From positions 1-64,000 of the forward strand of contig WNZI01000013.1 of NCBI GenBank assembly GCA_009728235.1: a DNA stretch of 64,000 bases, read 5' to 3'. Positions 1 to 64,000 of the stretch are shown in pieces (within the stretch, counting starts at the first letter, position 1; the number at the start of each line of letters is the position of its first letter). Origin of the DNA: Vibrio cholerae. Lineage in GTDB: Bacteria; Actinomycetota; Actinomycetes; Actinomycetales; Micrococcaceae. The notes beneath the pieces are model-generated. The model had not been told where the DNA came from. It saw nothing but the letters and a program-made list of their open reading frames with translations, and ran no database searches. A program made the translations under genes and the position numbers.

Positions 1-137
1 CGGCGAGGACGGACGGGATGCGGCGTCGTCCCTCGTGGCGGCGACGACAGTGGCGGACCCCGTGGAGCTTTCGGCACCCGGATTGCCGGAGCGGACGCGT
101 CGGGAGCTGGACCCGGACGTCCCGATGGCCCCGCTCA
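1..137 (-). CDS. Probable N-terminus of the next gene of the cyd operon (CydD-like ABC exporter), cut by window edge
   Basis: An open frame starts with GTG at 137 and runs off the left edge. The GTG overlaps the cydB stop codon as GTGA, the usual translational coupling in this genome. The 45 visible residues are Ser/Arg/Ala-rich and carry no domain, so the assignment is by position only. In actinobacteria cydAB is usually followed by cydD-cydC or a fused cydDC, an ABC exporter of thiols needed to assemble cytochrome bd. The frame could also be non-coding. Confidence 0.4.
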
Positions 138-1157
138 CAGGGCGGTGACGGCGTGCGCCGCCGGGATGCTGGCCTCCGACACCCGCCGCCGGAAGACCCA
201 GTAGGTCCACGCCTGGTACGCGAGGACGAGCGGCAGACCGAAGCAGGCGACGATGCTCATCAGGCCGAGCGTGTAGGGCGAGGAGGAGGCGTTCTGCACC
301 GTCAGGTCGAAGGCGGAGTCGAGCGTCGACGGCAGGACGACGGGGAAGGCCGCGCCGAAGATCGATCCGACGAGTGCGAGCATGCCAACACCCAGTGACG
401 CGAAGGCGCGACCGTCGCGTCCCGCGGTGGAGGACCGGTGGGCGGCGATGAACGCCACGGCGGCGACGACCACGACGAGCCAGGTGAGGACCGACCCGGT
501 GTCGAACTGGACGAGCAGCGCCCATCCGACGAAGGGGATCATCGCCACCGGCAGCAGTCGCCGGAAGAGGCGATCGGCCTGTCCCCGGACGCCTCCCTCG
601 GTCTTCAGGGCGATGAACGCCGCGGCGTGCACGAGGCAGAACAGGACGACGGCGGCCGCACCCAGGAAGGCCTGCGCAGTGGCCCAGGCGAAGGCGCCTC
701 CGACCCGGTTACCCGCCGCGTCGAGCGGCAGCCCCGTCGTCGTCAGTGCGAGGGCAGCACCGATACCGGCCGCCGCACAGAAGGAGCCGAGCGCTATCGC
801 CCAGTCCCAGCGGTTCCGCCAGGAGTCGCTGTCCCGCTTGCCACGCCATTCGAAGGCCACGGCGCGGAAGATCAGACCCAGCAGCACGAGCAGGAACGGA
901 AGATAGAGCGCCGACAGGAGCGAGGCGTACCAGTGGGGGAAGGCAGCGAACATCGCTCCGACCGCGGTCACGAGCCACACCTCGTTGCCGTCCCACACGG
1001 GACCCACCGTGTTGAGCAGCACCCGCCGCTGCGTGTCGTTCCGGGCCATCAGCTTCATGAGCATCCCCACGCCGAGGTCGAACCCCTCGAGGAAGAGGTA
1101 CCCGGCCCACAGCACGGCGATCAGGACGAACCAGAGAGTAGGGAGTGCCTCGGTCAT
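135..1157 (-). CDS. cydB: Cytochrome bd ubiquinol/menaquinol oxidase subunit II
   Basis: Subunit II of the high-affinity cytochrome bd terminal oxidase, which oxidises quinol and reduces oxygen to water in the membrane without pumping protons. The 340-residue product is of normal length, very hydrophobic, and opens with the conserved first helix containing a GFDLGVGML-type motif at about residues 25-33. The segments GPVWDGNEVWLV (about 52-63) and FRAVAFEWRGK (about 97-107) are typical of CydB. It lies 39 bases downstream of cydA in the same direction, so the two form one transcription unit. The stop overlaps the start of a probable cydD. Confidence 0.97.
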   Translation of the reverse strand: MTEALPTLWFVLIAVLWAGYLFLEGFDLGVGMLMKLMARNDTQRRVLLNTVGPVWDGNEVWLVTAVGAMFAAFPHWYASLLSALYLPFLLVLLGLIFRAVAFEWRGKRDSDSWRNRWDWAIALGSFCAAAGIGAALALTTTGLPLDAAGNRVGGAFAWATAQAFLGAAAVVLFCLVHAAAFIALKTEGGVRGQADRLFRRLLPVAMIPFVGWALLVQFDTGSVLTWLVVVVAAVAFIAAHRSSTAGRDGRAFASLGVGMLALVGSIFGAAFPVVLPSTLDSAFDLTVQNASSSPYTLGLMSIVACFGLPLVLAYQAWTYWVFRRRVSEASIPAAHAVTAL

Positions 1158-1196
1158 CGTTCAGCCTTCCGGTCGGAGATCCGTGCAGTGCTGCTG

Positions 1197-2771
1197 TCAG
1201 TAGGCGAAAGCGAGCACATCGCCGTCATCCTTTCGCTCCGGGTGCGAGCCCGGCTCGTCGTCGGCGTGGGCGAGCTCGGGCATGGCGGAGGCGGTGCCCC
1301 CGCGGACATAGGTGGTCAGGAGCTTCACCTCGACGACGAGGAGGACGGCGTACACGGAGGTCAGGGCGACGAGTGAGACGACCAGCTCGGCCAGGGACAC
1401 CCCGGGAGAGACGGCCGCGGCAGTGAACATGAAGACGCTGTCGATCCCGGACGGGTCGGGGTTGGGAGCGACGACGAAGGGCTGCCGTCCCATCTCGGTG
1501 AAGATCCATCCCGCGGAGTTGGCTCCGAAGGGAGCGAGGATCCCGAAGACCGCGAGTCGCATGAGCCAGCGTGACTCGGGCACGGTTCCTCTGCGGAGGA
1601 CCCATAGGGCGGCGCCGGCTGCGGCGGCTGCGACGGCGCCGAAGCCGATCATGATGCGGAACCCCCAGTAGGTCACCTCCATGACGGGCAGGTAGTCGAT
1701 CTCGGTCCCCGCACGCTCCCCGTACATCGGATCGTCCGGCAGGTGGGTGCCGTACTTCTCCTGGTACTCGGGCAGCAGGGTGTTCACGCCCTTGACCTCG
1801 GTGGTGAAGTCCCCGTTGGCCAGGAAGGAGAGCACGCCCGGTACCTCGATGACTGCCGTGATGTCGTCACAGCTCTGTGCGCCGAGGTTGCCCACGGAGA
1901 GGATCGAGAAGCCCGTACCGTCGTGACACGCCGCTTCGGCTGCCGCCATCTTCATGGGCTGCTGGTCGAACATCAGCTTGCCCTGGAGGTCCCCGGTGAT
2001 GCCGGTGCCCGCGAAGGCGATCATCGCGACGACGGCGCCGGCGCGTGCGGAGCGGAGCCATACCGTGTGATCGACAGCGTCACGGGCGCCGCTCCCGGCC
2101 CCCACGACGACGCTTCCGTCCGGAGCGAGGACGTCGAGTCCGTCGTGGCGGCGCTTCCACAGGTGGTACCAGCTGATGCCGAGCAGGAACGCCCCGGCGA
2201 CGGCGAGGGCACCGAAGACGGTATGGGGGAAAGCGACGAGGGCGGTGTTGTTGGTGAAGACCGCCCAGGCATCCACCATCACGGGCCTGCCGTCCACCAT
2301 CTCCACTCCCACCGGGTGCTGCATCCACGAATTGGCGACGAGGATGAAGTAGGCGGAGAAGACGGAGGCCAGCACGGCGGCCCACAGGCACAGCAGGTGG
2401 ACGAGCCGCGGCAGCCGACCCCAACCGAAGATCCAGAGACCCAGGAAGGTCGATTCGACGAAGAACGCGAGGAGCGCTTCCATCGCCAGGGGGGCGCCGA
2501 AGACATCCCCGACGAAGCGGCTGTACTCGCTCCAGGCCATGCCGAACTGGAATTCCTGCACGAGGCCGGTAGCGACTCCCATGATGAAATTGATGAGGAA
2601 GAGCTTTCCCCAGAACTTGGTCATGCGGAGGTAGTGGTCCTGGCCGGTGCGATGCCACATCGTCTGCATCGTTGCGACCAGGAGACCCAGTCCGATGGTC
2701 AGCGGGACCATGAGGAAGTGATAGACAGTGGTGATTCCGAATTGCCACCTGGCAATTTCCAAGGCTTCCAT
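1197..2771 (-). CDS. cydA: Cytochrome bd ubiquinol/menaquinol oxidase subunit I
   Basis: Subunit I carries the three haems and the quinol site. The translation has His18 (YHFLMVPLTIG), His183 (AFPHTVFGAL) and Met427 (FTEMGRQPF), which match the haem ligands known for this family. A GDLQGKLMFDQQPMKMAAAE segment forms the start of the quinol-binding Q loop. At 524 residues it fits the family. ATG at 2771 places the first helix correctly. It is first in its operon. Upstream lie three copies of a 17-bp dyad shared with the divergent BlaI-type regulator gene; the nearest is about 42 bases from the start codon, so control by that repressor is likely. Confidence 0.97.
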   Translation of the reverse strand: MEALEIARWQFGITTVYHFLMVPLTIGLGLLVATMQTMWHRTGQDHYLRMTKFWGKLFLINFIMGVATGLVQEFQFGMAWSEYSRFVGDVFGAPLAMEALLAFFVESTFLGLWIFGWGRLPRLVHLLCLWAAVLASVFSAYFILVANSWMQHPVGVEMVDGRPVMVDAWAVFTNNTALVAFPHTVFGALAVAGAFLLGISWYHLWKRRHDGLDVLAPDGSVVVGAGSGARDAVDHTVWLRSARAGAVVAMIAFAGTGITGDLQGKLMFDQQPMKMAAAEAACHDGTGFSILSVGNLGAQSCDDITAVIEVPGVLSFLANGDFTTEVKGVNTLLPEYQEKYGTHLPDDPMYGERAGTEIDYLPVMEVTYWGFRIMIGFGAVAAAAAGAALWVLRRGTVPESRWLMRLAVFGILAPFGANSAGWIFTEMGRQPFVVAPNPDPSGIDSVFMFTAAAVSPGVSLAELVVSLVALTSVYAVLLVVEVKLLTTYVRGGTASAMPELAHADDEPGSHPERKDDGDVLAFAY

Positions 2772-2812
2772 CGGGCCCTCTCAGCAGCGCCTGGCGTCGG
2801 CGACGACGGAAC

Positions 2813-2885
2813 TTCTACACAATGTAGAAGAAGTTCTTCTACATATCGTAGAACAAATCGGGGCTGATTTCTACGCGGGGTAGAA
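2813..2885. promoter_or_regulatory. Triple BlaI-type operator: three 17-bp dyads TTCTAC-N5-GTAGAA
   Basis: Three copies of the same 17-bp inverted repeat occur in the cydA/blaI intergenic region: 2813-2829 (TTCTACA-CAA-TGTAGAA; arms are 8 bases when the flanking C and G are counted), 2837-2853 (TTCTAC-ATATC-GTAGAA) and 2869-2885 (TTCTAC-GCGGG-GTAGAA). Starts are 24 and 32 bases apart. BlaI/MecI/CopY repressors bind TACA/TGTA dyads, and a BlaI-family gene starts at 2995. The sites therefore probably serve as operators for both cydAB and the regulator. The sequence is seen directly; the binding protein is inferred. Confidence 0.8.
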
Positions 2886-2994
2886 ATGTCGGCTGCAACG
2901 CGGTACCTTTGATGCACACCACGACTCATCGCTCCCCCGTGGAGCGGATCCGGGTCCGGGCAGGACGCGGATCGGTTTGATTGAAGGAAAGAAC

Positions 2995-3363
2995 ATGGCA
3001 ACGCTCGGAGACCTCGAACGCACGGTGATGGACCTGCTCTGGACCACGCCGGAAGCGATGACCGCCAACGAACTGCGGGACGCCATTGCCGAGGCTCCGT
3101 CCGGAGAAGTAGGCCGCGAGCTGGCCGTCACGACGGTGCTCACTGTCCTGTCACGGCTGGAGAAGAAGGGGCTCGTCGAGCGCGAGCGCGACAGCCGGCC
3201 GCACAAGTACAGGTCCGTGACGAGCCGCGAGGACCACACCGCGGAGCTCATGCACGATGTCCTCGTGACCGCACCCGACCGTGAGGCAGTGCTCGTGCGC
3301 TTCATCGGCAGCGTATCCGAGGCCGAGGCCGAAACACTCCGCAAGCTGCTCGGCCGCAGCTGA
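2995..3363 (+). CDS. BlaI/MecI/CopY-family winged-helix transcriptional repressor
   Basis: A 122-residue protein with the BlaI-family fold: an N-terminal winged helix (GDLERTVMDLLW near residues 4-15; TTVLTVLSRLEKKGLVERE near 45-63) followed by a dimerisation tail. ATG at 2995 is preceded by GAAGGAAAG at the correct distance; a TTG six codons upstream is in frame but less likely. The neighbouring gene, 7 bases downstream, encodes an M56 protease, the class that inactivates BlaI by cleavage. Three dyads upstream are probable operators, which suggests autoregulation and control of the divergent cydAB. The name fits the family, but there is no beta-lactamase nearby, so the role is probably not antibiotic resistance. 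Confidence 0.93.
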   Translation: MATLGDLERTVMDLLWTTPEAMTANELRDAIAEAPSGEVGRELAVTTVLTVLSRLEKKGLVERERDSRPHKYRSVTSREDHTAELMHDVLVTAPDREAVLVRFIGSVSEAEAETLRKLLGRS

Positions 3364-3370
3364 CCCGCCC

Positions 3371-4365
3371 GTGTTCTGGGCCTCCTACCTGCTCGCGACC
3401 CTCGCGATCATCCTCGCGTGGCCTGCGCCGATCCTGCTCTCCCGCGCCGACTGGCCGGCTCGGGCGCGTTCACGGCGATGGTGCTCTGGCAGTCGATAGC
3501 ACTGGCCGGCGGGTTGTCGATGATCGGGGCGATGCTCGTCTGGGGCCTCGAACCGCTGGGGGACAACCTGGTGTCGGCGTCGGCCGGCTTCCTCGGCATC
3601 CTGCTCGACGGCAAGCCGGCCGAGAACCTCGGCGTGGTCCACGTCTTCGCCATCAGCGCGGCGACCCTCCTGTTCGGTCATCTCGTCTTCACGCTCGTCC
3701 TGACCTTCGTCCGCATCCGGCGCCAACGCAGGCGCCACCGGGACATGCTGAACCTGCTGAGCTCCCCGTCCGCCGACCAGCCGGCAACACTGGTCATCAG
3801 TCATCCCGCCCCCGTGGCCTACTGCCTCCCCGGCGGCGCGCGGTCCGTGACCGTCATGTCGGACGGGCTCATGGACCTGCTCACCCGGGCGGAGCTCGAC
3901 GCAGTCCTGACGCACGAGCACGCCCACCTGCACCAGCGTCACCACCTGCTGCTGTGGGCTTTCGCGGCCTGGCGCTCTGCCCTGCCCTGGCTGCCGACGT
4001 CGCAGCTCGCGCAGCGCGCGGTGAGCGAACTCATCGAGATGCTCGCCGATGACGAAGCCCTGCGCCACGTCGACGAGCCGACGCTGGTGCGTGCCATCGC
4101 CATCGTCGGCTCAGGGGCGCTGCCGTCGACGCCGGACGCCCTCGAGGACGCGCTGACGGAGGTGCCCGGCAGCAGGCCTGGTTCCGGGATCACGGGGCTG
4201 CCGGGGGGATCCGCCGACACGCAGGCCACGGCGCACCGCCTGCGCCGCCTCCTGACTCCCCTGCCGCCGCTGAACCGTGTCCAGCAGGGCCTGGCGCTGT
4301 CCACGGCCGGGTTGCTCCTGGTGGTCCCTCCGGCCCTGCTGATAGCCCCGGAACTGCTGGGCTGA
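3371..4365 (+). CDS. M56-family (BlaR1/MecR1-type) membrane zinc metallopeptidase, frameshifted in this sequence
   Basis: Read from GTG at 3371 the protein begins with a membrane helix (FWASYLLATLAIILAWPAPI). The frame then closes at 3499, while the continuation (FTAMVLWQSIALAGGLSMIG) lies one frame away. Restoring one base near 3466 gives a 331-residue protein with four or so membrane helices and a zinc site HEHAH encoded at about 3912-3926. M56 enzymes cleave BlaI-type repressors. There is no C-terminal penicillin-binding sensor domain as in BlaR1, so the inducing signal is unknown. It follows the repressor gene by 7 bases and is surely co-transcribed. The frameshift matches other one-base losses in the window and is probably a sequence error. 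Confidence 0.85.
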
Positions 4366-4399
4366 GCGAGCCGGTTCCCTGAAGCGCTGTCCGCCCTGG

Positions 4400-4425
4400 C
4401 GCGTCCGGTGCCCGCACCGGACGCG
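4400..4425. terminator. Hairpin between convergent M56 gene and parE
   Basis: Perfect 11-bp stem CGCGTCCGGTG / CACCGGACGCG with a 4-base loop. It lies between two convergent genes and has no T run, so it may act as a bidirectional or factor-assisted terminator. Confidence 0.5.
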
Positions 4426-4477
4426 GTACGCCCGGCTCCGGGACCGACGGGCGGCGAGCGCAGGTCGCGGTGCCGGT

Positions 4478-6586
4478 TCAGGCGTCGATGCGGTCCCGGT
4501 CGAGCGAGGCTGCACCCTCGACGATGAAGTCCTTGCGCGGGGCGACGTCGCTGCCCATGAGGAGGTTGAACACGCGCTCGGCTGATTCGGCCTCGGTGAT
4601 CCGCACGCGTCGCAGGGTCCTGTGGCGCGGATCCATCGTCGTCTCGGCCAACTGGTCCGCGTCCATCTCGCCCAGGCCCTTGTACCGCTGGATCGGCGAC
4701 TTGTACCGCTTGCCCTGCTTTTCCAGTGCGGCGAGCAGGCGGTTCAGCTCCGCCTCCGAGTAGGTGTAGATCATCTCGTTGGCCTTGGAGCCACCGTTGA
4801 CCACCTCCACGCGGTGCAGCGGCGGAACGGCCGCATACACCCGGCCTGCTTCGACCAGGGGGCGCATGTACCGGAAGAAGAGCGTCAGGAGCAGGGTCCG
4901 GATGTGGGCGCCGTCGACGTCGGCATCCGTCATCAGGATGATCTTCCCGTAGCGCCGCGCGTCCAGCTGGAAGCTGCGCCCCGACCCGGCGCCGACGACC
5001 TGGATGAGTGCAGCGCACTCGGCGTTGGACAGCATGTCCCCCACCGACGCCTTCTGCACGTTCAGGATCTTCCCCCTGATCGGCAGCAGTGCCTGGTAGT
5101 CGGATGACCTCGCCAGCTTCGCCGTCCCGAGCGCGCTGTCGCCCTCGACGATGAACAGCTCCGACCGCTCCGCGTCGTCGATGCGGCAGTCTGCCAGCTT
5201 CGCGGGCATCGTGGAGGTCTCCAGTGCGTTCTTCCTGCGCTGGGTCTCCTTGTGCACCCTGGCGGAGATCCTCGACTTCATCTCCGCGACGACCTTCTCC
5301 AGCAGCAGGGCTGACTGCGCCTTGTCGTTGCGGGCGGTGGAGGACAGCCGCGCCTGCAGTTCCTTCTCCACGACCCTCGCCACGATGGCCTTGACGGCCG
5401 AGGTACCCAGGATCTCCTTGGTCTGGCCCTCGAACTGGGGCTCCGCGAGACGGACGGTGAGCACCGCCGTCAGCCCTGCGAAGACGTCGTCCTTCTCGAT
5501 CTTGTCGTTCCCCGCCTTGAGCTTCCGGGCATTGGCGGCGATGACGGTACGGAACGTCTTGAGGAGCGCCTGCTCGAAGCCGTTCTGGTGGGTCCCGCCC
5601 TTCGGCGTCGCGATGATGTTGACGTAGCTCCGCACGGTGGTCTCGTAGCCGATACCCCAGCGCAGTGCGATGTCGACGTCGCACTCGCGTTCCACCTCCG
5701 CCATCTGGCTGTGCCCGCGCTCGTCGAGGACGGGCACCGACTCCTTGAATCTGCCCGAGCCCTGGAAACGCCAGACGTCGGTGACGGCGGCGTCGAGGGC
5801 CAGGAACTCCGCGTACTCGGAGATGCCACCGTCATGATGGAAGACCTCCTCGACCGGACCCGCCTCTGCCGGTGTGCCGGCGAGCTTGCGCTCGTCCCGC
5901 AGCGTGATGCGCAGGCCCGGCACGAGGAACGACGTCTGCCGCGCACGGGTCTGCAGCTCCTCGTAGGAGAAGGCCGCATCAGGCGTGAAGATCTGCCGGT
6001 CAGCCCAGTACCGGATGCGCGTACCCGTCACCCCGCGCTTGGCCGAACCGATGACTTCGAGCCGCGACCCGTCGAGGAAGGGTTCGAACGCGGAGTCGGG
6101 CGACGGCGACCGGCCGTCCTTGAACACACCCGGCTCACCGCGCCTGAACGACATGGTGTAGGTCTTGCTCCCGCGGTCGACGAAGACGTCCAGGCGCGAG
6201 GACAACGCATTCACGACGCTCGCACCCACGCCGTGGAGGCCTCCCGACGCCGTGTAGGAGCCGCCGCCGAACTTGCCTCCGGCGTGCAGTTTGGTGAAGA
6301 CGACCTCCACGCCGCTCAACCCGGTCTTCGGTTCGATGTCCACCGGGATGCCGCGACCGTCGTCATGGATCTCCACCGATCCGTCGGCGTGCAGGATCAC
6401 GGTGATGCTCTGCCCGTAGCCTGCCAGCGCCTCGTCCACGGAGTTGTCGATGATCTCCCACAGGCAGTGCATGAGGCCACGGGAGTCGGTCGAGCCGATG
6501 TACATCCCGGGACGCTTGCGCACGGCCTCGAGCCCCTCGAGGACCGAGAGGTGCCGAGCTGTGTAGTTCGAGGTGGGAGGTGTCAC
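4478..6586 (-). CDS. parE: DNA topoisomerase IV subunit B (GyrB/ParE-type ATPase subunit)
   Basis: ATPase subunit of a type IIA topoisomerase. The 702-residue product has the GHKL ATPase domain (DNSVDEALAGYG near 47-58; GGLHGVGASVVNALS near 115-129), the transducer domain, the TOPRIM metal site (VEGDSALGTAKLA and DADVDGAHIRTLLL) and the C-terminal RYKGLGEMDADQL motif. The EGDSALGTAK variant, in place of the usual EGDSAGG, and the location beside sigA fit the actinobacterial topoisomerase IV-type paralogue rather than the origin-linked gyrB. A parC partner is not in the window. It may be named gyrB in some annotations. Confidence 0.88.
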   Translation of the reverse strand: MTPPTSNYTARHLSVLEGLEAVRKRPGMYIGSTDSRGLMHCLWEIIDNSVDEALAGYGQSITVILHADGSVEIHDDGRGIPVDIEPKTGLSGVEVVFTKLHAGGKFGGGSYTASGGLHGVGASVVNALSSRLDVFVDRGSKTYTMSFRRGEPGVFKDGRSPSPDSAFEPFLDGSRLEVIGSAKRGVTGTRIRYWADRQIFTPDAAFSYEELQTRARQTSFLVPGLRITLRDERKLAGTPAEAGPVEEVFHHDGGISEYAEFLALDAAVTDVWRFQGSGRFKESVPVLDERGHSQMAEVERECDVDIALRWGIGYETTVRSYVNIIATPKGGTHQNGFEQALLKTFRTVIAANARKLKAGNDKIEKDDVFAGLTAVLTVRLAEPQFEGQTKEILGTSAVKAIVARVVEKELQARLSSTARNDKAQSALLLEKVVAEMKSRISARVHKETQRRKNALETSTMPAKLADCRIDDAERSELFIVEGDSALGTAKLARSSDYQALLPIRGKILNVQKASVGDMLSNAECAALIQVVGAGSGRSFQLDARRYGKIILMTDADVDGAHIRTLLLTLFFRYMRPLVEAGRVYAAVPPLHRVEVVNGGSKANEMIYTYSEAELNRLLAALEKQGKRYKSPIQRYKGLGEMDADQLAETTMDPRHRTLRRVRITEAESAERVFNLLMGSDVAPRKDFIVEGAASLDRDRIDA

Positions 6587-6838
6587 TGCGGAAGGGTCTC
6601 CTTGGCGGAACGGGCACGATCCAGGACAGGCGTCAGGAGGGTGATTGCTCGGAAGAGTCTCTTCAGTTTATTACGCGGGTCCGACACCGTCCCGCAGGCG
6701 CGTCCCCGCGGCTCCGACCGGCTGCGGTCGGGGCGACCCATACCCCTCGTACGCCGGGAGCGAAAGGAGGCCCAGCCTGCGAAGGCACGGTGACGAATAG
6801 TGGTTATATGAGTACACGATCCACATGAGGAGGCAATC
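6587..6838. promoter_or_regulatory. Divergent promoter region between parE and the DUF7455 gene
   Basis: A 252-base gap without a convincing gene. It must hold promoters in both directions. TTATAT near 6803 on the plus strand and TAATAA-like sequence near 6668-6673 on the minus strand are possible -10 elements, but no matching -35 was clear. Short open frames here are not credible genes. Confidence 0.4.
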
Positions 6839-7060
6839 ATGACCACTGCAGTAGCAACTCGCGAACTCACTGCCCTGGACCGCTGTGACCGATGCGGCGC
6901 CCAGGCCTACGTGAGGGCAGTCCTTCAGTCCTCCGGTGGAGAGCTTCTGTTCTGCGGCCACCACGCGCGCGCAGTCGAAGCGAACCTGAAGCCGCTCACC
7001 TCTGAGTGGCAGGACGAGACGGAACGGCTTCGCGAGAAGCCGGCAGCCGTCGGCGACTGA
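6839..7060 (+). CDS. Small DUF7455-type zinc-ribbon-like protein
   Basis: A 73-residue protein that opens MTTAVATRELTALDRCDRCG. It has one CxxC pair (CDRCG, residues 16-20) and a later CGHH motif (about 39-42), which together could bind one zinc ion. ATG at 6839 follows a strong AGGAGG. Small proteins of this type sit between sigA and a gyrB/parE gene in many actinobacteria. The function is unknown. It is transcribed alone and ends at a strong hairpin. Confidence 0.85.
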   Translation: MTTAVATRELTALDRCDRCGAQAYVRAVLQSSGGELLFCGHHARAVEANLKPLTSEWQDETERLREKPAAVGD

Positions 7061-7120
7061 TCGGCAGCTGAACCCCACCCACTGACCCAGAGCGGACGCC
7101 CCGTGTACAGGCGCCGCAGC

Positions 7121-7159
7121 ACAAGGAAGGGCCCCTCCCCTGGAGGGGCCCTTCCTTGT
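7121..7159. terminator. Strong terminator hairpin after the DUF7455 gene
   Basis: Perfect 18-bp stem (7121-7138 with 7142-7159) and a 3-base loop; the core is AAGGGCCCCTCC. It lies 60 bases after the DUF7455 stop and can terminate in either direction. Confidence 0.85.
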
Positions 7160-7227
7160 GTGCGCTGTGACCGGCGCGGCGACCGGCGCCTGCGCCGCAG
7201 GTGAGTCGACCGTACCGCCGACGACGA

Positions 7228-7254
7228 AGGGCCCCTCCCGAAGGAAGGGGCCCT
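7228..7254. terminator. Terminator hairpin downstream of sigA
   Basis: Stem AGGGCCCCT (7228-7236) with AGGGGCCCT (7246-7254). It lies 18 bases beyond the sigA stop on the minus strand. It shares the GGGCCCCT core of the neighbouring hairpin at 7121-7159, so the two face-to-face terminators are related in sequence. Confidence 0.7.
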
Positions 7255-7272
7255 CGGCCGTAGCGGTACCGG

Positions 7273-8477
7273 TCAGTCCAGGTAGTCCCGCAGCACCTGC
7301 GACCGTGAGGGGTGCCTGAGCTTGGACATGGTCTTCGACTCGATCTGGCGGATCCGCTCGCGGGTCACCCCGTAGACCTTCCCGATCTCGTCGAGGGTCT
7401 TGGGCTGGCCGTCCGTCAGGCCGAAGCGCATGGCCACGACGCCGGCCTCCCGCTCGGAGAGCGTGTCGAGCACCGAGTGGAGCTGCTCCTGAAGGAGCGT
7501 GAAGCTCACGGCGTCGGCCGGCACCACGGCCTCGGAGTCCTCGATCAGGTCGCCGAACTCCGAGTCGCCGTCCTCGCCCAGCGGCGTGTGCAGCGAGATG
7601 GGCTCACGGCCGTACTTCTGGACCTCGACGACCTTCTCCGGGGTCATGTCCAGCTCGAGCGCCAGCTCCTCGGGGGTCGGCTCGCGACCGAGGTCCTGCA
7701 GCATCTGGCGCTGGACACGCGCCAGCTTGTTGATGACTTCCACCATGTGGACGGGAATACGGATGGTGCGGGCCTGGTCGGCCATGGCGCGGGTGATGGC
7801 CTGTCGGATCCACCAGGTCGCGTAGGTCGAGAACTTGAAGCCCTTCGTGTAGTCGAACTTCTCGACGCGCGGATGAGACCGAGGTTGCCCTCCTGGATCA
7901 GGTCGAGGAAGAGCATGCCGCGGCCTGTGTACCGCTTGGCGAGGGACACGACGAGGCGGAGGTTCGCCTCCAGGAGGTGGTTCTTCGCCCGCTTGCCGTC
8001 GTGGATCACGAATTCGAGTTCACGCCTGAGCTTCGGATCCATGTCGGGATCGGCGGCAATCTTCTCCTCCGCGAAGAGACCGGCCTCGATGCGCAGAGCG
8101 AGGTCCACTTCCTGCTCGGCGTTGAGCAGTGCCACCTTGCCGATCTGCTTGAGGTAGTCCTTGACGGGATCAGCCGTGGCGCCGGCAGAGACGACCTGCT
8201 GGGCAGGAGCGTCGTCGTCGTCGGCGTCGGAGTAGACGAATCCGGTGGTCGAGCCGACCTCGGCAGCTTCCGGCTTGAGGTCCTCGGCGTCGACCTCGAC
8301 GGCGGGGTCCGCGACCTCGAGCGTGTCCACCGAACCCTGGGCGTCCGAAGTCGAGGCCTTGGCGGCCGCAGCGGAGGAAGCAGCCTTCGTGGCAGGCTTC
8401 TTCGCCGCTACCCGTCGCTTGGTGGTGGTGGTACCAGCGTCTGTCGACGCCGGTGCTGCTGTCTTCTTGACCGACAC
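7273..8477 (-). CDS. sigA: Primary RNA polymerase sigma factor (RpoD/SigA), frameshifted in this sequence
   Basis: Housekeeping sigma-70 factor. GTG at 8477 follows AAAGG. The N-terminus is Lys/Ala/Thr-rich, then region 1.2 ([20 protein letters not shown]), region 2 ([29 protein letters not shown], then [19 protein letters not shown]) and region 4.2 ([20 protein letters not shown]). The reading frame breaks inside region 2.1/2.2 at about 7866: RA is followed by VEKFDYTKG only if one base (a C on the plus strand) is restored. With it the protein is 401 residues. Since this factor is essential, the break is almost certainly a sequence error. Confidence 0.95.
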
Positions 8478-8776
8478 AGAGAACCTTTCGTACGGCGATG
8501 TGTGATGCCATCAGACGGACAACACCACTATGACCCTGTCAAGTCCGTGCTGGTTACCAGACTCGACCGGCGGGGCCACTTCCTCGGAAAACGGCCCTGC
8601 CTCCCTCGCTATTCCCCGGGAGGACCGCTTCTCGGCGGCCTGCCCGGCTCTGTGCTCGGTAGTGTTCTGGTGCACGGACCCAACCGGGTCTCAAATTTCA
8701 TTGTCTCACGTCCGCCATGCGCCGGAAAATCCCCCGGCGGACATGGGCGGTCGGCACACGCTGTGCGCCCGCTGCT
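8478..8776. promoter_or_regulatory. sigA upstream region with a TTGACA element
   Basis: A 299-base gap between sigA and the DUF4192 gene. On the minus strand a perfect TTGACA lies at 8542-8537, about 60 bases before the sigA start codon. The expected -10 position is weak, so only the -35 is noted. Part of the gap (8706-8776) may encode the true C-terminus of the DUF4192 protein if that gene has lost a base near 8845. Confidence 0.4.
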
Positions 8777-10117
8777 TCAGGCCACCCACGACGGCGGCAC
8801 GGGTGCGCGCCGTGTCCACGCCGTCGATCGGTTCCTGGCCCAGGCGGGCAGACCACCGCGGCGCACGAGTTCGTGCAACAGGCGAGCCAGCCGATAGCCG
8901 GGCACCTCGGCCTGTGCCGCATCGAGGAACACGGCTGCCCTGGATCCCCTGCCGCGGGCGTATTCGAACCAGGCCGACATGGTGAGCACCGCCGCCCGGG
9001 ATTCGCCGGCGGAGACGGCGGCGAGCCGCGCGAGGATGTTCGTCATGACATCGACGCGGCTCCAGTCGATCGTGCCCGTGTAGCGGCCGGCCAGGACGTC
9101 GGCGTAGACCAGGTCCGGAACGCGGGCCGGTGGGAGTTCGCCGGCGGGCACGCTTCCGGTATCGGCCATCCGCGCCACCGCGCTCCTCAACCGGGAATCG
9201 CCGTGCACCTCAGGCAGGACCAATGCGACAACCGCAGGCTCGTCCTGCGGACCCGGGCTCACTGCAGCGCCGTCGCCGACCACCGCGCAGGCGATCGCAC
9301 CACCGAGAGCGGCCGAGGAGCCGAGGCACGCACTCACCAGGAGGAAATCACGCACGGTCCGGGACTCCACGCTGGCGAGGAGGAATCCGACGACCTCCGG
9401 CTCCTCTGCGGGGTCGAGGACCCCCGGTTGCTCGAGCACGGAGTCCCAGAGCGCGGCAGTCACCCGGAACTGCGACGGAAGGATCCACCGCTGGGAGCAG
9501 CGCGCCGCATACAGGGCCTGCGCATCCTCGACGGCGTCGATACCGGCCATCGGGATCCTTCTGCGGACTCCCGGCGCTGTGCGCAGGACCGCATCGAGTG
9601 CCGAGGCATCGAAAGCGCTGCCGCCTAAGATCAGTTCGGCATTCAGCGGACTGTGCACGACGGCGTCGAAGGGCTGCCCGGGCCACGGGCAGCACTCACC
9701 GTCCTGGCAGAAGTAGTCCCGCCACGTTTCGCCCGACACGAGCCACCCGGCCCGGACGGGCAGCCCCGCCGCTCCGAGCACCGCTTCGATGGTCAGCACC
9801 AGGGCATTGCGCGGCGGGGCGGTGAGAGGTGGCCAGTCCTCCGTCGTGTAGACGGCCAGGAGGACGCCGTCCGCCTCGGAGTCGCCCTGAAGGAAGGACA
9901 GGACTCCTTCGGCGAAGGCCAGCGGCTTCGATCCGGTGGGAGGTAGGTCCACCCGGAGCGTTGCGCCGAGGCGTCGGCCCGCCGTCGTCAGGACGACAAG
10001 GCTCTCGACGGGGGTGAACCCGAGCGCGTGGGGGACATAGGACAGGACGTCAGCGGGCGAGGTGACCGAGATCGAGGGGGAATCCGGATCCGGCAGGGGG
10101 TGGAAGGAGGAGGTCAT
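8777..10117 (-). CDS. DUF4192 domain-containing protein
   Basis: A 446-residue protein of an actinobacterial family of unknown function. Recognisable family features are the N-terminal SPADVLSYVPHALGFTPVESLVVL segment split around residues 19-42 and CQDGECCPWPGQPF near 138-151. No signal peptide or membrane helix is seen. ATG at 10117 overlaps the MFS gene stop as ATGA. The last 20 residues (ARNRSTAWTRRAPVPPSWVA) look like out-of-frame sequence. Restoring one base near 8845 would continue as QEPIDGVDTARTRAAVVGGL to a stop at 8706. This extension is inferred. Confidence 0.85.
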   Translation of the reverse strand: MTSSFHPLPDPDSPSISVTSPADVLSYVPHALGFTPVESLVVLTTAGRRLGATLRVDLPPTGSKPLAFAEGVLSFLQGDSEADGVLLAVYTTEDWPPLTAPPRNALVLTIEAVLGAAGLPVRAGWLVSGETWRDYFCQDGECCPWPGQPFDAVVHSPLNAELILGGSAFDASALDAVLRTAPGVRRRIPMAGIDAVEDAQALYAARCSQRWILPSQFRVTAALWDSVLEQPGVLDPAEEPEVVGFLLASVESRTVRDFLLVSACLGSSAALGGAIACAVVGDGAAVSPGPQDEPAVVALVLPEVHGDSRLRSAVARMADTGSVPAGELPPARVPDLVYADVLAGRYTGTIDWSRVDVMTNILARLAAVSAGESRAAVLTMSAWFEYARGRGSRAAVFLDAAQAEVPGYRLARLLHELVRRGGLPAWARNRSTAWTRRAPVPPSWVA

Positions 10118-11574
10118 GTCCGCCAGCCTGCTCCCCCTGCCTCCCGCACGATCTGTGCGGGAGGGCTATGTGGACAAGGCGGAGCAGTTCCGGCGACAGA
10201 GGTACCCCTACGACCCGCCTTCGTTCCTCCGGGTGGTCCGCCGGGCCGCTCTCCTGTCGCCCCGGAGACGTCTTTCACGCGCGAGGCCTCGCGGAGCGGT
10301 GGGACCACGACGCCCTGCTCCGCCATCCGTCGCCGGACCCGGCGCCGTGCGAGGACGACGGCCGCGGCACCGATGGCGAGGACGACGAGCTGCACGGCCA
10401 TCGCGAGGCGGAAGGAGGCGAGCGAGTAGAGGTCGCCCTGCGAGAAGCCGCTGCCGAGCAGGACATCGAGGACGACACCGATGACGAACATGGACAGGAG
10501 CGAGGCGGTGAAACCGCCGATGTTGACGATGCCGGTGGCGGTGCCCATGTGCGCAGCGGGATTGAACGTGCGAGCGAAGTCGAAGGCGATCATGGACCCC
10601 GGTCCTCCGACGGCCAGCGCCACCACGAGGACGGTCAGGAGTGGCAGGGGCGCGGGGCCGGGATAGAGCAGCACCGCGAGCCAGGCTCCCGCCATCAGCG
10701 CGGCGATGGACAGCACCATGGTCGAGCGGCGGAGGGGGTGGCGTCCGACGTAGCGGCCGAGCAGGGGTCCACACGCGATCCCGACTGCGACGAACAGGGT
10801 CATCAGGGCGGAGGCCGACCCCTCACCGACCTTCTCGGCGCGGATGAGGTAGGGGTAGCCCCACATGAGGACGAAGACCGTCCCGGGGAACTGGATGGTG
10901 AAGTGCGACCAGAGTCCGAGGCGCGTGCCCGGCTGCCTCCAGGCCTCGGCGAGCGAGGTGCCCGTCTGCCTCAGCGTCGGGATAGATCGCTGATGTCCCG
11001 GCGCAGGAGAGTCGCGGATGGCGGTGGCGGAGAGAACCGCGGCGAGGACCGAGAGCGCCGCGGCGGACAGGAACGCGGACTGCCAGCCGACGGCGGAGAG
11101 CAGTGCCACGAACGGGATCACGGAGACCACCTGTCCGAGTTGCCCCACGATGCCGGTCCACTGCGTGAGCACGGGGATGCGCCGCGGCTCGAACCAGGCG
11201 GGCAGCAGCCGGAGGACGCTGATGAAGGTGGTCGCGTCCCCGGCTCCCACGAGCAGTCGTCCGACGATGCCGGCGGTCACGGAGTCCGCGAAGGCGAGCT
11301 GCGCCTGACCCACCGCCATCAGCACGCCGCCGCCGACGATCAGCGCCCGCGGTCCCCACCGGTCCACCAGGACGCCGACGGGCACCTGCAGTCCCGCGTA
11401 CACGATCAGCTGCACCACGGTGAAGATCGACAGCTGGGACGCCGATGCACCGAAGCGGTCCGTGGCCTCGAGGCCGGCAACGCCGAACGTGGTGCGCTGG
11501 GTGACCGCGACGAGGTACGCCGCCACACCCGCTCCCCAGACCAGAAGTGCCCTCGACGAATTCACGGTTCCCAT
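10114..11574 (-). CDS. Major facilitator superfamily transporter
   Basis: About twelve hydrophobic segments in 486 residues. The motif A-like VGVLVDRWGPRALIVGGG (near residues 64-81) follows the second helix, as in MFS carriers. The start was chosen at ATG 11574 (MGTVNSSRALLVWG), which puts helix 1 at the N-terminus; an in-frame start 15 codons earlier exists. The last 75 or so residues are charged, Gly/Pro-rich and not membrane-like. The substrate cannot be told. The gene overlaps the DUF4192 start by 4 bases, so the two are co-transcribed. Confidence 0.88.
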   Translation of the reverse strand: MGTVNSSRALLVWGAGVAAYLVAVTQRTTFGVAGLEATDRFGASASQLSIFTVVQLIVYAGLQVPVGVLVDRWGPRALIVGGGVLMAVGQAQLAFADSVTAGIVGRLLVGAGDATTFISVLRLLPAWFEPRRIPVLTQWTGIVGQLGQVVSVIPFVALLSAVGWQSAFLSAAALSVLAAVLSATAIRDSPAPGHQRSIPTLRQTGTSLAEAWRQPGTRLGLWSHFTIQFPGTVFVLMWGYPYLIRAEKVGEGSASALMTLFVAVGIACGPLLGRYVGRHPLRRSTMVLSIAALMAGAWLAVLLYPGPAPLPLLTVLVVALAVGGPGSMIAFDFARTFNPAAHMGTATGIVNIGGFTASLLSMFVIGVVLDVLLGSGFSQGDLYSLASFRLAMAVQLVVLAIGAAAVVLARRRVRRRMAEQGVVVPPLREASRVKDVSGATGERPGGPPGGTKAGRRGTSVAGTAPPCPHSPPAQIVREAGGAGWRT

Positions 11575-11641
11575 TATCGCGTGCCTCCCGGGCCCGGCCG
11601 CATCCCGGAGATGCTGCACCGAAGGCCCTGACCTCCGGACA

Positions 11642-11681
11642 GGGGAAGGCCCGTAGCCGTTCCGGGCTACGGGCCTTCCCC
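11642..11681. terminator. Terminator hairpin between PAC2 and MFS genes
   Basis: Perfect 17-bp stem GGGGAAGGCCCGTAGCC / GGCTACGGGCCTTCCCC with a 6-base loop. It lies 14 bases beyond the stop of the PAC2 gene on the minus strand. Confidence 0.8.
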
Positions 11682-11694
11682 TTCCAGGTACCGC

Positions 11695-12744
11695 TCAGGC
11701 TCCGGAGTGCGGGCCGGATCCGGCCGGGCCGTCGTCGTCCTGCGGTGCCAGGGGCTCGGCATCGCTGGTGGGACTGCCGTAATCGATGGGGGTCGTCCCC
11801 AGGAATTCCGTGTCCCAGAGGAGCGTGGATTCCTCCTCGGCCTGCGGGCTCGCGAGGTATGCCTCCACGGCCGCGCCCAGCTCCTCGGCACTTGCCAGCT
11901 CGCTGTTCTCCTTGACGAGCAGCGACTTCCGGGCCGCACCGTCGGCGTACTCGTCGTAGCGCTTCTCGAGCGAGCTGACGACCGACTGCACCTCGGTGGA
12001 GTTGCCGACCTGCCGCGCGATCTGGCGCTCGACGTCGCGTCCGGTCTCCCGCAGGCGGTCCGTCGGGAGAACGAGCTTGGCGGTCGCCCCCAGGTGCTCG
12101 AGCCCTGCGACCGCGGCCGGCGGGTACTCGGCTTCGGAGAGGTAGTGGGGCACGTGGATGACGTGCCCCACGACGTCGTGCCCCGCCTCGATCAGCCTGA
12201 GCTCGAGGACGTGCCCGATGGACGCCTGCAACTCGGCCGTCGGGCGCCAGGCGTTCATGCCGTCGATGAGATCGGCCCGGTTGCCGTGCAACGTGACACC
12301 GATGGGGCGGGTGTGTGGCACGGGCATCGGGATCGCGTGGATCCACGAGATGAGCGGGACCTCGAGATCGCCGACGAGCCCGATGACCGCGCTCACGAAC
12401 CGCTCCCACTGCAGGTCGGGTTCGACGCCGGTGAGGAGCAGGAAGGGTTCGCCCAGCCCGTCGTACAGGCGGTGCAACTCGAGCCGGTGCGGCTGGTAGT
12501 CCGTCAGGTGGTCCTCGGCGAAGGTGATCTTCGGGCGACGCCCCCGGTAGTCCATCAGCTGGTCGGCGTCGAATTCCGCGACCGTGTCGTGTTCGAGGAC
12601 CTCGAGGAGTTCCTCGCTGACCTGCGAGACGACGTGTCCGGCGTCCATGAACCCGGTGAGGCTCACGAGCAGGGGAAGGCCCTTGAGCGCGGGGTCGCCG
12701 AGGACGTCGGCGTCGGTGTTGTACAGGGTTCGTGGATCCAGCAT
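11695..12744 (-). CDS. PAC2-family protein (proteasome assembly chaperone-like)
   Basis: A 349-residue soluble protein matching the actinobacterial PAC2 family (LVSLTGFMDAGHVVSQVSEEL near 27-47; GVEPDLQWERFVSAVIGLV near 105-123). Its eukaryotic relatives help assemble proteasomes. In bacteria the role is not established. The C-terminus is acidic and disordered. It diverges from leucyl aminopeptidase across a 240-base gap. ATG at 12744 follows AAGGAG. Confidence 0.88.
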   Translation of the reverse strand: MLDPRTLYNTDADVLGDPALKGLPLLVSLTGFMDAGHVVSQVSEELLEVLEHDTVAEFDADQLMDYRGRRPKITFAEDHLTDYQPHRLELHRLYDGLGEPFLLLTGVEPDLQWERFVSAVIGLVGDLEVPLISWIHAIPMPVPHTRPIGVTLHGNRADLIDGMNAWRPTAELQASIGHVLELRLIEAGHDVVGHVIHVPHYLSEAEYPPAAVAGLEHLGATAKLVLPTDRLRETGRDVERQIARQVGNSTEVQSVVSSLEKRYDEYADGAARKSLLVKENSELASAEELGAAVEAYLASPQAEEESTLLWDTEFLGTTPIDYGSPTSDAEPLAPQDDDGPAGSGPHSGA

Positions 12745-12984
12745 GGCTCTCCTTGCGGTGGTGTCCTGCAGATGTCAACGCCGCCAGCCCCCGCTTCATT
12801 CCGGTGCGGGACCCCGCGAAGGGATGCGCCGCCCCGACGGAGGACCGGCGACGGGGATACCCGGGCGGGGTCGGAGGCAGCGGGCAGAGACTACGATCGA
12901 TGGGACGGTTCCCGGACCACCAGATACCGGGACCACGAGCGATGCTGCATCTGGACACCATCCGGACACGAGGAGACAGATTCC

Positions 12985-14531
12985 GTGATCAAGACCACCG
13001 AGCTACACATGACGGCTTCCGCGAAGGACCTCAAGATGATCCCGAGCGACGCGCTCGTGATCGCCGTCGCCAAGGGAACGGACGGGCCCGTGCTGCTCGA
13101 CAACCCGCTTCCCGCGAAGGCTGCCCGCGCCCTGGGCGACTCGCTCCAGGTCCTCGGCATCACCGGCGCAGCGGACGAGGTGCGGCGTCTTCCCGGGCTG
13201 CCCGAGACCGGCGCCGACTCCCTCGTGCTGTCCGGCGTCGGAGCGGTGGCCCCGGACGAGGTACTCACCTCGGAGACCCTTCGACGCGCCGCGGGTGCCG
13301 CGGTCCGCCAGCTGACCGGCCTCGACACCGTCGTCGTCGCCCTGCCGGCCGCCACGGTCGCTTCAGCCGCGGCAGTGGCCGAGGGTGCCGCCCTCGGTGC
13401 GTACAGCTACGAGGGGCACAGGTCCGGCATGAAGGCCGACGGCACCGTCGCCCGCTCCACGGACAGGGACGCGGTCCGCAACGTCGTCGTCCACACGGTC
13501 GCGGCCGACGACGCCGACCTGGCAGCTGCATTGCAGCGCGCCGTCGTGCTCGGCAAGAACGTCAATGCGACGCGCTCCCTCGTCAACCAGCCTCCCAGCC
13601 ACCTCTACCCGGAGACCTTCGCCCAGGCGGCCAAGGAGCTCTCGCGCGGCCTTCCCGTCAAGGTCACGGTCATGGACGAGAAGCGCCTGGAGCGCGACGG
13701 CTACGGAGGGATCCTGGGCGTGGGGAAGGGATCGTCACGACCACCGCGCATGGTGAAGGTGGAGTACTCCCCCGCGAAGTCCGCCGTGCACCTCGCTCTC
13801 GTGGGCAAGGGCATCACGTTCGACTCGGGCGGACTCTCGCTCAAGCCGGCAGCCGGCATGCAGACCATGAAACTCGACATGGCCGGCGCGGCCGTCGTCC
13901 TGACCACGCTCCTGGCGGTTGCCGAACTCGGTCTTCCCGCAAAGGTCACCGCGTGGCTCTGCCTCGCCGAGAACATGCCGTCCGGGACGGCGCAGCGGCC
14001 CGAGGACGTCCTGTCGATCTACGGCGGACGCACCGTCGAGGTGCTGAACACCGACGCCGAGGGCCGGCTCGTCCTCGCGGAGGCCTTGCCGCGGCGAGCG
14101 AGGAAGCCCCTGACGCGATCATCGACATCGCGACGCTCACCGGAGCCCAGATGATCGCCCTCGGCACCCGCGTCTCGGGGGTCATGGGCGACGACGGGGT
14201 GCGCGACGCCGTCAAGGCCGCCGCCGACCGCGCCGGCGAGCAGTTCTGGCCCATGCCCCTGCCCGAGGAGCTGCGCCCGAGCCTCGAGTCCCAGGTCGCG
14301 GACATCGCCAACATCGGTGAGCGGAACGGCGGCATGATGACCGCGGCGGTCTTCCTCCGGGAGTTCGTCGGCCAGGTCGACGGCGAGAAGATCCCGTGGG
14401 CGCACCTCGATATCGCGGGCCCTGCCTTCAACGAGGGTGCGCCCTACGGCTACACGCCGAAGGCAGGAACCGGCGTCGGCGTGCGGACCCTGCTGGCATA
14501 CGTGGAGGACGTCCTGGCCCGCACCGCCTGA
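12985..14531 (+). CDS. pepA: Leucyl aminopeptidase (M17 family), frameshifted in this sequence
   Basis: Cytosolic two-metal exopeptidase that removes N-terminal residues. GTG at 12985 follows AGGAG. The catalytic domain shows VGKGITFDSGGLSLKP (Lys and Asp ligands) and NTDAEGRLVLAEA, the M17 signature. The frame fails at about 14086: LVLAEA continues as LAAASEEAPDAIIDIATLTG only if one C is restored. The corrected protein is 515 residues, normal for the family. The stop is at 14531. The same type of break occurs in nine other genes here, so it is probably a sequence error. Confidence 0.94.
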
Positions 14532-14802
14532 TCCGGAAGGCCGACGCGGGAGCGACCTGCAGCGCCCGGCCCGGGCGCTCGGACTCGGCGAGGTCACGCG
14601 CATCAGGACGCGCGTGACCTCGCGCACATAGCGCCACTGCGGGCCGTTCGACATGCTTTCGAAGTGGATGCGGGCTTCGTCTGGGGATAGGGTGAAAACG
14701 AGAGTGCACCGAGCACCTGCTTCGTGTACTGCGACCGCATCGGAAATCGATGTACCACCAGACGCGCGTGCGCGTCGACAGACCACGCGAGGGAGCGTCC
14801 AA

Positions 14803-16185
14803 GTGGCCGAATCGGCAACTGCGCAAGAATTCGACATCCTGGTACTCGGCGGAGGAAGCGGCGGCTACGCTGCCGCGCTCCGCGCGGTACAGCTGGGTTT
14901 CACCGTAGGACTCATCGAGAAGGGCAAGCTCGGTGGAACCTGCCTCCACAACGGCTGCATCCCCACTAAGGCCCTGCTCCACTCGGCCGAGATCGCCGAC
15001 GGAGCACGCGATGCCGGCAAGTACGGCGTGAAGGCCACCTTCGAGTCGATCGACATGGACGCCGTCAACGCGTACAAGGACGGCATCATCGCGGGTAAGT
15101 ACCGCGGACTCCAGGGCCTCATCAAGTCCAAGGGCATCACCGTCATCGAGGGCGCCGGCAGGCTCGCCTCCCAGAACACCATCGACGTCGACGGCACCGT
15201 CTACACCGGCAAGCACATCGTCCTTGCCACAGGGTCCTTCTCCCGCAGCCTCCCAGGGCTCGAGATCGGGGGCAAGGTCATCACCTCGGACCAGGCGCTG
15301 ACGATGGACTTCGTGCCGAAGACCGCGATCATCCTCGGCGGAGGCGTCATCGGCTGCGAGTTCGCCTCCGTCTGGAAGTCCTTCGGCGTCGACGTCACCA
15401 TCGTCGAGGCCCTTCCCTCGCTCGTACCGAACGAGGACGCCTCGATCGTCAAGGCATTCGAGCGGGCGTTCAAGAAGCGCGGCATCAAGTTCAACACCGG
15501 CACGCGCTTCAAGTCGGTCGAGCAGAACGACGACGGCGTCAAGGTCTCCCTCGAGGACGGCAAGACCTTCGAAGCGGACCTCATGCTCGTCGCCGTCGGT
15601 CGCGGGCCCGTGACGCAGAACCTCGGGTACGAGGAAGCCGGCCTCACGATGGACCGCGGATTCGTCATCACGAACGAGCGCCTGCACACCGGCGTCGGCA
15701 CCATCTACGCGATCGGGGACATCGTCCCCGGCCTGCAGCTCGCGCACCGCGGCTTCCAGCAGGGCATCTTCGTGGCGGAGGAGATCGCCGGGCTGAAGCC
15801 CGTCGTCGTCGCCGACCTCAACATCCCGAAGGTCACCTACAGCGACCCCGAGATCGCGTCGGTCGGGTACACCGAGAAGGCGGCCCGCGAGAAGTTCGGC
15901 GACGACCGCGTCGAGACCCACGAGTACAACCTCGCCGGCAACGGCAAGAGCTCGATCATCGGTACGGGTGGCCTGGTGAAGCTCGTGCGGGAGAAGGACG
16001 GCCCGATCGTCGGAGTCCACATGCTGGGTTCCCGCATGGGCGAGCAGATCGGGGAGGCCCAGCTGATCGTGAACTGGGAGGCCTACCCGGAGGACGTCGC
16101 TCCACTCATCCACGCCCACCCGACGCAGAACGAGGCGCTCGGCGAGGCCCACCTAGCACTCGCCGGCAAGCCGCTCCACGGCTGA
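14803..16185 (+). CDS. lpdA: Dihydrolipoyl dehydrogenase (E3)
   Basis: FAD-dependent E3 of 2-oxoacid dehydrogenase complexes; it reoxidises dihydrolipoyl groups with NAD+. The 460-residue protein has the FAD-binding GGGSGGYAAALRA, the redox pair Cys47-Cys52 (GGTCLHNGCIPTKALLH), the NAD-binding GGGVIGCEFAS and the C-terminal His-Glu dyad (HAHPTQNEALGEAH). GTG at 14803 follows GAGGGAG. The gene for its E2 partner starts 151 bases downstream, behind a hairpin. Confidence 0.97.
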   Translation: MAESATAQEFDILVLGGGSGGYAAALRAVQLGFTVGLIEKGKLGGTCLHNGCIPTKALLHSAEIADGARDAGKYGVKATFESIDMDAVNAYKDGIIAGKYRGLQGLIKSKGITVIEGAGRLASQNTIDVDGTVYTGKHIVLATGSFSRSLPGLEIGGKVITSDQALTMDFVPKTAIILGGGVIGCEFASVWKSFGVDVTIVEALPSLVPNEDASIVKAFERAFKKRGIKFNTGTRFKSVEQNDDGVKVSLEDGKTFEADLMLVAVGRGPVTQNLGYEEAGLTMDRGFVITNERLHTGVGTIYAIGDIVPGLQLAHRGFQQGIFVAEEIAGLKPVVVADLNIPKVTYSDPEIASVGYTEKAAREKFGDDRVETHEYNLAGNGKSSIIGTGGLVKLVREKDGPIVGVHMLGSRMGEQIGEAQLIVNWEAYPEDVAPLIHAHPTQNEALGEAHLALAGKPLHG

Positions 16186-16215
16186 GGCAAGGCGCCCGCG
16201 CACCACACCGGCCTG

Positions 16216-16238
16216 GTCCACGCTCCGAGAGCGTGGAC
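16216..16238. terminator. Hairpin between lpdA and the E2 gene
   Basis: Perfect 10-bp stem GTCCACGCTC / GAGCGTGGAC with a CGA loop. It could end or attenuate lpdA transcription before the E2 gene. No T run follows. Confidence 0.5.
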
Positions 16239-16336
16239 TAAGCTCGGAACCAGGAATCTCAAGCACGTCCAGCTGAACGGGCCCCGCGCATCGAGCAGCT
16301 GCCAGGAACGATCTACGAAGGAGAAACGGGCGCACT

Positions 16337-18156
16337 ATGTCTGAATCCGTGAACTTGCCCGCTCTCGGTGAAAGCGTCACCGAAGGCACCGTCACCCGCT
16401 GGCTCAAGCAGGTCGGTGACCGCGTCGAGGTGGACGAGCCCCTTCTCGAAGTGTCGACCGACAAGGTCGACACCGAGATCCCTTCTCCCATCGCCGGTGT
16501 GATCGAGGAGATCCTCGTCGCGGAGGACGAGACGGCCGAGGTCGGCGACCCGCTGGTACGCATCGGCGACGGATCCGGCGGCGGTGATTCGGACACCTCG
16601 GCCCCAGCCGCCGAGACCGAGCAGCCGGCAGAGGAGGAGGCGGCTCCTGAAGCCCCTGCAGCGCCGAGCAGCGAGCCCGAGGACGCTCCGGCCGCTTCGG
16701 GCGACGACTCCTCGGAGGGAACGGAAGTCACCCTGCCCGCGCTCGGTGAGAGCGTCACCGAGGGCACCGTCACCCGGTGGCTCAAGGAGATCGGTGACGA
16801 CGTCGAGGTCGACGAGCCACTTCTCGAGGTCTCGACCGACAAGGTCGACACCGAGATCCCCTCCCCCGTGGCCGGGAAGCTGCAGGAGATCCGGGTCAAC
16901 GAGGACGAGACCGCCGAGGTCGGCGCCGTCCTCGCCGTGATCGGATCGGGCGCAGCCGCTCCCGCGAAGGTCGAGGCCGCATCCGGTGAGCCCCTCGTCG
17001 CCGCTCCCGCCGAGGAGCGCAACGACGCCCCGACGGAGAAGCCAGGCGCCGACAAGGAGGCGGGACGGGCATCCGGTACGTCGGAACCCGACGCCGACGT
17101 CAGCGGCGAGCCCGCACCTGCCGTCGCGGAGGAGAAGCCCGCGCCGTCACCTGCCGCCCAGCCGACGGCGCCGTCCGAGGACACCGGGAGTGCCGACGCC
17201 TCCGCCTACGTCACTCCCCTCGTCCGCCGCCTGGCGAACCAGAACAAGGTCGACCTGTCCTCCGTGAAGGGGACCGGGGTCGGCGGACGCATCCGCAAGC
17301 AGGACGTCCTCGAGGCGGCCGAAGCCCAGAAGGCGCAGGCTGCACCGCCGGCGGAGCCGCAGCCGCCCCGCAGACCGGCGCTGCCGCACCGGCACCCGCG
17401 AAGCCTGCTGCTCCCGCCGTCGAGCCGTCGAAACTCCGCGGCACCGTGGAGAAGGCTCCGCGTATCCGCCAGACGATCGCCAAGCGGATGCGCGAATCCC
17501 TCGAGGTGTCGGCTCAGCTCACCCAGGTGATCGAGGTCGACATGACCCGCATCGCCAAGCTCCGCACCGCCTCCAAGGACACCTTCCTGGCCCAGAACGG
17601 CGCGAAGCTCACCTTCCTTCCCTTCATCTCGAAGGCCGTCACCGAAGCGCTCAAGCAGCACCCGAAGCTGAACGCCTCCTTCGACGAGGAGAAGAAAGAG
17701 GTGACCTACCACGACGCCGAGCACCTGGCGATCGCGGTGGACACCGAGAAGGGCCTGCTGGTCCCCGTCATCAAGGACGCCGGCAACCTCAATCTCGGCG
17801 GACTCGCGAAGAAGATCGCCGACGTGGGGTCGCGAACCCGCAACGGTCAGATCGGTCCGGACGAGCTGTCCGGCGGCACCTTCACGATCACCAACATCGG
17901 TTCGGCCGGCGCCCTCTTCGACACTCCGATCATCAACCAGCCGCAGGTGGGCATCCTGGGCACGGGCATCATCGTGAAGCGCCCCGTGGTCATCACCGGC
18001 GTCGATGGCGACGACACGATCGCCATCCGGTCGATGATGTACCTGAGCCTGACGTACGACCACCGCCTCGTGGACGGCGCGGATGCAGGGCGTTTCCTGC
18101 AGACGCTGAAGGCCCGCCTCGAAGGCGGCGCCTTCGAGGCCGATCTCGGCCTCTAG
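16337..18156 (+). CDS. sucB: Dihydrolipoamide acyltransferase (E2; succinyltransferase-type), frameshifted in this sequence
   Basis: Acyltransferase core of a 2-oxoacid dehydrogenase complex. Domains in order: lipoyl domain 1 (residues about 3-77, lipoyl Lys43), acidic Ala/Pro/Glu linker, lipoyl domain 2 (about 129-203, Lys169), a longer linker, E3-binding domain ([20 protein letters not shown]), a further linker and the catalytic domain ending [16 protein letters not shown] with the active-site His. The frame shifts within about 17350-17372, in the Ala/Pro linker; restoring one base gives 606 residues. It is named sucB-type for its motifs, but actinobacterial pyruvate and 2-oxoglutarate E2 proteins are hard to separate by eye. 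lipB-lipA, which attach the cofactor, lie 8 kb downstream. Confidence 0.9.
16349..16945 (+). repeat. Duplicated lipoyl-domain coding sequence
   Basis: Two 219-base units, 16349-16567 and 16727-16945, are 378 bases apart and nearly identical over their first 150 bases, for example GTCGACACCGAGATCCC in both. They encode the two lipoyl domains. The high DNA identity suggests recent duplication or continuing gene conversion. Confidence 0.8.
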
Positions 18157-18177
18157 TACCACCGACCCGCAGGGGTC

Positions 18178-18216
18178 GACAGGAGCCGCTTTCCTCCCGG
18201 GGAAGCGGCTTCTGTC
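18178..18216. terminator. Terminator hairpin after the E2 gene
   Basis: A 14-bp stem, GACAGGAGCCGCTT with AAGCGGCTTCTGTC (one G-T pair), 21 bases after the stop codon of the E2 gene. Confidence 0.75.
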
Positions 18217-18364
18217 GTCCGTACCCCGTCGGGTAGCGTCTCCCGCTCCTGGTCGCCGGTCGCGGGTCCGGGCGCACACCGATGGATCTCCTTCCCCCCG
18301 ATACCTAGGATGGGGGTGAAGTACCGGACGCGACACCCGCGCCCGTCGGACAGCAAGGAGAACC

Positions 18365-18796
18365 ATGGCTACCGTTCGCACAGCCCACACCGTCTGGAGT
18401 GGCGACCTCCCTTCCGGTTCCGGGCAGGTCACGCTCGATTCATCCGGTCTCGGTACCTACGACGTCACCTGGCGGGCCCGGGCCGAGCAGTCGGAGGGCA
18501 AGACCAGCCCCGAGGAGCTCATCGCCGCGGCGCACTCCGCCTGCTTCTCCATGGCCTTCAGCCATGCCCTCGGCGAGGAGGGCAAGACGCCCGAACGTGT
18601 AGAGACGAAGGCGGAGGTCGACTTCCAGCCGGGTACGGGCATCACCGCCATCCGCCTGACCCTCGATGCCAGCGTCCCGGGGCTCTCCGAGGAGGACTTC
18701 CAGCGGGTTGCGCAGGCAGCCAAGGAGGGGTGCCCGGTGTCGCAGGCACTCGCCGGCGTCAAGGACATCTCGCTGACGGCCACGCTTCAGAGCTGA
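18365..18796 (+). CDS. OsmC-family hydroperoxide reductase
   Basis: A 143-residue OsmC/Ohr protein that reduces organic hydroperoxides. The catalytic cysteines are Cys60 (HSACFSMAF) and Cys123 (GCPVSQAL); the conserved TSPEELIAAAH precedes the first. ATG at 18365 follows AAGGAGA. In some bacteria such peroxidases take electrons from dihydrolipoyl dehydrogenase and lipoylated E2, both encoded just upstream; that link is suggestive here but not shown. It is followed by a bidirectional terminator. Confidence 0.93.
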   Translation: MATVRTAHTVWSGDLPSGSGQVTLDSSGLGTYDVTWRARAEQSEGKTSPEELIAAAHSACFSMAFSHALGEEGKTPERVETKAEVDFQPGTGITAIRLTLDASVPGLSEEDFQRVAQAAKEGCPVSQALAGVKDISLTATLQS

Positions 18797-18821
18797 TTCG
18801 ACGGAATCGACCAGAGGAGAC

Positions 18822-18854
18822 GGAAGGACCCCGGGCAGCGCCCGGGGTCCTTCC
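18822..18854. terminator. Bidirectional terminator between osmC and tricorn genes
   Basis: Perfect 14-bp stem GGAAGGACCCCGGG / CCCGGGGTCCTTCC with loop CAGCG. It sits between two convergent genes. Confidence 0.85.
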
Positions 18855-18906
18855 CGCGTCAGCACGGCTCCGTCAGCACCGGTCGTCGCCCCTTTCGGGC
18901 ATCGGG

Positions 18907-21900
18907 TCAGCCTCGCAGGTCCTGCGGTCGGGGCGGTAGCGCGCCCGGTCTGCGGCCCGGATAGCCGTCCTTCAGCGGCGGCACGTCGGTGGGGATCTCC
19001 GCGAGCATCTCCCGGAGGATGCCGACGCCGTGCTCGAGCTGGGGGTCCTCCCCTGCCGCATGGGCGTGCGGCGGGAAGGGGACCTCGATGTCCGGATCGA
19101 CCCCGTGGTTCTCGATCGACCAGCCCACTCCGCCCACGACATGGAAGCCGTAGCGGGGCTGGTTGACGCCCGTACCGTCGGCCAGCTTGAAACGTCCGTC
19201 GATGCCGATGACACCGCCCCAGGTCCGGGTTCCGATCACCGGCCCGATGCCCCGCAACTTCGCCACCTGGGTGATGATGTCGCCGTCGGATCCCGCGAAC
19301 TCGTCGGTGAGCACGACCACGGGACCGCGAGGCGCATGGGCGGGATACGTGCCCGGCACCTCGCCGCGCGGCATGGACCAGGCCGTGACGCGCCGCCCGA
19401 TCAGCTCCGCGACCAACTGCGACGTATGTCCCCCGCGGTTTCGACGCACGTCGATCACCAGGGCGTCACGGGCCGTCTCCCGGTCCAGGTCGCGGTGCAG
19501 CTGACCCCACCCGTTGGCGACCATGTCGGGGATGTGGAGGTACCCGAAGCGGCCCTCGGAGGCGCGCCGGACCGTAGCCCTGTTCGCCGCGACCCAGGTC
19601 TGGTAGCGCAGGCGCTCCTCGCTCCGGAGGGGGACGACGGCGACACGACGGCGGCCGTGCCCGTCCGACGAACGCACGGTCAGCTCCACCGCCACCCCTG
19701 CCGCGCCGGTCAGGAGCAGTGAGGGACCGAACAGAGCAGGAACGGGTACACCATCGATCGCTTCGATGACGTCGCCGGCCCTGACCGCGACCCCGGGCGC
19801 GCTGAGCGGGGAGATCGCACGCGGGTCGGACGACTCGGTCTCGAAGACGCGCGTCACCGCCCAGCCCCCGTCAGCGGGCGCGAACTCCGCACCGAGGAAG
19901 CCCTGGTGGCCTCCCGGCTCGGCGACCACCGCAGGCGCGACATAGGCATGGGACGTCCCCAGCTCCCCGTGCAGTTCCCAGAGGAGATCGACGAGGTCAT
20001 CATGACTCCCCAATCGGTCGACCAGCGGCAGGTAGCGCTCCCGGATGGCCTCCCAGTCCACGCCGGCCATGTCCTCGGTCCAGAAGAAGTCCCGCTGGAG
20101 CCGCCAGGCCTCCTCGAAGGCCTGCGTCCAGACGCTGAGAGGGTCCAGCAGGACCCGGACGCGATCCAGTGCCACGCCGACCTGCTTCGGCGAATCCGGC
20201 TCCGTCCTGCTGTCGGTCGGGATGGCCGTGACCGTCCCGTGGGCCCTGTGCACCGCGGTGGACCCGTCCCGGCTGATGTCATAGGCGTCGATGTCCGCTG
20301 CGAGCACCTCGACGGTCCGGCGGCTCAGGTCGAAGCGCTCGAGGCGCCGCGCCGGCTCCTCGTCCGATGTCGACGCGCGCCCGTCGCCCGTGACTCCCCC
20401 GATCTCCCCGGCCGTCCACAGCAGGGCGCCCTGCACCGCCCTGAGATCGTCATAGGTTCCCTGCCCGACCGGAAGCGCGATGGTACGTGCCATCAGGAGG
20501 TCGGGATCGACGACGACGGCCGCCGGCTCCTTCCCCCTGCTGCTGTCGCCCTTACCTTCGGATTGCGCGCCGTCGCCGCCGGCCGGCGCGGTACTCGGAC
20601 CGAAGGGTGAAGGCGTACCCCCCGCGAGCGCCACGAGGTAGGGCTTGGTGGACGCCGGGAAGCTGAGGTCGAATCGGTGCGTGTCGTAGACGGGGTCGAA
20701 GCTCCTGTCCGACAGGAAGGCGAGGTACTTGCCGTCGGGCGTGAAGGTGGGCGACCAGTCCCTGAACCGTCCGTCCGACACGTCCATGATCTCCCCGGCT
20801 TCCCCTACGCCCGTGAGCCGGATGCGGCTCCGCGACCCCTCCTGCGCCATCGGCTCGGCCCAGGCGAGCCACGCCGAGTCGTGCGAGAAGGTGACCGTCT
20901 CGATCGCACCCTGATCCGTGGTGACGATCCTGCGACGGGCACCGCTGTCGATCGTCACGAGGTCGAGGGCGCCGGTCTCCGAGGGAACGGCGAGGTGCCT
21001 GCCGTCCGGGCTGACGGCGAGCGCCGTCGCCCGGAAACGCCCTTCGAAGGCGAAGCGCTGCAGCACCTCTCCGGCGGACGAGGACTGGGCGTCCACCAAG
21101 GCCGCCTCACCGTCGGTCCCCCCGTCGCCATCGCCGTGGTGGTGAGGCACCTCCGCCGTGGCCGGGTCCTCACCCGCACTGACGCCGTTCACGGTTGCCT
21201 TGCCGCGGGCAGGTTCCTGTGCCGTCCGCAGACTCACAGCGCTGACCGGCGCGGGGAGAACCACCGCTTCGTCGTCCCGCCCGACGGGGCTTCGGGTCGG
21301 GGACGTCCCCGCCGCTTCGCCGGGTGTCGGGGCGCGCCCGGCAACCCCCGCTCGGCGCCCGGCAACCCCCGCTCGGCGCCCGCGAAAACATCCCGCACGT
21401 ACAGCGCCTCCTCGCCGCCGTGGTCGGCGATGTAGGCGATCCTCGTGGCATCGACCGGGCGGCCGAGGCGGGCCCTCACCCCCGGGGTCGCCTCGATGAC
21501 GCGTGACGGCCCGTCCTGATGCGTCAGCCAGTGGAGCGTCCCGTGAGCCTCCACGATCGAGGCGGATCCGTCTGCCGTCGGGACGGCAGCGGCGAGGTGG
21601 CGGTCGACCTTCAGCGGTTGGGGGCGACGTGCTGTGGCCGCCGAGCCGAGCGTGATGGACAGCCGGATGGCTGCGTCCTCGAGGGAGGGCAGGATCCACA
21701 GGCTTCCGGCGGACTCGAAGACGATCCGGGTTCCGTCGGTACTGGCATGTCGCACGTAGAACTCGTCGTGGTCGGTGTGGCGGCGGAGGTCCGCGCCCGT
21801 CCGGTCGACGGAGTAGAGGTTGCCGTACCCCTCGTGGTCGGACAGGAAGGCGACTCGGCCATCGACCCACATAGGGTCGCTGAGGTTCCCGTCCAGTTCA

Positions 21901-22463
21901 GGCAGGAACCTCTCGAAGTCGCCGCTGCCGTCGTCGTCGATCCAGAGCTTGCCCGCGGTACCCCCGCGGTAGCGCTTCCACCAGGCCGGTTCACGCGTCA
22001 GGACGCTGCCGATCACCACCGGCTTCTCATCTCCCAGTGCAGGGCCTTCGACGACGGTGTCCACCGGCCCGAAGGGCAGGACGGACTGCGCCGATCCGTC
22101 GAGGGGCACCCGGTAGGCCCAGCTCAGCCGCGAGTCCTCGTGGCGGAAGGCACTCGTGGCCAGGACCTCACCGGAGGCGGTGAAACCCTTGACGCGCGTG
22201 CTCTGGTGTCCCCAGAAGGTGAGCCGGCGGAAATCGCCTCCCTCGACGTCGGCGGCAACGACCTCGGGCGCGCCGCCCTGCACGACGGTCCAGGCGATCG
22301 TGGTGCCGTCGGGTGAGAAGCGGGGGTTCCTGGCGACGAGTTGCATCGCCGAGATGCGCCAGGCGCGGCCCCCGTCCAGTGGAGCCACCCAGACGTCGTT
22401 CTCGGCGACGAAGGTGACGCGGTTGCCGTGGAGGTGCGGATAGCGGAGGTAATCTGAGCCCAT
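18907..22463 (-). CDS. Tricorn-like S41 protease, frameshifted in this sequence
   Basis: Large cytosolic serine protease related to archaeal tricorn. From ATG 22463 the first 370 or so residues form beta-propeller repeats (VTFVAENDVWVAPLDGG, ARNPRFSPDGTTIAWTV). A second propeller follows, then a C1 region (LGTSHAYVAP, with the Ser-His pair), a PDZ domain and the C2 core with RNRGGHTSQ and the nucleophile motif AGSDGDIITQ (about 19280-19294). The frame changes at about 21310-21390, beside a 21-bp tandem repeat in an inter-propeller linker. Restoring one base gives 1185 residues, close to tricorn length. Homologues act downstream of proteasomes on oligopeptides; that role is inferred here. Confidence 0.88.
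21339..21380. repeat. Tandem 21-bp duplication in the tricorn linker
   Basis: Two exact copies of a 21-base unit, 21339-21359 and 21360-21380, encoding the heptapeptide GAERGLP twice. It lies next to the point where the reading frame changes. Confidence 0.9.
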
Positions 22464-22588
22464 TCGTCGATCTTAGCCACGGGGCCGTGGTGGCCACCTC
22501 CCCTCCAGGCGCATGCTCACGCCTCCCTGGTAACGACGCGTCCAGGGTCCCGGTACCTTTCCCGGGAGACAAGTGGTTCGATGGAGCA

Positions 22589-23485
22589 ATGCGCATCCTC
22601 CTCGCCGGCGCGTCCGGAACCATTGGAACCGCCCTCACCCGACAGCTGGAGAAGAACCACGAGGTGAGGCGCCTCGTGCGCCGGGAGCCGAAGGGAGCCT
22701 CGGAGGTGCGCTGGAACCCCTCCGCAGGGGAACTCGACGTGGCCGCGATCGAGTGGGCGGACGCCGTCGTCAATCTCTCAGGTGCGGGCATAGCCGGCGG
22801 CCTGTGGACGCGGTCGTACAGGGAGAAGCTGTACTCCTCCCGCATCCGGCCCACCCGCACACTCGTCCAGGCGATGAACAAGGCCCGGAATCCCCCACAG
22901 GTCTTCGTCAGCCAATCTGCGTCGGGGTACTACGGTGATCGCGGGGACGAGGTCCTGACCGAGGCTTCGGTGTCCGGACAGACCCTCCTCGCCGACATCT
23001 GCAGGCGGTGGGAGGAGGAGGCGCTCGGTGCCCCGGAATCGGTCCGTGTGGTCCTCGCCCGCACCGGCATCGTCATGGCGAAGGACGGCGGAGCCCTTCC
23101 GAACCTCCTGATACCGATACGGCTCTTCGCCGGCACGTCCCTCGGCTCCGGACGCCAGTGGTGGCCCTGGATCAGCCTGAATGACGAAGTCCGGGCCCTC
23201 GAGTTCCTGCTCACCTCGTCCCTCAGCGGCCCTGTCAACCTCAGCGCACCGGCTCCCGCCCACCTCGACGACATCACGCTCCAGCTCGGCAGGGCTTTCC
23301 ACCGGCCCGTCTGGTTCAGGGTTCCGGCTGTCATCCTGACCACTGTCATCGGGCAACTCGGTTTCGAGCTCCTGCTGGTCAGCGCACGCATGGAGCCCCG
23401 CGCACTCACGCGTGCCGGATTCGCCTTCGACGAACCCACGCCCGAATCCCTCGCGCAGTGGGTGAGGAGAGTCGTCTCGGGTTAG
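22589..23485 (+). CDS. TIGR01777-type SDR epimerase (sugar nucleotide epimerase-like)
   Basis: A 298-residue extended short-chain dehydrogenase-like protein. The nucleotide-binding GASGTIGTAL loop is at residues 7-16, and SASGYYGDRGDE (about 110-121) carries the YxxxK-region equivalent of this family. DUF1731-like sequence ends the protein (MEPRALTRAGFAFDEPTPE). ATG at 22589 was chosen to place the Rossmann strand MRILLAGASG at the N-terminus; an upstream in-frame start is unlikely. The physiological substrate is unknown; the E. coli relative is YfcH. Confidence 0.9.
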   Translation: MRILLAGASGTIGTALTRQLEKNHEVRRLVRREPKGASEVRWNPSAGELDVAAIEWADAVVNLSGAGIAGGLWTRSYREKLYSSRIRPTRTLVQAMNKARNPPQVFVSQSASGYYGDRGDEVLTEASVSGQTLLADICRRWEEEALGAPESVRVVLARTGIVMAKDGGALPNLLIPIRLFAGTSLGSGRQWWPWISLNDEVRALEFLLTSSLSGPVNLSAPAPAHLDDITLQLGRAFHRPVWFRVPAVILTTVIGQLGFELLLVSARMEPRALTRAGFAFDEPTPESLAQWVRRVVSG

Positions 23486-23531
23486 GTCCGACCGAGTGCT
23501 TCCTGCATCAGCCAGCGGGTCCTCCGCTCGG

Positions 23532-25500
23532 TCATGGTCCTGGCGACACGACCGAGTGGATGCGCCAGCCCGAACCGGAGTTCCAGAGGACGAAGACGAG
23601 GTCCTGCTCACCGGCCGCCATCAGAGGAATCGGGGTCCTCGCGTCCGGTGACGGGTCCTTCGGGGGCGATGACCGGGTCTCCGTGTAGGACGAGAACTTC
23701 GCCGTCGCTCGGATCACGGACACCTCCGTGGCGTCGGGCGGACTCGTGACGGCCGGAAGAGCAGCGATCTGTGGCATGGCAGTGAGCTCCACCTCCGACA
23801 GCACCGACGGTGCCCTGATCGTGATCGACAGGTCCCGGAGCTCACGGCCCGAATCCGCGAGCGCGGTGACCGAATCATGGTCGGCCGAGAGCGCCGGCGA
23901 CCCCTCGACGGCAACTCCTGCCAGCAGGCCGGGATCCGCCGTCGCGAACGCCCTCGCCCGCAGTGCCGCGAGTCCTCGAGCGCGGAGACAGGGTCGAGGG
24001 GCCGGCCCCCGGGAGCGCTGACCGGAGCGGGGTGGACGTCCCGTCCCCGATCCCGTCACGCTCGCGGTCATCATCGACGGGAGCAGGCTCGGTGACGCCC
24101 TGCGAGGCCGGAAGCTCACCGTCGGTCGCCCCGCCACTCTGCGACGCCGGTCGGGTCAGCAGCTGTTCCGGGGCTACCGGGCCACCGAGCGTCAGGGCGA
24201 TGCCCGCCAGAAGCAGGGCGCCGGCAGCCAGTCCTGCCGCCAGAGCCAGCCGACGTCGACCATGTCCGTCGGTCCGGGAGTGGTCGGTCCGGGAGTGAAC
24301 GCGGGCCGGACCTGCAGGAATGGACTCGCTGTGCACCTTCCTCCGGCGAGCTGGCGGCGGGACGGTACTGCTCACCTGGGGCGACGGACGCTGCCGCCGT
24401 CGGGGATGTCCGTGCAGAATCCGTCGCCACCCCTCCCGCGGAGGAACCGAGGGGCCGGCGGCGCGCTGCGTGAGCAGTTCAGGCAGGACGCTCGTGTGAA
24501 CGGCCGGCACCAGATTGACCGCGACAGGTGCGGAACTCGCGAGCAGCGTCCGCGCGACGTCGTCCGCCGACGGCCGACGGTCGGTGCTGGAGCTCAATCC
24601 GTCCTCGATGAGTTGCATGAGTATCCGAGGAACGTCGGGGACAACCAGGGCGAGGGGCGGGCGCTGTTCGGTCGGTCCGGGGATGCGGCCGGTCAGGGCG
24701 AACCACGCCACCGCGGCCAGCGCGAAGACGTCGGCGCGGGTATCGAAGGAGCCGGCGCTCGACGGATCGACGAATCCTGGGGTCCCGACCACTGCTTCGG
24801 GGTCGGCACCGAGCAGCCGCGCCGTGCCGAAGTCGGCGAGCAGGGGTTTCCCCTCATGGGTGAAGAGGATGTTCGCCGGGGTCACATCTCCGTGCGACGC
24901 TCCCGCACGGTGCAGGTGACCCAGGGCCTGGGCGATCGGCGCCAGGGCCGTCACCACCTCGGGGATCGGCAGCGGTCCGCGGCTCGCTACAAGGCCCAGC
25001 AGCGATCCGCCGGCGGCGAGGTCCATCAGCAGACCCGGGCCCTGATCGGTTTCGAGGATGCGATGGACCGGCAGCAGGTGGTCGTGTCTGAAGCCCTGCA
25101 GCAACCGGAGTTCCTGTCCGACATCCGCAGGGGCGTAGCGCGGATAGACGGCTGCCCACCCGTCGGAAGCGCCCGTACCCGCCGCGGCGCCGGCTGCCCT
25201 TCGTCCGCGGCGAGCCGTCGTCCGCGCCGTGGTCCGAAGGACTTCCGGACCGGGTCCTGACAGGGGCCGACCGGCTACTTTGAGTGCGAACCGTTGTCCG
25301 CCGTCGTCCGTCACCAGCCAGACGAGGGACGAACCGCCCCTACCGAGGAGCCGTCCGACGTCGAAGCCGTCGAGGGAGGGAGGCCGTCCGTCCGTCCCGT
25401 CGTCGCCGGGATCGCGGTTCCCGGCCGGGGCGGTCCCGTCGATACCGGTCCGGTCGATGCCGATCCCGGTGCGCGAGGTACGCGGGGCGAAGTCACTCAT
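23532..25500 (-). CDS. Membrane-anchored serine/threonine protein kinase, frameshifted in this sequence
   Basis: The kinase domain spans about residues 45-310, with the glycine loop GRGGSSLVW, FALKVAG lysine, HGDVTPANILF (His203-Gly204-Asp205 where most kinases have HRD) and DFG at 223. A basic linker leads to one membrane helix (ALAAGLAAGALLLAGIALTL, about 420-440), then an extracellular region. That region is split: the frame moves twice between about 23965 and 24005, as if two bases are missing, giving PLDPVSALEDSR then ALRARAFATADPGLLAGVA. Corrected length is 656 residues. The extracellular part (LRARAFATADPG, then a strand-rich domain) may sense a ligand. No phosphatase or FHA gene is adjacent. 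Confidence 0.85.
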
Positions 25501-25566
25501 GCATCAGTTCTAGGTCATGAGTGGACGCCGGAACGGGTTATCCACAGGCGCCGAGGGAACGAGGCC

Positions 25567-25956
25567 TCAGGGGTCCACCGCGTACCCGAGCGCGAGATCC
25601 GCACCATTGACGCCCCTGATCCCCCAGTTCACCTTCGCAGTCTCCGTGATCGTGATCTCGACGCTGGAAGGTGCGATCCCCGGCCCTGCTGCTATGCGGA
25701 CGAACATCTGACGGAGCAGCTCGCGTTTGACGGTCTCGGACCTGCCCTCGAACATCGAGATCTCGATGATGGTGTAGTCCTCGCCCCGGTCCTGCGGATG
25801 GAGGAAATCGCGTGGCTCGAGCGCGATGAACCGGTGGAACCGCTTGTCCACCGGGTACGCGAGTGCCGAGACGACTGCCTCGTGGATGGCATCCGAGAGC
25901 GAGTCCCGGTGCTGCTCGATGGAATCACGGTGTCCGTAGACGATGATCTGCACCAT
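25567..25956 (-). CDS. Tautomerase_2-like family protein
   Basis: A 129-residue protein (MVQIIVYGHRDSIEQHRDSL; FHRFIALEPRDFLHP; ITITETAKVNWGIRG) matching the longer tautomerase family. ATG at 25956 gives Val, not Pro, after Met. Tautomerases normally use an N-terminal proline as base, so this protein may lack that chemistry or use another residue. It sits alone between the kinase gene and lipB. Confidence 0.8.
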   Translation of the reverse strand: MVQIIVYGHRDSIEQHRDSLSDAIHEAVVSALAYPVDKRFHRFIALEPRDFLHPQDRGEDYTIIEISMFEGRSETVKRELLRQMFVRIAAGPGIAPSSVEITITETAKVNWGIRGVNGADLALGYAVDP

Positions 25957-26124
25957 GTCGGCCACCGTACCGCCCCACCCCCGCGTTCGGGCACATCGAC
26001 TCCTGTCGACGCTCCCGCTCACGTCATCCGGGGACGCTGACGCATCGGGAGGGGCGCTCGGGCTGTCTCCCGTCGACCGGGCGCGCGTCGGGGAAGTGTC
26101 ACCCGACGGGACTACGCTTGGTTC

Positions 26125-26823
26125 ATGACACTTGTTCTGTCGCGCGTCGGTCTGGCTCCGGACTACATCGAGTACACCCGCGGCTGGGAGATGCAGAAGG
26201 TCCTGCATGCACAGGTGGTCGAGGGCACGGCACCCAGCACGGTCCTCCTCCTGGAACACACCGCCGTCTACACGGCCGGCAAGCGCACCGAGGACCACGA
26301 GAGACCGTTCGACGGCACACCCGTGGTTCCCGTGGACCGTGGCGGCAAGCTGACCTGGCACGGTCCGGGTCAATTGGTGGGATACCCGATCCTGGCACTG
26401 CCGGACCCGGCTCGCGTCGCCGACTACGTGCACACCCTCGAGGAGATCATCATCGCCATCCTCGGACACTTCGGTATCGACGGCATCCGCATCGAGGGTA
26501 GATCAGGGGTATGGCTGGCGGCGACGCCGGACGGTCCCGCCAGGAAGATCGCGGCCATCGGGATCCGGGTGAAGGACCGCGTGACCATGCACGGCTTCGC
26601 CGTCAACTGCAGCAACGAGCTGGGGCCGTTCCAGCAGATCGTCCCCTGCGGCATCAGCGATGCCGGAGTGACGACCATCTCCGCCGAGTGCGGCCGGACA
26701 GTTGCTCCCGCTGAGATCGTTTCGCTTATCGAGGCCGAACTGCGCAAGAATGAGGCGTTGCTGGTGGGCAGTGGCGATACCGGCACCGCCCACGCCGAAT
26801 CCACAGAAGGAGCTCTACTGTGA
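26125..26823 (+). CDS. lipB: Octanoyl-ACP:protein N-octanoyltransferase
   Basis: Transfers octanoate from acyl carrier protein to lipoyl domains. The 232-residue protein has [18 protein letters not shown] (about 72-89), Lys141 (ARKIAAIGI) and Cys175 ([11 protein letters not shown]), the catalytic pair. It overlaps lipA by 4 bases (GTGA). Together they make lipoate on the E2 encoded upstream. Confidence 0.97.
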
Positions 26824-27821
26824 GCCTTGCACCCGAGGGTCGCCGCCTGCTGCGCGTCGAGGCGCGTAACGCCGAAACGCCCGTCGAGCGCAAACCGGAC
26901 TGGATCAAGGCCAAGGTCAACATCGGTCCCGAATTCGTCGCGATGAAGAACCTCGTGAAGAAGGAGGGTCTCCACACGGTGTGTGAGGAGGCCGGATGTC
27001 CCAACATCTTCGAATGCTGGGAAGACCGCGAGGCGACCTTCCTCATCGGCGGATCGGAATGCACGAGGCGATGCGACTTCTGCCAGATCGACACCGGAAA
27101 GCCCCAGCCGCTGGACCGGAGCGAGCCGTTCAAGGTGGCACAGTCCGTCAAGTCGATGAATCTCCGTTATGCCACCGTCACGGGCGTCGCACGTGATGAC
27201 CTCCCCGATGAGGGCGTCTGGCTCTACGCCGAGACGATCCGCCAGATCCACAGCATGAATCCCGGAACGGGCGTCGAGATCCTGATCCCCGACTTCTCCG
27301 GACGGCCCGAGCACATCGCGGCGATCTGTGACGCGGCACCGGAGGTCTTCGCGCACAATGTGGAGACCGTGCCCCGCATCTTCAAGCGGATCCGGCCGGC
27401 CTTCCGGTACGAACGTTCCCTCGACGTCATCACGCAGGGGCGTGATCGCGGGATGGTGACGAAATCAAATCTCATCCTCGGCATGGGTGAGACGCGCGAG
27501 GAGATCTCCGCAGCCCTCCGGGACCTGCACGAAGCCGGGTGCGACCTCATCACCATCACGCAGTACCTGCGCCCGAGCGAGCGCCACCTCCCCGTGGACC
27601 GCTGGGTGAAACCCGGCGAGTTCGTCGAGCTGAGCCAGGAGGCGGAGGACATCGGTTTCCTGGGCGTGATGAGCGGCCCGCTGGTGCGCTCCTCCTATCG
27701 CGCCGGACGCCTGTGGGCACGGGCGATGCGGAAGAAGGGCCTCGAACTGCCGGCAGAACTCGCCCACCTGGACGAATCAGGTTCCGCTCTGCAGGAAGCG
27801 TCCTCGCTCCTGGCAGGCTGA
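26820..27821 (+). CDS. lipA: Lipoyl synthase (radical SAM)
   Basis: Inserts two sulfurs into protein-bound octanoate. The 333-residue protein has the auxiliary cluster cysteines Cys55, Cys60 and Cys66 ([12 protein letters not shown]) and the radical-SAM cysteines Cys81, Cys85 and Cys88 (CTRRCDFC). The C-terminal RSSYRAGR segment supplies the serine ligand of the auxiliary cluster. GTG at 26820 overlaps the lipB stop. Confidence 0.98.
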
Positions 27822-27893
27822 CGAACCTTCCACCGGACGGTGGTCGGCCCGGTGCCAGGACGCCGTCGGGTCATCCCGTAGAATCGAAGGACT

Positions 27894-28646
27894 ATGTCGC
27901 ACACGATCGATCCTTCAGGCTCACCCACGCCCAGACGCCGCCTTTTCTCGCGCAAGCCGAAAGCCGAGAAGGGGCCGAAGAAGACCGGGCGCATGAAGCA
28001 GGTGGCCGAGGTCTTCAAGATGACGCGGCGCAATGACCCCGCCGTGGTCTGGTTCATGCTGCTCGCGTTCGTCGGCATCATCGCGGTCGGCCTGCTCATC
28101 GGCCTCCTGATCAACAACATCATCACCCTCATGATCATCGCCGTCCCCCTGGCGTTCCTCGCGGCGATCTTCATCCTGTCGAGGCGTGCCGAACGGGCCG
28201 CCTTCTCCCAGATCGAGGGAAAGCCGGGTGCGGCCGGCGCGGCCCTGAGCGTCCTTCGACGAGGCTGGATCCTGCAGGAACAACCCGTGGCGGTCAACCC
28301 GCGGACCCAGGACGCCGTCTTCCGTGTGATCGGCCGGCCCGGTGTCATCCTCGTGTCGGAGGGGCCGTCCACCCGGGTCAAACAGCTCGTCGACGGTGAG
28401 AAGCGCAAGATGACCCGCATCATCCCGAACGTGCCGATCCACGTCATCGAGACCGGCCGGGGTGATCGGCAGGTGCCGCTCTCGAAGGTTCCCAAGACCG
28501 TCCAGAAGCTGAAGAAGACCCTGACCAAGCAGGAGGTCTACGCCGTCGACAAACGGCTGACGGCCCTCGGTACGAAACTCCCCATCCCCAAGGGCGTCGA
28601 TCCGTTCAAGGCCCGCCCGGACCGCAAGGCGATGCGCGGACGCTGA
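27894..28646 (+). CDS. DUF4191 membrane protein
   Basis: A 250-residue protein with a basic N-terminus (RRRLFSRKPKAEKGPKKTGR), two adjacent membrane helices at about residues 52-98 and a cytosolic domain rich in Lys/Arg. This family follows lipA in many actinobacteria. Function unknown. It lies 72 bases after lipA and ends at a strong terminator. Confidence 0.88.
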   Translation: MSHTIDPSGSPTPRRRLFSRKPKAEKGPKKTGRMKQVAEVFKMTRRNDPAVVWFMLLAFVGIIAVGLLIGLLINNIITLMIIAVPLAFLAAIFILSRRAERAAFSQIEGKPGAAGAALSVLRRGWILQEQPVAVNPRTQDAVFRVIGRPGVILVSEGPSTRVKQLVDGEKRKMTRIIPNVPIHVIETGRGDRQVPLSKVPKTVQKLKKTLTKQEVYAVDKRLTALGTKLPIPKGVDPFKARPDRKAMRGR

Positions 28647-28664
28647 CCTCCCGGTCGACGACGA

Positions 28665-28695
28665 GAAGAGCCCCTCCCATCGGGAGGGGCTCTTC
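28665..28695. terminator. Terminator between DUF4191 and RDD genes
   Basis: Perfect 14-bp stem GAAGAGCCCCTCCC / GGGAGGGGCTCTTC with loop ATC, between convergent genes. Its core resembles the two hairpins next to sigA. Confidence 0.85.
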
Positions 28696-28729
28696 GTCTG
28701 CCAGTCACGACAGTGCTGGGCAGGGAGAG

Positions 28730-29167
28730 CTAGATCCGGAAGAGTCCTGTGTTGCGGGCCCGGTCGTGCAGGCCCCGCTGGTCGGCGTCGACGACGAGCG
28801 GGGGAACCACGAGGCACACGAGGACGCTGCGGATGAGGGCGGTGAGGTACCCGGCGGGTCGGCCGTCGAGGGTCTGCACCTGCATGCGGAGCACCCGATG
28901 GCCGATGCTGTAGCCGAAGAAACCCACCAGGAGGACCTGCTCGGCCAGGAAGATGGCCAGGGTGGCAAAGCCGTCGTATCCGAAGAAGGCCGCGGACACC
29001 AGGGAACAGAAGGCCCAGTCGATCAGGAGCGCGCCGGTCCGCGGGACGAAACGGGCGATGGACCCCGGCCCCGATTCGGGCCGTCCGAGTCGTTGGCCCG
29101 GCCACTGCTGGCCGCCGGAGGACGGGGGGCCCTCCATCCAAGAACCGAGGTCGTTTCTGTTTACCAC
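28730..29167 (-). CDS. RDD-family membrane protein
   Basis: A 145-residue protein with about three membrane helices. The conserved arginine and aspartates of RDD are visible (RFVPRTGALLIDWAF near 38-52; GLHDRARNTGL at the C-terminus). Function is unknown, though some members transport ions. It converges on DUF4191 and diverges from glnA. Confidence 0.87.
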   Translation of the reverse strand: MVNRNDLGSWMEGPPSSGGQQWPGQRLGRPESGPGSIARFVPRTGALLIDWAFCSLVSAAFFGYDGFATLAIFLAEQVLLVGFFGYSIGHRVLRMQVQTLDGRPAGYLTALIRSVLVCLVVPPLVVDADQRGLHDRARNTGLFRI

Positions 29168-29260
29168 GGTCCAAGCCTACCCGCGGGTGCCCGGCTGCCC
29201 GCCCGCATTATGCCCCTGCCACCCCGGGCGCGCTAGGGTGGGATGCGTAGTTCACGCCAT

Positions 29261-29298
29261 GTAACGTCCCGGAAACAAGAGTGACACCAGCGGGAAAC
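29261..29298 (+). promoter_or_regulatory. GlnR-type double box upstream of glnA
   Basis: Four half sites at exact 11-base steps: GTAAC (29261), GAAAC (29272), GACAC (29283) and GAAAC (29294), each separated by 6 bases. This matches the actinobacterial GlnR pattern gTnAc-N6-GaAAc-N6-GtnAC-N6-GaAAc with one mismatch, in the third half site. It lies 129-166 bases before the glnA start. GlnR binding is inferred; no glnR gene is in the window. Confidence 0.75.
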
Positions 29299-29426
29299 TG
29301 CTCGCTTCTAGAGTTGGAACGAGTCGCGGCAGCGTTCCATCCTGCCGGAGCTCGTGTCATCCCAAGCGGTGCAGGGACACGCGCTGGCGCCGGATTTCCC
29401 CAGCCATGCGTTAGGAGCATGAATCG

Positions 29427-30851
29427 ATGTTTAAGAATGCGGACGAGGTCCTCAAGTTCATCGCCGATGAAGACATCAGGTTTGTTGATGTCCGGTTCAC
29501 CGACCTTCCGGGGGTGCAGCAGCACTTCAACGTCCCGGCCAAGTCGGTGGACGCCGATTTCTTCATCCATGGTCAGCTCTTCGACGGGTCCTCGATCCGA
29601 GGCTTCCAGGGCATCGCCGAATCGGACATGCAGCTCATCCCCGACGTGACGACGGCGTTCGTCGATCCATTCCGGGCCGAGAAGACCCTCGCGCTGAACT
29701 TCTCCATCGTCAACCCGCGCACGGGCGACCCCTACCACCGCGACCCCCGCAGCGTCGCCGAGCGTGCCGAGGCGTACCTCTCCTCGACCGGGATCGCGGA
29801 CACGGCCTTCTTCGCACCCGAGGCCGAATTCTTCATCTTCGACAACGTCCAGTACGAATCCTCGCCCCAGGGCAGCTTCTACAAGGTGGACTCGATCGAG
29901 GCGCCCTGGAACTCCGGGCGTGAGGAAGTCGGCGGCAACCTCGGCAACAAGACCCCCTTCAAGGGCGGGTACTTCCCGGTCTCCCCCGTGGACAAGCAGG
30001 CAGACCTCCGCGACGCCATCTGCGTCGAGCTCGACAAGGCGGGCCTCGAGGTCGAGCGCTCGCACCACGAGGTGGGCGGAGCCGGTCAGGCCGAGATCAA
30101 CTACAAGTTCACGACCATGACCCATGCCGCGGACGACCTCCAGAAGTTCAAGTACATCGTGAAGAACGTCTCCAACGCGTGGGGCAAGTCGGCCACCTTC
30201 ATGCCGAAGCCGATCTTCGGCGACAACGGTTCGGGCATGCACTGCCACCAGTCGCTGTGGGCCGGTGGAGAGCCGCTCTTCTACGACGAGCGCGGCTATG
30301 CCGGACTTTCGGACATGGCCCGCTGGTACATCGGCGGGCTCCTGAAGCATGCCTCCGCGGTCCTCGCCTTCACCAACCCGACGGTCAACTCCTACCGCCG
30401 CCTGGTCAAGGGCTTCGAGGCACCGGTCAACATGGTGTACTCGCAGGGCAACCGCTCGGCCGGTATCCGCATCCCGATCACCGGATCCAACCCCAAGGCC
30501 AAGCGCATCGAGTTCCGCGCACCGGATCCGTCGTCGAACCCGTACCTCGCCTTCGCCGCGCAGCTCATGGCAGGTCTGGACGGGATCAAGAACCGCATCG
30601 AGCCGGCCGATCCGATCGATAAGGACCTCTACGAGCTTCCCGCCGAGGAAGCCAAGGGCATCCAGGTCGCTCCGGCTTCACTCGAGGAAGCCCTCCTGGC
30701 GCTCGAGGCGGACAACGAGTTCCTGCAGGCCGGCGACGTGTTCACGCAGGATCTGATCGACACATGGATCGAGTACAAGCGCGAGATGGAGATCAAGCCG
30801 CTCTCGCTGCGCCCGAACCCCTACGAATTCGAGCTCTACTACGGCGTCTAG
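29427..30851 (+). CDS. glnA: Glutamine synthetase type I, adenylylation-regulated
   Basis: Makes glutamine from glutamate, ammonia and ATP. The 474-residue protein has FDGSSIRGF (about 51-59), the ATP-site [16 protein letters not shown] and the glutamate-site NRSAGIRIP. Tyr402 in [11 protein letters not shown] is the site modified by GlnE, whose gene lies 1 kb away on the opposite strand. ATG at 29427 lies 10 bases after GGAG. Upstream is a GlnR-like double box, so both transcriptional and post-translational nitrogen control are expected. Confidence 0.98.
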
Positions 30852-30916
30852 CTGGACCACGGGCCGCAGGCGGGGATAGTCCGCAGACGGTCCTACGACG
30901 TCACTGGCAGACGAGG

Positions 30917-30949
30917 AGGGGTGTTCCGGATCGACTCCGGGACACCCCT
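30917..30949. terminator. Terminator hairpin after glnA
   Basis: Stem AGGGGTGTTCCGGA with TCCGGGACACCCCT (14 bp with one G-T pair) and loop TCGAC, 65 bases after the glnA stop. The rest of the 310-base gap (30852-31161) shows no gene and should hold the promoter of the HNH nuclease gene. Confidence 0.7.
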
Positions 30950-31161
30950 TCTCGTTCTCGTCTCCGGGACCCCGCACGACTCCATGGGGACACCGGCGCG
31001 CAGGGGGTCCTGATGTCCGCGGACGGATGTGGCGCGATATCGGCAACCCCGGCAATCGGGTGTATTACCCGAAGATTCGCTCAAGATCCCGTTGCGGAGG
31101 AAGGAATCGTGCGAAGCTCGCTTCGGCGTCCATAGGGGCCGCCCATCACCTGGGGACTTCC

Positions 31162-31821
31162 GTGAAAATTCCATCCGCGCTGACCGCTGTCCTGACCGCC
31201 GGCCTCCTGCTCCTCGGCGGCATCGCCGCTCCCGCTGACGCCGGAGCGACCTACGTCACCAACCTCCGCGCCGCAGCACGAGCACTTCCCGTCGCCAACG
31301 AGAACAACGCGGGCTACGATCGCGACCGGTACTTCGGCGGCTGGAAGGACAGCGACAAGGACTGCCAGGACACCCGCGCCGAGGTCCTCGTCGCCGAGAC
31401 CAAAGCCGCACTCTCCTACACGACGACCCGACGCTGCACCGTTTCCACCGGACGCTGGACGACCAGCTTCGACAACAAGGTCCACACCTCGGCGAAGACC
31501 GTGCAGATAGACCACACGGTCCCCGTTGCAGAAGCCTGGGGGTCCGGTGCCAGGAACTGGACCCAGACCCGCCGTGTCGCGTTCTACAACGACATCGGTT
31601 ATGCCGGCACCCTCAACGCCCAGACCACGCTGCTCAACCAGCAGAAGCAGGCCAAGGGCCCCGAGGACTGGATGCCTCCGAGCAACCGCTGTTCGTACGT
31701 CTCCCAGTGGATCACCGTCAAGGCCCGCTGGGGGATGACCGTGGACTCCCGCGAGAAGGCGGCCCTGGTGAAGATCGCCGACTCGTGCCCGGCCGCGCAG
31801 CTCACGATCACCAGGTACTGA
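31162..31821 (+). CDS. Secreted HNH endonuclease (DUF1524-like)
   Basis: A 219-residue protein. The first 27 residues form a signal peptide (basic start, ALTAVLTAGLLLLGGIAAP, then ADA-G cleavage). The nuclease motif is QIDHTVPVAEAWGSGA (about 115-130), followed by LNAQTTLLNQQKQAKGPEDW, as in secreted HNH/DUF1524 nucleases. GTG at 31162 gives the signal peptide. It probably degrades external DNA or RNA for nutrients. It sits between glnA and glnE and may profit from nitrogen or phosphate control, but no box was seen. Confidence 0.88.
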   Translation: MKIPSALTAVLTAGLLLLGGIAAPADAGATYVTNLRAAARALPVANENNAGYDRDRYFGGWKDSDKDCQDTRAEVLVAETKAALSYTTTRRCTVSTGRWTTSFDNKVHTSAKTVQIDHTVPVAEAWGSGARNWTQTRRVAFYNDIGYAGTLNAQTTLLNQQKQAKGPEDWMPPSNRCSYVSQWITVKARWGMTVDSREKAALVKIADSCPAAQLTITRY

Positions 31822-31900
31822 CACGTCGGCGGGCCGTGGACGGCCCCAGCCGTGGCCGCTCTGTCCATAGCCGCCGTCGTCGCAGGAGACCTGCCGAACG

Positions 31901-34900
31901 CTAGTACCCGTAGAAGTGCCGCTCGAAGACGGCTCGGCTCCGGCGGGTCGCCCGCAGGTAGTCCTCCTCGAGGTCGGATCCGCTACCCGGTCCGTAACCG
32001 CACCACCGGGCTACCGCCTCCAGGTCCCGTCGCGGTGACGGCAACAGGTCGGAGGATCGCCCGGTCCAGATGACGTTGGCCGCCCTGATCCGGGTAGCGA
32101 GGCTCCAGCTCTCACGCAGCGTCGTGACGTCCTCCTCCGCCAGGAGCCCTTCCGACCCCAGAACCTCCAGCGCGGCCAGCGTGGACTGCACCCGCAGTCC
32201 CGGGACGGCGTGGGCGTGCTGGAGCTGGAGCAGCTGCACGAGCCATTCGACGTCGCTGAGAGCGCCCCGTCCGAGCTTGAGGTGCCTCGAAGGGTCAGCG
32301 CCGCGTGGGAGTCTCTCCGCTTCCACGCGTGCCTTGATCCGGCGGATCTCCCGGACGTCGGCCTCGCCGAGTTCCTGCGGGTACCGCACCGGGTCGATGA
32401 GCGCGATGAAGTCGGCCGCCAGTCCGTCGTCCCCGGCGAGCGGCCTGGCCCGCAGGAGGGCCTGCGCCTCCCAGACGAGGGACCAGCGCCGGTAGTACTC
32501 CCTGTAGGAATCGATGGACCGCACCATGGCGCCCTGCTTGCCCTCGGGACGCAGGGCGACATCGATCTCGAGGACGCGTTCGGCGAGGACCGGCGGTTTG
32601 CACGGCTGGGTCAGCAGGGCAGCAAGGCGACCCACGATCCTCTCCGCCTGTTTCTGCGCGGCGGGTTCATCGACCCCCGGGAGCGGTCGGTGGACGTAGA
32701 TCACGTCCGCGTCCGAACCGTAGGTGATCTCCCGACCTCCCTGGCGACCCATGGCCATGACGACGACGTCGGTCAGCTGCTCCTCCCCGTCGAACACCTG
32801 CTTCTCGGCGACGTGCAGGGCACCCAGGATCGCCGCCCGGTCCGCATCGGCGAGGGCCTGGCCCACATCGGCCTGCGACAGGAGGTTCGAACTGTCGGCG
32901 ATCGCTATCCGCAGGAGCTCACGGCGGCGGATGAGGCGGATCAGTCGGATCGCCTCACCGGGCTGGGGGTGCCGCGACATCTTCGACTGGATCTCCTGCC
33001 ACTGCGCGTCGAAACTGTCGGGGACGAGCGCGGAGTCCGACCCGAGCCACTGCGTCGACTCCGGTGAGACCTCGAGCAGGTCGGTGATGAACCGGCTGCT
33101 CGAGAGGACGACACAGAGCCGCTCGGCCGCGGCGTTGGAGTCGCGCAGCATGCCGAGGTACCAGTGGCTCTCGCCGAGCGACTCGCTGAGGCGGCGGAAA
33201 CCGAGCAGCCCTGCGTCGGGATCGACACCGTCGGCGAACCAGGCCAGGAGGATGGGCAGCAACTGCCGCTGGAGCATCGCCCGACGCCGCAGGCCACCCG
33301 TGAGGGCCTCGATGTGCCGCATGGCCCCGCGCGGATCCTGGTATCCGAGCGCCGCGAGGCGGGCCTGAGCGGCTTCGGCCGTCAGCTGGACGTCCTCGGG
33401 CTGAAGTGTCGCGGCGTTGTTGAGCAGCGGCCGGTAGAAGATCGATTCGTGGAGGCGCTTGACCAGTCGCCGCGTCCGCTGCCACTTCTCGTGCAGGCTC
33501 TGGGCGCTCGGCCGGATCGTGACCATGCATCCCTCCGAGGACCGGGCGAGGGCGCGGAGGGACGTCTCGTCGTCGGGCATGAGGTGGGTCCGCCGCATCT
33601 GCATGAGCTGGATGCGGTGCTCGAGGACGCGCAGGTAGCGGTAGGCGTCGTCGAGATCGAGGGCATCGGATCGTCCGATGTAACCGGCCGCACTCAGCGC
33701 CTCGATCGCCGTCACGGTGTCCCTGACCCTGAGTGATTCGTCGAGCCGGCCGTGGACGAGTTGCAGCAGCTGCACGGTGAACTCGACGTCGCGCAACCCC
33801 CCGGGCCCGAGTTTGAGCTGCCGCGCCTCCTCGTCCCGGGGAATGTTGTCGGTCACCCGACGGCGCATGGCACGGACAGCCTCGACGAACCCCTCGCGCT
33901 GCGACGACGCCCAGACGAAGGGAGCGATGGCCTCCTCGTATCGGCGCCCGAGGTCGGGGTCCCCTGCCGCGGCGCGTGCCTTGAGCAGTGCCTGGAACTC
34001 CCAGGTCTTCGCCCACCGCTCGTAGTAGGACACGTGGGACTGCAGTGTTCGCACGAGCTGCCCGTCCTTGCCCTCGGGCCGCAGGTTCGCGTCGACCTCC
34101 CAGAGCGCGGGCTCGGTCCCGGGGGAATACACGCCCCGGGCCATGCCGGAGGCGAGCCCCGTGCCGATCCTCGTGAGCGTGCTGTCGTCGAGGTCGTCCC
34201 CCTCGACCACGTAGACGACGTCCACGTCGGAGATGTAGTTGAGCTCGCGCGCGCCGCACTTGCCCATCGCGATGACCGCGAGTTTCACCCGTGCCACGAC
34301 GTCGGGACCGTACACCTCGCCCAGCTCGGCGCGCGCGACGGCGAGGGACGCTTCCAGCGCGGCGCCCGCGAGGTCGGCGAGCTCGCGCGCGACGACAGGC
34401 AGGTAGTCCACGGGTGCGCAGTGCCCGAGATCCCGCACCGCGAGATCCGTCACATGGCGCCGGTAGGCGACGCGCAACGCGCGGTGGGATTCCGTCCCGG
34501 TGAGGCTCGCGATGGGGTTGTCCTGTGCCGGATCGGCTCCGACGGACCGCAGCAGGGCCGCCCGCGCGTCCTCCGGAGTCACGACGGGGAGCGTCGGAGG
34601 ACCGGGGTGGACGACGTCGAGGTGGCCCGGGTGGCGCATCAGGAACTCTCCCAGGGCCTCGGAGGCTCCGAGCAGGCGGAACAGCGCGCCCCTGCGGGCC
34701 TCGTCGGAGAACGTCGCCGACACGGCCTCCCGGTCGACCGCCAACAGCCTCACGAAGGACTGGAGAGCGAGATCCGGGTTCCCTGCCGCGGCGAGCCCGG
34801 CGAAGAGGTCGTCGTCGTTCAGGCCGCGCAGTTCAGGAGCATCCAGGAAGCGCCGGCTCTTCTCGAGGTCCGTGAAGCCGTAACTGATCAGCTTTCGGTT

Positions 34901-34909
34901 GAGGCTCAT
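31901..34909 (-). CDS. glnE: Glutamine synthetase adenylyltransferase/deadenylylase
   Basis: Bifunctional enzyme that adds AMP to, or removes it from, glutamine synthetase. The 1002-residue protein has two nucleotidyltransferase halves with metal-binding motifs ISDVDVVYVVEG (about residue 225) and GSDADVIYVHRP (about 729), each followed by a helical domain. Full length for the family. It lies 40 bases downstream of glnA2 and forms an operon with it. Its target is Tyr402 of the nearby GlnA; GlnA2 lacks an equivalent tyrosine. Confidence 0.97.
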   Translation of the reverse strand: MSLNRKLISYGFTDLEKSRRFLDAPELRGLNDDDLFAGLAAAGNPDLALQSFVRLLAVDREAVSATFSDEARRGALFRLLGASEALGEFLMRHPGHLDVVHPGPPTLPVVTPEDARAALLRSVGADPAQDNPIASLTGTESHRALRVAYRRHVTDLAVRDLGHCAPVDYLPVVARELADLAGAALEASLAVARAELGEVYGPDVVARVKLAVIAMGKCGARELNYISDVDVVYVVEGDDLDDSTLTRIGTGLASGMARGVYSPGTEPALWEVDANLRPEGKDGQLVRTLQSHVSYYERWAKTWEFQALLKARAAAGDPDLGRRYEEAIAPFVWASSQREGFVEAVRAMRRRVTDNIPRDEEARQLKLGPGGLRDVEFTVQLLQLVHGRLDESLRVRDTVTAIEALSAAGYIGRSDALDLDDAYRYLRVLEHRIQLMQMRRTHLMPDDETSLRALARSSEGCMVTIRPSAQSLHEKWQRTRRLVKRLHESIFYRPLLNNAATLQPEDVQLTAEAAQARLAALGYQDPRGAMRHIEALTGGLRRRAMLQRQLLPILLAWFADGVDPDAGLLGFRRLSESLGESHWYLGMLRDSNAAAERLCVVLSSSRFITDLLEVSPESTQWLGSDSALVPDSFDAQWQEIQSKMSRHPQPGEAIRLIRLIRRRELLRIAIADSSNLLSQADVGQALADADRAAILGALHVAEKQVFDGEEQLTDVVVMAMGRQGGREITYGSDADVIYVHRPLPGVDEPAAQKQAERIVGRLAALLTQPCKPPVLAERVLEIDVALRPEGKQGAMVRSIDSYREYYRRWSLVWEAQALLRARPLAGDDGLAADFIALIDPVRYPQELGEADVREIRRIKARVEAERLPRGADPSRHLKLGRGALSDVEWLVQLLQLQHAHAVPGLRVQSTLAALEVLGSEGLLAEEDVTTLRESWSLATRIRAANVIWTGRSSDLLPSPRRDLEAVARWCGYGPGSGSDLEEDYLRATRRSRAVFERHFYGY

Positions 34910-34949
34910 CCCCCAACACTAGCGATCAGGCGGGAAGCGGCGGCCGGTC

Positions 34950-36290
34950 CTACAGGATGTTGAGATTCCGGCGCAGTTCGTACGGGGTCACCTGGATCCG
35001 GTAGTCGTGCCACTCGGCACGCTTGTTCCGCAGGAAGTTCTCGAAGACCTGCTCCCCGAGAATGTCCGCGACGAGCTCCGAATCCTCCATCACACGGATG
35101 GCGTCGTGGAGGCTCGCGGGCAGCGGGTCGTGGCCCATCGCCCGGCGTTCGGCGGCGGTCAGGCTCCAGACGTCGTCCTCGGCTGCAGCCGGCAGCTCAT
35201 AGCCTTCCTCGATGCCCTTCAGCCCTGCTCCCAGCAGCACGGAGTAGGCGAGGTAGGGATTGCTCGCGGAATCGATGCCCCGGTACTCGATGCGCGCCGA
35301 CTGGCCCTTGTTCGGCTTGTACAGCGGCACCCGGACGAGCGCGGAACGGTTGTTGTGGCCCCAGGACAGGTAACTCGGAGCCTCTCCGCCACCCCAGAGC
35401 CGTTTGAACGAGTTGACGAACTGGTTGGTCACGGCCGTGAACTCCGGAGCATGCCGCAGGATGCCCGCGATGAAGTGGCGCGCCGTCTGGGACAGCTGGA
35501 ACTCCGCGCCGGCCTCGTAGAAGGCGTTGGTATCACCTTCGAAGAGGGAGAAGTGGGTGTGCATCCCGGAACCCGGGTGCTCCGAGAAGGGCTTCGGCAT
35601 GAAGGTCGCGTAGCTGCCGGAGGTCAGGGCGACCTCCTTGATGATCGTCCGGAACGTCATGATGTTGTCCGCGGTCTGCAGCGCGTCGGCGTACCGCAGG
35701 TCGATCTCGTTCTGGCCGGGGCCGGCCTCGTGGTGGCTGAACTCCACGGAGATGCCCACGGATTCGAGCATCGCGACGGCGGTGCGCCGGAAATCCTGGG
35801 CCACTCCCCCAGGGACATGGTCGAAGTAGCCGGCCTGGTCGACGGGAACGGGCTGGCCGTCCAGCCCGAGCTCGGCCGACTTCAGCAGGTAGAACTCGAT
35901 CTCGGGGTGGGTGTAGCAGGTGAAGCCCATGTCCGCGGCCTTGGCCAGCGTCTTCTTGAGGACACCGCGCGGGTCCGCGGTGGAGGGCTGGCCGTCCGGC
36001 GTCAGGATGTCGCAGAACATGCGGGAGGTCTGTTCCTTGTCACCGCGCCAGGGCAGGATCTGGAAGGTCGACGGATCAGGCTGCGCGAGCATGTCGGATT
36101 CGTACACGCGGGCAAGGCCCTCGATCGAGGAACCGTCGAAGCCGAGGCCCTCCTCGAAGGCACCCTCCACCTCGGCGGGCGCCAGGGCGACGGACTTCAG
36201 GGAGCCGACGACGTCGGTGAACCAGAGGCGCACGTACCGTACGTCGCGCTCCTCGATGGTTCGCAGTACGAACTCCTGCTGCCGGTTCAT
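34950..36290 (-). CDS. glnA2: Glutamine synthetase type I, second copy (GlnA2)
   Basis: A 446-residue glutamine synthetase (GFDGSSIEGLARVYESDM; MPKPFSEHPGSGMHTHFSLF; NNRSALVRVP). At the adenylylation position it has Trp375 (DDVWSLTAAERR) in place of the Tyr found in GlnA, so GlnE should not regulate it. This matches the GlnA2 class of actinobacteria, shorter than GlnA. It is the first gene of the glnA2-glnE operon and diverges from panB. Confidence 0.95.
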   Translation of the reverse strand: MNRQQEFVLRTIEERDVRYVRLWFTDVVGSLKSVALAPAEVEGAFEEGLGFDGSSIEGLARVYESDMLAQPDPSTFQILPWRGDKEQTSRMFCDILTPDGQPSTADPRGVLKKTLAKAADMGFTCYTHPEIEFYLLKSAELGLDGQPVPVDQAGYFDHVPGGVAQDFRRTAVAMLESVGISVEFSHHEAGPGQNEIDLRYADALQTADNIMTFRTIIKEVALTSGSYATFMPKPFSEHPGSGMHTHFSLFEGDTNAFYEAGAEFQLSQTARHFIAGILRHAPEFTAVTNQFVNSFKRLWGGGEAPSYLSWGHNNRSALVRVPLYKPNKGQSARIEYRGIDSASNPYLAYSVLLGAGLKGIEEGYELPAAAEDDVWSLTAAERRAMGHDPLPASLHDAIRVMEDSELVADILGEQVFENFLRNKRAEWHDYRIQVTPYELRRNLNIL

Positions 36291-36583
36291 GACAACCTCA
36301 TTCCTTGATCGTTGCCCCGGGCCGACCCGTCAGGGTGGGGGGTCGTTCACGCCCGACGTCGTACGCGGAGCGCGGGAGCGCCTCCGGGATGTCCGCGGAC
36401 CAGCGGACACACGCCTGCCGTCAACACTCTACTGACCCGGACCCGCGGATCGGGGTTTGCGGGTCCAGTCTCGCGTGCCGAGGTTAACAGCTCGTTACGC
36501 CCGGGCCGCACCGGGGGCGGGCGGCAGAGCGCGCACCCTCCGGCGGGAGGGGACCGCAGAGCCGGGTCCGATAGTCTCGTGGC

Positions 36584-37474
36584 ATGACTTCCGCTGAACT
36601 GCCCGCGCCCTACGGAGAAGGAGTTCCCGGGACGCCGGCCGCTCGAACGGGCGTCGCGAGCGACGCGAAACCGGCCGGCAGGATCCGCATCCACCATCTG
36701 CAGCAGGCCAAGGACCGGGGAACGCGCTTCGCGATGCTGACCGCCTACGACCAGTACGCGGCGCAGGTGTTCGACGGAGCCGGTATCGAGGTGCTCCTCG
36801 TGGGGGACTCCGCCGCCAACAACGTGCTCGGCCACACGACCACCCTGCCGATCACCCTCGACGAGATGATCCTGTTCAGTCGCGCTGTCACCAGGGCCAC
36901 CACACGGGCCCTCGTGGTGGCCGACCTCCCCTTCGGCAGCTACGAGGTCTCACCCCAGCAGGCGGTCGAGTCGTCCGTGCGGCTCCTCAAGGAGGGCCAG
37001 GTCCACGCGGTGAAGATGGAGGGCGGGGCTGAGTACGCCGACACCGTCCGGGCCCTCGTTCGCGCCGGCATCCCGGTCATGGCGCATATCGGGTTCACCC
37101 CGCAGAGCGAGCACGCCCTCGGCGGATACCGCGTGCAGGGCCGCGGGGAGGCGTCGCGTGGCACCGTCGAGGATGCCGTCGCGCTCGCGGATGCCGGCGC
37201 GTTCTGCATCCTGATGGAGATGGTGCCGTCCGGGACGGCGGAGGCGGTCGACGCCGCCGTCCCGGTGCCGACCGTGGGAATCGGCGCCGGCCCCGGCACG
37301 ACAGGACAGGTGCTGGTCTGGCAGGACATGGCCGGTCTGCGCGGCGGACGTCAGGCACGGTTCGTCAAGCAGTACGCCGATCTCCGATCGGTCCTGGCGG
37401 ACGCCGCCACGGCCTACGCCGACGACGTCAGGGCGGGCACGTTCCCCGGACCGGACCACTCGTTCCAGGAGTGA
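36584..37474 (+). CDS. panB: 3-methyl-2-oxobutanoate hydroxymethyltransferase
   Basis: First committed step of pantothenate synthesis. The 296-residue protein has a 30-residue N-terminal extension, then MLTAYDQYAAQVFDGAGIEV, LLVGDSAANNVLGH (metal-binding Asp), VKMEGG and the GIGAGPGTTGQVLVWQDM region. An alternative later start cannot be excluded. No panC is adjacent. Confidence 0.96.
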   Translation: MTSAELPAPYGEGVPGTPAARTGVASDAKPAGRIRIHHLQQAKDRGTRFAMLTAYDQYAAQVFDGAGIEVLLVGDSAANNVLGHTTTLPITLDEMILFSRAVTRATTRALVVADLPFGSYEVSPQQAVESSVRLLKEGQVHAVKMEGGAEYADTVRALVRAGIPVMAHIGFTPQSEHALGGYRVQGRGEASRGTVEDAVALADAGAFCILMEMVPSGTAEAVDAAVPVPTVGIGAGPGTTGQVLVWQDMAGLRGGRQARFVKQYADLRSVLADAATAYADDVRAGTFPGPDHSFQE

Positions 37475-37492
37475 GCCGCAGGACCGTCCGAC

Positions 37493-37654
37493 CTAGTCGT
37501 CGTCCTTGTCCCACGCCTCATTGCGCTGTTTGACCTTCTCCAGGGCCTTCGCAGCCTCCGCACGCGTGGCGTACGGCCCGATCAGCTGGGACCAGTCGGA
37601 CTGCCGGTCCTCCTCGATCTCGTGCGTGCGCACATTGAACCAGTACTCCGTCAT
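37493..37654 (-). CDS. Small SPOR-like protein (53 residues)
   Basis: A short gene with a strong GAGGAGG before ATG 37654. The product starts [20 protein letters not shown] and continues with [20 protein letters not shown], which resembles a truncated SPOR motif, then a charged tail ending DKDDD. No signal peptide. Similar small proteins lie next to map in related actinobacteria. Function unknown. Confidence 0.75.
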
Positions 37655-37752
37655 GGCGACCTCCTCGATCCAGGGCGCCGGTCATGTCACCTGCCGATCG
37701 GGCATGGGCTGCTTTTCAGCCTCGGACCCGCGCCCGCTATAGGATCAAGGGT

Positions 37753-38630
37753 ATGCCCCAGCCTTCCGCCACCGCTCCCCGCGGGACCCTGACACCCGGC
37801 ACGATCTCGCCCCAGCGCCCGGTCCCCCCGGGCATCACGCGGCCGGAGTACGTCGGCAGGAAGGCTCCGACGCCCTTCACGGGGTCGGAGGTCAAGACGC
37901 CCGAGACCATCGAGAGGATCCGGGTCGCCAGCAGGATCGCGGCCCAGGCGATCGTCGAGGTCGGCAACCATGCCGAGCCCGGCGTCACCACCGACTTCCT
38001 CGACCGGATCGGGCACGAGTTCCTGCTCGACCACGGCGCGTACCCCTCCACCCTCGGCTATCGGGGCTTCCCGAAGTCGCTGTGCTCGTCGCTGAACGAG
38101 GTGATCTGCCATGGCATCCCCGACTCGACGGAACTCCAGGACGGCGACATCCTGAACATCGACATCACCGCCTACAAGGACGGTGTCCACGGCGACACGA
38201 ACTACACCTTCTGCGTCGGGGAGGTCGACGAGGAGTCGCGACTCCTCGTCGAGCGCACCGAGGAGTCACTGAACCGGGCCATTCGCGCTGTCGCACCCGG
38301 ACGCGAGATCAACGTCATAGGACGCACCATCGAGTCCTACGCGAAGCGCTTCGGTTATGGTGTTGTGCGTGACTTCACCGGGCACGGCGTCGGAGAAGCA
38401 TTCCATACGGGCCTGATCATCCCGCACTACGACGCGCCCCCGCCTACAACCGGGTCATCGAACCCGGCATGGTCTTCACCATCGAACCGATGCTGACGCT
38501 CGGGACCATCGACTGGACCATGTGGGCGGACGACTGGACCGTCGTCACGAAGGACCGGAAGAGGACGGCGCAGTTTGAGCACACACTCGTTGTCACCGAC
38601 CGCGGCGCGGAGATCCTGACCCTGCCCTGA
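37753..38630 (+). CDS. map: Type I methionine aminopeptidase, frameshifted in this sequence
   Basis: Removes initiator methionine from new proteins. From ATG 37753 the N-terminal extension ([15 protein letters not shown]) is typical of actinobacterial MetAP. Metal ligands are visible: [16 protein letters not shown] (two Asp), [10 protein letters not shown] (His), MVFTIEPM (Glu) and QFEHTLVV (Glu). The frame breaks at about 38442: HYDAPP continues as [12 protein letters not shown] only if one G is restored, giving 292 residues. The enzyme is normally essential, so a sequence error is the likely cause. Confidence 0.94.
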
Positions 38631-38713
38631 GGCAACCGCCGCGGACCCATGCCCGCACTGCACCACCCCATCCCGGCTCGCGCCGGCCCACGCCCCATCG
38701 TCAACGGAGAATC

Positions 38714-39523
38714 ATGGCCAAGGACACCGACAAGAAAACGAAGAAGCTCCCCACAACAGTCATCGGCGTCGACATCGGCGGGACCGGCATCAAGGGCGGC
38801 ATCGTCAACCTCGACAAGGGCGTCATCGTGGGCGAGCGCTACCGCATACCGACGCCGAAGCCCTCCACTCCCGAGGCGGTCGCCGAGGTCGTCGCGCAGA
38901 TCGTGGCGGAGCTCTCGTCGCGGCCCGAGGGTCCCGCTCCGGACGTCCCGGTCGGGGTGACGTTCCCCGCCATCATCCAGCACGGGGTGGCCCGCTCGGC
39001 CGCGAACGTCGACAAGAGCTGGGTCAACACCGACGTCGATGCGCTGTTCACGCAGGTGCTCGGCCGGGACGTGCACGTCATCAACGACGCCGACGCGGCC
39101 GGACTCGCAGAGGTCCGCTACGGCGCCGGCAAGGGCATCATGGGCACGGTGCTGGTGATCACCCTCGGAACCGGGATCGGCTCGGCGTTCATCTTCGACG
39201 GTAAGCTCGTTCCCAATGCCGAGCTCGGCCACCTGGAGATCGACGGGCACGACGCCGAGACCAGGGCCTCGGCCGTGGCGCGCGAACGGGACGGCATCGA
39301 CTGGGACGAATACGCCGTCCGCCTCCAGCGGTACTTCTCCCACGTCGAGTTCCTCTTCTCCCCCGAACTGTTCATCGTCGGAGGCGGGATCTCCAAGAGG
39401 AGCAGCGAGTACCTGCCCTCGCTTCAGCTGCGCACCCCGATCATCCCGGCGCAGCTGAAGAACCATGCGGGCATCGTGGGTGGAGCACTGCAGGCGGCGC
39501 TCCTGTTCAGCCGCAAGGCCTGA
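38714..39523 (+). CDS. ppgK: Polyphosphate glucokinase (ROK family)
   Basis: A 269-residue ROK kinase that phosphorylates glucose with polyphosphate, ATP or both. IGVDIGGTGIKGGIV (about 17-31) is the phosphate loop; NDADAAGLAEVRYG and ELGHLEIDGHDAETRASAV match the actinobacterial polyphosphate glucokinases and the Arthrobacter glucomannokinase. It ends at a strong terminator. Confidence 0.93.
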   Translation: MAKDTDKKTKKLPTTVIGVDIGGTGIKGGIVNLDKGVIVGERYRIPTPKPSTPEAVAEVVAQIVAELSSRPEGPAPDVPVGVTFPAIIQHGVARSAANVDKSWVNTDVDALFTQVLGRDVHVINDADAAGLAEVRYGAGKGIMGTVLVITLGTGIGSAFIFDGKLVPNAELGHLEIDGHDAETRASAVARERDGIDWDEYAVRLQRYFSHVEFLFSPELFIVGGGISKRSSEYLPSLQLRTPIIPAQLKNHAGIVGGALQAALLFSRKA

Positions 39524-39537
39524 ACCGCACCTCGGAA

Positions 39538-39578
39538 CGCAGAAGCCCGGTACGGGTCCTCCGTACCGGGCTTCTGCG
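39538..39578. terminator. Terminator between ppgK and nrdR
   Basis: Perfect 18-bp stem (39538-39555 with 39561-39578), core AGAAGCCCGGTACGG, loop GTCCT. It serves convergent transcription. Confidence 0.85.
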
Positions 39579-39669
39579 TTGTCCACGGGCCCGCGCGTAC
39601 ATCGGAGCCGGACTGGTACCGGTGGTGGCGTCGGCTTCCCCTCCGCTGCCACCACCGGGGTCTGGGGGT

Positions 39670-40167
39670 CTACTGCGCCGTCAGCGGTCTCTGTGCACCG
39701 GTGGGAACGCGCTCGTTGTCCTTCGCCTGGAGGCGGAGGGTTCGGATGGCCTCCTCGAAGTCCTCGAGCGATTCGAAGCCCTGGTAGACACTGGCGAAGC
39801 GCAGATAGGCGATCTGGTCGAGCCTGCGAAGCGGCCCGAGGATGGCGAGGCCGACCTCGTGGGCGTCGATCTCGGCGACACCGCTCGCGCGCACGTTCTC
39901 CTCGACCTCCTGCGCCAGCAGCGCGAGGTCGTCCTCCGTCACGGGACGTCCCTGGCAGGCCTTACGGACACCATTGATGATCTTCGTGCGGCTGAAGGGT
40001 TCCCCGGCTCCCGAGCGCTTGATCACGCTGAGGCTCGTGGTCTCGACGGTGCTGAACCGGCGCCCGCACTGGGGGCACTGGCGGCGGCGCCGGATGGCCG
40101 ATCCGTCGTCCGCGAGCCGTGAGTCCACCACACGCGAATCGGGGTTACGGCAGTACGGGCAGTACAT
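39670..40167 (-). CDS. nrdR: NrdR transcriptional repressor of ribonucleotide reductase genes
   Basis: A 165-residue protein with an N-terminal zinc ribbon (CPYC at 3-6, CPQC at 31-34) and an ATP-cone ([20 protein letters not shown]). It senses dATP/ATP and represses nrd operons. No nrd structural gene is in the window. It lies 106 bases downstream of hisD in the same direction. Confidence 0.96.
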
Positions 40168-40273
40168 GCTTCCCCCTTCTGCCGATCATCGCTGTCCCGA
40201 CCAGTTTAGGACTAGATGTTGGGAAACGACAACACTGTAATTACCACATATGGTGGTCGGTGCGAATCAGGGG

Positions 40274-41635
40274 TCAGCTCTCCCCGGCAGCGAACCGCGC
40301 AGCGACCGCCTCGCCGTGCGCCGGCAGATTCTCCGCCTGGGACAGGGAGAGGATCGACGACGACACCTCGCGGAGCGCTTCGCGATCGTAGTCCACGACC
40401 TGCACCGCACGGAGGAACGTGGTCACGTTGAGGCCCGAAGCGAAGGCCGCCGTGCCGCTGGTGGGCAGCACATGGTTGGAGCCCGCGCAGTAGTCGCCGA
40501 GGCTGACGGGGCTGTGCGGTCCGACGAAGATCGCTCCGGCATTGCGGATCCTCGATGCGACGCTGCGCGCATCGCGGGTCTGGATCTCGAGGTGCTCCGC
40601 CGCGTACGCATCGCACACGGCGACGCCGTGCTCGACGTCGTCGACCAGGATCACCCCCGACTGCGGCCCGGACAGGGCTGTCCTCACCCGATCGGCGTGA
40701 CGCGTCGCCGCCGCTCGGACCTGCAACGCGACGACGACGGCCGCGGCGAGCTCCTCCGAGTCCGTCACCAGGACCGAGGCCGCCTGGGGGTCGTGCTCGG
40801 CCTGGCTCACGAGGTCCGCCGCGACGAGGTCGGCGTCGGCGGAAGCATCCGCGAGGACGGCGATCTCGGTGGTACCGGCCTCCGAGTCGATGCCGACACT
40901 CCCCCGGACCAGCCTCTTCGCGGTCGCGACGAAGACGTTGCCCGGTCCGGTGATGACGTCGACCGGGTCGATGGCCTGCCCGGGCGCTTCCGCCGGAACG
41001 CCGTACGCCAACGCCGCCACGGCCTGAGCGCCGCCCATCGCGTAGACCTCGTCGACACCGAGCATCGCCGCCGCGGCGAGGATCACCGGGTGCGGCCAGC
41101 CTCCGAACTCCTTCTGCGGAGGCGAGGACAGGGCGATCGAGCCCACGCCGGCAGCCTGTGCCGGGACCACGTTCATCACGACGGAGGACGGGTAGACCGC
41201 CAGCCCGCCCGGCACGTACAGGCCGACGCGTTCCACGGCGATCCACTTCTGCGTGAGATGCGCGCCGGGCGCCACCTCCACCTCGACGTCGGCCGGGACC
41301 TGCGCGGCCGCGAAGACCCGGGCCCGGCGGATGGCCTCGTCGAGAGCCGAGCGGACATCGCCGTCGAGCCCGTCCACGGCTGCCTGGATGACAGCGGCGG
41401 GAACCCGCGGGTGCTCCTGCCGGACCCCGTCGAAGCGCAGTGCGAGTTCCCGCAGGGCGCCCAGGCCACGGGACCTGACGTCGTCGATGATGGCCTGCAC
41501 GGAGGCCTCGGAGGACTGCGCGCCGGCTGCGGCCCGCGGCATCACGGCCTTCAGCTCACGCTGGGACAGCGCGCGGCCCCGGAGGTCGATGGTGCGGAAG
41601 TCCACGGAGGAGGGGGTGCTGGTCGCTGACGTCAC
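40274..41635 (-). CDS. hisD: Histidinol dehydrogenase
   Basis: Last two oxidations of histidine synthesis. The 453-residue protein has NVFVATAKRLVRG, DSEAGTTEIAVLAD and GPHSPVSLGDYCAGSNHVLP, typical HisD motifs with the catalytic and zinc residues. The other his genes are not in the window. The start at 41635 is GTG or ATG-like near TSATSTPSSVDFRTIDLRG; a shorter N-terminus is possible. Confidence 0.96.
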   Translation of the reverse strand: MTSATSTPSSVDFRTIDLRGRALSQRELKAVMPRAAAGAQSSEASVQAIIDDVRSRGLGALRELALRFDGVRQEHPRVPAAVIQAAVDGLDGDVRSALDEAIRRARVFAAAQVPADVEVEVAPGAHLTQKWIAVERVGLYVPGGLAVYPSSVVMNVVPAQAAGVGSIALSSPPQKEFGGWPHPVILAAAAMLGVDEVYAMGGAQAVAALAYGVPAEAPGQAIDPVDVITGPGNVFVATAKRLVRGSVGIDSEAGTTEIAVLADASADADLVAADLVSQAEHDPQAASVLVTDSEELAAAVVVALQVRAAATRHADRVRTALSGPQSGVILVDDVEHGVAVCDAYAAEHLEIQTRDARSVASRIRNAGAIFVGPHSPVSLGDYCAGSNHVLPTSGTAAFASGLNVTTFLRAVQVVDYDREALREVSSSILSLSQAENLPAHGEAVAARFAAGES

Positions 41636-41751
41636 CCGAGAAGTCTATCGGGAGCGGCACGGGCCCCTGGCGTCGCTGCAGCGTGCAGGGACGGCGCGTA
41701 CGGCTTCGGTGGAACGGCGGGCGCATCCTGCCCGGGCGCGGGGCAGCGGCT

Positions 41752-42279
41752 TCAGGACTTCCGGGTGGCGAGGCCGACGAGGGCCGTCACGAAGATGATC
41801 AGGGCAGCCGAGGCGGGCCAGACCGCAAGGGCGCCGTAGGACTGCAGCACGAAGTCCGATCCGGGAAGGTCATCGCGCCCGTGCGGTCCGAGGAGGAGGG
41901 CCAGTCCCTCGCCCACCCCGAGGGCGAGAAGCGATCCGAGGACCGACCCGCCGACCGACGCCAGGATACGGGCCACCACTCCGGGCAACCGGAGCCGGAT
42001 GGCGACGACGGTCCCCACGACGATTCCCGCGAGGAGTTCCAGCCCGGCGAGGGTGAGATCCCGCAGCACCCACTCGTCGGCGGAGGTCGGATCCCCGAAG
42101 AGACGTCCCGTGGGTGCGAGCAGCCACCAGAGGGCTCCGACGACGGCGCCCAGCAGGATCGTCGAGCCGAGCCACCAGAACACTCCCGCGGGAGGCACCG
42201 ACCTCCTGTCCTCGGCGACCGCGTAGACAGGAGGGGGGTAGGTGCTCGAACCGGTGTCCGGCTCCTGGCTAGCGCGCAT
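41752..42279 (-). CDS. Membrane protein of unknown function
   Basis: A 175-residue protein with four predicted membrane helices (about residues 34-55, 74-95, 103-128 and 147-171) and a short polar N-terminus. Not recognised beyond that. It is transcribed toward hisD and diverges from the flavin reductase gene. Confidence 0.75.
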   Translation of the reverse strand: MRASQEPDTGSSTYPPPVYAVAEDRRSVPPAGVFWWLGSTILLGAVVGALWWLLAPTGRLFGDPTSADEWVLRDLTLAGLELLAGIVVGTVVAIRLRLPGVVARILASVGGSVLGSLLALGVGEGLALLLGPHGRDDLPGSDFVLQSYGALAVWPASAALIIFVTALVGLATRKS

Positions 42280-42410
42280 GACTTCTACATTAACAAACCA
42301 TCCGGCACCCGCCGGCCGCGCCTACTGTGGGGAGGGCAGCACCAGGTCCCTGCCGCGCGCGCGTGCCCCGGAACCGCTGCCCACAGCTGTCGATTTACGG
42401 AGGAAACCAC

Positions 42411-42941
42411 GTGAACAACCAGAGCACGGCGCCGGCAGGCCGACCCCCCGCTTCCGAGCTGCACGGGGAGTCGTTCCGCGAGGTCTTCCGCCGCCACGCC
42501 GCGGGGGTCGCCATCATCACCGCGACCTACGAAGGGGTTCCGTACGGCTTCACCGCGACGTCGGTGGCTTCCCTGTCCGCCGAACCGCCCCGCTTCTCCT
42601 TCAACATGGCGCGGACGTCCTCCTCCTGGCCCGCCGTGGCGAACACCGACTACGTGGGTGTCCACATGCTCAGCACGGAGAACGAGGGCCTCGCCAACCG
42701 TTTCGCCCGCACCAAGGACCGCTTCACGGGGGACCACTGGGATGCCGGACCCGAGGGCGTGCCCATCCTCAGGGACGTGGCAGGCTGGCTGCTCGGCCGC
42801 ATCAGCATGCGCCTGTCCTTCGAGAACAACGCCGTCGTCGTGGCCGAGGTGGTGGCGGGATCCATCGGTCCCGACGGCGCCCCCCTGCTCTATCACGGTG
42901 GCAGCTACGGCACGCCGACGGCCACCGACTACGTCATCTGA
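42411..42941 (+). CDS. Flavin reductase family protein
   Basis: A 176-residue FMN-binding split-barrel reductase (FRRHAAGVAIITATYEGVPYGFTATSVASLS near 24-54; SFNMARTSSSWPAV near 62-75). Such enzymes supply reduced flavin to monooxygenases or bind flavin themselves. GTG at 42411 follows CGGAGGAAA. No monooxygenase is adjacent, so the partner is unknown. Confidence 0.9.
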   Translation: MNNQSTAPAGRPPASELHGESFREVFRRHAAGVAIITATYEGVPYGFTATSVASLSAEPPRFSFNMARTSSSWPAVANTDYVGVHMLSTENEGLANRFARTKDRFTGDHWDAGPEGVPILRDVAGWLLGRISMRLSFENNAVVVAEVVAGSIGPDGAPLLYHGGSYGTPTATDYVI

Positions 42942-43025
42942 CGCCGCGGGTCGGGCACGCCCCGATCCGTCCCGGTGGGGTCCCGACGGGAGTCCGCCGC
43001 AGTCGTGACATCGCGACGGGCGGCC

Positions 43026-46000
43026 CTAGGCGTCGAGGCAGGCCGGCCCCAGCAGTACCTTCAGATCCCCGAAGAGACCCGGCGTCGGATTGACCCGCAG
43101 GTCCACGCCGAGTTTCATCACCTCGACCGATCGCGATCCGTTCAGGCGGATCAGCACCTCGCTCGTACCGGGATGCGTCCTCAGGACATCCCCGAGTGCC
43201 GTCACCGCCGTCTCCGTGGCCTTGTGCTGGAGCATCGAGATCACCACGGGACCGGAGTGCCCCTCGCTGAGGTCCGGCACGGTGAGCTCCTGCGCGTTGA
43301 GCATCACGGCGCCGTCGTCCCGGCGCTGCAGCCGGCCGCGGACCACCACGATGAGGTCCTCGGCGAGCACCGCGGAGATGGGCCCGTAGACCTGCCCGAA
43401 GAACATCACCTCCATGGATCCCGCGAGGTCCTCCACCTCCGCCCGGGCGTAGGCGTTCCCGCTGTTCTTCGCGATGCGCCGCTGGAGGGAGGTGATCATC
43501 CCGGCGATCGTGACGATGGCGCCGTCGGCCGGGCCTTCCTCGCTGATGATCGACGGGATGGAGGAATCCGCATGCTGGCTGAGGATGCCCTCGAGTCCCT
43601 GCAGCGGGTGGTCCGACACGTACAGCCCGAGCATGTCGCGTTCGAAGGAGAGCTTGTCCTTCTTGTCCCACTCCGGCAGGTCGGGTACCTCGACGGAGAG
43701 TCCCCCCACGGCACTCCCGCCGTCGTCGAACGCACTGAAGAGGTCGAACTGGTTCGCCGCCTCGTTGCGCTTGAGCACGATCACGGAGTCCACGGCCTCC
43801 TCGTGGATCATCGCGAGGGCGCGGCGGGGATGCCGGAGCGAGTCGAAGGCACCCGCCTTGATGAGAGATTCGATGGTGCGCTTGTTGCAGACGACGGCGG
43901 GGACCTTCTGCAGGAAGTCGCTGAAGGACGTGAAGGCACCCTTCTCCTCGCGCGCGTTCACCATCGCGCCGACGACGTTCGCACCGACGTTGCGGATGGC
44001 ACCCATGCCGAAGCGGATGTCCTTGCCTACCGGGGTGAAGTTCACGCTCGACTCGTTGACGTCCGGCGGCAGCACCGTGATGCCCATGCGGCGGCACTCG
44101 TTCAGGTAGATCGCCAGTTTGTCCTTGTCGTCCCCGACGCTCGTGAGCAGGGCGGCCATGTACTCGGCCGGGTAGTGCGCCTTCAGGTATGCAGTCCAGT
44201 ACGACACGAGGCCGTAGGCCGCGGTGTGGGCCTTGTTGAACGCGTAGTCCGAGAAGGATTCGAGCACGATCCACAGCTTGTCCATGGCTGCCTGCGAGTA
44301 GCCGTTGGCCTTCATGCCGGCGAAGAAGTCCGCCTGCTGCTTGTCCAGCTCGGACTTCTTCTTCTTGCCCATGGCACGGCGCAGCATGTCCGCCTGGCCC
44401 AGGGTGAAGTTCGCCAGCTTCTGCGCGGCGCTCATGACCTGCTCCTGGTACACGATCAGGCCGTACGTCCCGCCCAGGATCTCCTCCAGGGGCCCCTCGA
44501 GCTCGGGGTGGATGGGCTCGATGTCCTGCAGTCCGTTCTTGCGCAGGGCATAGTTCGTGTGCGAGTTCACGCCCATGGGGCCCGGACGGTACAGCGCCAG
44601 GACGGCGGAGATGTCCTCGAAGTTGTCGGGGCGCATGAGCTTCAGGAGGGAGCGCATGGGTCCGCCGTCGAGCTGGAAGACCCCCAGCGTGTCCCCCCGC
44701 GCGAGGAGCTCGTAGGACTCCCTGTCGTCGAGCTCGAGGTCCTCGAGGACGAGGTCGGTGTCCTTGTTCGCCTTGATGTTCTCGACGGCGTCCGTGATGA
44801 TCGTGAGATTCCTCAGGCCGAGGAAGTCCATCTTGATGAGCCCGAGACCCTCGCACGTGGGGTAGTCGAACTGCGTGATGATCTGGCCGTCCTGCTCACG
44901 GCGCATGATCGGGATGATGTCGATCAGCGGGTCCGAGGACATGATGACACCGGCCGCATGGACGCCCCACTGGCGCTTCAGCCCCTCCAGGCCGAGTGCC
45001 GTCTCGAAGACCTTCTCGGAATCTGCGTCGGTCTTCAGCAGCTCGCGGAGTTCCTCGGCTTCCGAGTAGCGCTTCGCGTCCTTGTTGTGCACGTCGGCCA
45101 GCGCCAGTCCCTTGCCCATGACGTCCGGCGGCATGGCCTTGGTGAGGCGCTCCCCCGTGGAGAACGGGTAGCCCATGACGCGGGACGAGTCCTTCAGGGC
45201 CTGCTTCGCCTTGATGGTGCCGTAGGTGACGATCATGGCGACGCGCTCGTCGCCGTACTTCTCGGTCACGTACCGGATGACCTCGGAGCGGCGGCGATCA
45301 TCGAAGTCGACGTCGAAGTCGGGCATGGACACACGTTCGGGGTTGAGGAAGCGCTCGAAGATCAGCCCGTGCTTGAGGGGATCCAGGTCGGTGATCCGCA
45401 TGGCGTACGCGACCATCGACCCCGCACCGGAACCACGGCCCGGTCCCACCCGGATGCCGTTGTTCTTGGCCCAGTTGATGAAGTCGGCGACCACCAGGAA
45501 GTACCCCGGGAAGCCCATCTGCGTGATGACGCCGACCTCGAACTCCGCCTGCTTCCGGACGTCGTCGGGCACGCCTGCGGGGTACCGGTAGTGCAGGCCC
45601 GTCTCGACCTCCTTGACGAACCACGACTGCTCGTTCTCGCCCTCGGGGACGGGGAAGCGCGGCATGTAGTTGGCCTTGGTGTTGAACTCGACGTCGCACC
45701 GCTCGGCGATGAGCAGCGTGTTGTCGCATGCCTCGGGATAGTCCCGGAAGATGGCGCGCATCTCGGCCGGCGACTTGAGGTAGAACTCGTCGGCGTCGAA
45801 CTTGAAGCGTTTGGGATCGGCCAGCGTGGAGCCCGACTGCACGCACAGCAGCGCGGCGTGCGCCTTGGAGTCCTCCGCGTGGGTGTAGTGCAGGTCGTTG
45901 GTGGCGACGAGCGGGAGTCCGAGCTCCTTCGCCAGCCGGATCAGGTCCGCCTTGACCCTGCGCTCGATGTCGAGCCCGTGGTCCATCAGTTCGCAGAAGT

Positions 46001-46565
46001 AGTTCTCCGCGCCGAAGATGTCGCGGAAGTCCGACGCCGCCTGCCTCGCCTCGTCGTAGAGGCCGAGGCGGAGCTTCGTCTGCACCTCCCCGGAGGGGCA
46101 GCCGGTCGTGGCGATGAGGCCCTTCCCGTAGGTCTGCAGGAGGTCGCGGTCCATGCGGGGCTTGTACAGGTAGCCCTCGAGGGAGGCGAGCGAGGACATC
46201 CGGAAGAGGTTGTGCATGCCGTCCGTGGTCTCCGACCACAGCGTCATGTGGGTGTAGGCACCGGCGCCGGAGACGTCGTCCCGTCCGCCGCCACCCCACT
46301 GCACGCGTGTGCGGTCGTTCCGGGCCGTCCCCGGCGTGAGGTAGGCCTCGACGCCGATGATGGGTTTGATCCCGGCGCTCGTCGCCTTGCTCCAGAAGTC
46401 GAAGGCCCCGAAGACGAACCCGTGGTCGGTGGTCGCCAGGGCGTTCATCCCGAGTTCCTCGGTATGGCTGAACAGGTCCGTCAGGCGTGCGGCGCCGTCG
46501 AGCATCGAGTACTCGGTGTGGTTGTGGAGATGGACGAAAGAGTCGGTCGATGCAGGAGTAGCCAC
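43026..46565 (-). CDS. dnaE: DNA polymerase III alpha subunit
   Basis: Replicative polymerase of 1179 residues, normal for DnaE1. N-terminal PHP domain (HLHNHTEYSMLDGAARLTDL near 12-31), catalytic palm (GRGSGAGSMVAYAM, then PDFDVDFDDRRR carrying the metal-binding Asp residues), fingers, (HhH)2 region and an OB domain near the C-terminus (IVTIAGMITSLQRRIAKNSG). It is the last gene of the long leftward block. An antisense frame of 1270 codons overlaps it and is not a gene. Confidence 0.98.
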   Translation of the reverse strand: MATPASTDSFVHLHNHTEYSMLDGAARLTDLFSHTEELGMNALATTDHGFVFGAFDFWSKATSAGIKPIIGVEAYLTPGTARNDRTRVQWGGGGRDDVSGAGAYTHMTLWSETTDGMHNLFRMSSLASLEGYLYKPRMDRDLLQTYGKGLIATTGCPSGEVQTKLRLGLYDEARQAASDFRDIFGAENYFCELMDHGLDIERRVKADLIRLAKELGLPLVATNDLHYTHAEDSKAHAALLCVQSGSTLADPKRFKFDADEFYLKSPAEMRAIFRDYPEACDNTLLIAERCDVEFNTKANYMPRFPVPEGENEQSWFVKEVETGLHYRYPAGVPDDVRKQAEFEVGVITQMGFPGYFLVVADFINWAKNNGIRVGPGRGSGAGSMVAYAMRITDLDPLKHGLIFERFLNPERVSMPDFDVDFDDRRRSEVIRYVTEKYGDERVAMIVTYGTIKAKQALKDSSRVMGYPFSTGERLTKAMPPDVMGKGLALADVHNKDAKRYSEAEELRELLKTDADSEKVFETALGLEGLKRQWGVHAAGVIMSSDPLIDIIPIMRREQDGQIITQFDYPTCEGLGLIKMDFLGLRNLTIITDAVENIKANKDTDLVLEDLELDDRESYELLARGDTLGVFQLDGGPMRSLLKLMRPDNFEDISAVLALYRPGPMGVNSHTNYALRKNGLQDIEPIHPELEGPLEEILGGTYGLIVYQEQVMSAAQKLANFTLGQADMLRRAMGKKKKSELDKQQADFFAGMKANGYSQAAMDKLWIVLESFSDYAFNKAHTAAYGLVSYWTAYLKAHYPAEYMAALLTSVGDDKDKLAIYLNECRRMGITVLPPDVNESSVNFTPVGKDIRFGMGAIRNVGANVVGAMVNAREEKGAFTSFSDFLQKVPAVVCNKRTIESLIKAGAFDSLRHPRRALAMIHEEAVDSVIVLKRNEAANQFDLFSAFDDGGSAVGGLSVEVPDLPEWDKKDKLSFERDMLGLYVSDHPLQGLEGILSQHADSSIPSIISEEGPADGAIVTIAGMITSLQRRIAKNSGNAYARAEVEDLAGSMEVMFFGQVYGPISAVLAEDLIVVVRGRLQRRDDGAVMLNAQELTVPDLSEGHSGPVVISMLQHKATETAVTALGDVLRTHPGTSEVLIRLNGSRSVEVMKLGVDLRVNPTPGLFGDLKVLLGPACLDA

Positions 46566-46634
46566 CCGGCAAGTCTAGTGCTCACGGACCCCACGGACGG
46601 TCCCGGCCCCTTTGCCGAGGGTCACCGCGACGCG

Positions 46635-47569
46635 TCAGACGAGGCCGTTCGACAGTGCCATCAGGGCGTAGGCGAGGTCGACCGGGTACGGGCTGCTGAC
46701 GGAGACGGGTGCGCCGGTCCGGGGATGCGCGAAGCCCAGCCGGTGCGCGTGCAGCCACTGCCGGGTCAGGCCGAGCTCAGCGGCTAGGCGGGGGTCGGCA
46801 CCGTAGGTCAGGTCCCCCGCACAGGGATGGCGGAGCGCTGAGAAGTGCACCCGGATCTGGTGTGTCCGCCCGGTCTCGAGATGGACCTCGACGAGGCTGG
46901 CGCGGCCGAAGGCCTCCAGGACCTCGTAGTGCGTGACGGAATCGCGCCCGCCCTCCATCACGGCGAAGCGCCACTCGTGGTGCGGATGCCGGCCGATGGG
47001 CGCGTCGATGGTGCCCTTCAACGGTTCCGGCAGTCCCTGCACCACCGCGTGGTAGACCTTCTCGACGGTGCGCTCCTTGAAGGCCCGTTTGAGCGCCGTG
47101 TAGGCGGGCTCGGTCTTCGCGACCACCATCGCACCGGAGGTACCGACGTCGAGCCGGTGGACGATCCCGACCCGCTCCGGCGCGCCCGAGGTCGAGATCC
47201 GGTAGCCTGCAGCCGCGAGGGCGCCGACGACGGTGGGGCCCACCCATCCCGGGGAGGGATGCGCGGCTACTCCCACCGGCTTGTCGACGACCACGAAATC
47301 GTCGTCGTCGAGCAGGATGCCCATGCCGTCCACGGCTTCCGGGATCACCCGCTGGGCGTCCTCGGGATCCGGCAGGTGGACCTCGATGCGGTCGCCCGTC
47401 CGGACCCGGTCCGACTTGGCGAGGTGTTCGCCGTCGCGCAGGACCCGGCCGTCGGCGCACCATTGCGCGATGGCGTCCGGGAGACCTCCAGCAGTCGCGC
47501 CAGGACGGCGTCTATCCTGCTCCCGGCGTCGTCCTCGTCGACGGTGATCAGCCGCGTGTCATCGACCAT
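46635..47569 (-). CDS. RluA-family 23S rRNA pseudouridine synthase, frameshifted in this sequence
   Basis: Modifies uridines in large-subunit rRNA. From ATG 47569 an S4-like start ([20 protein letters not shown]) leads to LLEVSR. One base is then missing near 47478; with it the text continues [20 protein letters not shown] and into the catalytic domain ([19 protein letters not shown], with the catalytic Asp). Corrected length is 311 residues. It overlaps the lspA end by 11 bases, the standard lspA-rluD arrangement. Confidence 0.92.
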
Positions 47570-48263
47570 CGTCGCCTCGCCCTTCCGCGCCGGGTCCCGC
47601 CACATCCTCCGCCGACGGTGCTGCATCGGCCTGCCCGTCGGTCGCCCGACGTCCGTCCATGCCGATGCCGCGCAGGGTGAGGATGCAGACGAGGACGACG
47701 CCGCTGACGACGGCCGAGTCGGCGATGTTGAAGATCGCGAAGTTCGGCAGGGCGATGAAATCCACGACGTGGCCCTGACCGAAGGAGGGTTCTCTGAACA
47801 GTCGATCCGTCAGGTTGCCGAGGGCCCCGCCGAGGACCAGTCCGAGTGCCACCGCCCAGCCCCAGGACCGTACCTTCCGGACCTGGAGCACGATCCCGAC
47901 GGCGACCACGACCATGATGATGGTGAACACCCAGGTGTAGTCGGTGCCGATCGAGAAAGCGGCGCCCGGATTGCGGATGAACCGCCAGTTGAGCAGTGGC
48001 GGGAGGACCGGGATGACCTGGCCCTCCGTCATGGTCGCGACGACCCACCACTTGGTCAGCTGATCGAGCGTGTAGGCGACGAGCGTACACAGCAGCATGA
48101 CGGCCCCGTACCGCAGGGCGGCCCGACGCGCAGGGATGGGCCCCACGGCGGACGTCCCGGTCGCACCGCCGGTGTCGGACGCGCCGGTCCCCCCGGTGGA
48201 ACGGCTCGGGGAAGCCCCGGTGGTGGGCTCGGGTGCGGGATCGGCGGGCTGCTGCTCGTTCAC
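47559..48263 (-). CDS. lspA: Lipoprotein signal peptidase
   Basis: Cleaves prolipoprotein signal peptides. The 234-residue protein has a 48-residue polar N-terminal extension, four membrane helices and the two catalytic Asp regions (GGALGNLTDRLF and FNIADSAVV). An acidic C-terminal tail overlaps the start of the pseudouridine synthase gene. Confidence 0.95.
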   Translation of the reverse strand: MNEQQPADPAPEPTTGASPSRSTGGTGASDTGGATGTSAVGPIPARRAALRYGAVMLLCTLVAYTLDQLTKWWVVATMTEGQVIPVLPPLLNWRFIRNPGAAFSIGTDYTWVFTIIMVVVAVGIVLQVRKVRSWGWAVALGLVLGGALGNLTDRLFREPSFGQGHVVDFIALPNFAIFNIADSAVVSGVVLVCILTLRGIGMDGRRATDGQADAAPSAEDVAGPGAEGRGDDGR

Positions 48264-48314
48264 GATTCATCCAGGTGTAGGCGCGGTGGTGGCCGTCGGG
48301 GACCCGACGACGAA

Positions 48315-48355
48315 AAGGGCCGGTTCCCGAGGCTGTGCCCCTGCAACCGGCCCTT
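48315..48355. terminator. Hairpin between wag31 and lspA
   Basis: Perfect 11-bp stem AAGGGCCGGTT / AACCGGCCCTT with a 19-base loop. It probably ends the wag31 transcript. Confidence 0.65.
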
Positions 48356-48395
48356 GTGCGTTACCGGCCGGACCGTGGTCCGGCCGAGGTCTCTG

Positions 48396-49051
48396 CTAGG
48401 AGGCCGAGGTGTCGGATGCGAGCGATCCGCGTGAATCGAGGTCGCGGAGCTGACCCTCGATGTAGGCCTTCAGGCGCGAGCGGTAGTCGCGCTCGAAGCC
48501 GCGGAGCTGCTCGACCTTGCGCTCGAGGACGGCCTTCTGCTGCTCGAGGTCGCCGAGCGTCTTGCGGCTCTTCTCCTGGGCGTCGGTGACGAGCCCGCTG
48601 GCTTCGATCTGCGCCTCGGCGATGATCTTGTCACGCTGCTCGACGCCCGCGTTGACGTACTCGTCGTGCAGGCGCTGCGCCATGGCGAGGACGCCGGCGG
48701 CGGACTCCGCGGTTCCGGTCGAGCTGGCGGGAGCGGCTGCGGCCGGCGGGGCGGGTGCTGGCGCCGGGGTGGGCTCCTCCTCGGCGGGAGCGGTCTCGGC
48801 GGCACTCTCCTCCACCGGGACGTCCTCGGTCTGCGTGCTGGCCGCGACGGGCGCCGGCACCACGGTGCTCTGGGAGGTGTCCGCCGAACCGTCGGCGAGC
48901 CTGCGGCGCAGTTCCTCGTTCTCCTGGTTCAGGCGGCGGAGTTCGACGACGATCTCGTCGAGGAAGTCGTCCACCTCGTCCTGGTCGTAGCCCTCACGGA
49001 ACTTCGTCGCTGGAACCTCTTGTTGACAACGTCTTCTGGCGTCAAAGCCAT
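48396..49051 (-). CDS. wag31: DivIVA/Wag31 polar growth protein, frameshifted in this sequence
   Basis: Coiled-coil protein that marks cell poles and septa and directs wall growth. From ATG 49051, after GAGGTGACCAG, it reads MALTPEDVVNKRFQ. One base is lost near 49009; with it the text continues PTKFREGYDQDEVDDFLDEI, the canonical DivIVA N-terminus. Coiled coils flank an Ala/Pro/Glu-rich linker (about residues 60-115). Corrected length is 218 residues. Since the protein is essential in related species, a sequence error is likely. Confidence 0.93.
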
Positions 49052-49197
49052 CTGGTCACCTCATACTGATAGAGCCGTACCGCCCGAGGGGCGGGCAGGG
49101 CTGCGGTACCGAATTGTGGACATGAGCCACTGAACTCACGTCGAACTGTGAATCAGCGTATATCGTCTGGAACTGCATCACGAAACGGACTCGGACG

Positions 49198-49488
49198 CTA
49201 CTGTGCGAGGCCGCGGGCCACCGACATCAGGATCAGCACCACGATGAAGAGCACCAGGAAGGCGAGATCGAGCTGGACGCCGCCCAGCCGGAGCGGCGGG
49301 ATCAGCCGTCGAAGGGCCTTGATCGGAGGATCGGTCGCCGAGTACACGCCCGTCGCCACGACCAGCGCCAGCTTCTGCGGCCGCCAGTCCCGGGCGAAAC
49401 CCTGCACGGCGTCGTAGACGATCCGCAGGATCAGGGCCAGCTGGAACAGCATCAGTACCAGGTAGATCAGTGCAAATACCAAACTCAC
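49198..49488 (-). CDS. YggT-family membrane protein
   Basis: A 96-residue protein with two membrane helices (about 3-24 and 72-92) around a loop containing ATDPPIKALRRLIPP, the family signature. It sits between sepF and wag31, as in most Gram-positive division clusters, and may have a role in division or ion homeostasis. Confidence 0.92.
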   Translation of the reverse strand: MSLVFALIYLVLMLFQLALILRIVYDAVQGFARDWRPQKLALVVATGVYSATDPPIKALRRLIPPLRLGGVQLDLAFLVLFIVVLILMSVARGLAQ

Positions 49489-49546
49489 GGAGCAGTTCCA
49501 GTTCTTCGGGCCTTGGTGGTCGTCGCGACCGGAGCGGCCGCAGGGC

Positions 49547-50068
49547 TCAGCTCTGGTTGAAGAAGCTGGTCTGAGCCTCGCTGGCCTTCAGGTCTTCGCC
49601 GAGGACTTCAATATACGACGGCGACAGCAGGAACACCTTATTGGTGACCCGCTCGATACTGCCGTGGAGGCCGAAGACGAGGCCGGCGGAGAAGTCCACG
49701 AGACGCTTGGCATCGGCTTCACCCATGTCTGTCACGTTCATGATCACGGGGATCCCGTCGCGGAAGCTCTCGCCGATGAGCTTGGCGTCGTTGTAGGACC
49801 GCGGGTGGATCGTGGTGATCTGGCGGAGGGCGGACGAGTCCTCACGCGACGACGGCGCGCGCTTGATCGGGGTCACGGGAGCACGGTACTCCTCCGCGGG
49901 GGCGACCCGGGTGACGGCCGGAGCCGCCTCGAGGTGGCGTTCGTCGCGGTCGTAGTCCACTGTGTATTCCTCGTTCCTGCTGTGCGCGCTTTTCGCTTCG
50001 GGCTCGTAGTGCTCGTCACCGTCGGCGAGCCCAAGGTAGATCATCGTCTTGCGCAGTGCGCCAGCCAT
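49547..50068 (-). CDS. sepF: Cell division protein SepF
   Basis: Membrane anchor and organiser for FtsZ, which replaces FtsA in actinobacteria. ATG 50068 gives [14 protein letters not shown], an amphipathic membrane-binding start; the earlier in-frame start is unlikely. A variable linker precedes the SepF domain ([38 protein letters not shown]). Length 173. Confidence 0.95.
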
Positions 50069-50164
50069 GGTGACTCCTGTTCTGAGAGTGGATTGGTCGT
50101 TCCCGTGGGCGTACTGCATGCGGTCCGCCCGGCTGCCCGTCGTGCCGCCGTTACAGCTCAGACG

Positions 50165-50929
50165 CTACCCCACGGCCGGACGCGGACCGAGGACATCAGA
50201 GCCGATGCGCAGGTGTGTCGCCCCGGCTGCGACGGCCTCCTCGAGATCACCACTCATGCCGGCGGAAACAGCCGCCGCCGCGGGGTCCACCGCCCGTACC
50301 AGCTGGGCTATCCGCATGAGGTGTTCGAAGGCGACGGCGGCCGGCGCGCCCCTCGGCGCGACCGCCATGACACCGGCGAGGCGGAGCCCTTCGGCCGCTA
50401 CGACGCTCTCGGCGAGCTCCTCAGCATCCCTGGGCAGCGCCCCTCCCCGGCCGCCCGGTGGGGCGCCGTCCTCCAGGGTGAACTGCAGGTAGCAGGCGAG
50501 GTCCGGCCGCGGGGGTGACCCCGCCGCGGCGCGTCCGGCCTGCTCCGCCGTCATGGCCCTCGTGAGCGACGAGACGAGTGGAACGCGATCCACGGAGTGA
50601 ACGCTGGAGGCGTACCGGACCACGGACTTCGCCTTGTTCGTCTGCAACTGACCGATGAAGTGCCAGCGGAGGGTCAGCTCCTCCAGCTCGGCCGCCTTGG
50701 CCGCAGCTTCCTGGTCGCGGTTCTCCCCCACGTCGCTGACGCCGAGCTCCGCCAGGATGCGCACATCGGATGCCGGGAAGTACTTCGTCACGACGATGAG
50801 CGTCGGCTCGGGCCGCGCTGCGGCGGCGGCTGCTGCGGACACTCGTGCCTGCACCGCGCGGAGGCGGGCCCCGAGCTCACGGGCGCGCTGGTCGTCGGGG
50901 TACCCGGTCCCGGAGGCGGTGTCGGTCAT
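50165..50929 (-). CDS. YggS-family PLP homeostasis protein
   Basis: A 254-residue pyridoxal-phosphate-binding protein. PLP lysine in LIVVTKYFPASDVRILAELG (about 45-64), then GENRDQEAAAKAAEL and WHFIGQLQTNKAK. It keeps free PLP in balance and has no known catalytic activity. ATG 50929 overlaps the pgeF stop by 4 bases. Confidence 0.94.
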   Translation of the reverse strand: MTDTASGTGYPDDQRARELGARLRAVQARVSAAAAAAARPEPTLIVVTKYFPASDVRILAELGVSDVGENRDQEAAAKAAELEELTLRWHFIGQLQTNKAKSVVRYASSVHSVDRVPLVSSLTRAMTAEQAGRAAAGSPPRPDLACYLQFTLEDGAPPGGRGGALPRDAEELAESVVAAEGLRLAGVMAVAPRGAPAAVAFEHLMRIAQLVRAVDPAAAAVSAGMSGDLEEAVAAGATHLRIGSDVLGPRPAVG

Positions 50930-51689
50930 GTGCGCCACACGAGTCCCGCGATCCGCCCGGCTCCCGGCTCCCGGCGGTGGGAGTAGAGGTGCGGATTCTC
51001 GAGCGTGCAGGACGTGCCCGCCCCCTCGACGGCCACCACCCGGACGCCCGACTGGTCGAGCTGGAACCGCACGGCGGCGGGAAGGTCCAGGGCGGGAGTG
51101 CCTGCAGCTGTCCGCGAGGACGCCGCCGGCACCGAACGCGCCAGCCCGAGCATCATCTCCTCGGGTACCTCGTAGCAGGATCCGCAGACGGACGGCCCTA
51201 TCCACCCGGTGACGTCGCGAGCCCCGTTGGCGTGCAGCAGGTCGACGGCCCGGGTCACGATGCCGTTGCCCACCCCGGCGCGTCCGGCGTGGACGACCGC
51301 CGTCGGCCCCGGCTCGCCCTCGGGCCCTGGTGCTCCGGCCAGGACGATCGGCACACAGTCGGCCACGAGGACAGCCATCGCCTCGCGCCCGTCGAGGGAG
51401 AGCATCCCGTCCGCATCGGGCGGTACTGCCTCCTGCGCCTGTGGCCCCTCCCCACCGAGGAGGGCGACGCGGTCCGAATGGGTCTGGCTCATGAAGCGGA
51501 GCGAACCGGGGGGAACGTCCATCGCCTCCTCGAGCCGCTGCCGGTTCCTCCGGACGGCTGCCGGATCGGCACCGACGTGCAGCGCGAGGTTGCCGGCGGC
51601 CACGGAGGTGAAGGCGACCCGGAGACCAGGACGGACCTCCTCGTTCCAGTAGAACGGGGAGGTCGCTCGGGACCGGTGGGTGAGTGCAT
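50926..51689 (-). CDS. pgeF: Laccase-domain protein PgeF/YfiH, frameshifted near its start
   Basis: Purine nucleoside phosphorylase/peptidoglycan-editing type. The body is clear: SQTHSDRV (metal His), ADCVPIVLA (Cys) and VVHAGRAGVG (His). Without correction the first start is GTG 51603, which cuts the N-terminal strand. ATG 51689 followed by one restored base in the G run near 51656-51659 gives PFYWNEEVRPGLRVAFTSVA, as in homologues, for 254 residues. It lies just after ftsZ and overlaps yggS. Confidence 0.85.
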
Positions 51690-51692
51690 CGA

Positions 51693-52892
51693 CTACTTCA
51701 GGAAGTCGGGCACATCGAGGTCGTCGGAACGTCCTGCCGACAGGTCGGGCTCGACGATCGCCGGGAGGTCCACGTCGAAGCCCGAGTCGGCGGGAACGGC
51801 CTGGGCGCTCTGCGCCCGCTGCTGGGACCAGGCACCGAGCCCCGCAGTGGCGGCTCCGGCGGTGCGCTGCTGGTCACCACCGACACTCGGAGCGGCCGCG
51901 GGACGATGCGCCGGAGCCGATGCGGCAGCAGGCTGCGAGGTGGCATCGACCTGGTCGAAGCCGGCCGCGATGACGGTCACGCGCGCCTCGTCACCGAGTG
52001 CATCGTCGATGACCGCGCCGAAGATGATGTTGGCCTCGGGGTGCGCGACCTCCTGGACGAGGCGCGCGGCCTCGTTGATCTCGAAGAGGCCGAGGTCCGA
52101 ACCGCCCTGGATGGAGAGCAGCACACCGTGCGCGCCGTCGATCGATGCCTCGAGCAGCGGAGAGGCGATGGCGAGTTCGGCCGCCTTGACGGCTCGGTCC
52201 TCACCGCGGGCCGAACCGATACCCATGAGTGCCGATCCCGCCCCCTGCATGACGGACTTCACGTCGGCGAAGTCGAGGTTGATCAGACCAGGGGTGGTGA
52301 TGAGGTCGGTGATGCCCTGCACGCCCGACAGCAGGACCTGGTCCGCCGAGCGGAAGGCATCCAGCATCGAGACGTTGCGGTCGCTGATGGACAGCAGGCG
52401 GTCGTTCGGGATGACGATGAGGGTGTCGACCTCTTCGCGGAGGGTGTCGATGCCGCTCTCCGCCTGGTTGGAGCGCCGTCGGCCCTCGAAGGTGAACGGG
52501 CGGGTGACGACGCCGATGGTGAGGGCACCGAGGGAGCGCGCTATGCGGGCGACGACGGGAGCACCTCCCGTGCCGGTACCGCCACCCTCCCCCGCGGTCA
52601 CGAAGACCATGTCCGCGCCTCGGAGCACCTCCTCGATCTCCTCGGAGTGGTCCTCGGCCGCGCGCCTGCCGACCTCGGGATCCGCCCCTGCGCCGAGCCC
52701 GCGCGTCAGTTCCCGTCCGACGTCGAGCTTGACGTCCGCATCGCTCATGAGCAGCGCCTGCGCATCGGTGTTGATGGCAATGAACTCCACGCCACGGAGC
52801 CCGACCTCGATCATGCGGTTGATGGCGTTGACGCCGCCTCCACCGATGCCGACGACCTTGATGACGGCCAAGTAATTCTGAGGTGCTGCCAC
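51693..52892 (-). CDS. ftsZ: Cell division GTPase FtsZ
   Basis: Tubulin homologue that forms the division ring. The 399-residue protein has [15 protein letters not shown], the signature [12 protein letters not shown] (about 100-111) and the T7 loop [11 protein letters not shown]. The linker is Ala/Gln-rich, and the C-terminal peptide [10 protein letters not shown] binds SepF/FtsW partners. Its own promoter region lies in the 228-base gap before ftsQ. Confidence 0.98.
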
Positions 52893-52970
52893 GTCCTGTG
52901 TCCCTTGTTCGAATCTGTGTGCTGTACGGGGGCTGCCGATGCTCCGGCTTCAACCTTCACTCGCCAGAAG

Positions 52971-53005
52971 GTTAACGTTCAGGTTGAGCGTTAACATTAT
53001 GTCAA
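52971..53005 (-). promoter_or_regulatory. ftsZ promoter region with an 11-bp palindrome
   Basis: GTTAACGTTCA (52971-52981) and TGAGCGTTAAC (52985-52995) form an inverted repeat with one mismatch and a 3-base centre. On the minus strand, just upstream, TTGACATAAT (53005-52996) gives a perfect -35 TTGACA or, read otherwise, a CATAAT -10. The palindrome starts 79 bases before the ftsZ start codon and touches the promoter elements, so it may be an operator. The binding factor is unknown. The rest of the gap to 53120 shows nothing. Confidence 0.55.
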
Positions 53006-53120
53006 GTAACTTCTATGTTCGACGCTAGGTGCATGCGTTGCCCGTTGCAATGACCGGGCGCCGCGTGTCGGGCGTGTCGGTCCCGAAGCGGTGGCGTGTC
53101 GGCCTCTTCGGGCTGCCGCG

Positions 53121-53933
53121 TCACCTCGTCACGGGACGGTCGGGCGTGCTGACGTCGAACTCCTTGACCGGCGGATCGGTGGCGGGCATCGCCAGCATCG
53201 CTTCCAGCACCTGCGCCTTCTCCCCGCTGCGCTCCGAGCTGCCCCAGAAGATCTTCTGGTCCCCCGACAGGGAGAGCCGGATCGAGTCCGCGCTCGAGGC
53301 CGAGGCGTTGTTCAGTCGTGACAGGACGGCGACGGGCAGCTCGGCGAGGACCGCCGTGATCGAGGAGAACACCTCGGAGTTGACCGCGTTCGCTCCGCCG
53401 TCGATCAGCGGCAGCTTCACGTCCTCCCGCCGCGCGACGCTGGCCAGCTGCCGCCCGTCCGCATCGATGAGGACGAACTCGCGGCCGTTCTGCAGGACTG
53501 CGACGGGAACGCGTTCGCGCACCGTGACGACGAGGGTCGACGGCGGTTCCGCTGCGACGTCGACGTGCTCGATGGGCGCCTTGTCGGCCAACAGCCCGCG
53601 CACCTGGTCGGGGGAGATCCGCGTCAGGGACGTCCCCAGCAGCGGTGCGAGCGCGGCATCCACCTCGGCGGTCGGAAGCAGCGTGTTGCCCTCCACGACG
53701 ACCGTGCGCAGGGCGAGTGCCGGAGAGAAGACCGCATAGGCCACGACACCGCCGAGCACCAGCACGACCGCCGCCAGCCACAGGATCGTGTTCCGCAGGC
53801 GGTGCGACCGTCGCGGAGCAGGGAAGTCGACGACGTTGCCGCCCGACGCGTTCTTCTCCGGACGGTCCAGGAGCGACACCTTCCCGCTCGCGGACGCGGG
53901 GAGCTTAGGAGCGGCAGGCTTCGACGGCGTCAA
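53121..53933 (-). CDS. ftsQ: Cell division protein FtsQ
   Basis: A 270-residue divisome protein: cytosolic N-terminus, one membrane helix (ILWLAAVVLVLGGVVAYAVF, about 63-82), POTRA domain (LRTVVVEGNTLLPTAEVDAAL) and beta domain. The most likely start is TTG 53933, overlapping the murC stop as TTGA and preceded by GGGAG. The next ATG codons are well inside the protein. Confidence 0.92.
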   Translation of the reverse strand: MTPSKPAAPKLPASASGKVSLLDRPEKNASGGNVVDFPAPRRSHRLRNTILWLAAVVLVLGGVVAYAVFSPALALRTVVVEGNTLLPTAEVDAALAPLLGTSLTRISPDQVRGLLADKAPIEHVDVAAEPPSTLVVTVRERVPVAVLQNGREFVLIDADGRQLASVARREDVKLPLIDGGANAVNSEVFSSITAVLAELPVAVLSRLNNASASSADSIRLSLSGDQKIFWGSSERSGEKAQVLEAMLAMPATDPPVKEFDVSTPDRPVTR

Positions 53934-55357
53934 CCCTCCACTCCCGATCGTCCCTGTCCGGGCACCCGGTCCCTCAGCTGCGCGACGAGCTGCAGGCCGT
54001 ACTGAGTGACATCCCCGGCACCGACGGTGAGGATGATGTCGCCCGGCCGCGCGTGGCCGGTCACCACGCGGAGGGCCCCCGCAGGGTCCGCGACGTACGC
54101 CCCGCGGCCCTCCGGCATCAGGTCCGTGATCGTCCAGCCCCCGACGTCGTCCACGGGATCCTCCCGGGCGGCGTAGACGGGAAGCACCGTCGCGGTGTCG
54201 GCCAGCGCCAGCGCGGTGGCGAACCCCGCCGCGAACTCGCGCGTGCGGGAGAAGAGGTGCGGCTGGAAGAGGACGTGTACGCGGTGCTCCCCCGCGACCG
54301 TGCGCGCCGCGGTGAGGGCGGCATGCACCTCGGTCGGGTGGTGGGCGTAGTCGTCGAAGACCCGCACGGCGTCGCCCTCCCCCCGCGCCTCGAAGCGGCG
54401 GGCCGCCCCGGAGAAGAGCGAGAGGCCCGTCGCGGCGACCGCCGGGTCGACCCCGAGTTCGAGCGCGACGGCGAAGGCTGCCGCGGCGTTGAGGATGTTG
54501 TGCCGTCCCGGCACGCTGAGCTGCAGCTCCTGCTCGGCGTCGAGCCCGTCGACGGCGAAGGACAGCACGCTGTTGGTGGTGCTGCCCGTCGACCGCGTGG
54601 CACTGATCCGGATGTCGGCCGTGGCGGAATAGCCGTAGGTGCGTACCCGGCGCGACGGCGGGATACCGGCCGCGAGGTGCAGGGATCCGGGATCGTCGGC
54701 GCAGGCCACCAGGAGGCCGTCGTCGGGCAGGCCCTCCGCGAACCGGCGGAAGGCCGCGTGCACGGCGTCGGCTGTGCCGTAGTGGTCGAGGTGATCGGCC
54801 TCCGCGTTGGTGACGACGGCGATCTGCGGGGAGTAGTTCAGGAAGGAGCCGTCGGACTCGTCCGCCTCGGCGACGAACACGCTGCCACCGGTCCACTCGG
54901 CGTTGACGCCGAGAGCGGCGACGTCTCCGCCGATGGCGAAGGAGGGCTCGAGGCCCGCCTGCCGGAGGAGGACGGTGATCATCGCCGTCGTCGTGGTCTT
55001 GCCATGGGTTCCAGCGACCGCGATGGCCAGCTGTCCCCTCATGGCCGCGGCGAGTGCCTGCGAGCGGTGGAGGACGGGCAGCCCGCGACGGCGGGCCTCG
55101 GCCAGTTCGGGGTTCGTCGCGCGGATGGCCGAGGACACGACCACGGTACCGGTGTCGGGCACCGCCGCAGCAGAGTGGCCCACGTGGACCTCCGCTCCGA
55201 GGGCGGACAGCGCACGCAGGACCTTCGACTCCGCTGCATCCGAACCGGACACCGCCAGCCCCTGCCCGAGGAGCACCCGGGCCACGGCGGACATGCCCGC
55301 TCCCCCCAGCCCGATGAAGTGGACGGGTTCCTGGAGCCCGGCGTCGGTCGCGCTCAT
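53930..55357 (-). CDS. murC: UDP-N-acetylmuramate--L-alanine ligase
   Basis: Adds L-Ala to UDP-MurNAc. The 475-residue protein has [18 protein letters not shown] (about 13-30), the ATP loop [14 protein letters not shown] and [14 protein letters not shown] 55357 overlaps the murG stop by 4 bases. Confidence 0.97.
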
Positions 55358-56475
55358 CGCTTGTCCCCCGCCATCGAGAGCACCAGATCCGCCATGCGCC
55401 GGTCGGCATCCCGCACGCCCCCGGCGTAGGACGCCGCCGCCATCCGGTCGAGCCGTTCACCGTCGGTCAGCAGTGGCAGCACGTTCGCGCGGATCCACTC
55501 CGGGGTGAAGGCCTCGTCCTCGACCAGGATCGCACCTCCCGCCGCGACGAGTCCCGCCGCGTTGAGCCTCTGTTCGCCGTTGCCGTGCGGAAGCGGCACG
55601 AGCACGGCCGGCAGCCCGACGGCACTGACCTCGCTCACGGTGGCCGCGCCGGAACGTGCCACCAGGAGGTCCGCTGCCGCGTAGACGCGCTCCATGCCGT
55701 CGACGTACTCGACCTGGTGGTACCCGGGAGCCGCGAGCAGAGCGCCGTCGGGCCCGTGGACCTGCTTGCCCCTGCCCGTGATGTGGAGCACCTGGACGCC
55801 GGCTGCCGTGAGGTCGGGGACCGCAGCTGCGACCGAACGGTTCAGGCTCGCCGCTCCGGAGGATCCGCCGGTCACGATGAGCGTCGCCCGGTCCGGGTCG
55901 AGCCCCAGCGAGGCGCGCGCGTCCTGGCGGCCCCCTGCCCGGTCCAGAGCCGCGATGCTCCGGAGCATGGGCATCCCCACCATCTCGCCCTTCCGCAGGC
56001 CGGTGCCCTCGAAGGCGACGGCGACGCGTGAGGCCAGGCGCGCTCCCACCCTGTTCGCCATGCCGGGGGTGGCGTTGGCCTCGTGGATCACCACGGGGCG
56101 CCGCTGCATCCAGGCGGCGAGGTAGACGGGAGTGGAGACGTAGCCGCCCACACCCACGACGACGTCGGCATCCGCTGCGGCGACGATGGCCCGCGCCTGA
56201 GCGATGGCCCGGACGAGCCTCGCCGGCAGCTTCACCAGGTCGATCGACGGTCGCCGCGGCATGGGCACGCGGTCGATGGTGCGCAGGTCGAAGCCTGCGG
56301 CCGGGACGAGCCGGGTCTCCATCCCGGCCTCGGTCCCGACGACGGTGATGCGGGTGCCGGGCCGCTGCTCGACGATCGCCCCCGCGATGGCCAGCAGGGG
56401 GCTGATGTGCCCAGCCGTACCGCCGCCCGCGAGGACGACGGAGATCGTCCGTTCCGTTGTGGAGGGGTGTGTCAT
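55354..56475 (-). CDS. murG: UDP-N-acetylglucosamine--lipid I transferase
   Basis: Makes lipid II at the inner membrane face. The 373-residue GT28 enzyme has [20 protein letters not shown] (about 14-33), then [28 protein letters not shown] and [13 protein letters not shown]. The 4-base overlaps with both ftsW and murC show translational coupling. Confidence 0.97.
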
Positions 56476-57854
56476 GAGGGTGCGTGATCTCTTCCGGAGG
56501 TGGCGGGCGTGGCGGTGGTGGTGGTTCCCGGTGAGGGCACGGGTGGATGCGGGGTCTTCCGCGCGAAGGACAGCAGGACCCCGACGGCGGCGAGGGTGAA
56601 GGTGAGCGCCGAGCCGCCGTAGGAGATGAAGGGAAGCGGCACACCGATCACCGGCAGCAGGCCCGTGACCATCCCGATGTTCACGAAGGCCTGGCCGATG
56701 AGCCAGACGAGGATCGAGCCCATGAGGATGCGCACGAAGGGATCGGAGTACCGGAGCGCCACGCGGATGGTCGCGACGGCCAGGATCCCGAACAGGAGCA
56801 CGACGACGAGGGTCCCCACGAGTCCGAACTCCTCACCGATGATGGCGACGATGAAGTCGTTGTGCGCTTCCGGGATCCAGTTCCACTTCTGTCGGCTCTG
56901 GCCGATGCCGACGCCGAACCACCCGCCGGACGCCATGGCGAAGAGGCCGTTGTCGGACTGGAGGCAGAGGTCCTGTCCGTCGTCGCAGTTCAACCCCAGC
57001 CAGGCGTTGATGCGGACGTTGCGGTTGCCGCTCGTGACGACCATCAGGATCGAACCGAGGGCTGCCGCTGCTGCTGCCACGCTGAACAGCTTCAGCGGAG
57101 CCCCGGCGAAGAAGAGGGCGGCGCCGGCGATCAGCATCAGGATGAGTGCGGTGCCCAGGTCCCCGCCGATGAGGACGAGGCCGATGGGCAGGCCACCGAG
57201 CGGCAGGGCCGGAATCATGGCGTGCTTCCAGTCCCTGATCAGTGCCTTCTTGCGTTCGAGCACGGCAGCGAACCACAAGGCCAGCGCGAGCTTCGCCGGC
57301 TCGGAGGGCTGCAGGCTCTGGTTGCCGATCTGGATCCAGTTCTTGTTGCCGTTGATCTCGACCCCGATGACGAGCACCAGGACCAGCAGTCCGATGGCGA
57401 TCAGGAGGCTCGGCCAGGCCAGTGCCTTGTAGGCACGCGGACCGAGCCGGGAGAGCACGAGCATCATGACGAGGCCGGCGCTCGCCCAGACGGCCTGCTT
57501 CAGGAACAGGTCGAACGTGTCCTTGCCGTCCGAGATGGCCTCGACCGAGGACGCGGACAGGACCATCATCAGGCCGATCGCGGTCAGCGCGAGGGCCGAG
57601 CCGAGGATCAGGTAGTAGCTCGACCCGGAGGGCGGGCGGCCCGACCCCTCGAGTGCCACCCAGGCGCGGCGGGCCCGGGCCCGGATACCTCGGGTCTGTG
57701 GAGTACCGGGGACCGCTGCACCGGCGCCTGCCTTCGGGACGGCGCTCCTCGCGGGGGTCGCGCCACCGGCGGCGACCGGCCGTCCCGTTTCCTTGGTCCG
57801 GACTGACCGGACGGAGGGCTTGCGTCCTCCCGGACGGGTCGGCGTGGTCACCAT
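56472..57854 (-). CDS. ftsW: SEDS glycosyltransferase FtsW
   Basis: Septal peptidoglycan polymerase. The 460-residue protein has an N-terminal cytosolic extension of about 75 residues, ten membrane helices and the SEDS residues in [11 protein letters not shown] and [12 protein letters not shown]. The C-terminal tail is Thr/Pro-rich. It starts directly after the murD stop. Confidence 0.96.
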
Positions 57855-59435
57855 CTACGACTCCTTCGCTGTTGTCCCCTGTCCGCCTCGCCCGCGGACG
57901 GCCGCCATGAAGGCGGACCCCCGGTGCGCATAGGAGGAGAACTGGTCCATCGATGCGGCGGCCGGGGCCATGAGCACGGTGTCGCCCTCGTGGGCGAGGC
58001 GCACTGCTTCGGCTACCGCCCACTGCATCAGGGCGTCGCCGGAACCGGTGTCGGATGACCCGTCGCCGTCGCGCCCCTGTCCAGTGTGAAGGTTCGGATG
58101 GAGTGAGACCGGAACATCGGGTGCGTGTCGGCTGAGGGCGCCCTGCAAGGGCTCCGGGTCCTCCCCGAGGAGGACGACGGCGCGGAGCCGCTGCGCGTGG
58201 TCCGCGACGAGCCCGTCGTAGGAGACGCCCTTGGACAGGCCCCCTGCGATCCAGACGACCGAGGAGAAGGACGCCAGCGACGCCGAGGCGGCGTGCGGAT
58301 TGGTGGCCTTGGAATCGTTGATCCAGAGCACGCCGTCCTCGTTCGCCACGACCTGGATGCGGTGGTCGCCGGGCTGGAAGGAACGGATGCCGTCCCGGAT
58401 CGCCGCAGCGGGCAGCCCCGCCGCGCGGATGAGGGCGGCGGCTGCCAGCGTGTTCGCGACGAGGTGGCGGGGCACCACCTCGCCGAGTTCGCTGATCGAT
58501 GCCAGTTCGGCGGCGGAGTCCTTGCGCTGTTCGATGAAGGCGCGGTCGACCAGCAGGTCCTCCACGACCCCCATCATGCTGACCGAGGGCATCCCGGTGG
58601 TGAAGCCCACGGCCCTGCACCCCTCGACGACGTCGGCCTCCTCGACCATCGCCTCGGTCTCGCGCTGGTCCACGTTGTACACGCAGGCGATCTGTGTGCG
58701 CTCGTAGACGGAGGCCTTCGCCGCGCGATACGCCTCGTAGCTCCCGTGCCAGTCGACGTGGTCCTCCGCGATGTTCAGGCAGACGCTGGCCAGTGGGGAC
58801 ACCGAGTGCGCCCAGTGCAGCTGGAAGCTCGAGAGTTCGACGGCCAGGACGTCGTAACCCTGCGGGTCTCGGATCACGTCGAGGATCGGAGTTCCGACGT
58901 TCCCCGCAGCGACCGCCCGCTTCCCTCCGGCGATCAGCATCGACTCGACCAGGCCGACGGTGGTGGTCTTCCCGTTGGTCCCGGTGATCGTGAGCCAGTC
59001 CGCGGTGGGACGGCCCTCCCGGACGCGCACGCGCCATGCGAGTTCGACGTCGCCCCAGATCGGGATCCCTACCTCCGCAGCCTGGGCGAGCAGCGGCTGG
59101 GTGGGCCGCCACCCCGGCGACGTGACCACGAGGTCGGCGGGTTCCCCACCGACGAGGGGCAGCCCGAGGGCGTGCTCGGCTCCCAGCAGCACGTCCCGGG
59201 CACCGACGATGCGTAGCGTCTCGGCCTTCGCATCGTTCTGCGGGGTCGCTCCGGCGTCGACGACGACGACGACGGCCCCGAGTTCGATCAGGGTGTCCGC
59301 GGCGGAGAAGCCGGACGCACCGATCCCGGCCACCACGACCCGCAGGCCCGCCCAGTCCGCGTCCCAGCTGGTCAGCCCGGCCAGGCGGGGCGTCTCCCAG
59401 GTGTTCGAGGGCACGACGCCGTCCGCTCCACTCAT
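57855..59435 (-). CDS. murD: UDP-N-acetylmuramoylalanine--D-glutamate ligase
   Basis: Adds D-Glu. The 526-residue protein has [20 protein letters not shown] at the N-terminus, the ATP loop [17 protein letters not shown] and ILRDPQ-like and [17 protein letters not shown] motifs. ATG 59435 ([14 protein letters not shown]) overlaps the mraY stop as ATGA; it is preferred over an in-frame GTG four codons upstream. Confidence 0.97.
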
Positions 59436-60532
59436 CCGACGACCCATTCCGCGTAGAAGATCCCGAGCGCCACGGCCACGAACAGGCCGGCGAGGATCCA
59501 GAACCGCACGACCACCGTGACCTCCTGCCAGCCCACCAGCTCGAAATGGTGCTGCAGGGGCGCCATCTTGAAGACGCGTTTCCCGCCGGACAGCTTGAAG
59601 TACCCGACCTGGATGATGACGGACAGCGTGATCATCACGAACAGGCCGGCCAGGATGACGAGCAGGAGTTCCGTCCGGGAGAGGATCGCGAAGCCGGCGA
59701 TCGCGCCGCCGATGGCGAGAGAACCGGTGTCACCCATGAAGATCTTCGCCGGCGAGGTGTTCCACCAGAGGAAACCGACGAGAGCGCCGCACATGGCTCC
59801 TGCGATCAGGGCCAGGTCCAGTGGATCGCGCACCTCGTAGCAGACGGTGCCCGCACCGGGCGAGCCGCAACTCTGGTTGCCCTGCCAGATGCCGATCAGC
59901 ATGTAGGCCCCGAAGACGAGGATCGACGCTCCCGCGGCGAGGCCGTCGAGGCCGTCGGTGAGGTTCACGCCGTTGCTCGCGCCGGTGATGATGAGGTTGG
60001 ACCAGATGACGAACAGGATCGCGCCGAGGACCGTGCCCCCGAAGGCGAGATCGATCGGCGTGTCCCGGATGAAGGAGATGGCGGTGGAGGCAGGCGTGCG
60101 TCCCTGTTCGTTCGGGAACATGAGGGCCAGCACGCCGAAGATGATGCCCACCGCGGACTGGCCGATGATCTTCGCGGGTGCGCTGAGCCCGAGGCTGCGC
60201 TGCTTGGAGATCTTGATGTAGTCGTCGGCGAAGCCCACCAGTCCCATACCGGCGGCCAGGAACAGCAGGAGCAGGCCGGACGCCGTCGGCCCGCTCCCGG
60301 GCGCTCCCACCATCATCATCAGCAGGTGCGTCAGGAAGTACGCCAGGAGGACCGAGCCCACGATCACCGCGCCCCCCATGGTGGGGGTGCCGCGTTTCGT
60401 GTGGTGCGCCGTCGGTCCGTCGTCACGGATGAACTGCCCGTACCCCTTGCGCACCAGGAACCTGATGAACAGGGGTGTTCCCGCGAAGGCGAACACGAGC
60501 GCCGAGGCTGAACCGATCAGGAGTGCGATCAC
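59432..60532 (-). CDS. mraY: Phospho-MurNAc-pentapeptide translocase
   Basis: Makes lipid I. A 366-residue protein with ten membrane helices, the Asp pair GFADDYIK (about 98-105), the [10 protein letters not shown] loop and the HHFELVGW end motif. Overlaps of 4 bases on both sides. Confidence 0.98.
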
Positions 60533-62040
60533 GACTGCTGGGCCTTTCCGGAAGCGCCAGCTTCAGGGGAGCGTGTGGGTGGGTTCTGCGTGGCGGGCGC
60601 CGGGACTGCCGTGGCGACCCGATCCCCCAGGAAGCGCAGCCCGGCCCCGTTGGACGATTTGAAGAGCACCAGGTCGCCGGGCGCGAGCTCTGCCGCGAGC
60701 AGCCGTTCGGCGGCCGCGACGTCGTCGACGTGCACCGCCTCGCTGCCCCAGGAGCCCTCGAGCACCGCACCGTTGAACAGGGCGCGCGTGTTGGGTCCAA
60801 CGCACACGAGCTTCGCGATGTTGAGCCGGACGACGACCCGCCCGAGGAGGTCATGCTCCTCGATCGAGCTGTCCCCCAGCTCGAGCATCTCCCCCAGCAC
60901 GGCCCAGGTACGCCGTCCACGTTCCCGACCGAGTTCCGCGAGTGTCCGCAGGGCGGCCCGCATCGACTCCGGGTTCGCGTTGTAGGCGTCGTTGATGACG
61001 GTCACGCCATCCGCACGATCCGTGCGTTCCATGCGCCAGCGGCTCGCGGCGGCCTGGGTCCTGAGGCTCGCGGCGATCCTGTCCGGTGCACAACCGACCT
61101 CGTAGGCGACGGTGGCCGCGGCCAGCAGGTTGGCGGTGTGATGCAGTCCGAGGAGCGGGGAGACGACCTCGTGCTCGCTCCCGTCCGGGAAGACCAGGGT
61201 GAAGGACGGGTTGCCCTCCGCCGTCGTCGTGCTGTTCCGCGCCAGCACGATGTCCTGGTCGCCGGCCGCGAAGTCCGGCGAGGAGGTGAAGAAGGCCTTC
61301 CGGGCCCTGGTCCTGTCCTGCATCGCGAGGACACGCTCGTCGTCGGCGTTGACGACGGCCGTGCCGCCGGGTGCCAGCGCCTCGAAGAGCTCACCCTTGG
61401 CGCGGGCGATGTTCTCCACGCCGCCGAACTCGCCTGCGTGGGCGGAGCCCACTCCGAGGACGACACCGATGTCCGGCTGGACGAGGGAGGCGAGGTAGGC
61501 GATGTGTCCGGGCTTCGTGGCGCCCATCTCGATCACGAGGTAGCGGGTGTCCCAGCCGGCCTCGAAGACGGTGAGGGGCACGCCGACCTCGCCGTTGTAG
61601 GAGCCGCGGGGGGCGACCGTGGGCGCCTCGGAGCCGAGGATCCCGGCCAGCAGGTCCTTGGTGGTGGTCTTCCCGGCCGAGCCGGTGATACCGATGACCG
61701 TGACCTCCCCCTGGGCGCGGAGACGGCGGACGATCTCCGCCGCCAGGGCGCCCATGGCGAGAACGGCGTCGGGCACGACGACGGACGGGAACGGAGCACC
61801 ATCGGGGCGGGCCACCGCCCTCTCGGCGAGGGCGAGCACGGCCCCCCGCTCGAAGGCGGACCCGATGAAGAGGTGCCCGTCCGACTCCTCGCCGGGTTTG
61901 GCGATGAAGAGGGACCCCGGAGTGCATTCGCGCGAGTCCGGAGTTGCGGAGTCGACGGCGATAGCCGTCCCGGCGGGGTCGACGCCGACGAGTTCCCCGC
62001 CCGTGAGTGCCGCGATCTCGGCTGCGCTGAATTCAATCAT
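60529..62040 (-). CDS. murF: UDP-MurNAc-tripeptide--D-Ala-D-Ala ligase
   Basis: Adds D-Ala-D-Ala. The 503-residue protein has the ATP loop [18 protein letters not shown] (about 116-133) and [17 protein letters not shown]. It starts 7 bases after the murE stop. Confidence 0.97.
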
Positions 62041-62046
62041 GACGGT

Positions 62047-63681
62047 TCAGGACTCTATCCCGGCGGCCGAAAGCCCAGAGAATCCGTGCCTTGTCAACGC
62101 GGCGCGCAGTTCGACCCGATCGTCCAGGGCAAGATTGACGCCCTTCACTTCCTGCCATACCTCGTGTCCGCGGCCGGCGATCACGACGGTGTCCGAGACC
62201 GTCGCGAGTGCGACGGCACGGTCGATGGCCTCTGCCCGCGGAAAGACCTCCAGCACTTCGCACGCGAGCCCTTCCTGCCGCACCGCGGCCTGCGCCCCCT
62301 CGAGGACCGCACGCCTGATGACCGCTTCGTCCTCGTCGTGGGGATCATCGTCGGTGACGATGAGGATGTCCGAGAGGCGGGCCCCGACCGCGCCCATCAC
62401 GGGGCGCTTGCTCTCGTCGCGCTGTCCGGTGGCGCCGAACACGGAGATGACGCGCCCGCCGGGCCTGCGCACCGAGGAGAGCGTCCGCTCCAGCGCGTCC
62501 GGGTTGTGGGCGAAGTCGACGATCGCCGCAGGAGCCTCACCGACGAGCTGCATCCGGCCGGGTACCTCGGCGGTGAAGGGATCGTGGAGGTCGAGGGCGT
62601 GCTGGATGTCCTCGACCGGCACTCCGGACGCGAGCACCATGAGTGTCGCGAGGGCGGCGTTCGAGATGTTGAAGCTCCCGGGCAGTCCTGTGCGCACCCG
62701 GATGTGTCCGCCCTCCCGTCCTGACAGGACGAACGCGTGTCCCAGGCCGCTCGGCTCGACGTCCCTCACGGACCACGCGGCATCCGCCCCGCCGGCGATC
62801 GGCACCGGATCGGTGAGCAGGGTCAGGACGGGCACCTCAGCGGTCTCCGCGAGCTTCCTCCCCCAGGCATCGTCGACGAGCACGACCCCGGTCCCGCAGC
62901 GCGCCGGCGTGAACAGGGACGCCTTCACCGCGAAATAGTCCTCCATGGTGCCGTGGAGGTCGAGGTGGTCCTGGGTCAGGTTGGTGAAGCCCGCGACGTC
63001 GAAACGCACACCGTCCACCCGTCCGAACTCCAGGGCATGGGAGGAGACCTCCATCGCGGCGGCCGACAGCCCGCGCTCCTTCATCAGGGCCAGCAGCCCG
63101 TGGATCTGGGGTGACTCGGGGGTGGTCAGGAGACTGGGGATGGCCTCGCCGCCCGCCCTGATCTCGATCGTGCCGATGAGGCCGGCGGATCGCCCCAGGG
63201 CTCCGAGGAGCGCGTTCAGGAAGTATGTGGACGTGGTCTTCCCGTTCGTCCCGGTGATGCCGAACAGCGTCGGAATCGACCCGCCAGGCTTCCCACCGAA
63301 GATCTCACGGGCGAGGGGCCCCACGGCGCGACGCGGATCCGGTACGACGACGACGGGTGGTACGGCGACGTCGTCGCCGAAGGCCCGCCCGACGACGGCT
63401 GCTCCGGCGGCGTCCGTCACGATGGCCACGGCTCCCGCAAGCACGGCCTGCAGGGCGAAATCGGCACCGTGTCGCGCGGCTCCAGGGAGGGCCGCGTAGA
63501 CGTCACCGGGCAGCACGGAGCGTGAGTCGAGGGTGATCCCGGTGACCGTCGGGAGTCCTTCGTCACGATCGGGTCCGGCGAGGGGACCGATGGCGGCCAC
63601 GGCATCAGCCAGGGCGATCGGGTGGGGTGTACGGGGCCGCATCAGGGAGGCTTCACTGGCCTGCGGGGTGGTCGATTGCAC
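62047..63681 (-). CDS. murE: UDP-MurNAc-L-Ala-D-Glu ligase for the third residue, probably L-lysine
   Basis: The 544-residue protein has [20 protein letters not shown] and FAHNPDALERTLSSVR. The substrate motif is D445-D446-P447-H448, followed by DED. Diaminopimelate enzymes carry DNPR there, so L-lysine is the predicted substrate, as in the wall of Arthrobacter. GTG 63681 follows GGAGG at a longer distance. Confidence 0.95.
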   Translation of the reverse strand: MQSTTPQASEASLMRPRTPHPIALADAVAAIGPLAGPDRDEGLPTVTGITLDSRSVLPGDVYAALPGAARHGADFALQAVLAGAVAIVTDAAGAAVVGRAFGDDVAVPPVVVVPDPRRAVGPLAREIFGGKPGGSIPTLFGITGTNGKTTSTYFLNALLGALGRSAGLIGTIEIRAGGEAIPSLLTTPESPQIHGLLALMKERGLSAAAMEVSSHALEFGRVDGVRFDVAGFTNLTQDHLDLHGTMEDYFAVKASLFTPARCGTGVVLVDDAWGRKLAETAEVPVLTLLTDPVPIAGGADAAWSVRDVEPSGLGHAFVLSGREGGHIRVRTGLPGSFNISNAALATLMVLASGVPVEDIQHALDLHDPFTAEVPGRMQLVGEAPAAIVDFAHNPDALERTLSSVRRPGGRVISVFGATGQRDESKRPVMGAVGARLSDILIVTDDDPHDEDEAVIRRAVLEGAQAAVRQEGLACEVLEVFPRAEAIDRAVALATVSDTVVIAGRGHEVWQEVKGVNLALDDRVELRAALTRHGFSGLSAAGIES

Positions 63682-63699
63682 GGTGCTCCGGCCTCCGCG

Positions 63700-64000
63700 T
63701 CAGTAGTCGACCGGATAGATGTCCGGCCTCGTCGTCGACGCCGGGACGTTGTTCGAGTTCAGGACCTGCTTCATGACCTTCTGGAAGGATTCCCCGGGGA
63801 TGAGGTAGTACAGGTCGCCCTGGGGGCGCTGGAGCGTGATGACCACGACGTACTGGGGGTCCTCGATCGGCGCGATCCCGGCATAGGAGAGAGTGTAGCC
63901 GTCGTAGCCGCCCGTGGCGCTGGGCGCCTCGGCCGTACCCGTCTTCGAGCCCACGCGGTACTGCTCGAGCTCACCCGACTTGCCTGATCCCTCCTCGGTC
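63700..64000 (-). CDS. ftsI: Septal penicillin-binding protein, C-terminal end only
   Basis: The last 99 residues of a class B transpeptidase; the rest lies beyond 64000. The KTG box is visible (RVGSKTGTAEA), and the sequence ends LSYAGIAPIEDPQYVVVITL through PDIYPVDY. Position directly before murE is that of ftsI in actinobacterial dcw clusters. Confidence 0.92.
   Translation of the reverse strand, partial: TEEGSGKSGELEQYRVGSKTGTAEAPSATGGYDGYTLSYAGIAPIEDPQYVVVITLQRPQGDLYYLIPGESFQKVMKQVLNSNNVPASTTRPDIYPVDY

Follow-up and report, generated by a model that had tools for sequence, protein, structure and literature searches.

Flow-based sequencers (Ion Torrent, 454) are prone to homopolymer and other indel errors, with an excess of deletions over insertions that leads to frameshifts in the resulting assemblies (PMC12046094). 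In the portion of that study drawn on here, Listeria alleles from Ion Torrent data differed from their Illumina counterparts by deletions in 77% and by insertions in 11.7%; runs of at least three bases were counted, the mean affected run was 5.5 and adenine was the base most affected (PMC12046094). The same portion states that Ion Torrent genomes are overrepresented among RefSeq exclusions for many frameshifted proteins (PMC12046094). The tool Kastor deals with errors that fragment genes in long-read assemblies; its description, as far as the part considered here goes, concerns apparent pseudogenes produced by consensus indels (PMC12007338). The draft genome analyzed here resembles both in carrying apparent frame breaks, and those supported by more than one reference are almost all one-base losses.

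The window, by which we mean the whole stretch of 64,000 bases analyzed (bases 1-64000), is the start of contig 13 of a 3.75-Mb Arthrobacter draft in 117 contigs; the host is a soil-type actinobacterium. The best matches of its aminopeptidase gene among named genomes are from Arthrobacter, and the region is common to relatives of the same genus. As references we used eight relatives with called genes (genomes G003, G006 and G009 and five named loci), whose proteins were aligned to the window by a frame-tolerant protein-to-DNA method that allowed one-base losses and gains at a cost (210 alignments). DNA alignments against relatives were used beside the protein alignments for the break sites. 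The window contains about twelve one-base losses in eleven genes and no well-supported gain inside genes, and both the frame-tolerant alignments and a control scan showed that the relatives keep these genes in one frame where the window breaks. The affected genes are listed below, with the number of references supporting each loss out of those whose alignment spans the break.

3371..4365, + strand: M56/M48-type membrane peptidase gene; loss at 3468 (8/8 references); Pfam Peptidase_M48 match behind the break
7273..8477, - strand: sigA-type sigma factor gene; one-base loss at 7867 (8/8 references)
10214..11565, - strand: MFS transporter gene; loss at 10286, near the gene end (7/7 references); Pfam MFS_1
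12985..14531, + strand: M17 leucyl aminopeptidase gene; loss at 14081 (8/8 references); Pfam Peptidase_M17
16337..18156, + strand: 2-oxoacid dehydrogenase E2 gene; loss between 17355 and 17382 (6/6 references)
18907..22463, - strand: Tricorn-type protease gene; loss between 21289 and 21373 (3/3 references)
23538..25425, - strand: protein kinase gene; loss at 23976 (2 references) and probably another at about 24026 (1 reference); Pfam Pkinase
37684..38630, + strand: map (methionine aminopeptidase) gene; loss at 38435 (3/3 references); Pfam Peptidase_M24
46635..47569, - strand: RluA-type pseudouridine synthase gene; loss at 47475 (3/3 references); Pfam PseudoU_synth_2
48396..49051, - strand: wag31/DivIVA gene; loss at 49008 (3/3 references); weak Pfam DivIVA match behind the break
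50926..51690, - strand: pgeF-type gene (Pfam Cu-oxidase_4); loss at about 51657, near the start (DNA gap in 3/3 relatives)

Pfam domains were placed relative to several of the breaks. In sigA, Pfam sigma-70 regions 1.2 and 2 lie before the break and regions 3 and 4 behind it; in the E2 gene the break sits in a linker, with the lipoyl, E3-binding and catalytic domains spread over the two pieces; and in the Tricorn-type gene, Tricorn_C1, PDZ_Tricorn and Peptidase_S41 all fall on the piece behind. The loss at 10286 cuts off the tail of the MFS transporter, as seen by comparing tails with relatives. For pgeF, the protein alignments start just behind the break, and the loss is visible by DNA alignment and by comparison of gene heads with relatives. 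The start of the aminopeptidase gene was set at 12985, the shortest start called in a relative (L020). Directly preceding the broken M56/M48-type gene is a BlaI-type (penicillinase-repressor) gene, the pair occupying 2977-4365.

A first-pass annotation of this DNA had described eleven losses in ten genes. Alignment to relatives reproduced each listed break, with the kinase pair weakly placed, and added the one at 10286, which brings the count to about twelve in eleven; at sigA and map, every spanning reference supports the loss. The annotation had also held that none of the breaks needs removal of a base, which holds for the listed breaks apart from one kinase alignment. There, in a poorly conserved region, the alignment of reference G003 places one gain, at 24039. 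Two losses appear to fit slightly better than one gain, because a short conserved piece lies in the intermediate frame. A twelfth loss that the annotation had suspected near 8845, in a DUF4192 gene, was rejected: 6/6 references align past the place unshifted, and the tail behind it is unconserved among relatives.

To set these breaks against background, each of the eight control sequences was scanned with the proteins of the others, and within conserved gene regions none showed a break backed by more than one reference. The multi-reference shifts that the controls did show, some losses and some gains, were limited to three places: upstream of the conserved aminopeptidase region, at the junction of BlaI and M56, and upstream of sigA. 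We read them as over-extended start codons. The window has such shifts too, again in both directions, immediately upstream of its own conserved aminopeptidase region (12752-12960, with as many as 4 references), as well as shifts called by one reference at gene starts, some of them gains (8619, 42407 and 57852). Noise of this kind is also seen in relatives, and single-reference shifts were present in all sequences scanned. On the opposite strand upstream of the aminopeptidase conserved part, an open frame at 11704-12957 has conserved counterparts in four named relatives, at 84-89% identity in the unshifted alignments, and overlaps the over-long aminopeptidase starts called in several relatives.

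We extended the comparison to parts of contigs 1, 4, 5 and 13 (404 kb, with 270,021 bases covered), with the proteins of G003 and G006 as references and a 15-residue margin; of the 22 20-kb stretches taken from the genome, 17 entered the comparison, and those from the starts of contigs 2, 3, 6, 7 and 8 did not. At the starts of contigs 2 and 3, synteny in relatives is little or broken. Shifts supported by two references comprised 20 losses and 2 of the other sign (sign test, p = 1.2e-4), and the losses were not significantly uneven among contigs (7, 5, 2 and 6 on contigs 13, 1, 4 and 5; p = 0.18). The breaks in the tricorn, kinase, wag31 and pgeF genes fall outside the 20 because only G003 and G006 proteins and the 15-residue margin were used. 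Before counting, two shifts with two references each were set aside because they sit at over-extended gene starts: one loss in the window (12752) and one gain on contig 5 (about 18960). With both restored, the count is 21 to 3. The two opposite-sign shifts, both outside the window, correct the picture given by the first-pass annotation. One is a gain that lengthens a G run by one base; the other, viewed in DNA, resolves into two neighbouring single losses when compared with one relative and into a single gap of two bases when compared with the other, so that it looks like a pair of losses.

Shifts supported by a single reference, which were tallied in bulk and excluded from the sign count, gave 18 losses against 15 gains here and, when G006 and G003 were scanned with each other's proteins, 14 losses against 18 gains. 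The absence of a strong sign bias here or in the relatives implies that such shifts are mostly noise and that the bias lies in the two-reference set. A few single-reference losses look real in DNA (138009 and 139994 on contig 1). On contig 4, at about 45295-45444, the front of one G003 open frame matches other reading frames in this genome as well as in G006; either the G003 frame start is over-extended or G003 itself differs.

Losses also affect ribosomal RNA. The single 23S gene of the assembly has two one-base losses relative to both relatives that cover the places, with flanks identical at 29-30 of 30 bases, and further one-base differences were seen against one relative only. A pattern accepting either form at one of these two 23S sites matched 32 copies, spread over 20 of the 28 genomes searched, eight genomes having neither form; all 31 other copies, from 19 genomes, are one base longer than the copy in this draft. 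In 16S no loss was found against relatives, and there is one gain in a variable stretch. In G009 (3,482,157 bases; completeness rated 89%), the sole 23S match is split into three fragments that together span roughly the first half of the model (L119, L121, G009:C1:489331-490848). Repeats within the draft add little: no second copy of window bases 1-20000 was found in the assembly, and contigs 90 and 80 share a 430-base start (L162, L164; first 432 bases; 98.8% identical, 5 mismatches) that is gapless and so offers no indel to compare.

We then examined selection around the breaks by counting codon differences from relatives over up to 100 codons on either side. Pooled over 23 breaks, the ratio of synonymous to nonsynonymous differences was 1.98 before and 2.04 behind. 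Together with the losses common to all spanning references, the excess of losses on four contigs, the 23S losses and the clean relatives, this unchanged selection makes it very probable, on sequence comparison, that the breaks stem from errors in the consensus of the draft, an ordinary artefact and not biology. The systematic deletion errors proposed by the first-pass annotation are thus supported. The sequencing method would undercount bases, often in short G or C runs, and the consensus would keep the shorter version, creating apparent frame breaks. Reads of the strain would be expected to show the longer forms.

What kind of platform might have produced such errors is suggested by the shape of the assembly. 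The 16S and 23S genes lie alone on a contig of 5,744 bases, in one copy each as against four in the single-contig relative G003, and the smallest contigs have 525-730 bases. Short-read assemblies typically show such isolated rRNA contigs and small contigs, and the platforms of this class that drop bases are Ion Torrent and 454. The isolated rRNA operon, its collapsed copies and the tiny contigs therefore make an indel-prone short-read platform of Ion Torrent or 454 type the likelier source, in preference to long reads. The sequence context of the losses fits less well. Frame and protein together identify the missing letter at roughly eight sites; judged by eye, six of these losses shorten a G/C run of two or three, and the other two each delete a lone base. 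This differs from the mean run of 5.5 and the bias to adenine given for Listeria in the portion of that report drawn on here, and the platform accordingly stays an inference. Run lengths at 25 sites resemble background, and no shared motif was evident by eye in the DNA views of the sites. Truncation of long homopolymers as the sole cause was rejected, since truncation is not clearly visible in run-length tables. Compared with G006 and G003, this genome has 3-5% fewer G/C runs of two, a difference far beyond the effect of this many losses.

It is possible, if less likely, that the consensus errors come instead from noisy, low-coverage long reads (nanopore or PacBio CLR), a reading in which only the platform differs. 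Losses in short runs would fit, and gene-fragmenting errors of long-read drafts are described, at least in the part of the Kastor report considered here (PMC12007338). Against this, short-read contig sizes and a collapsed, isolated rRNA operon would be unusual for a long-read draft.

Far less probable is a reading in which the bacterium truly carries these mutations, for instance as a mutator strain, and the genes are decaying pseudogenes. The one thing that speaks for this is the assembly itself. The equal codon ratio on both sides of the breaks excludes pseudogene decay; a very recent real lesion would look the same, and here the many lesions in genes regarded as essential for bacteria or actinobacteria (sigA, map and wag31) speak against it, as do the losses in 23S.

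Real losses bypassed by programmed -1 frameshifting or transcript slippage are more improbable still. Such a mechanism would fit the fact that all well-placed breaks in the window share one sign. However, X XXY YYZ heptamers occur within 15 bases of only 2 of 25 sites, compared to 4.1% of random places, and are not enriched; the relatives keep these genes in one frame; and because untranslated 23S rRNA carries losses too, translational recoding cannot be a general explanation. Repair of real losses by base-insertion editing of mRNA and rRNA alike, as in Physarum mitochondria, left no trace in any relative compared and is scarcely credible.

Consensus error as the source of the breaks has implications for use of this genome. 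The two-reference losses amount to at least about 7 per 100 kb of covered sequence, and extrapolating this rate to 3.75 Mb suggests that a few hundred genes may be affected. If the consensus-error reading is true, the losses would have no biological consequence for the organism, and their meaning is a warning about data quality: no gene should be scored as lost or broken on the strength of this draft, and its set of proteins, along with gene-content comparisons made from it, is biased.
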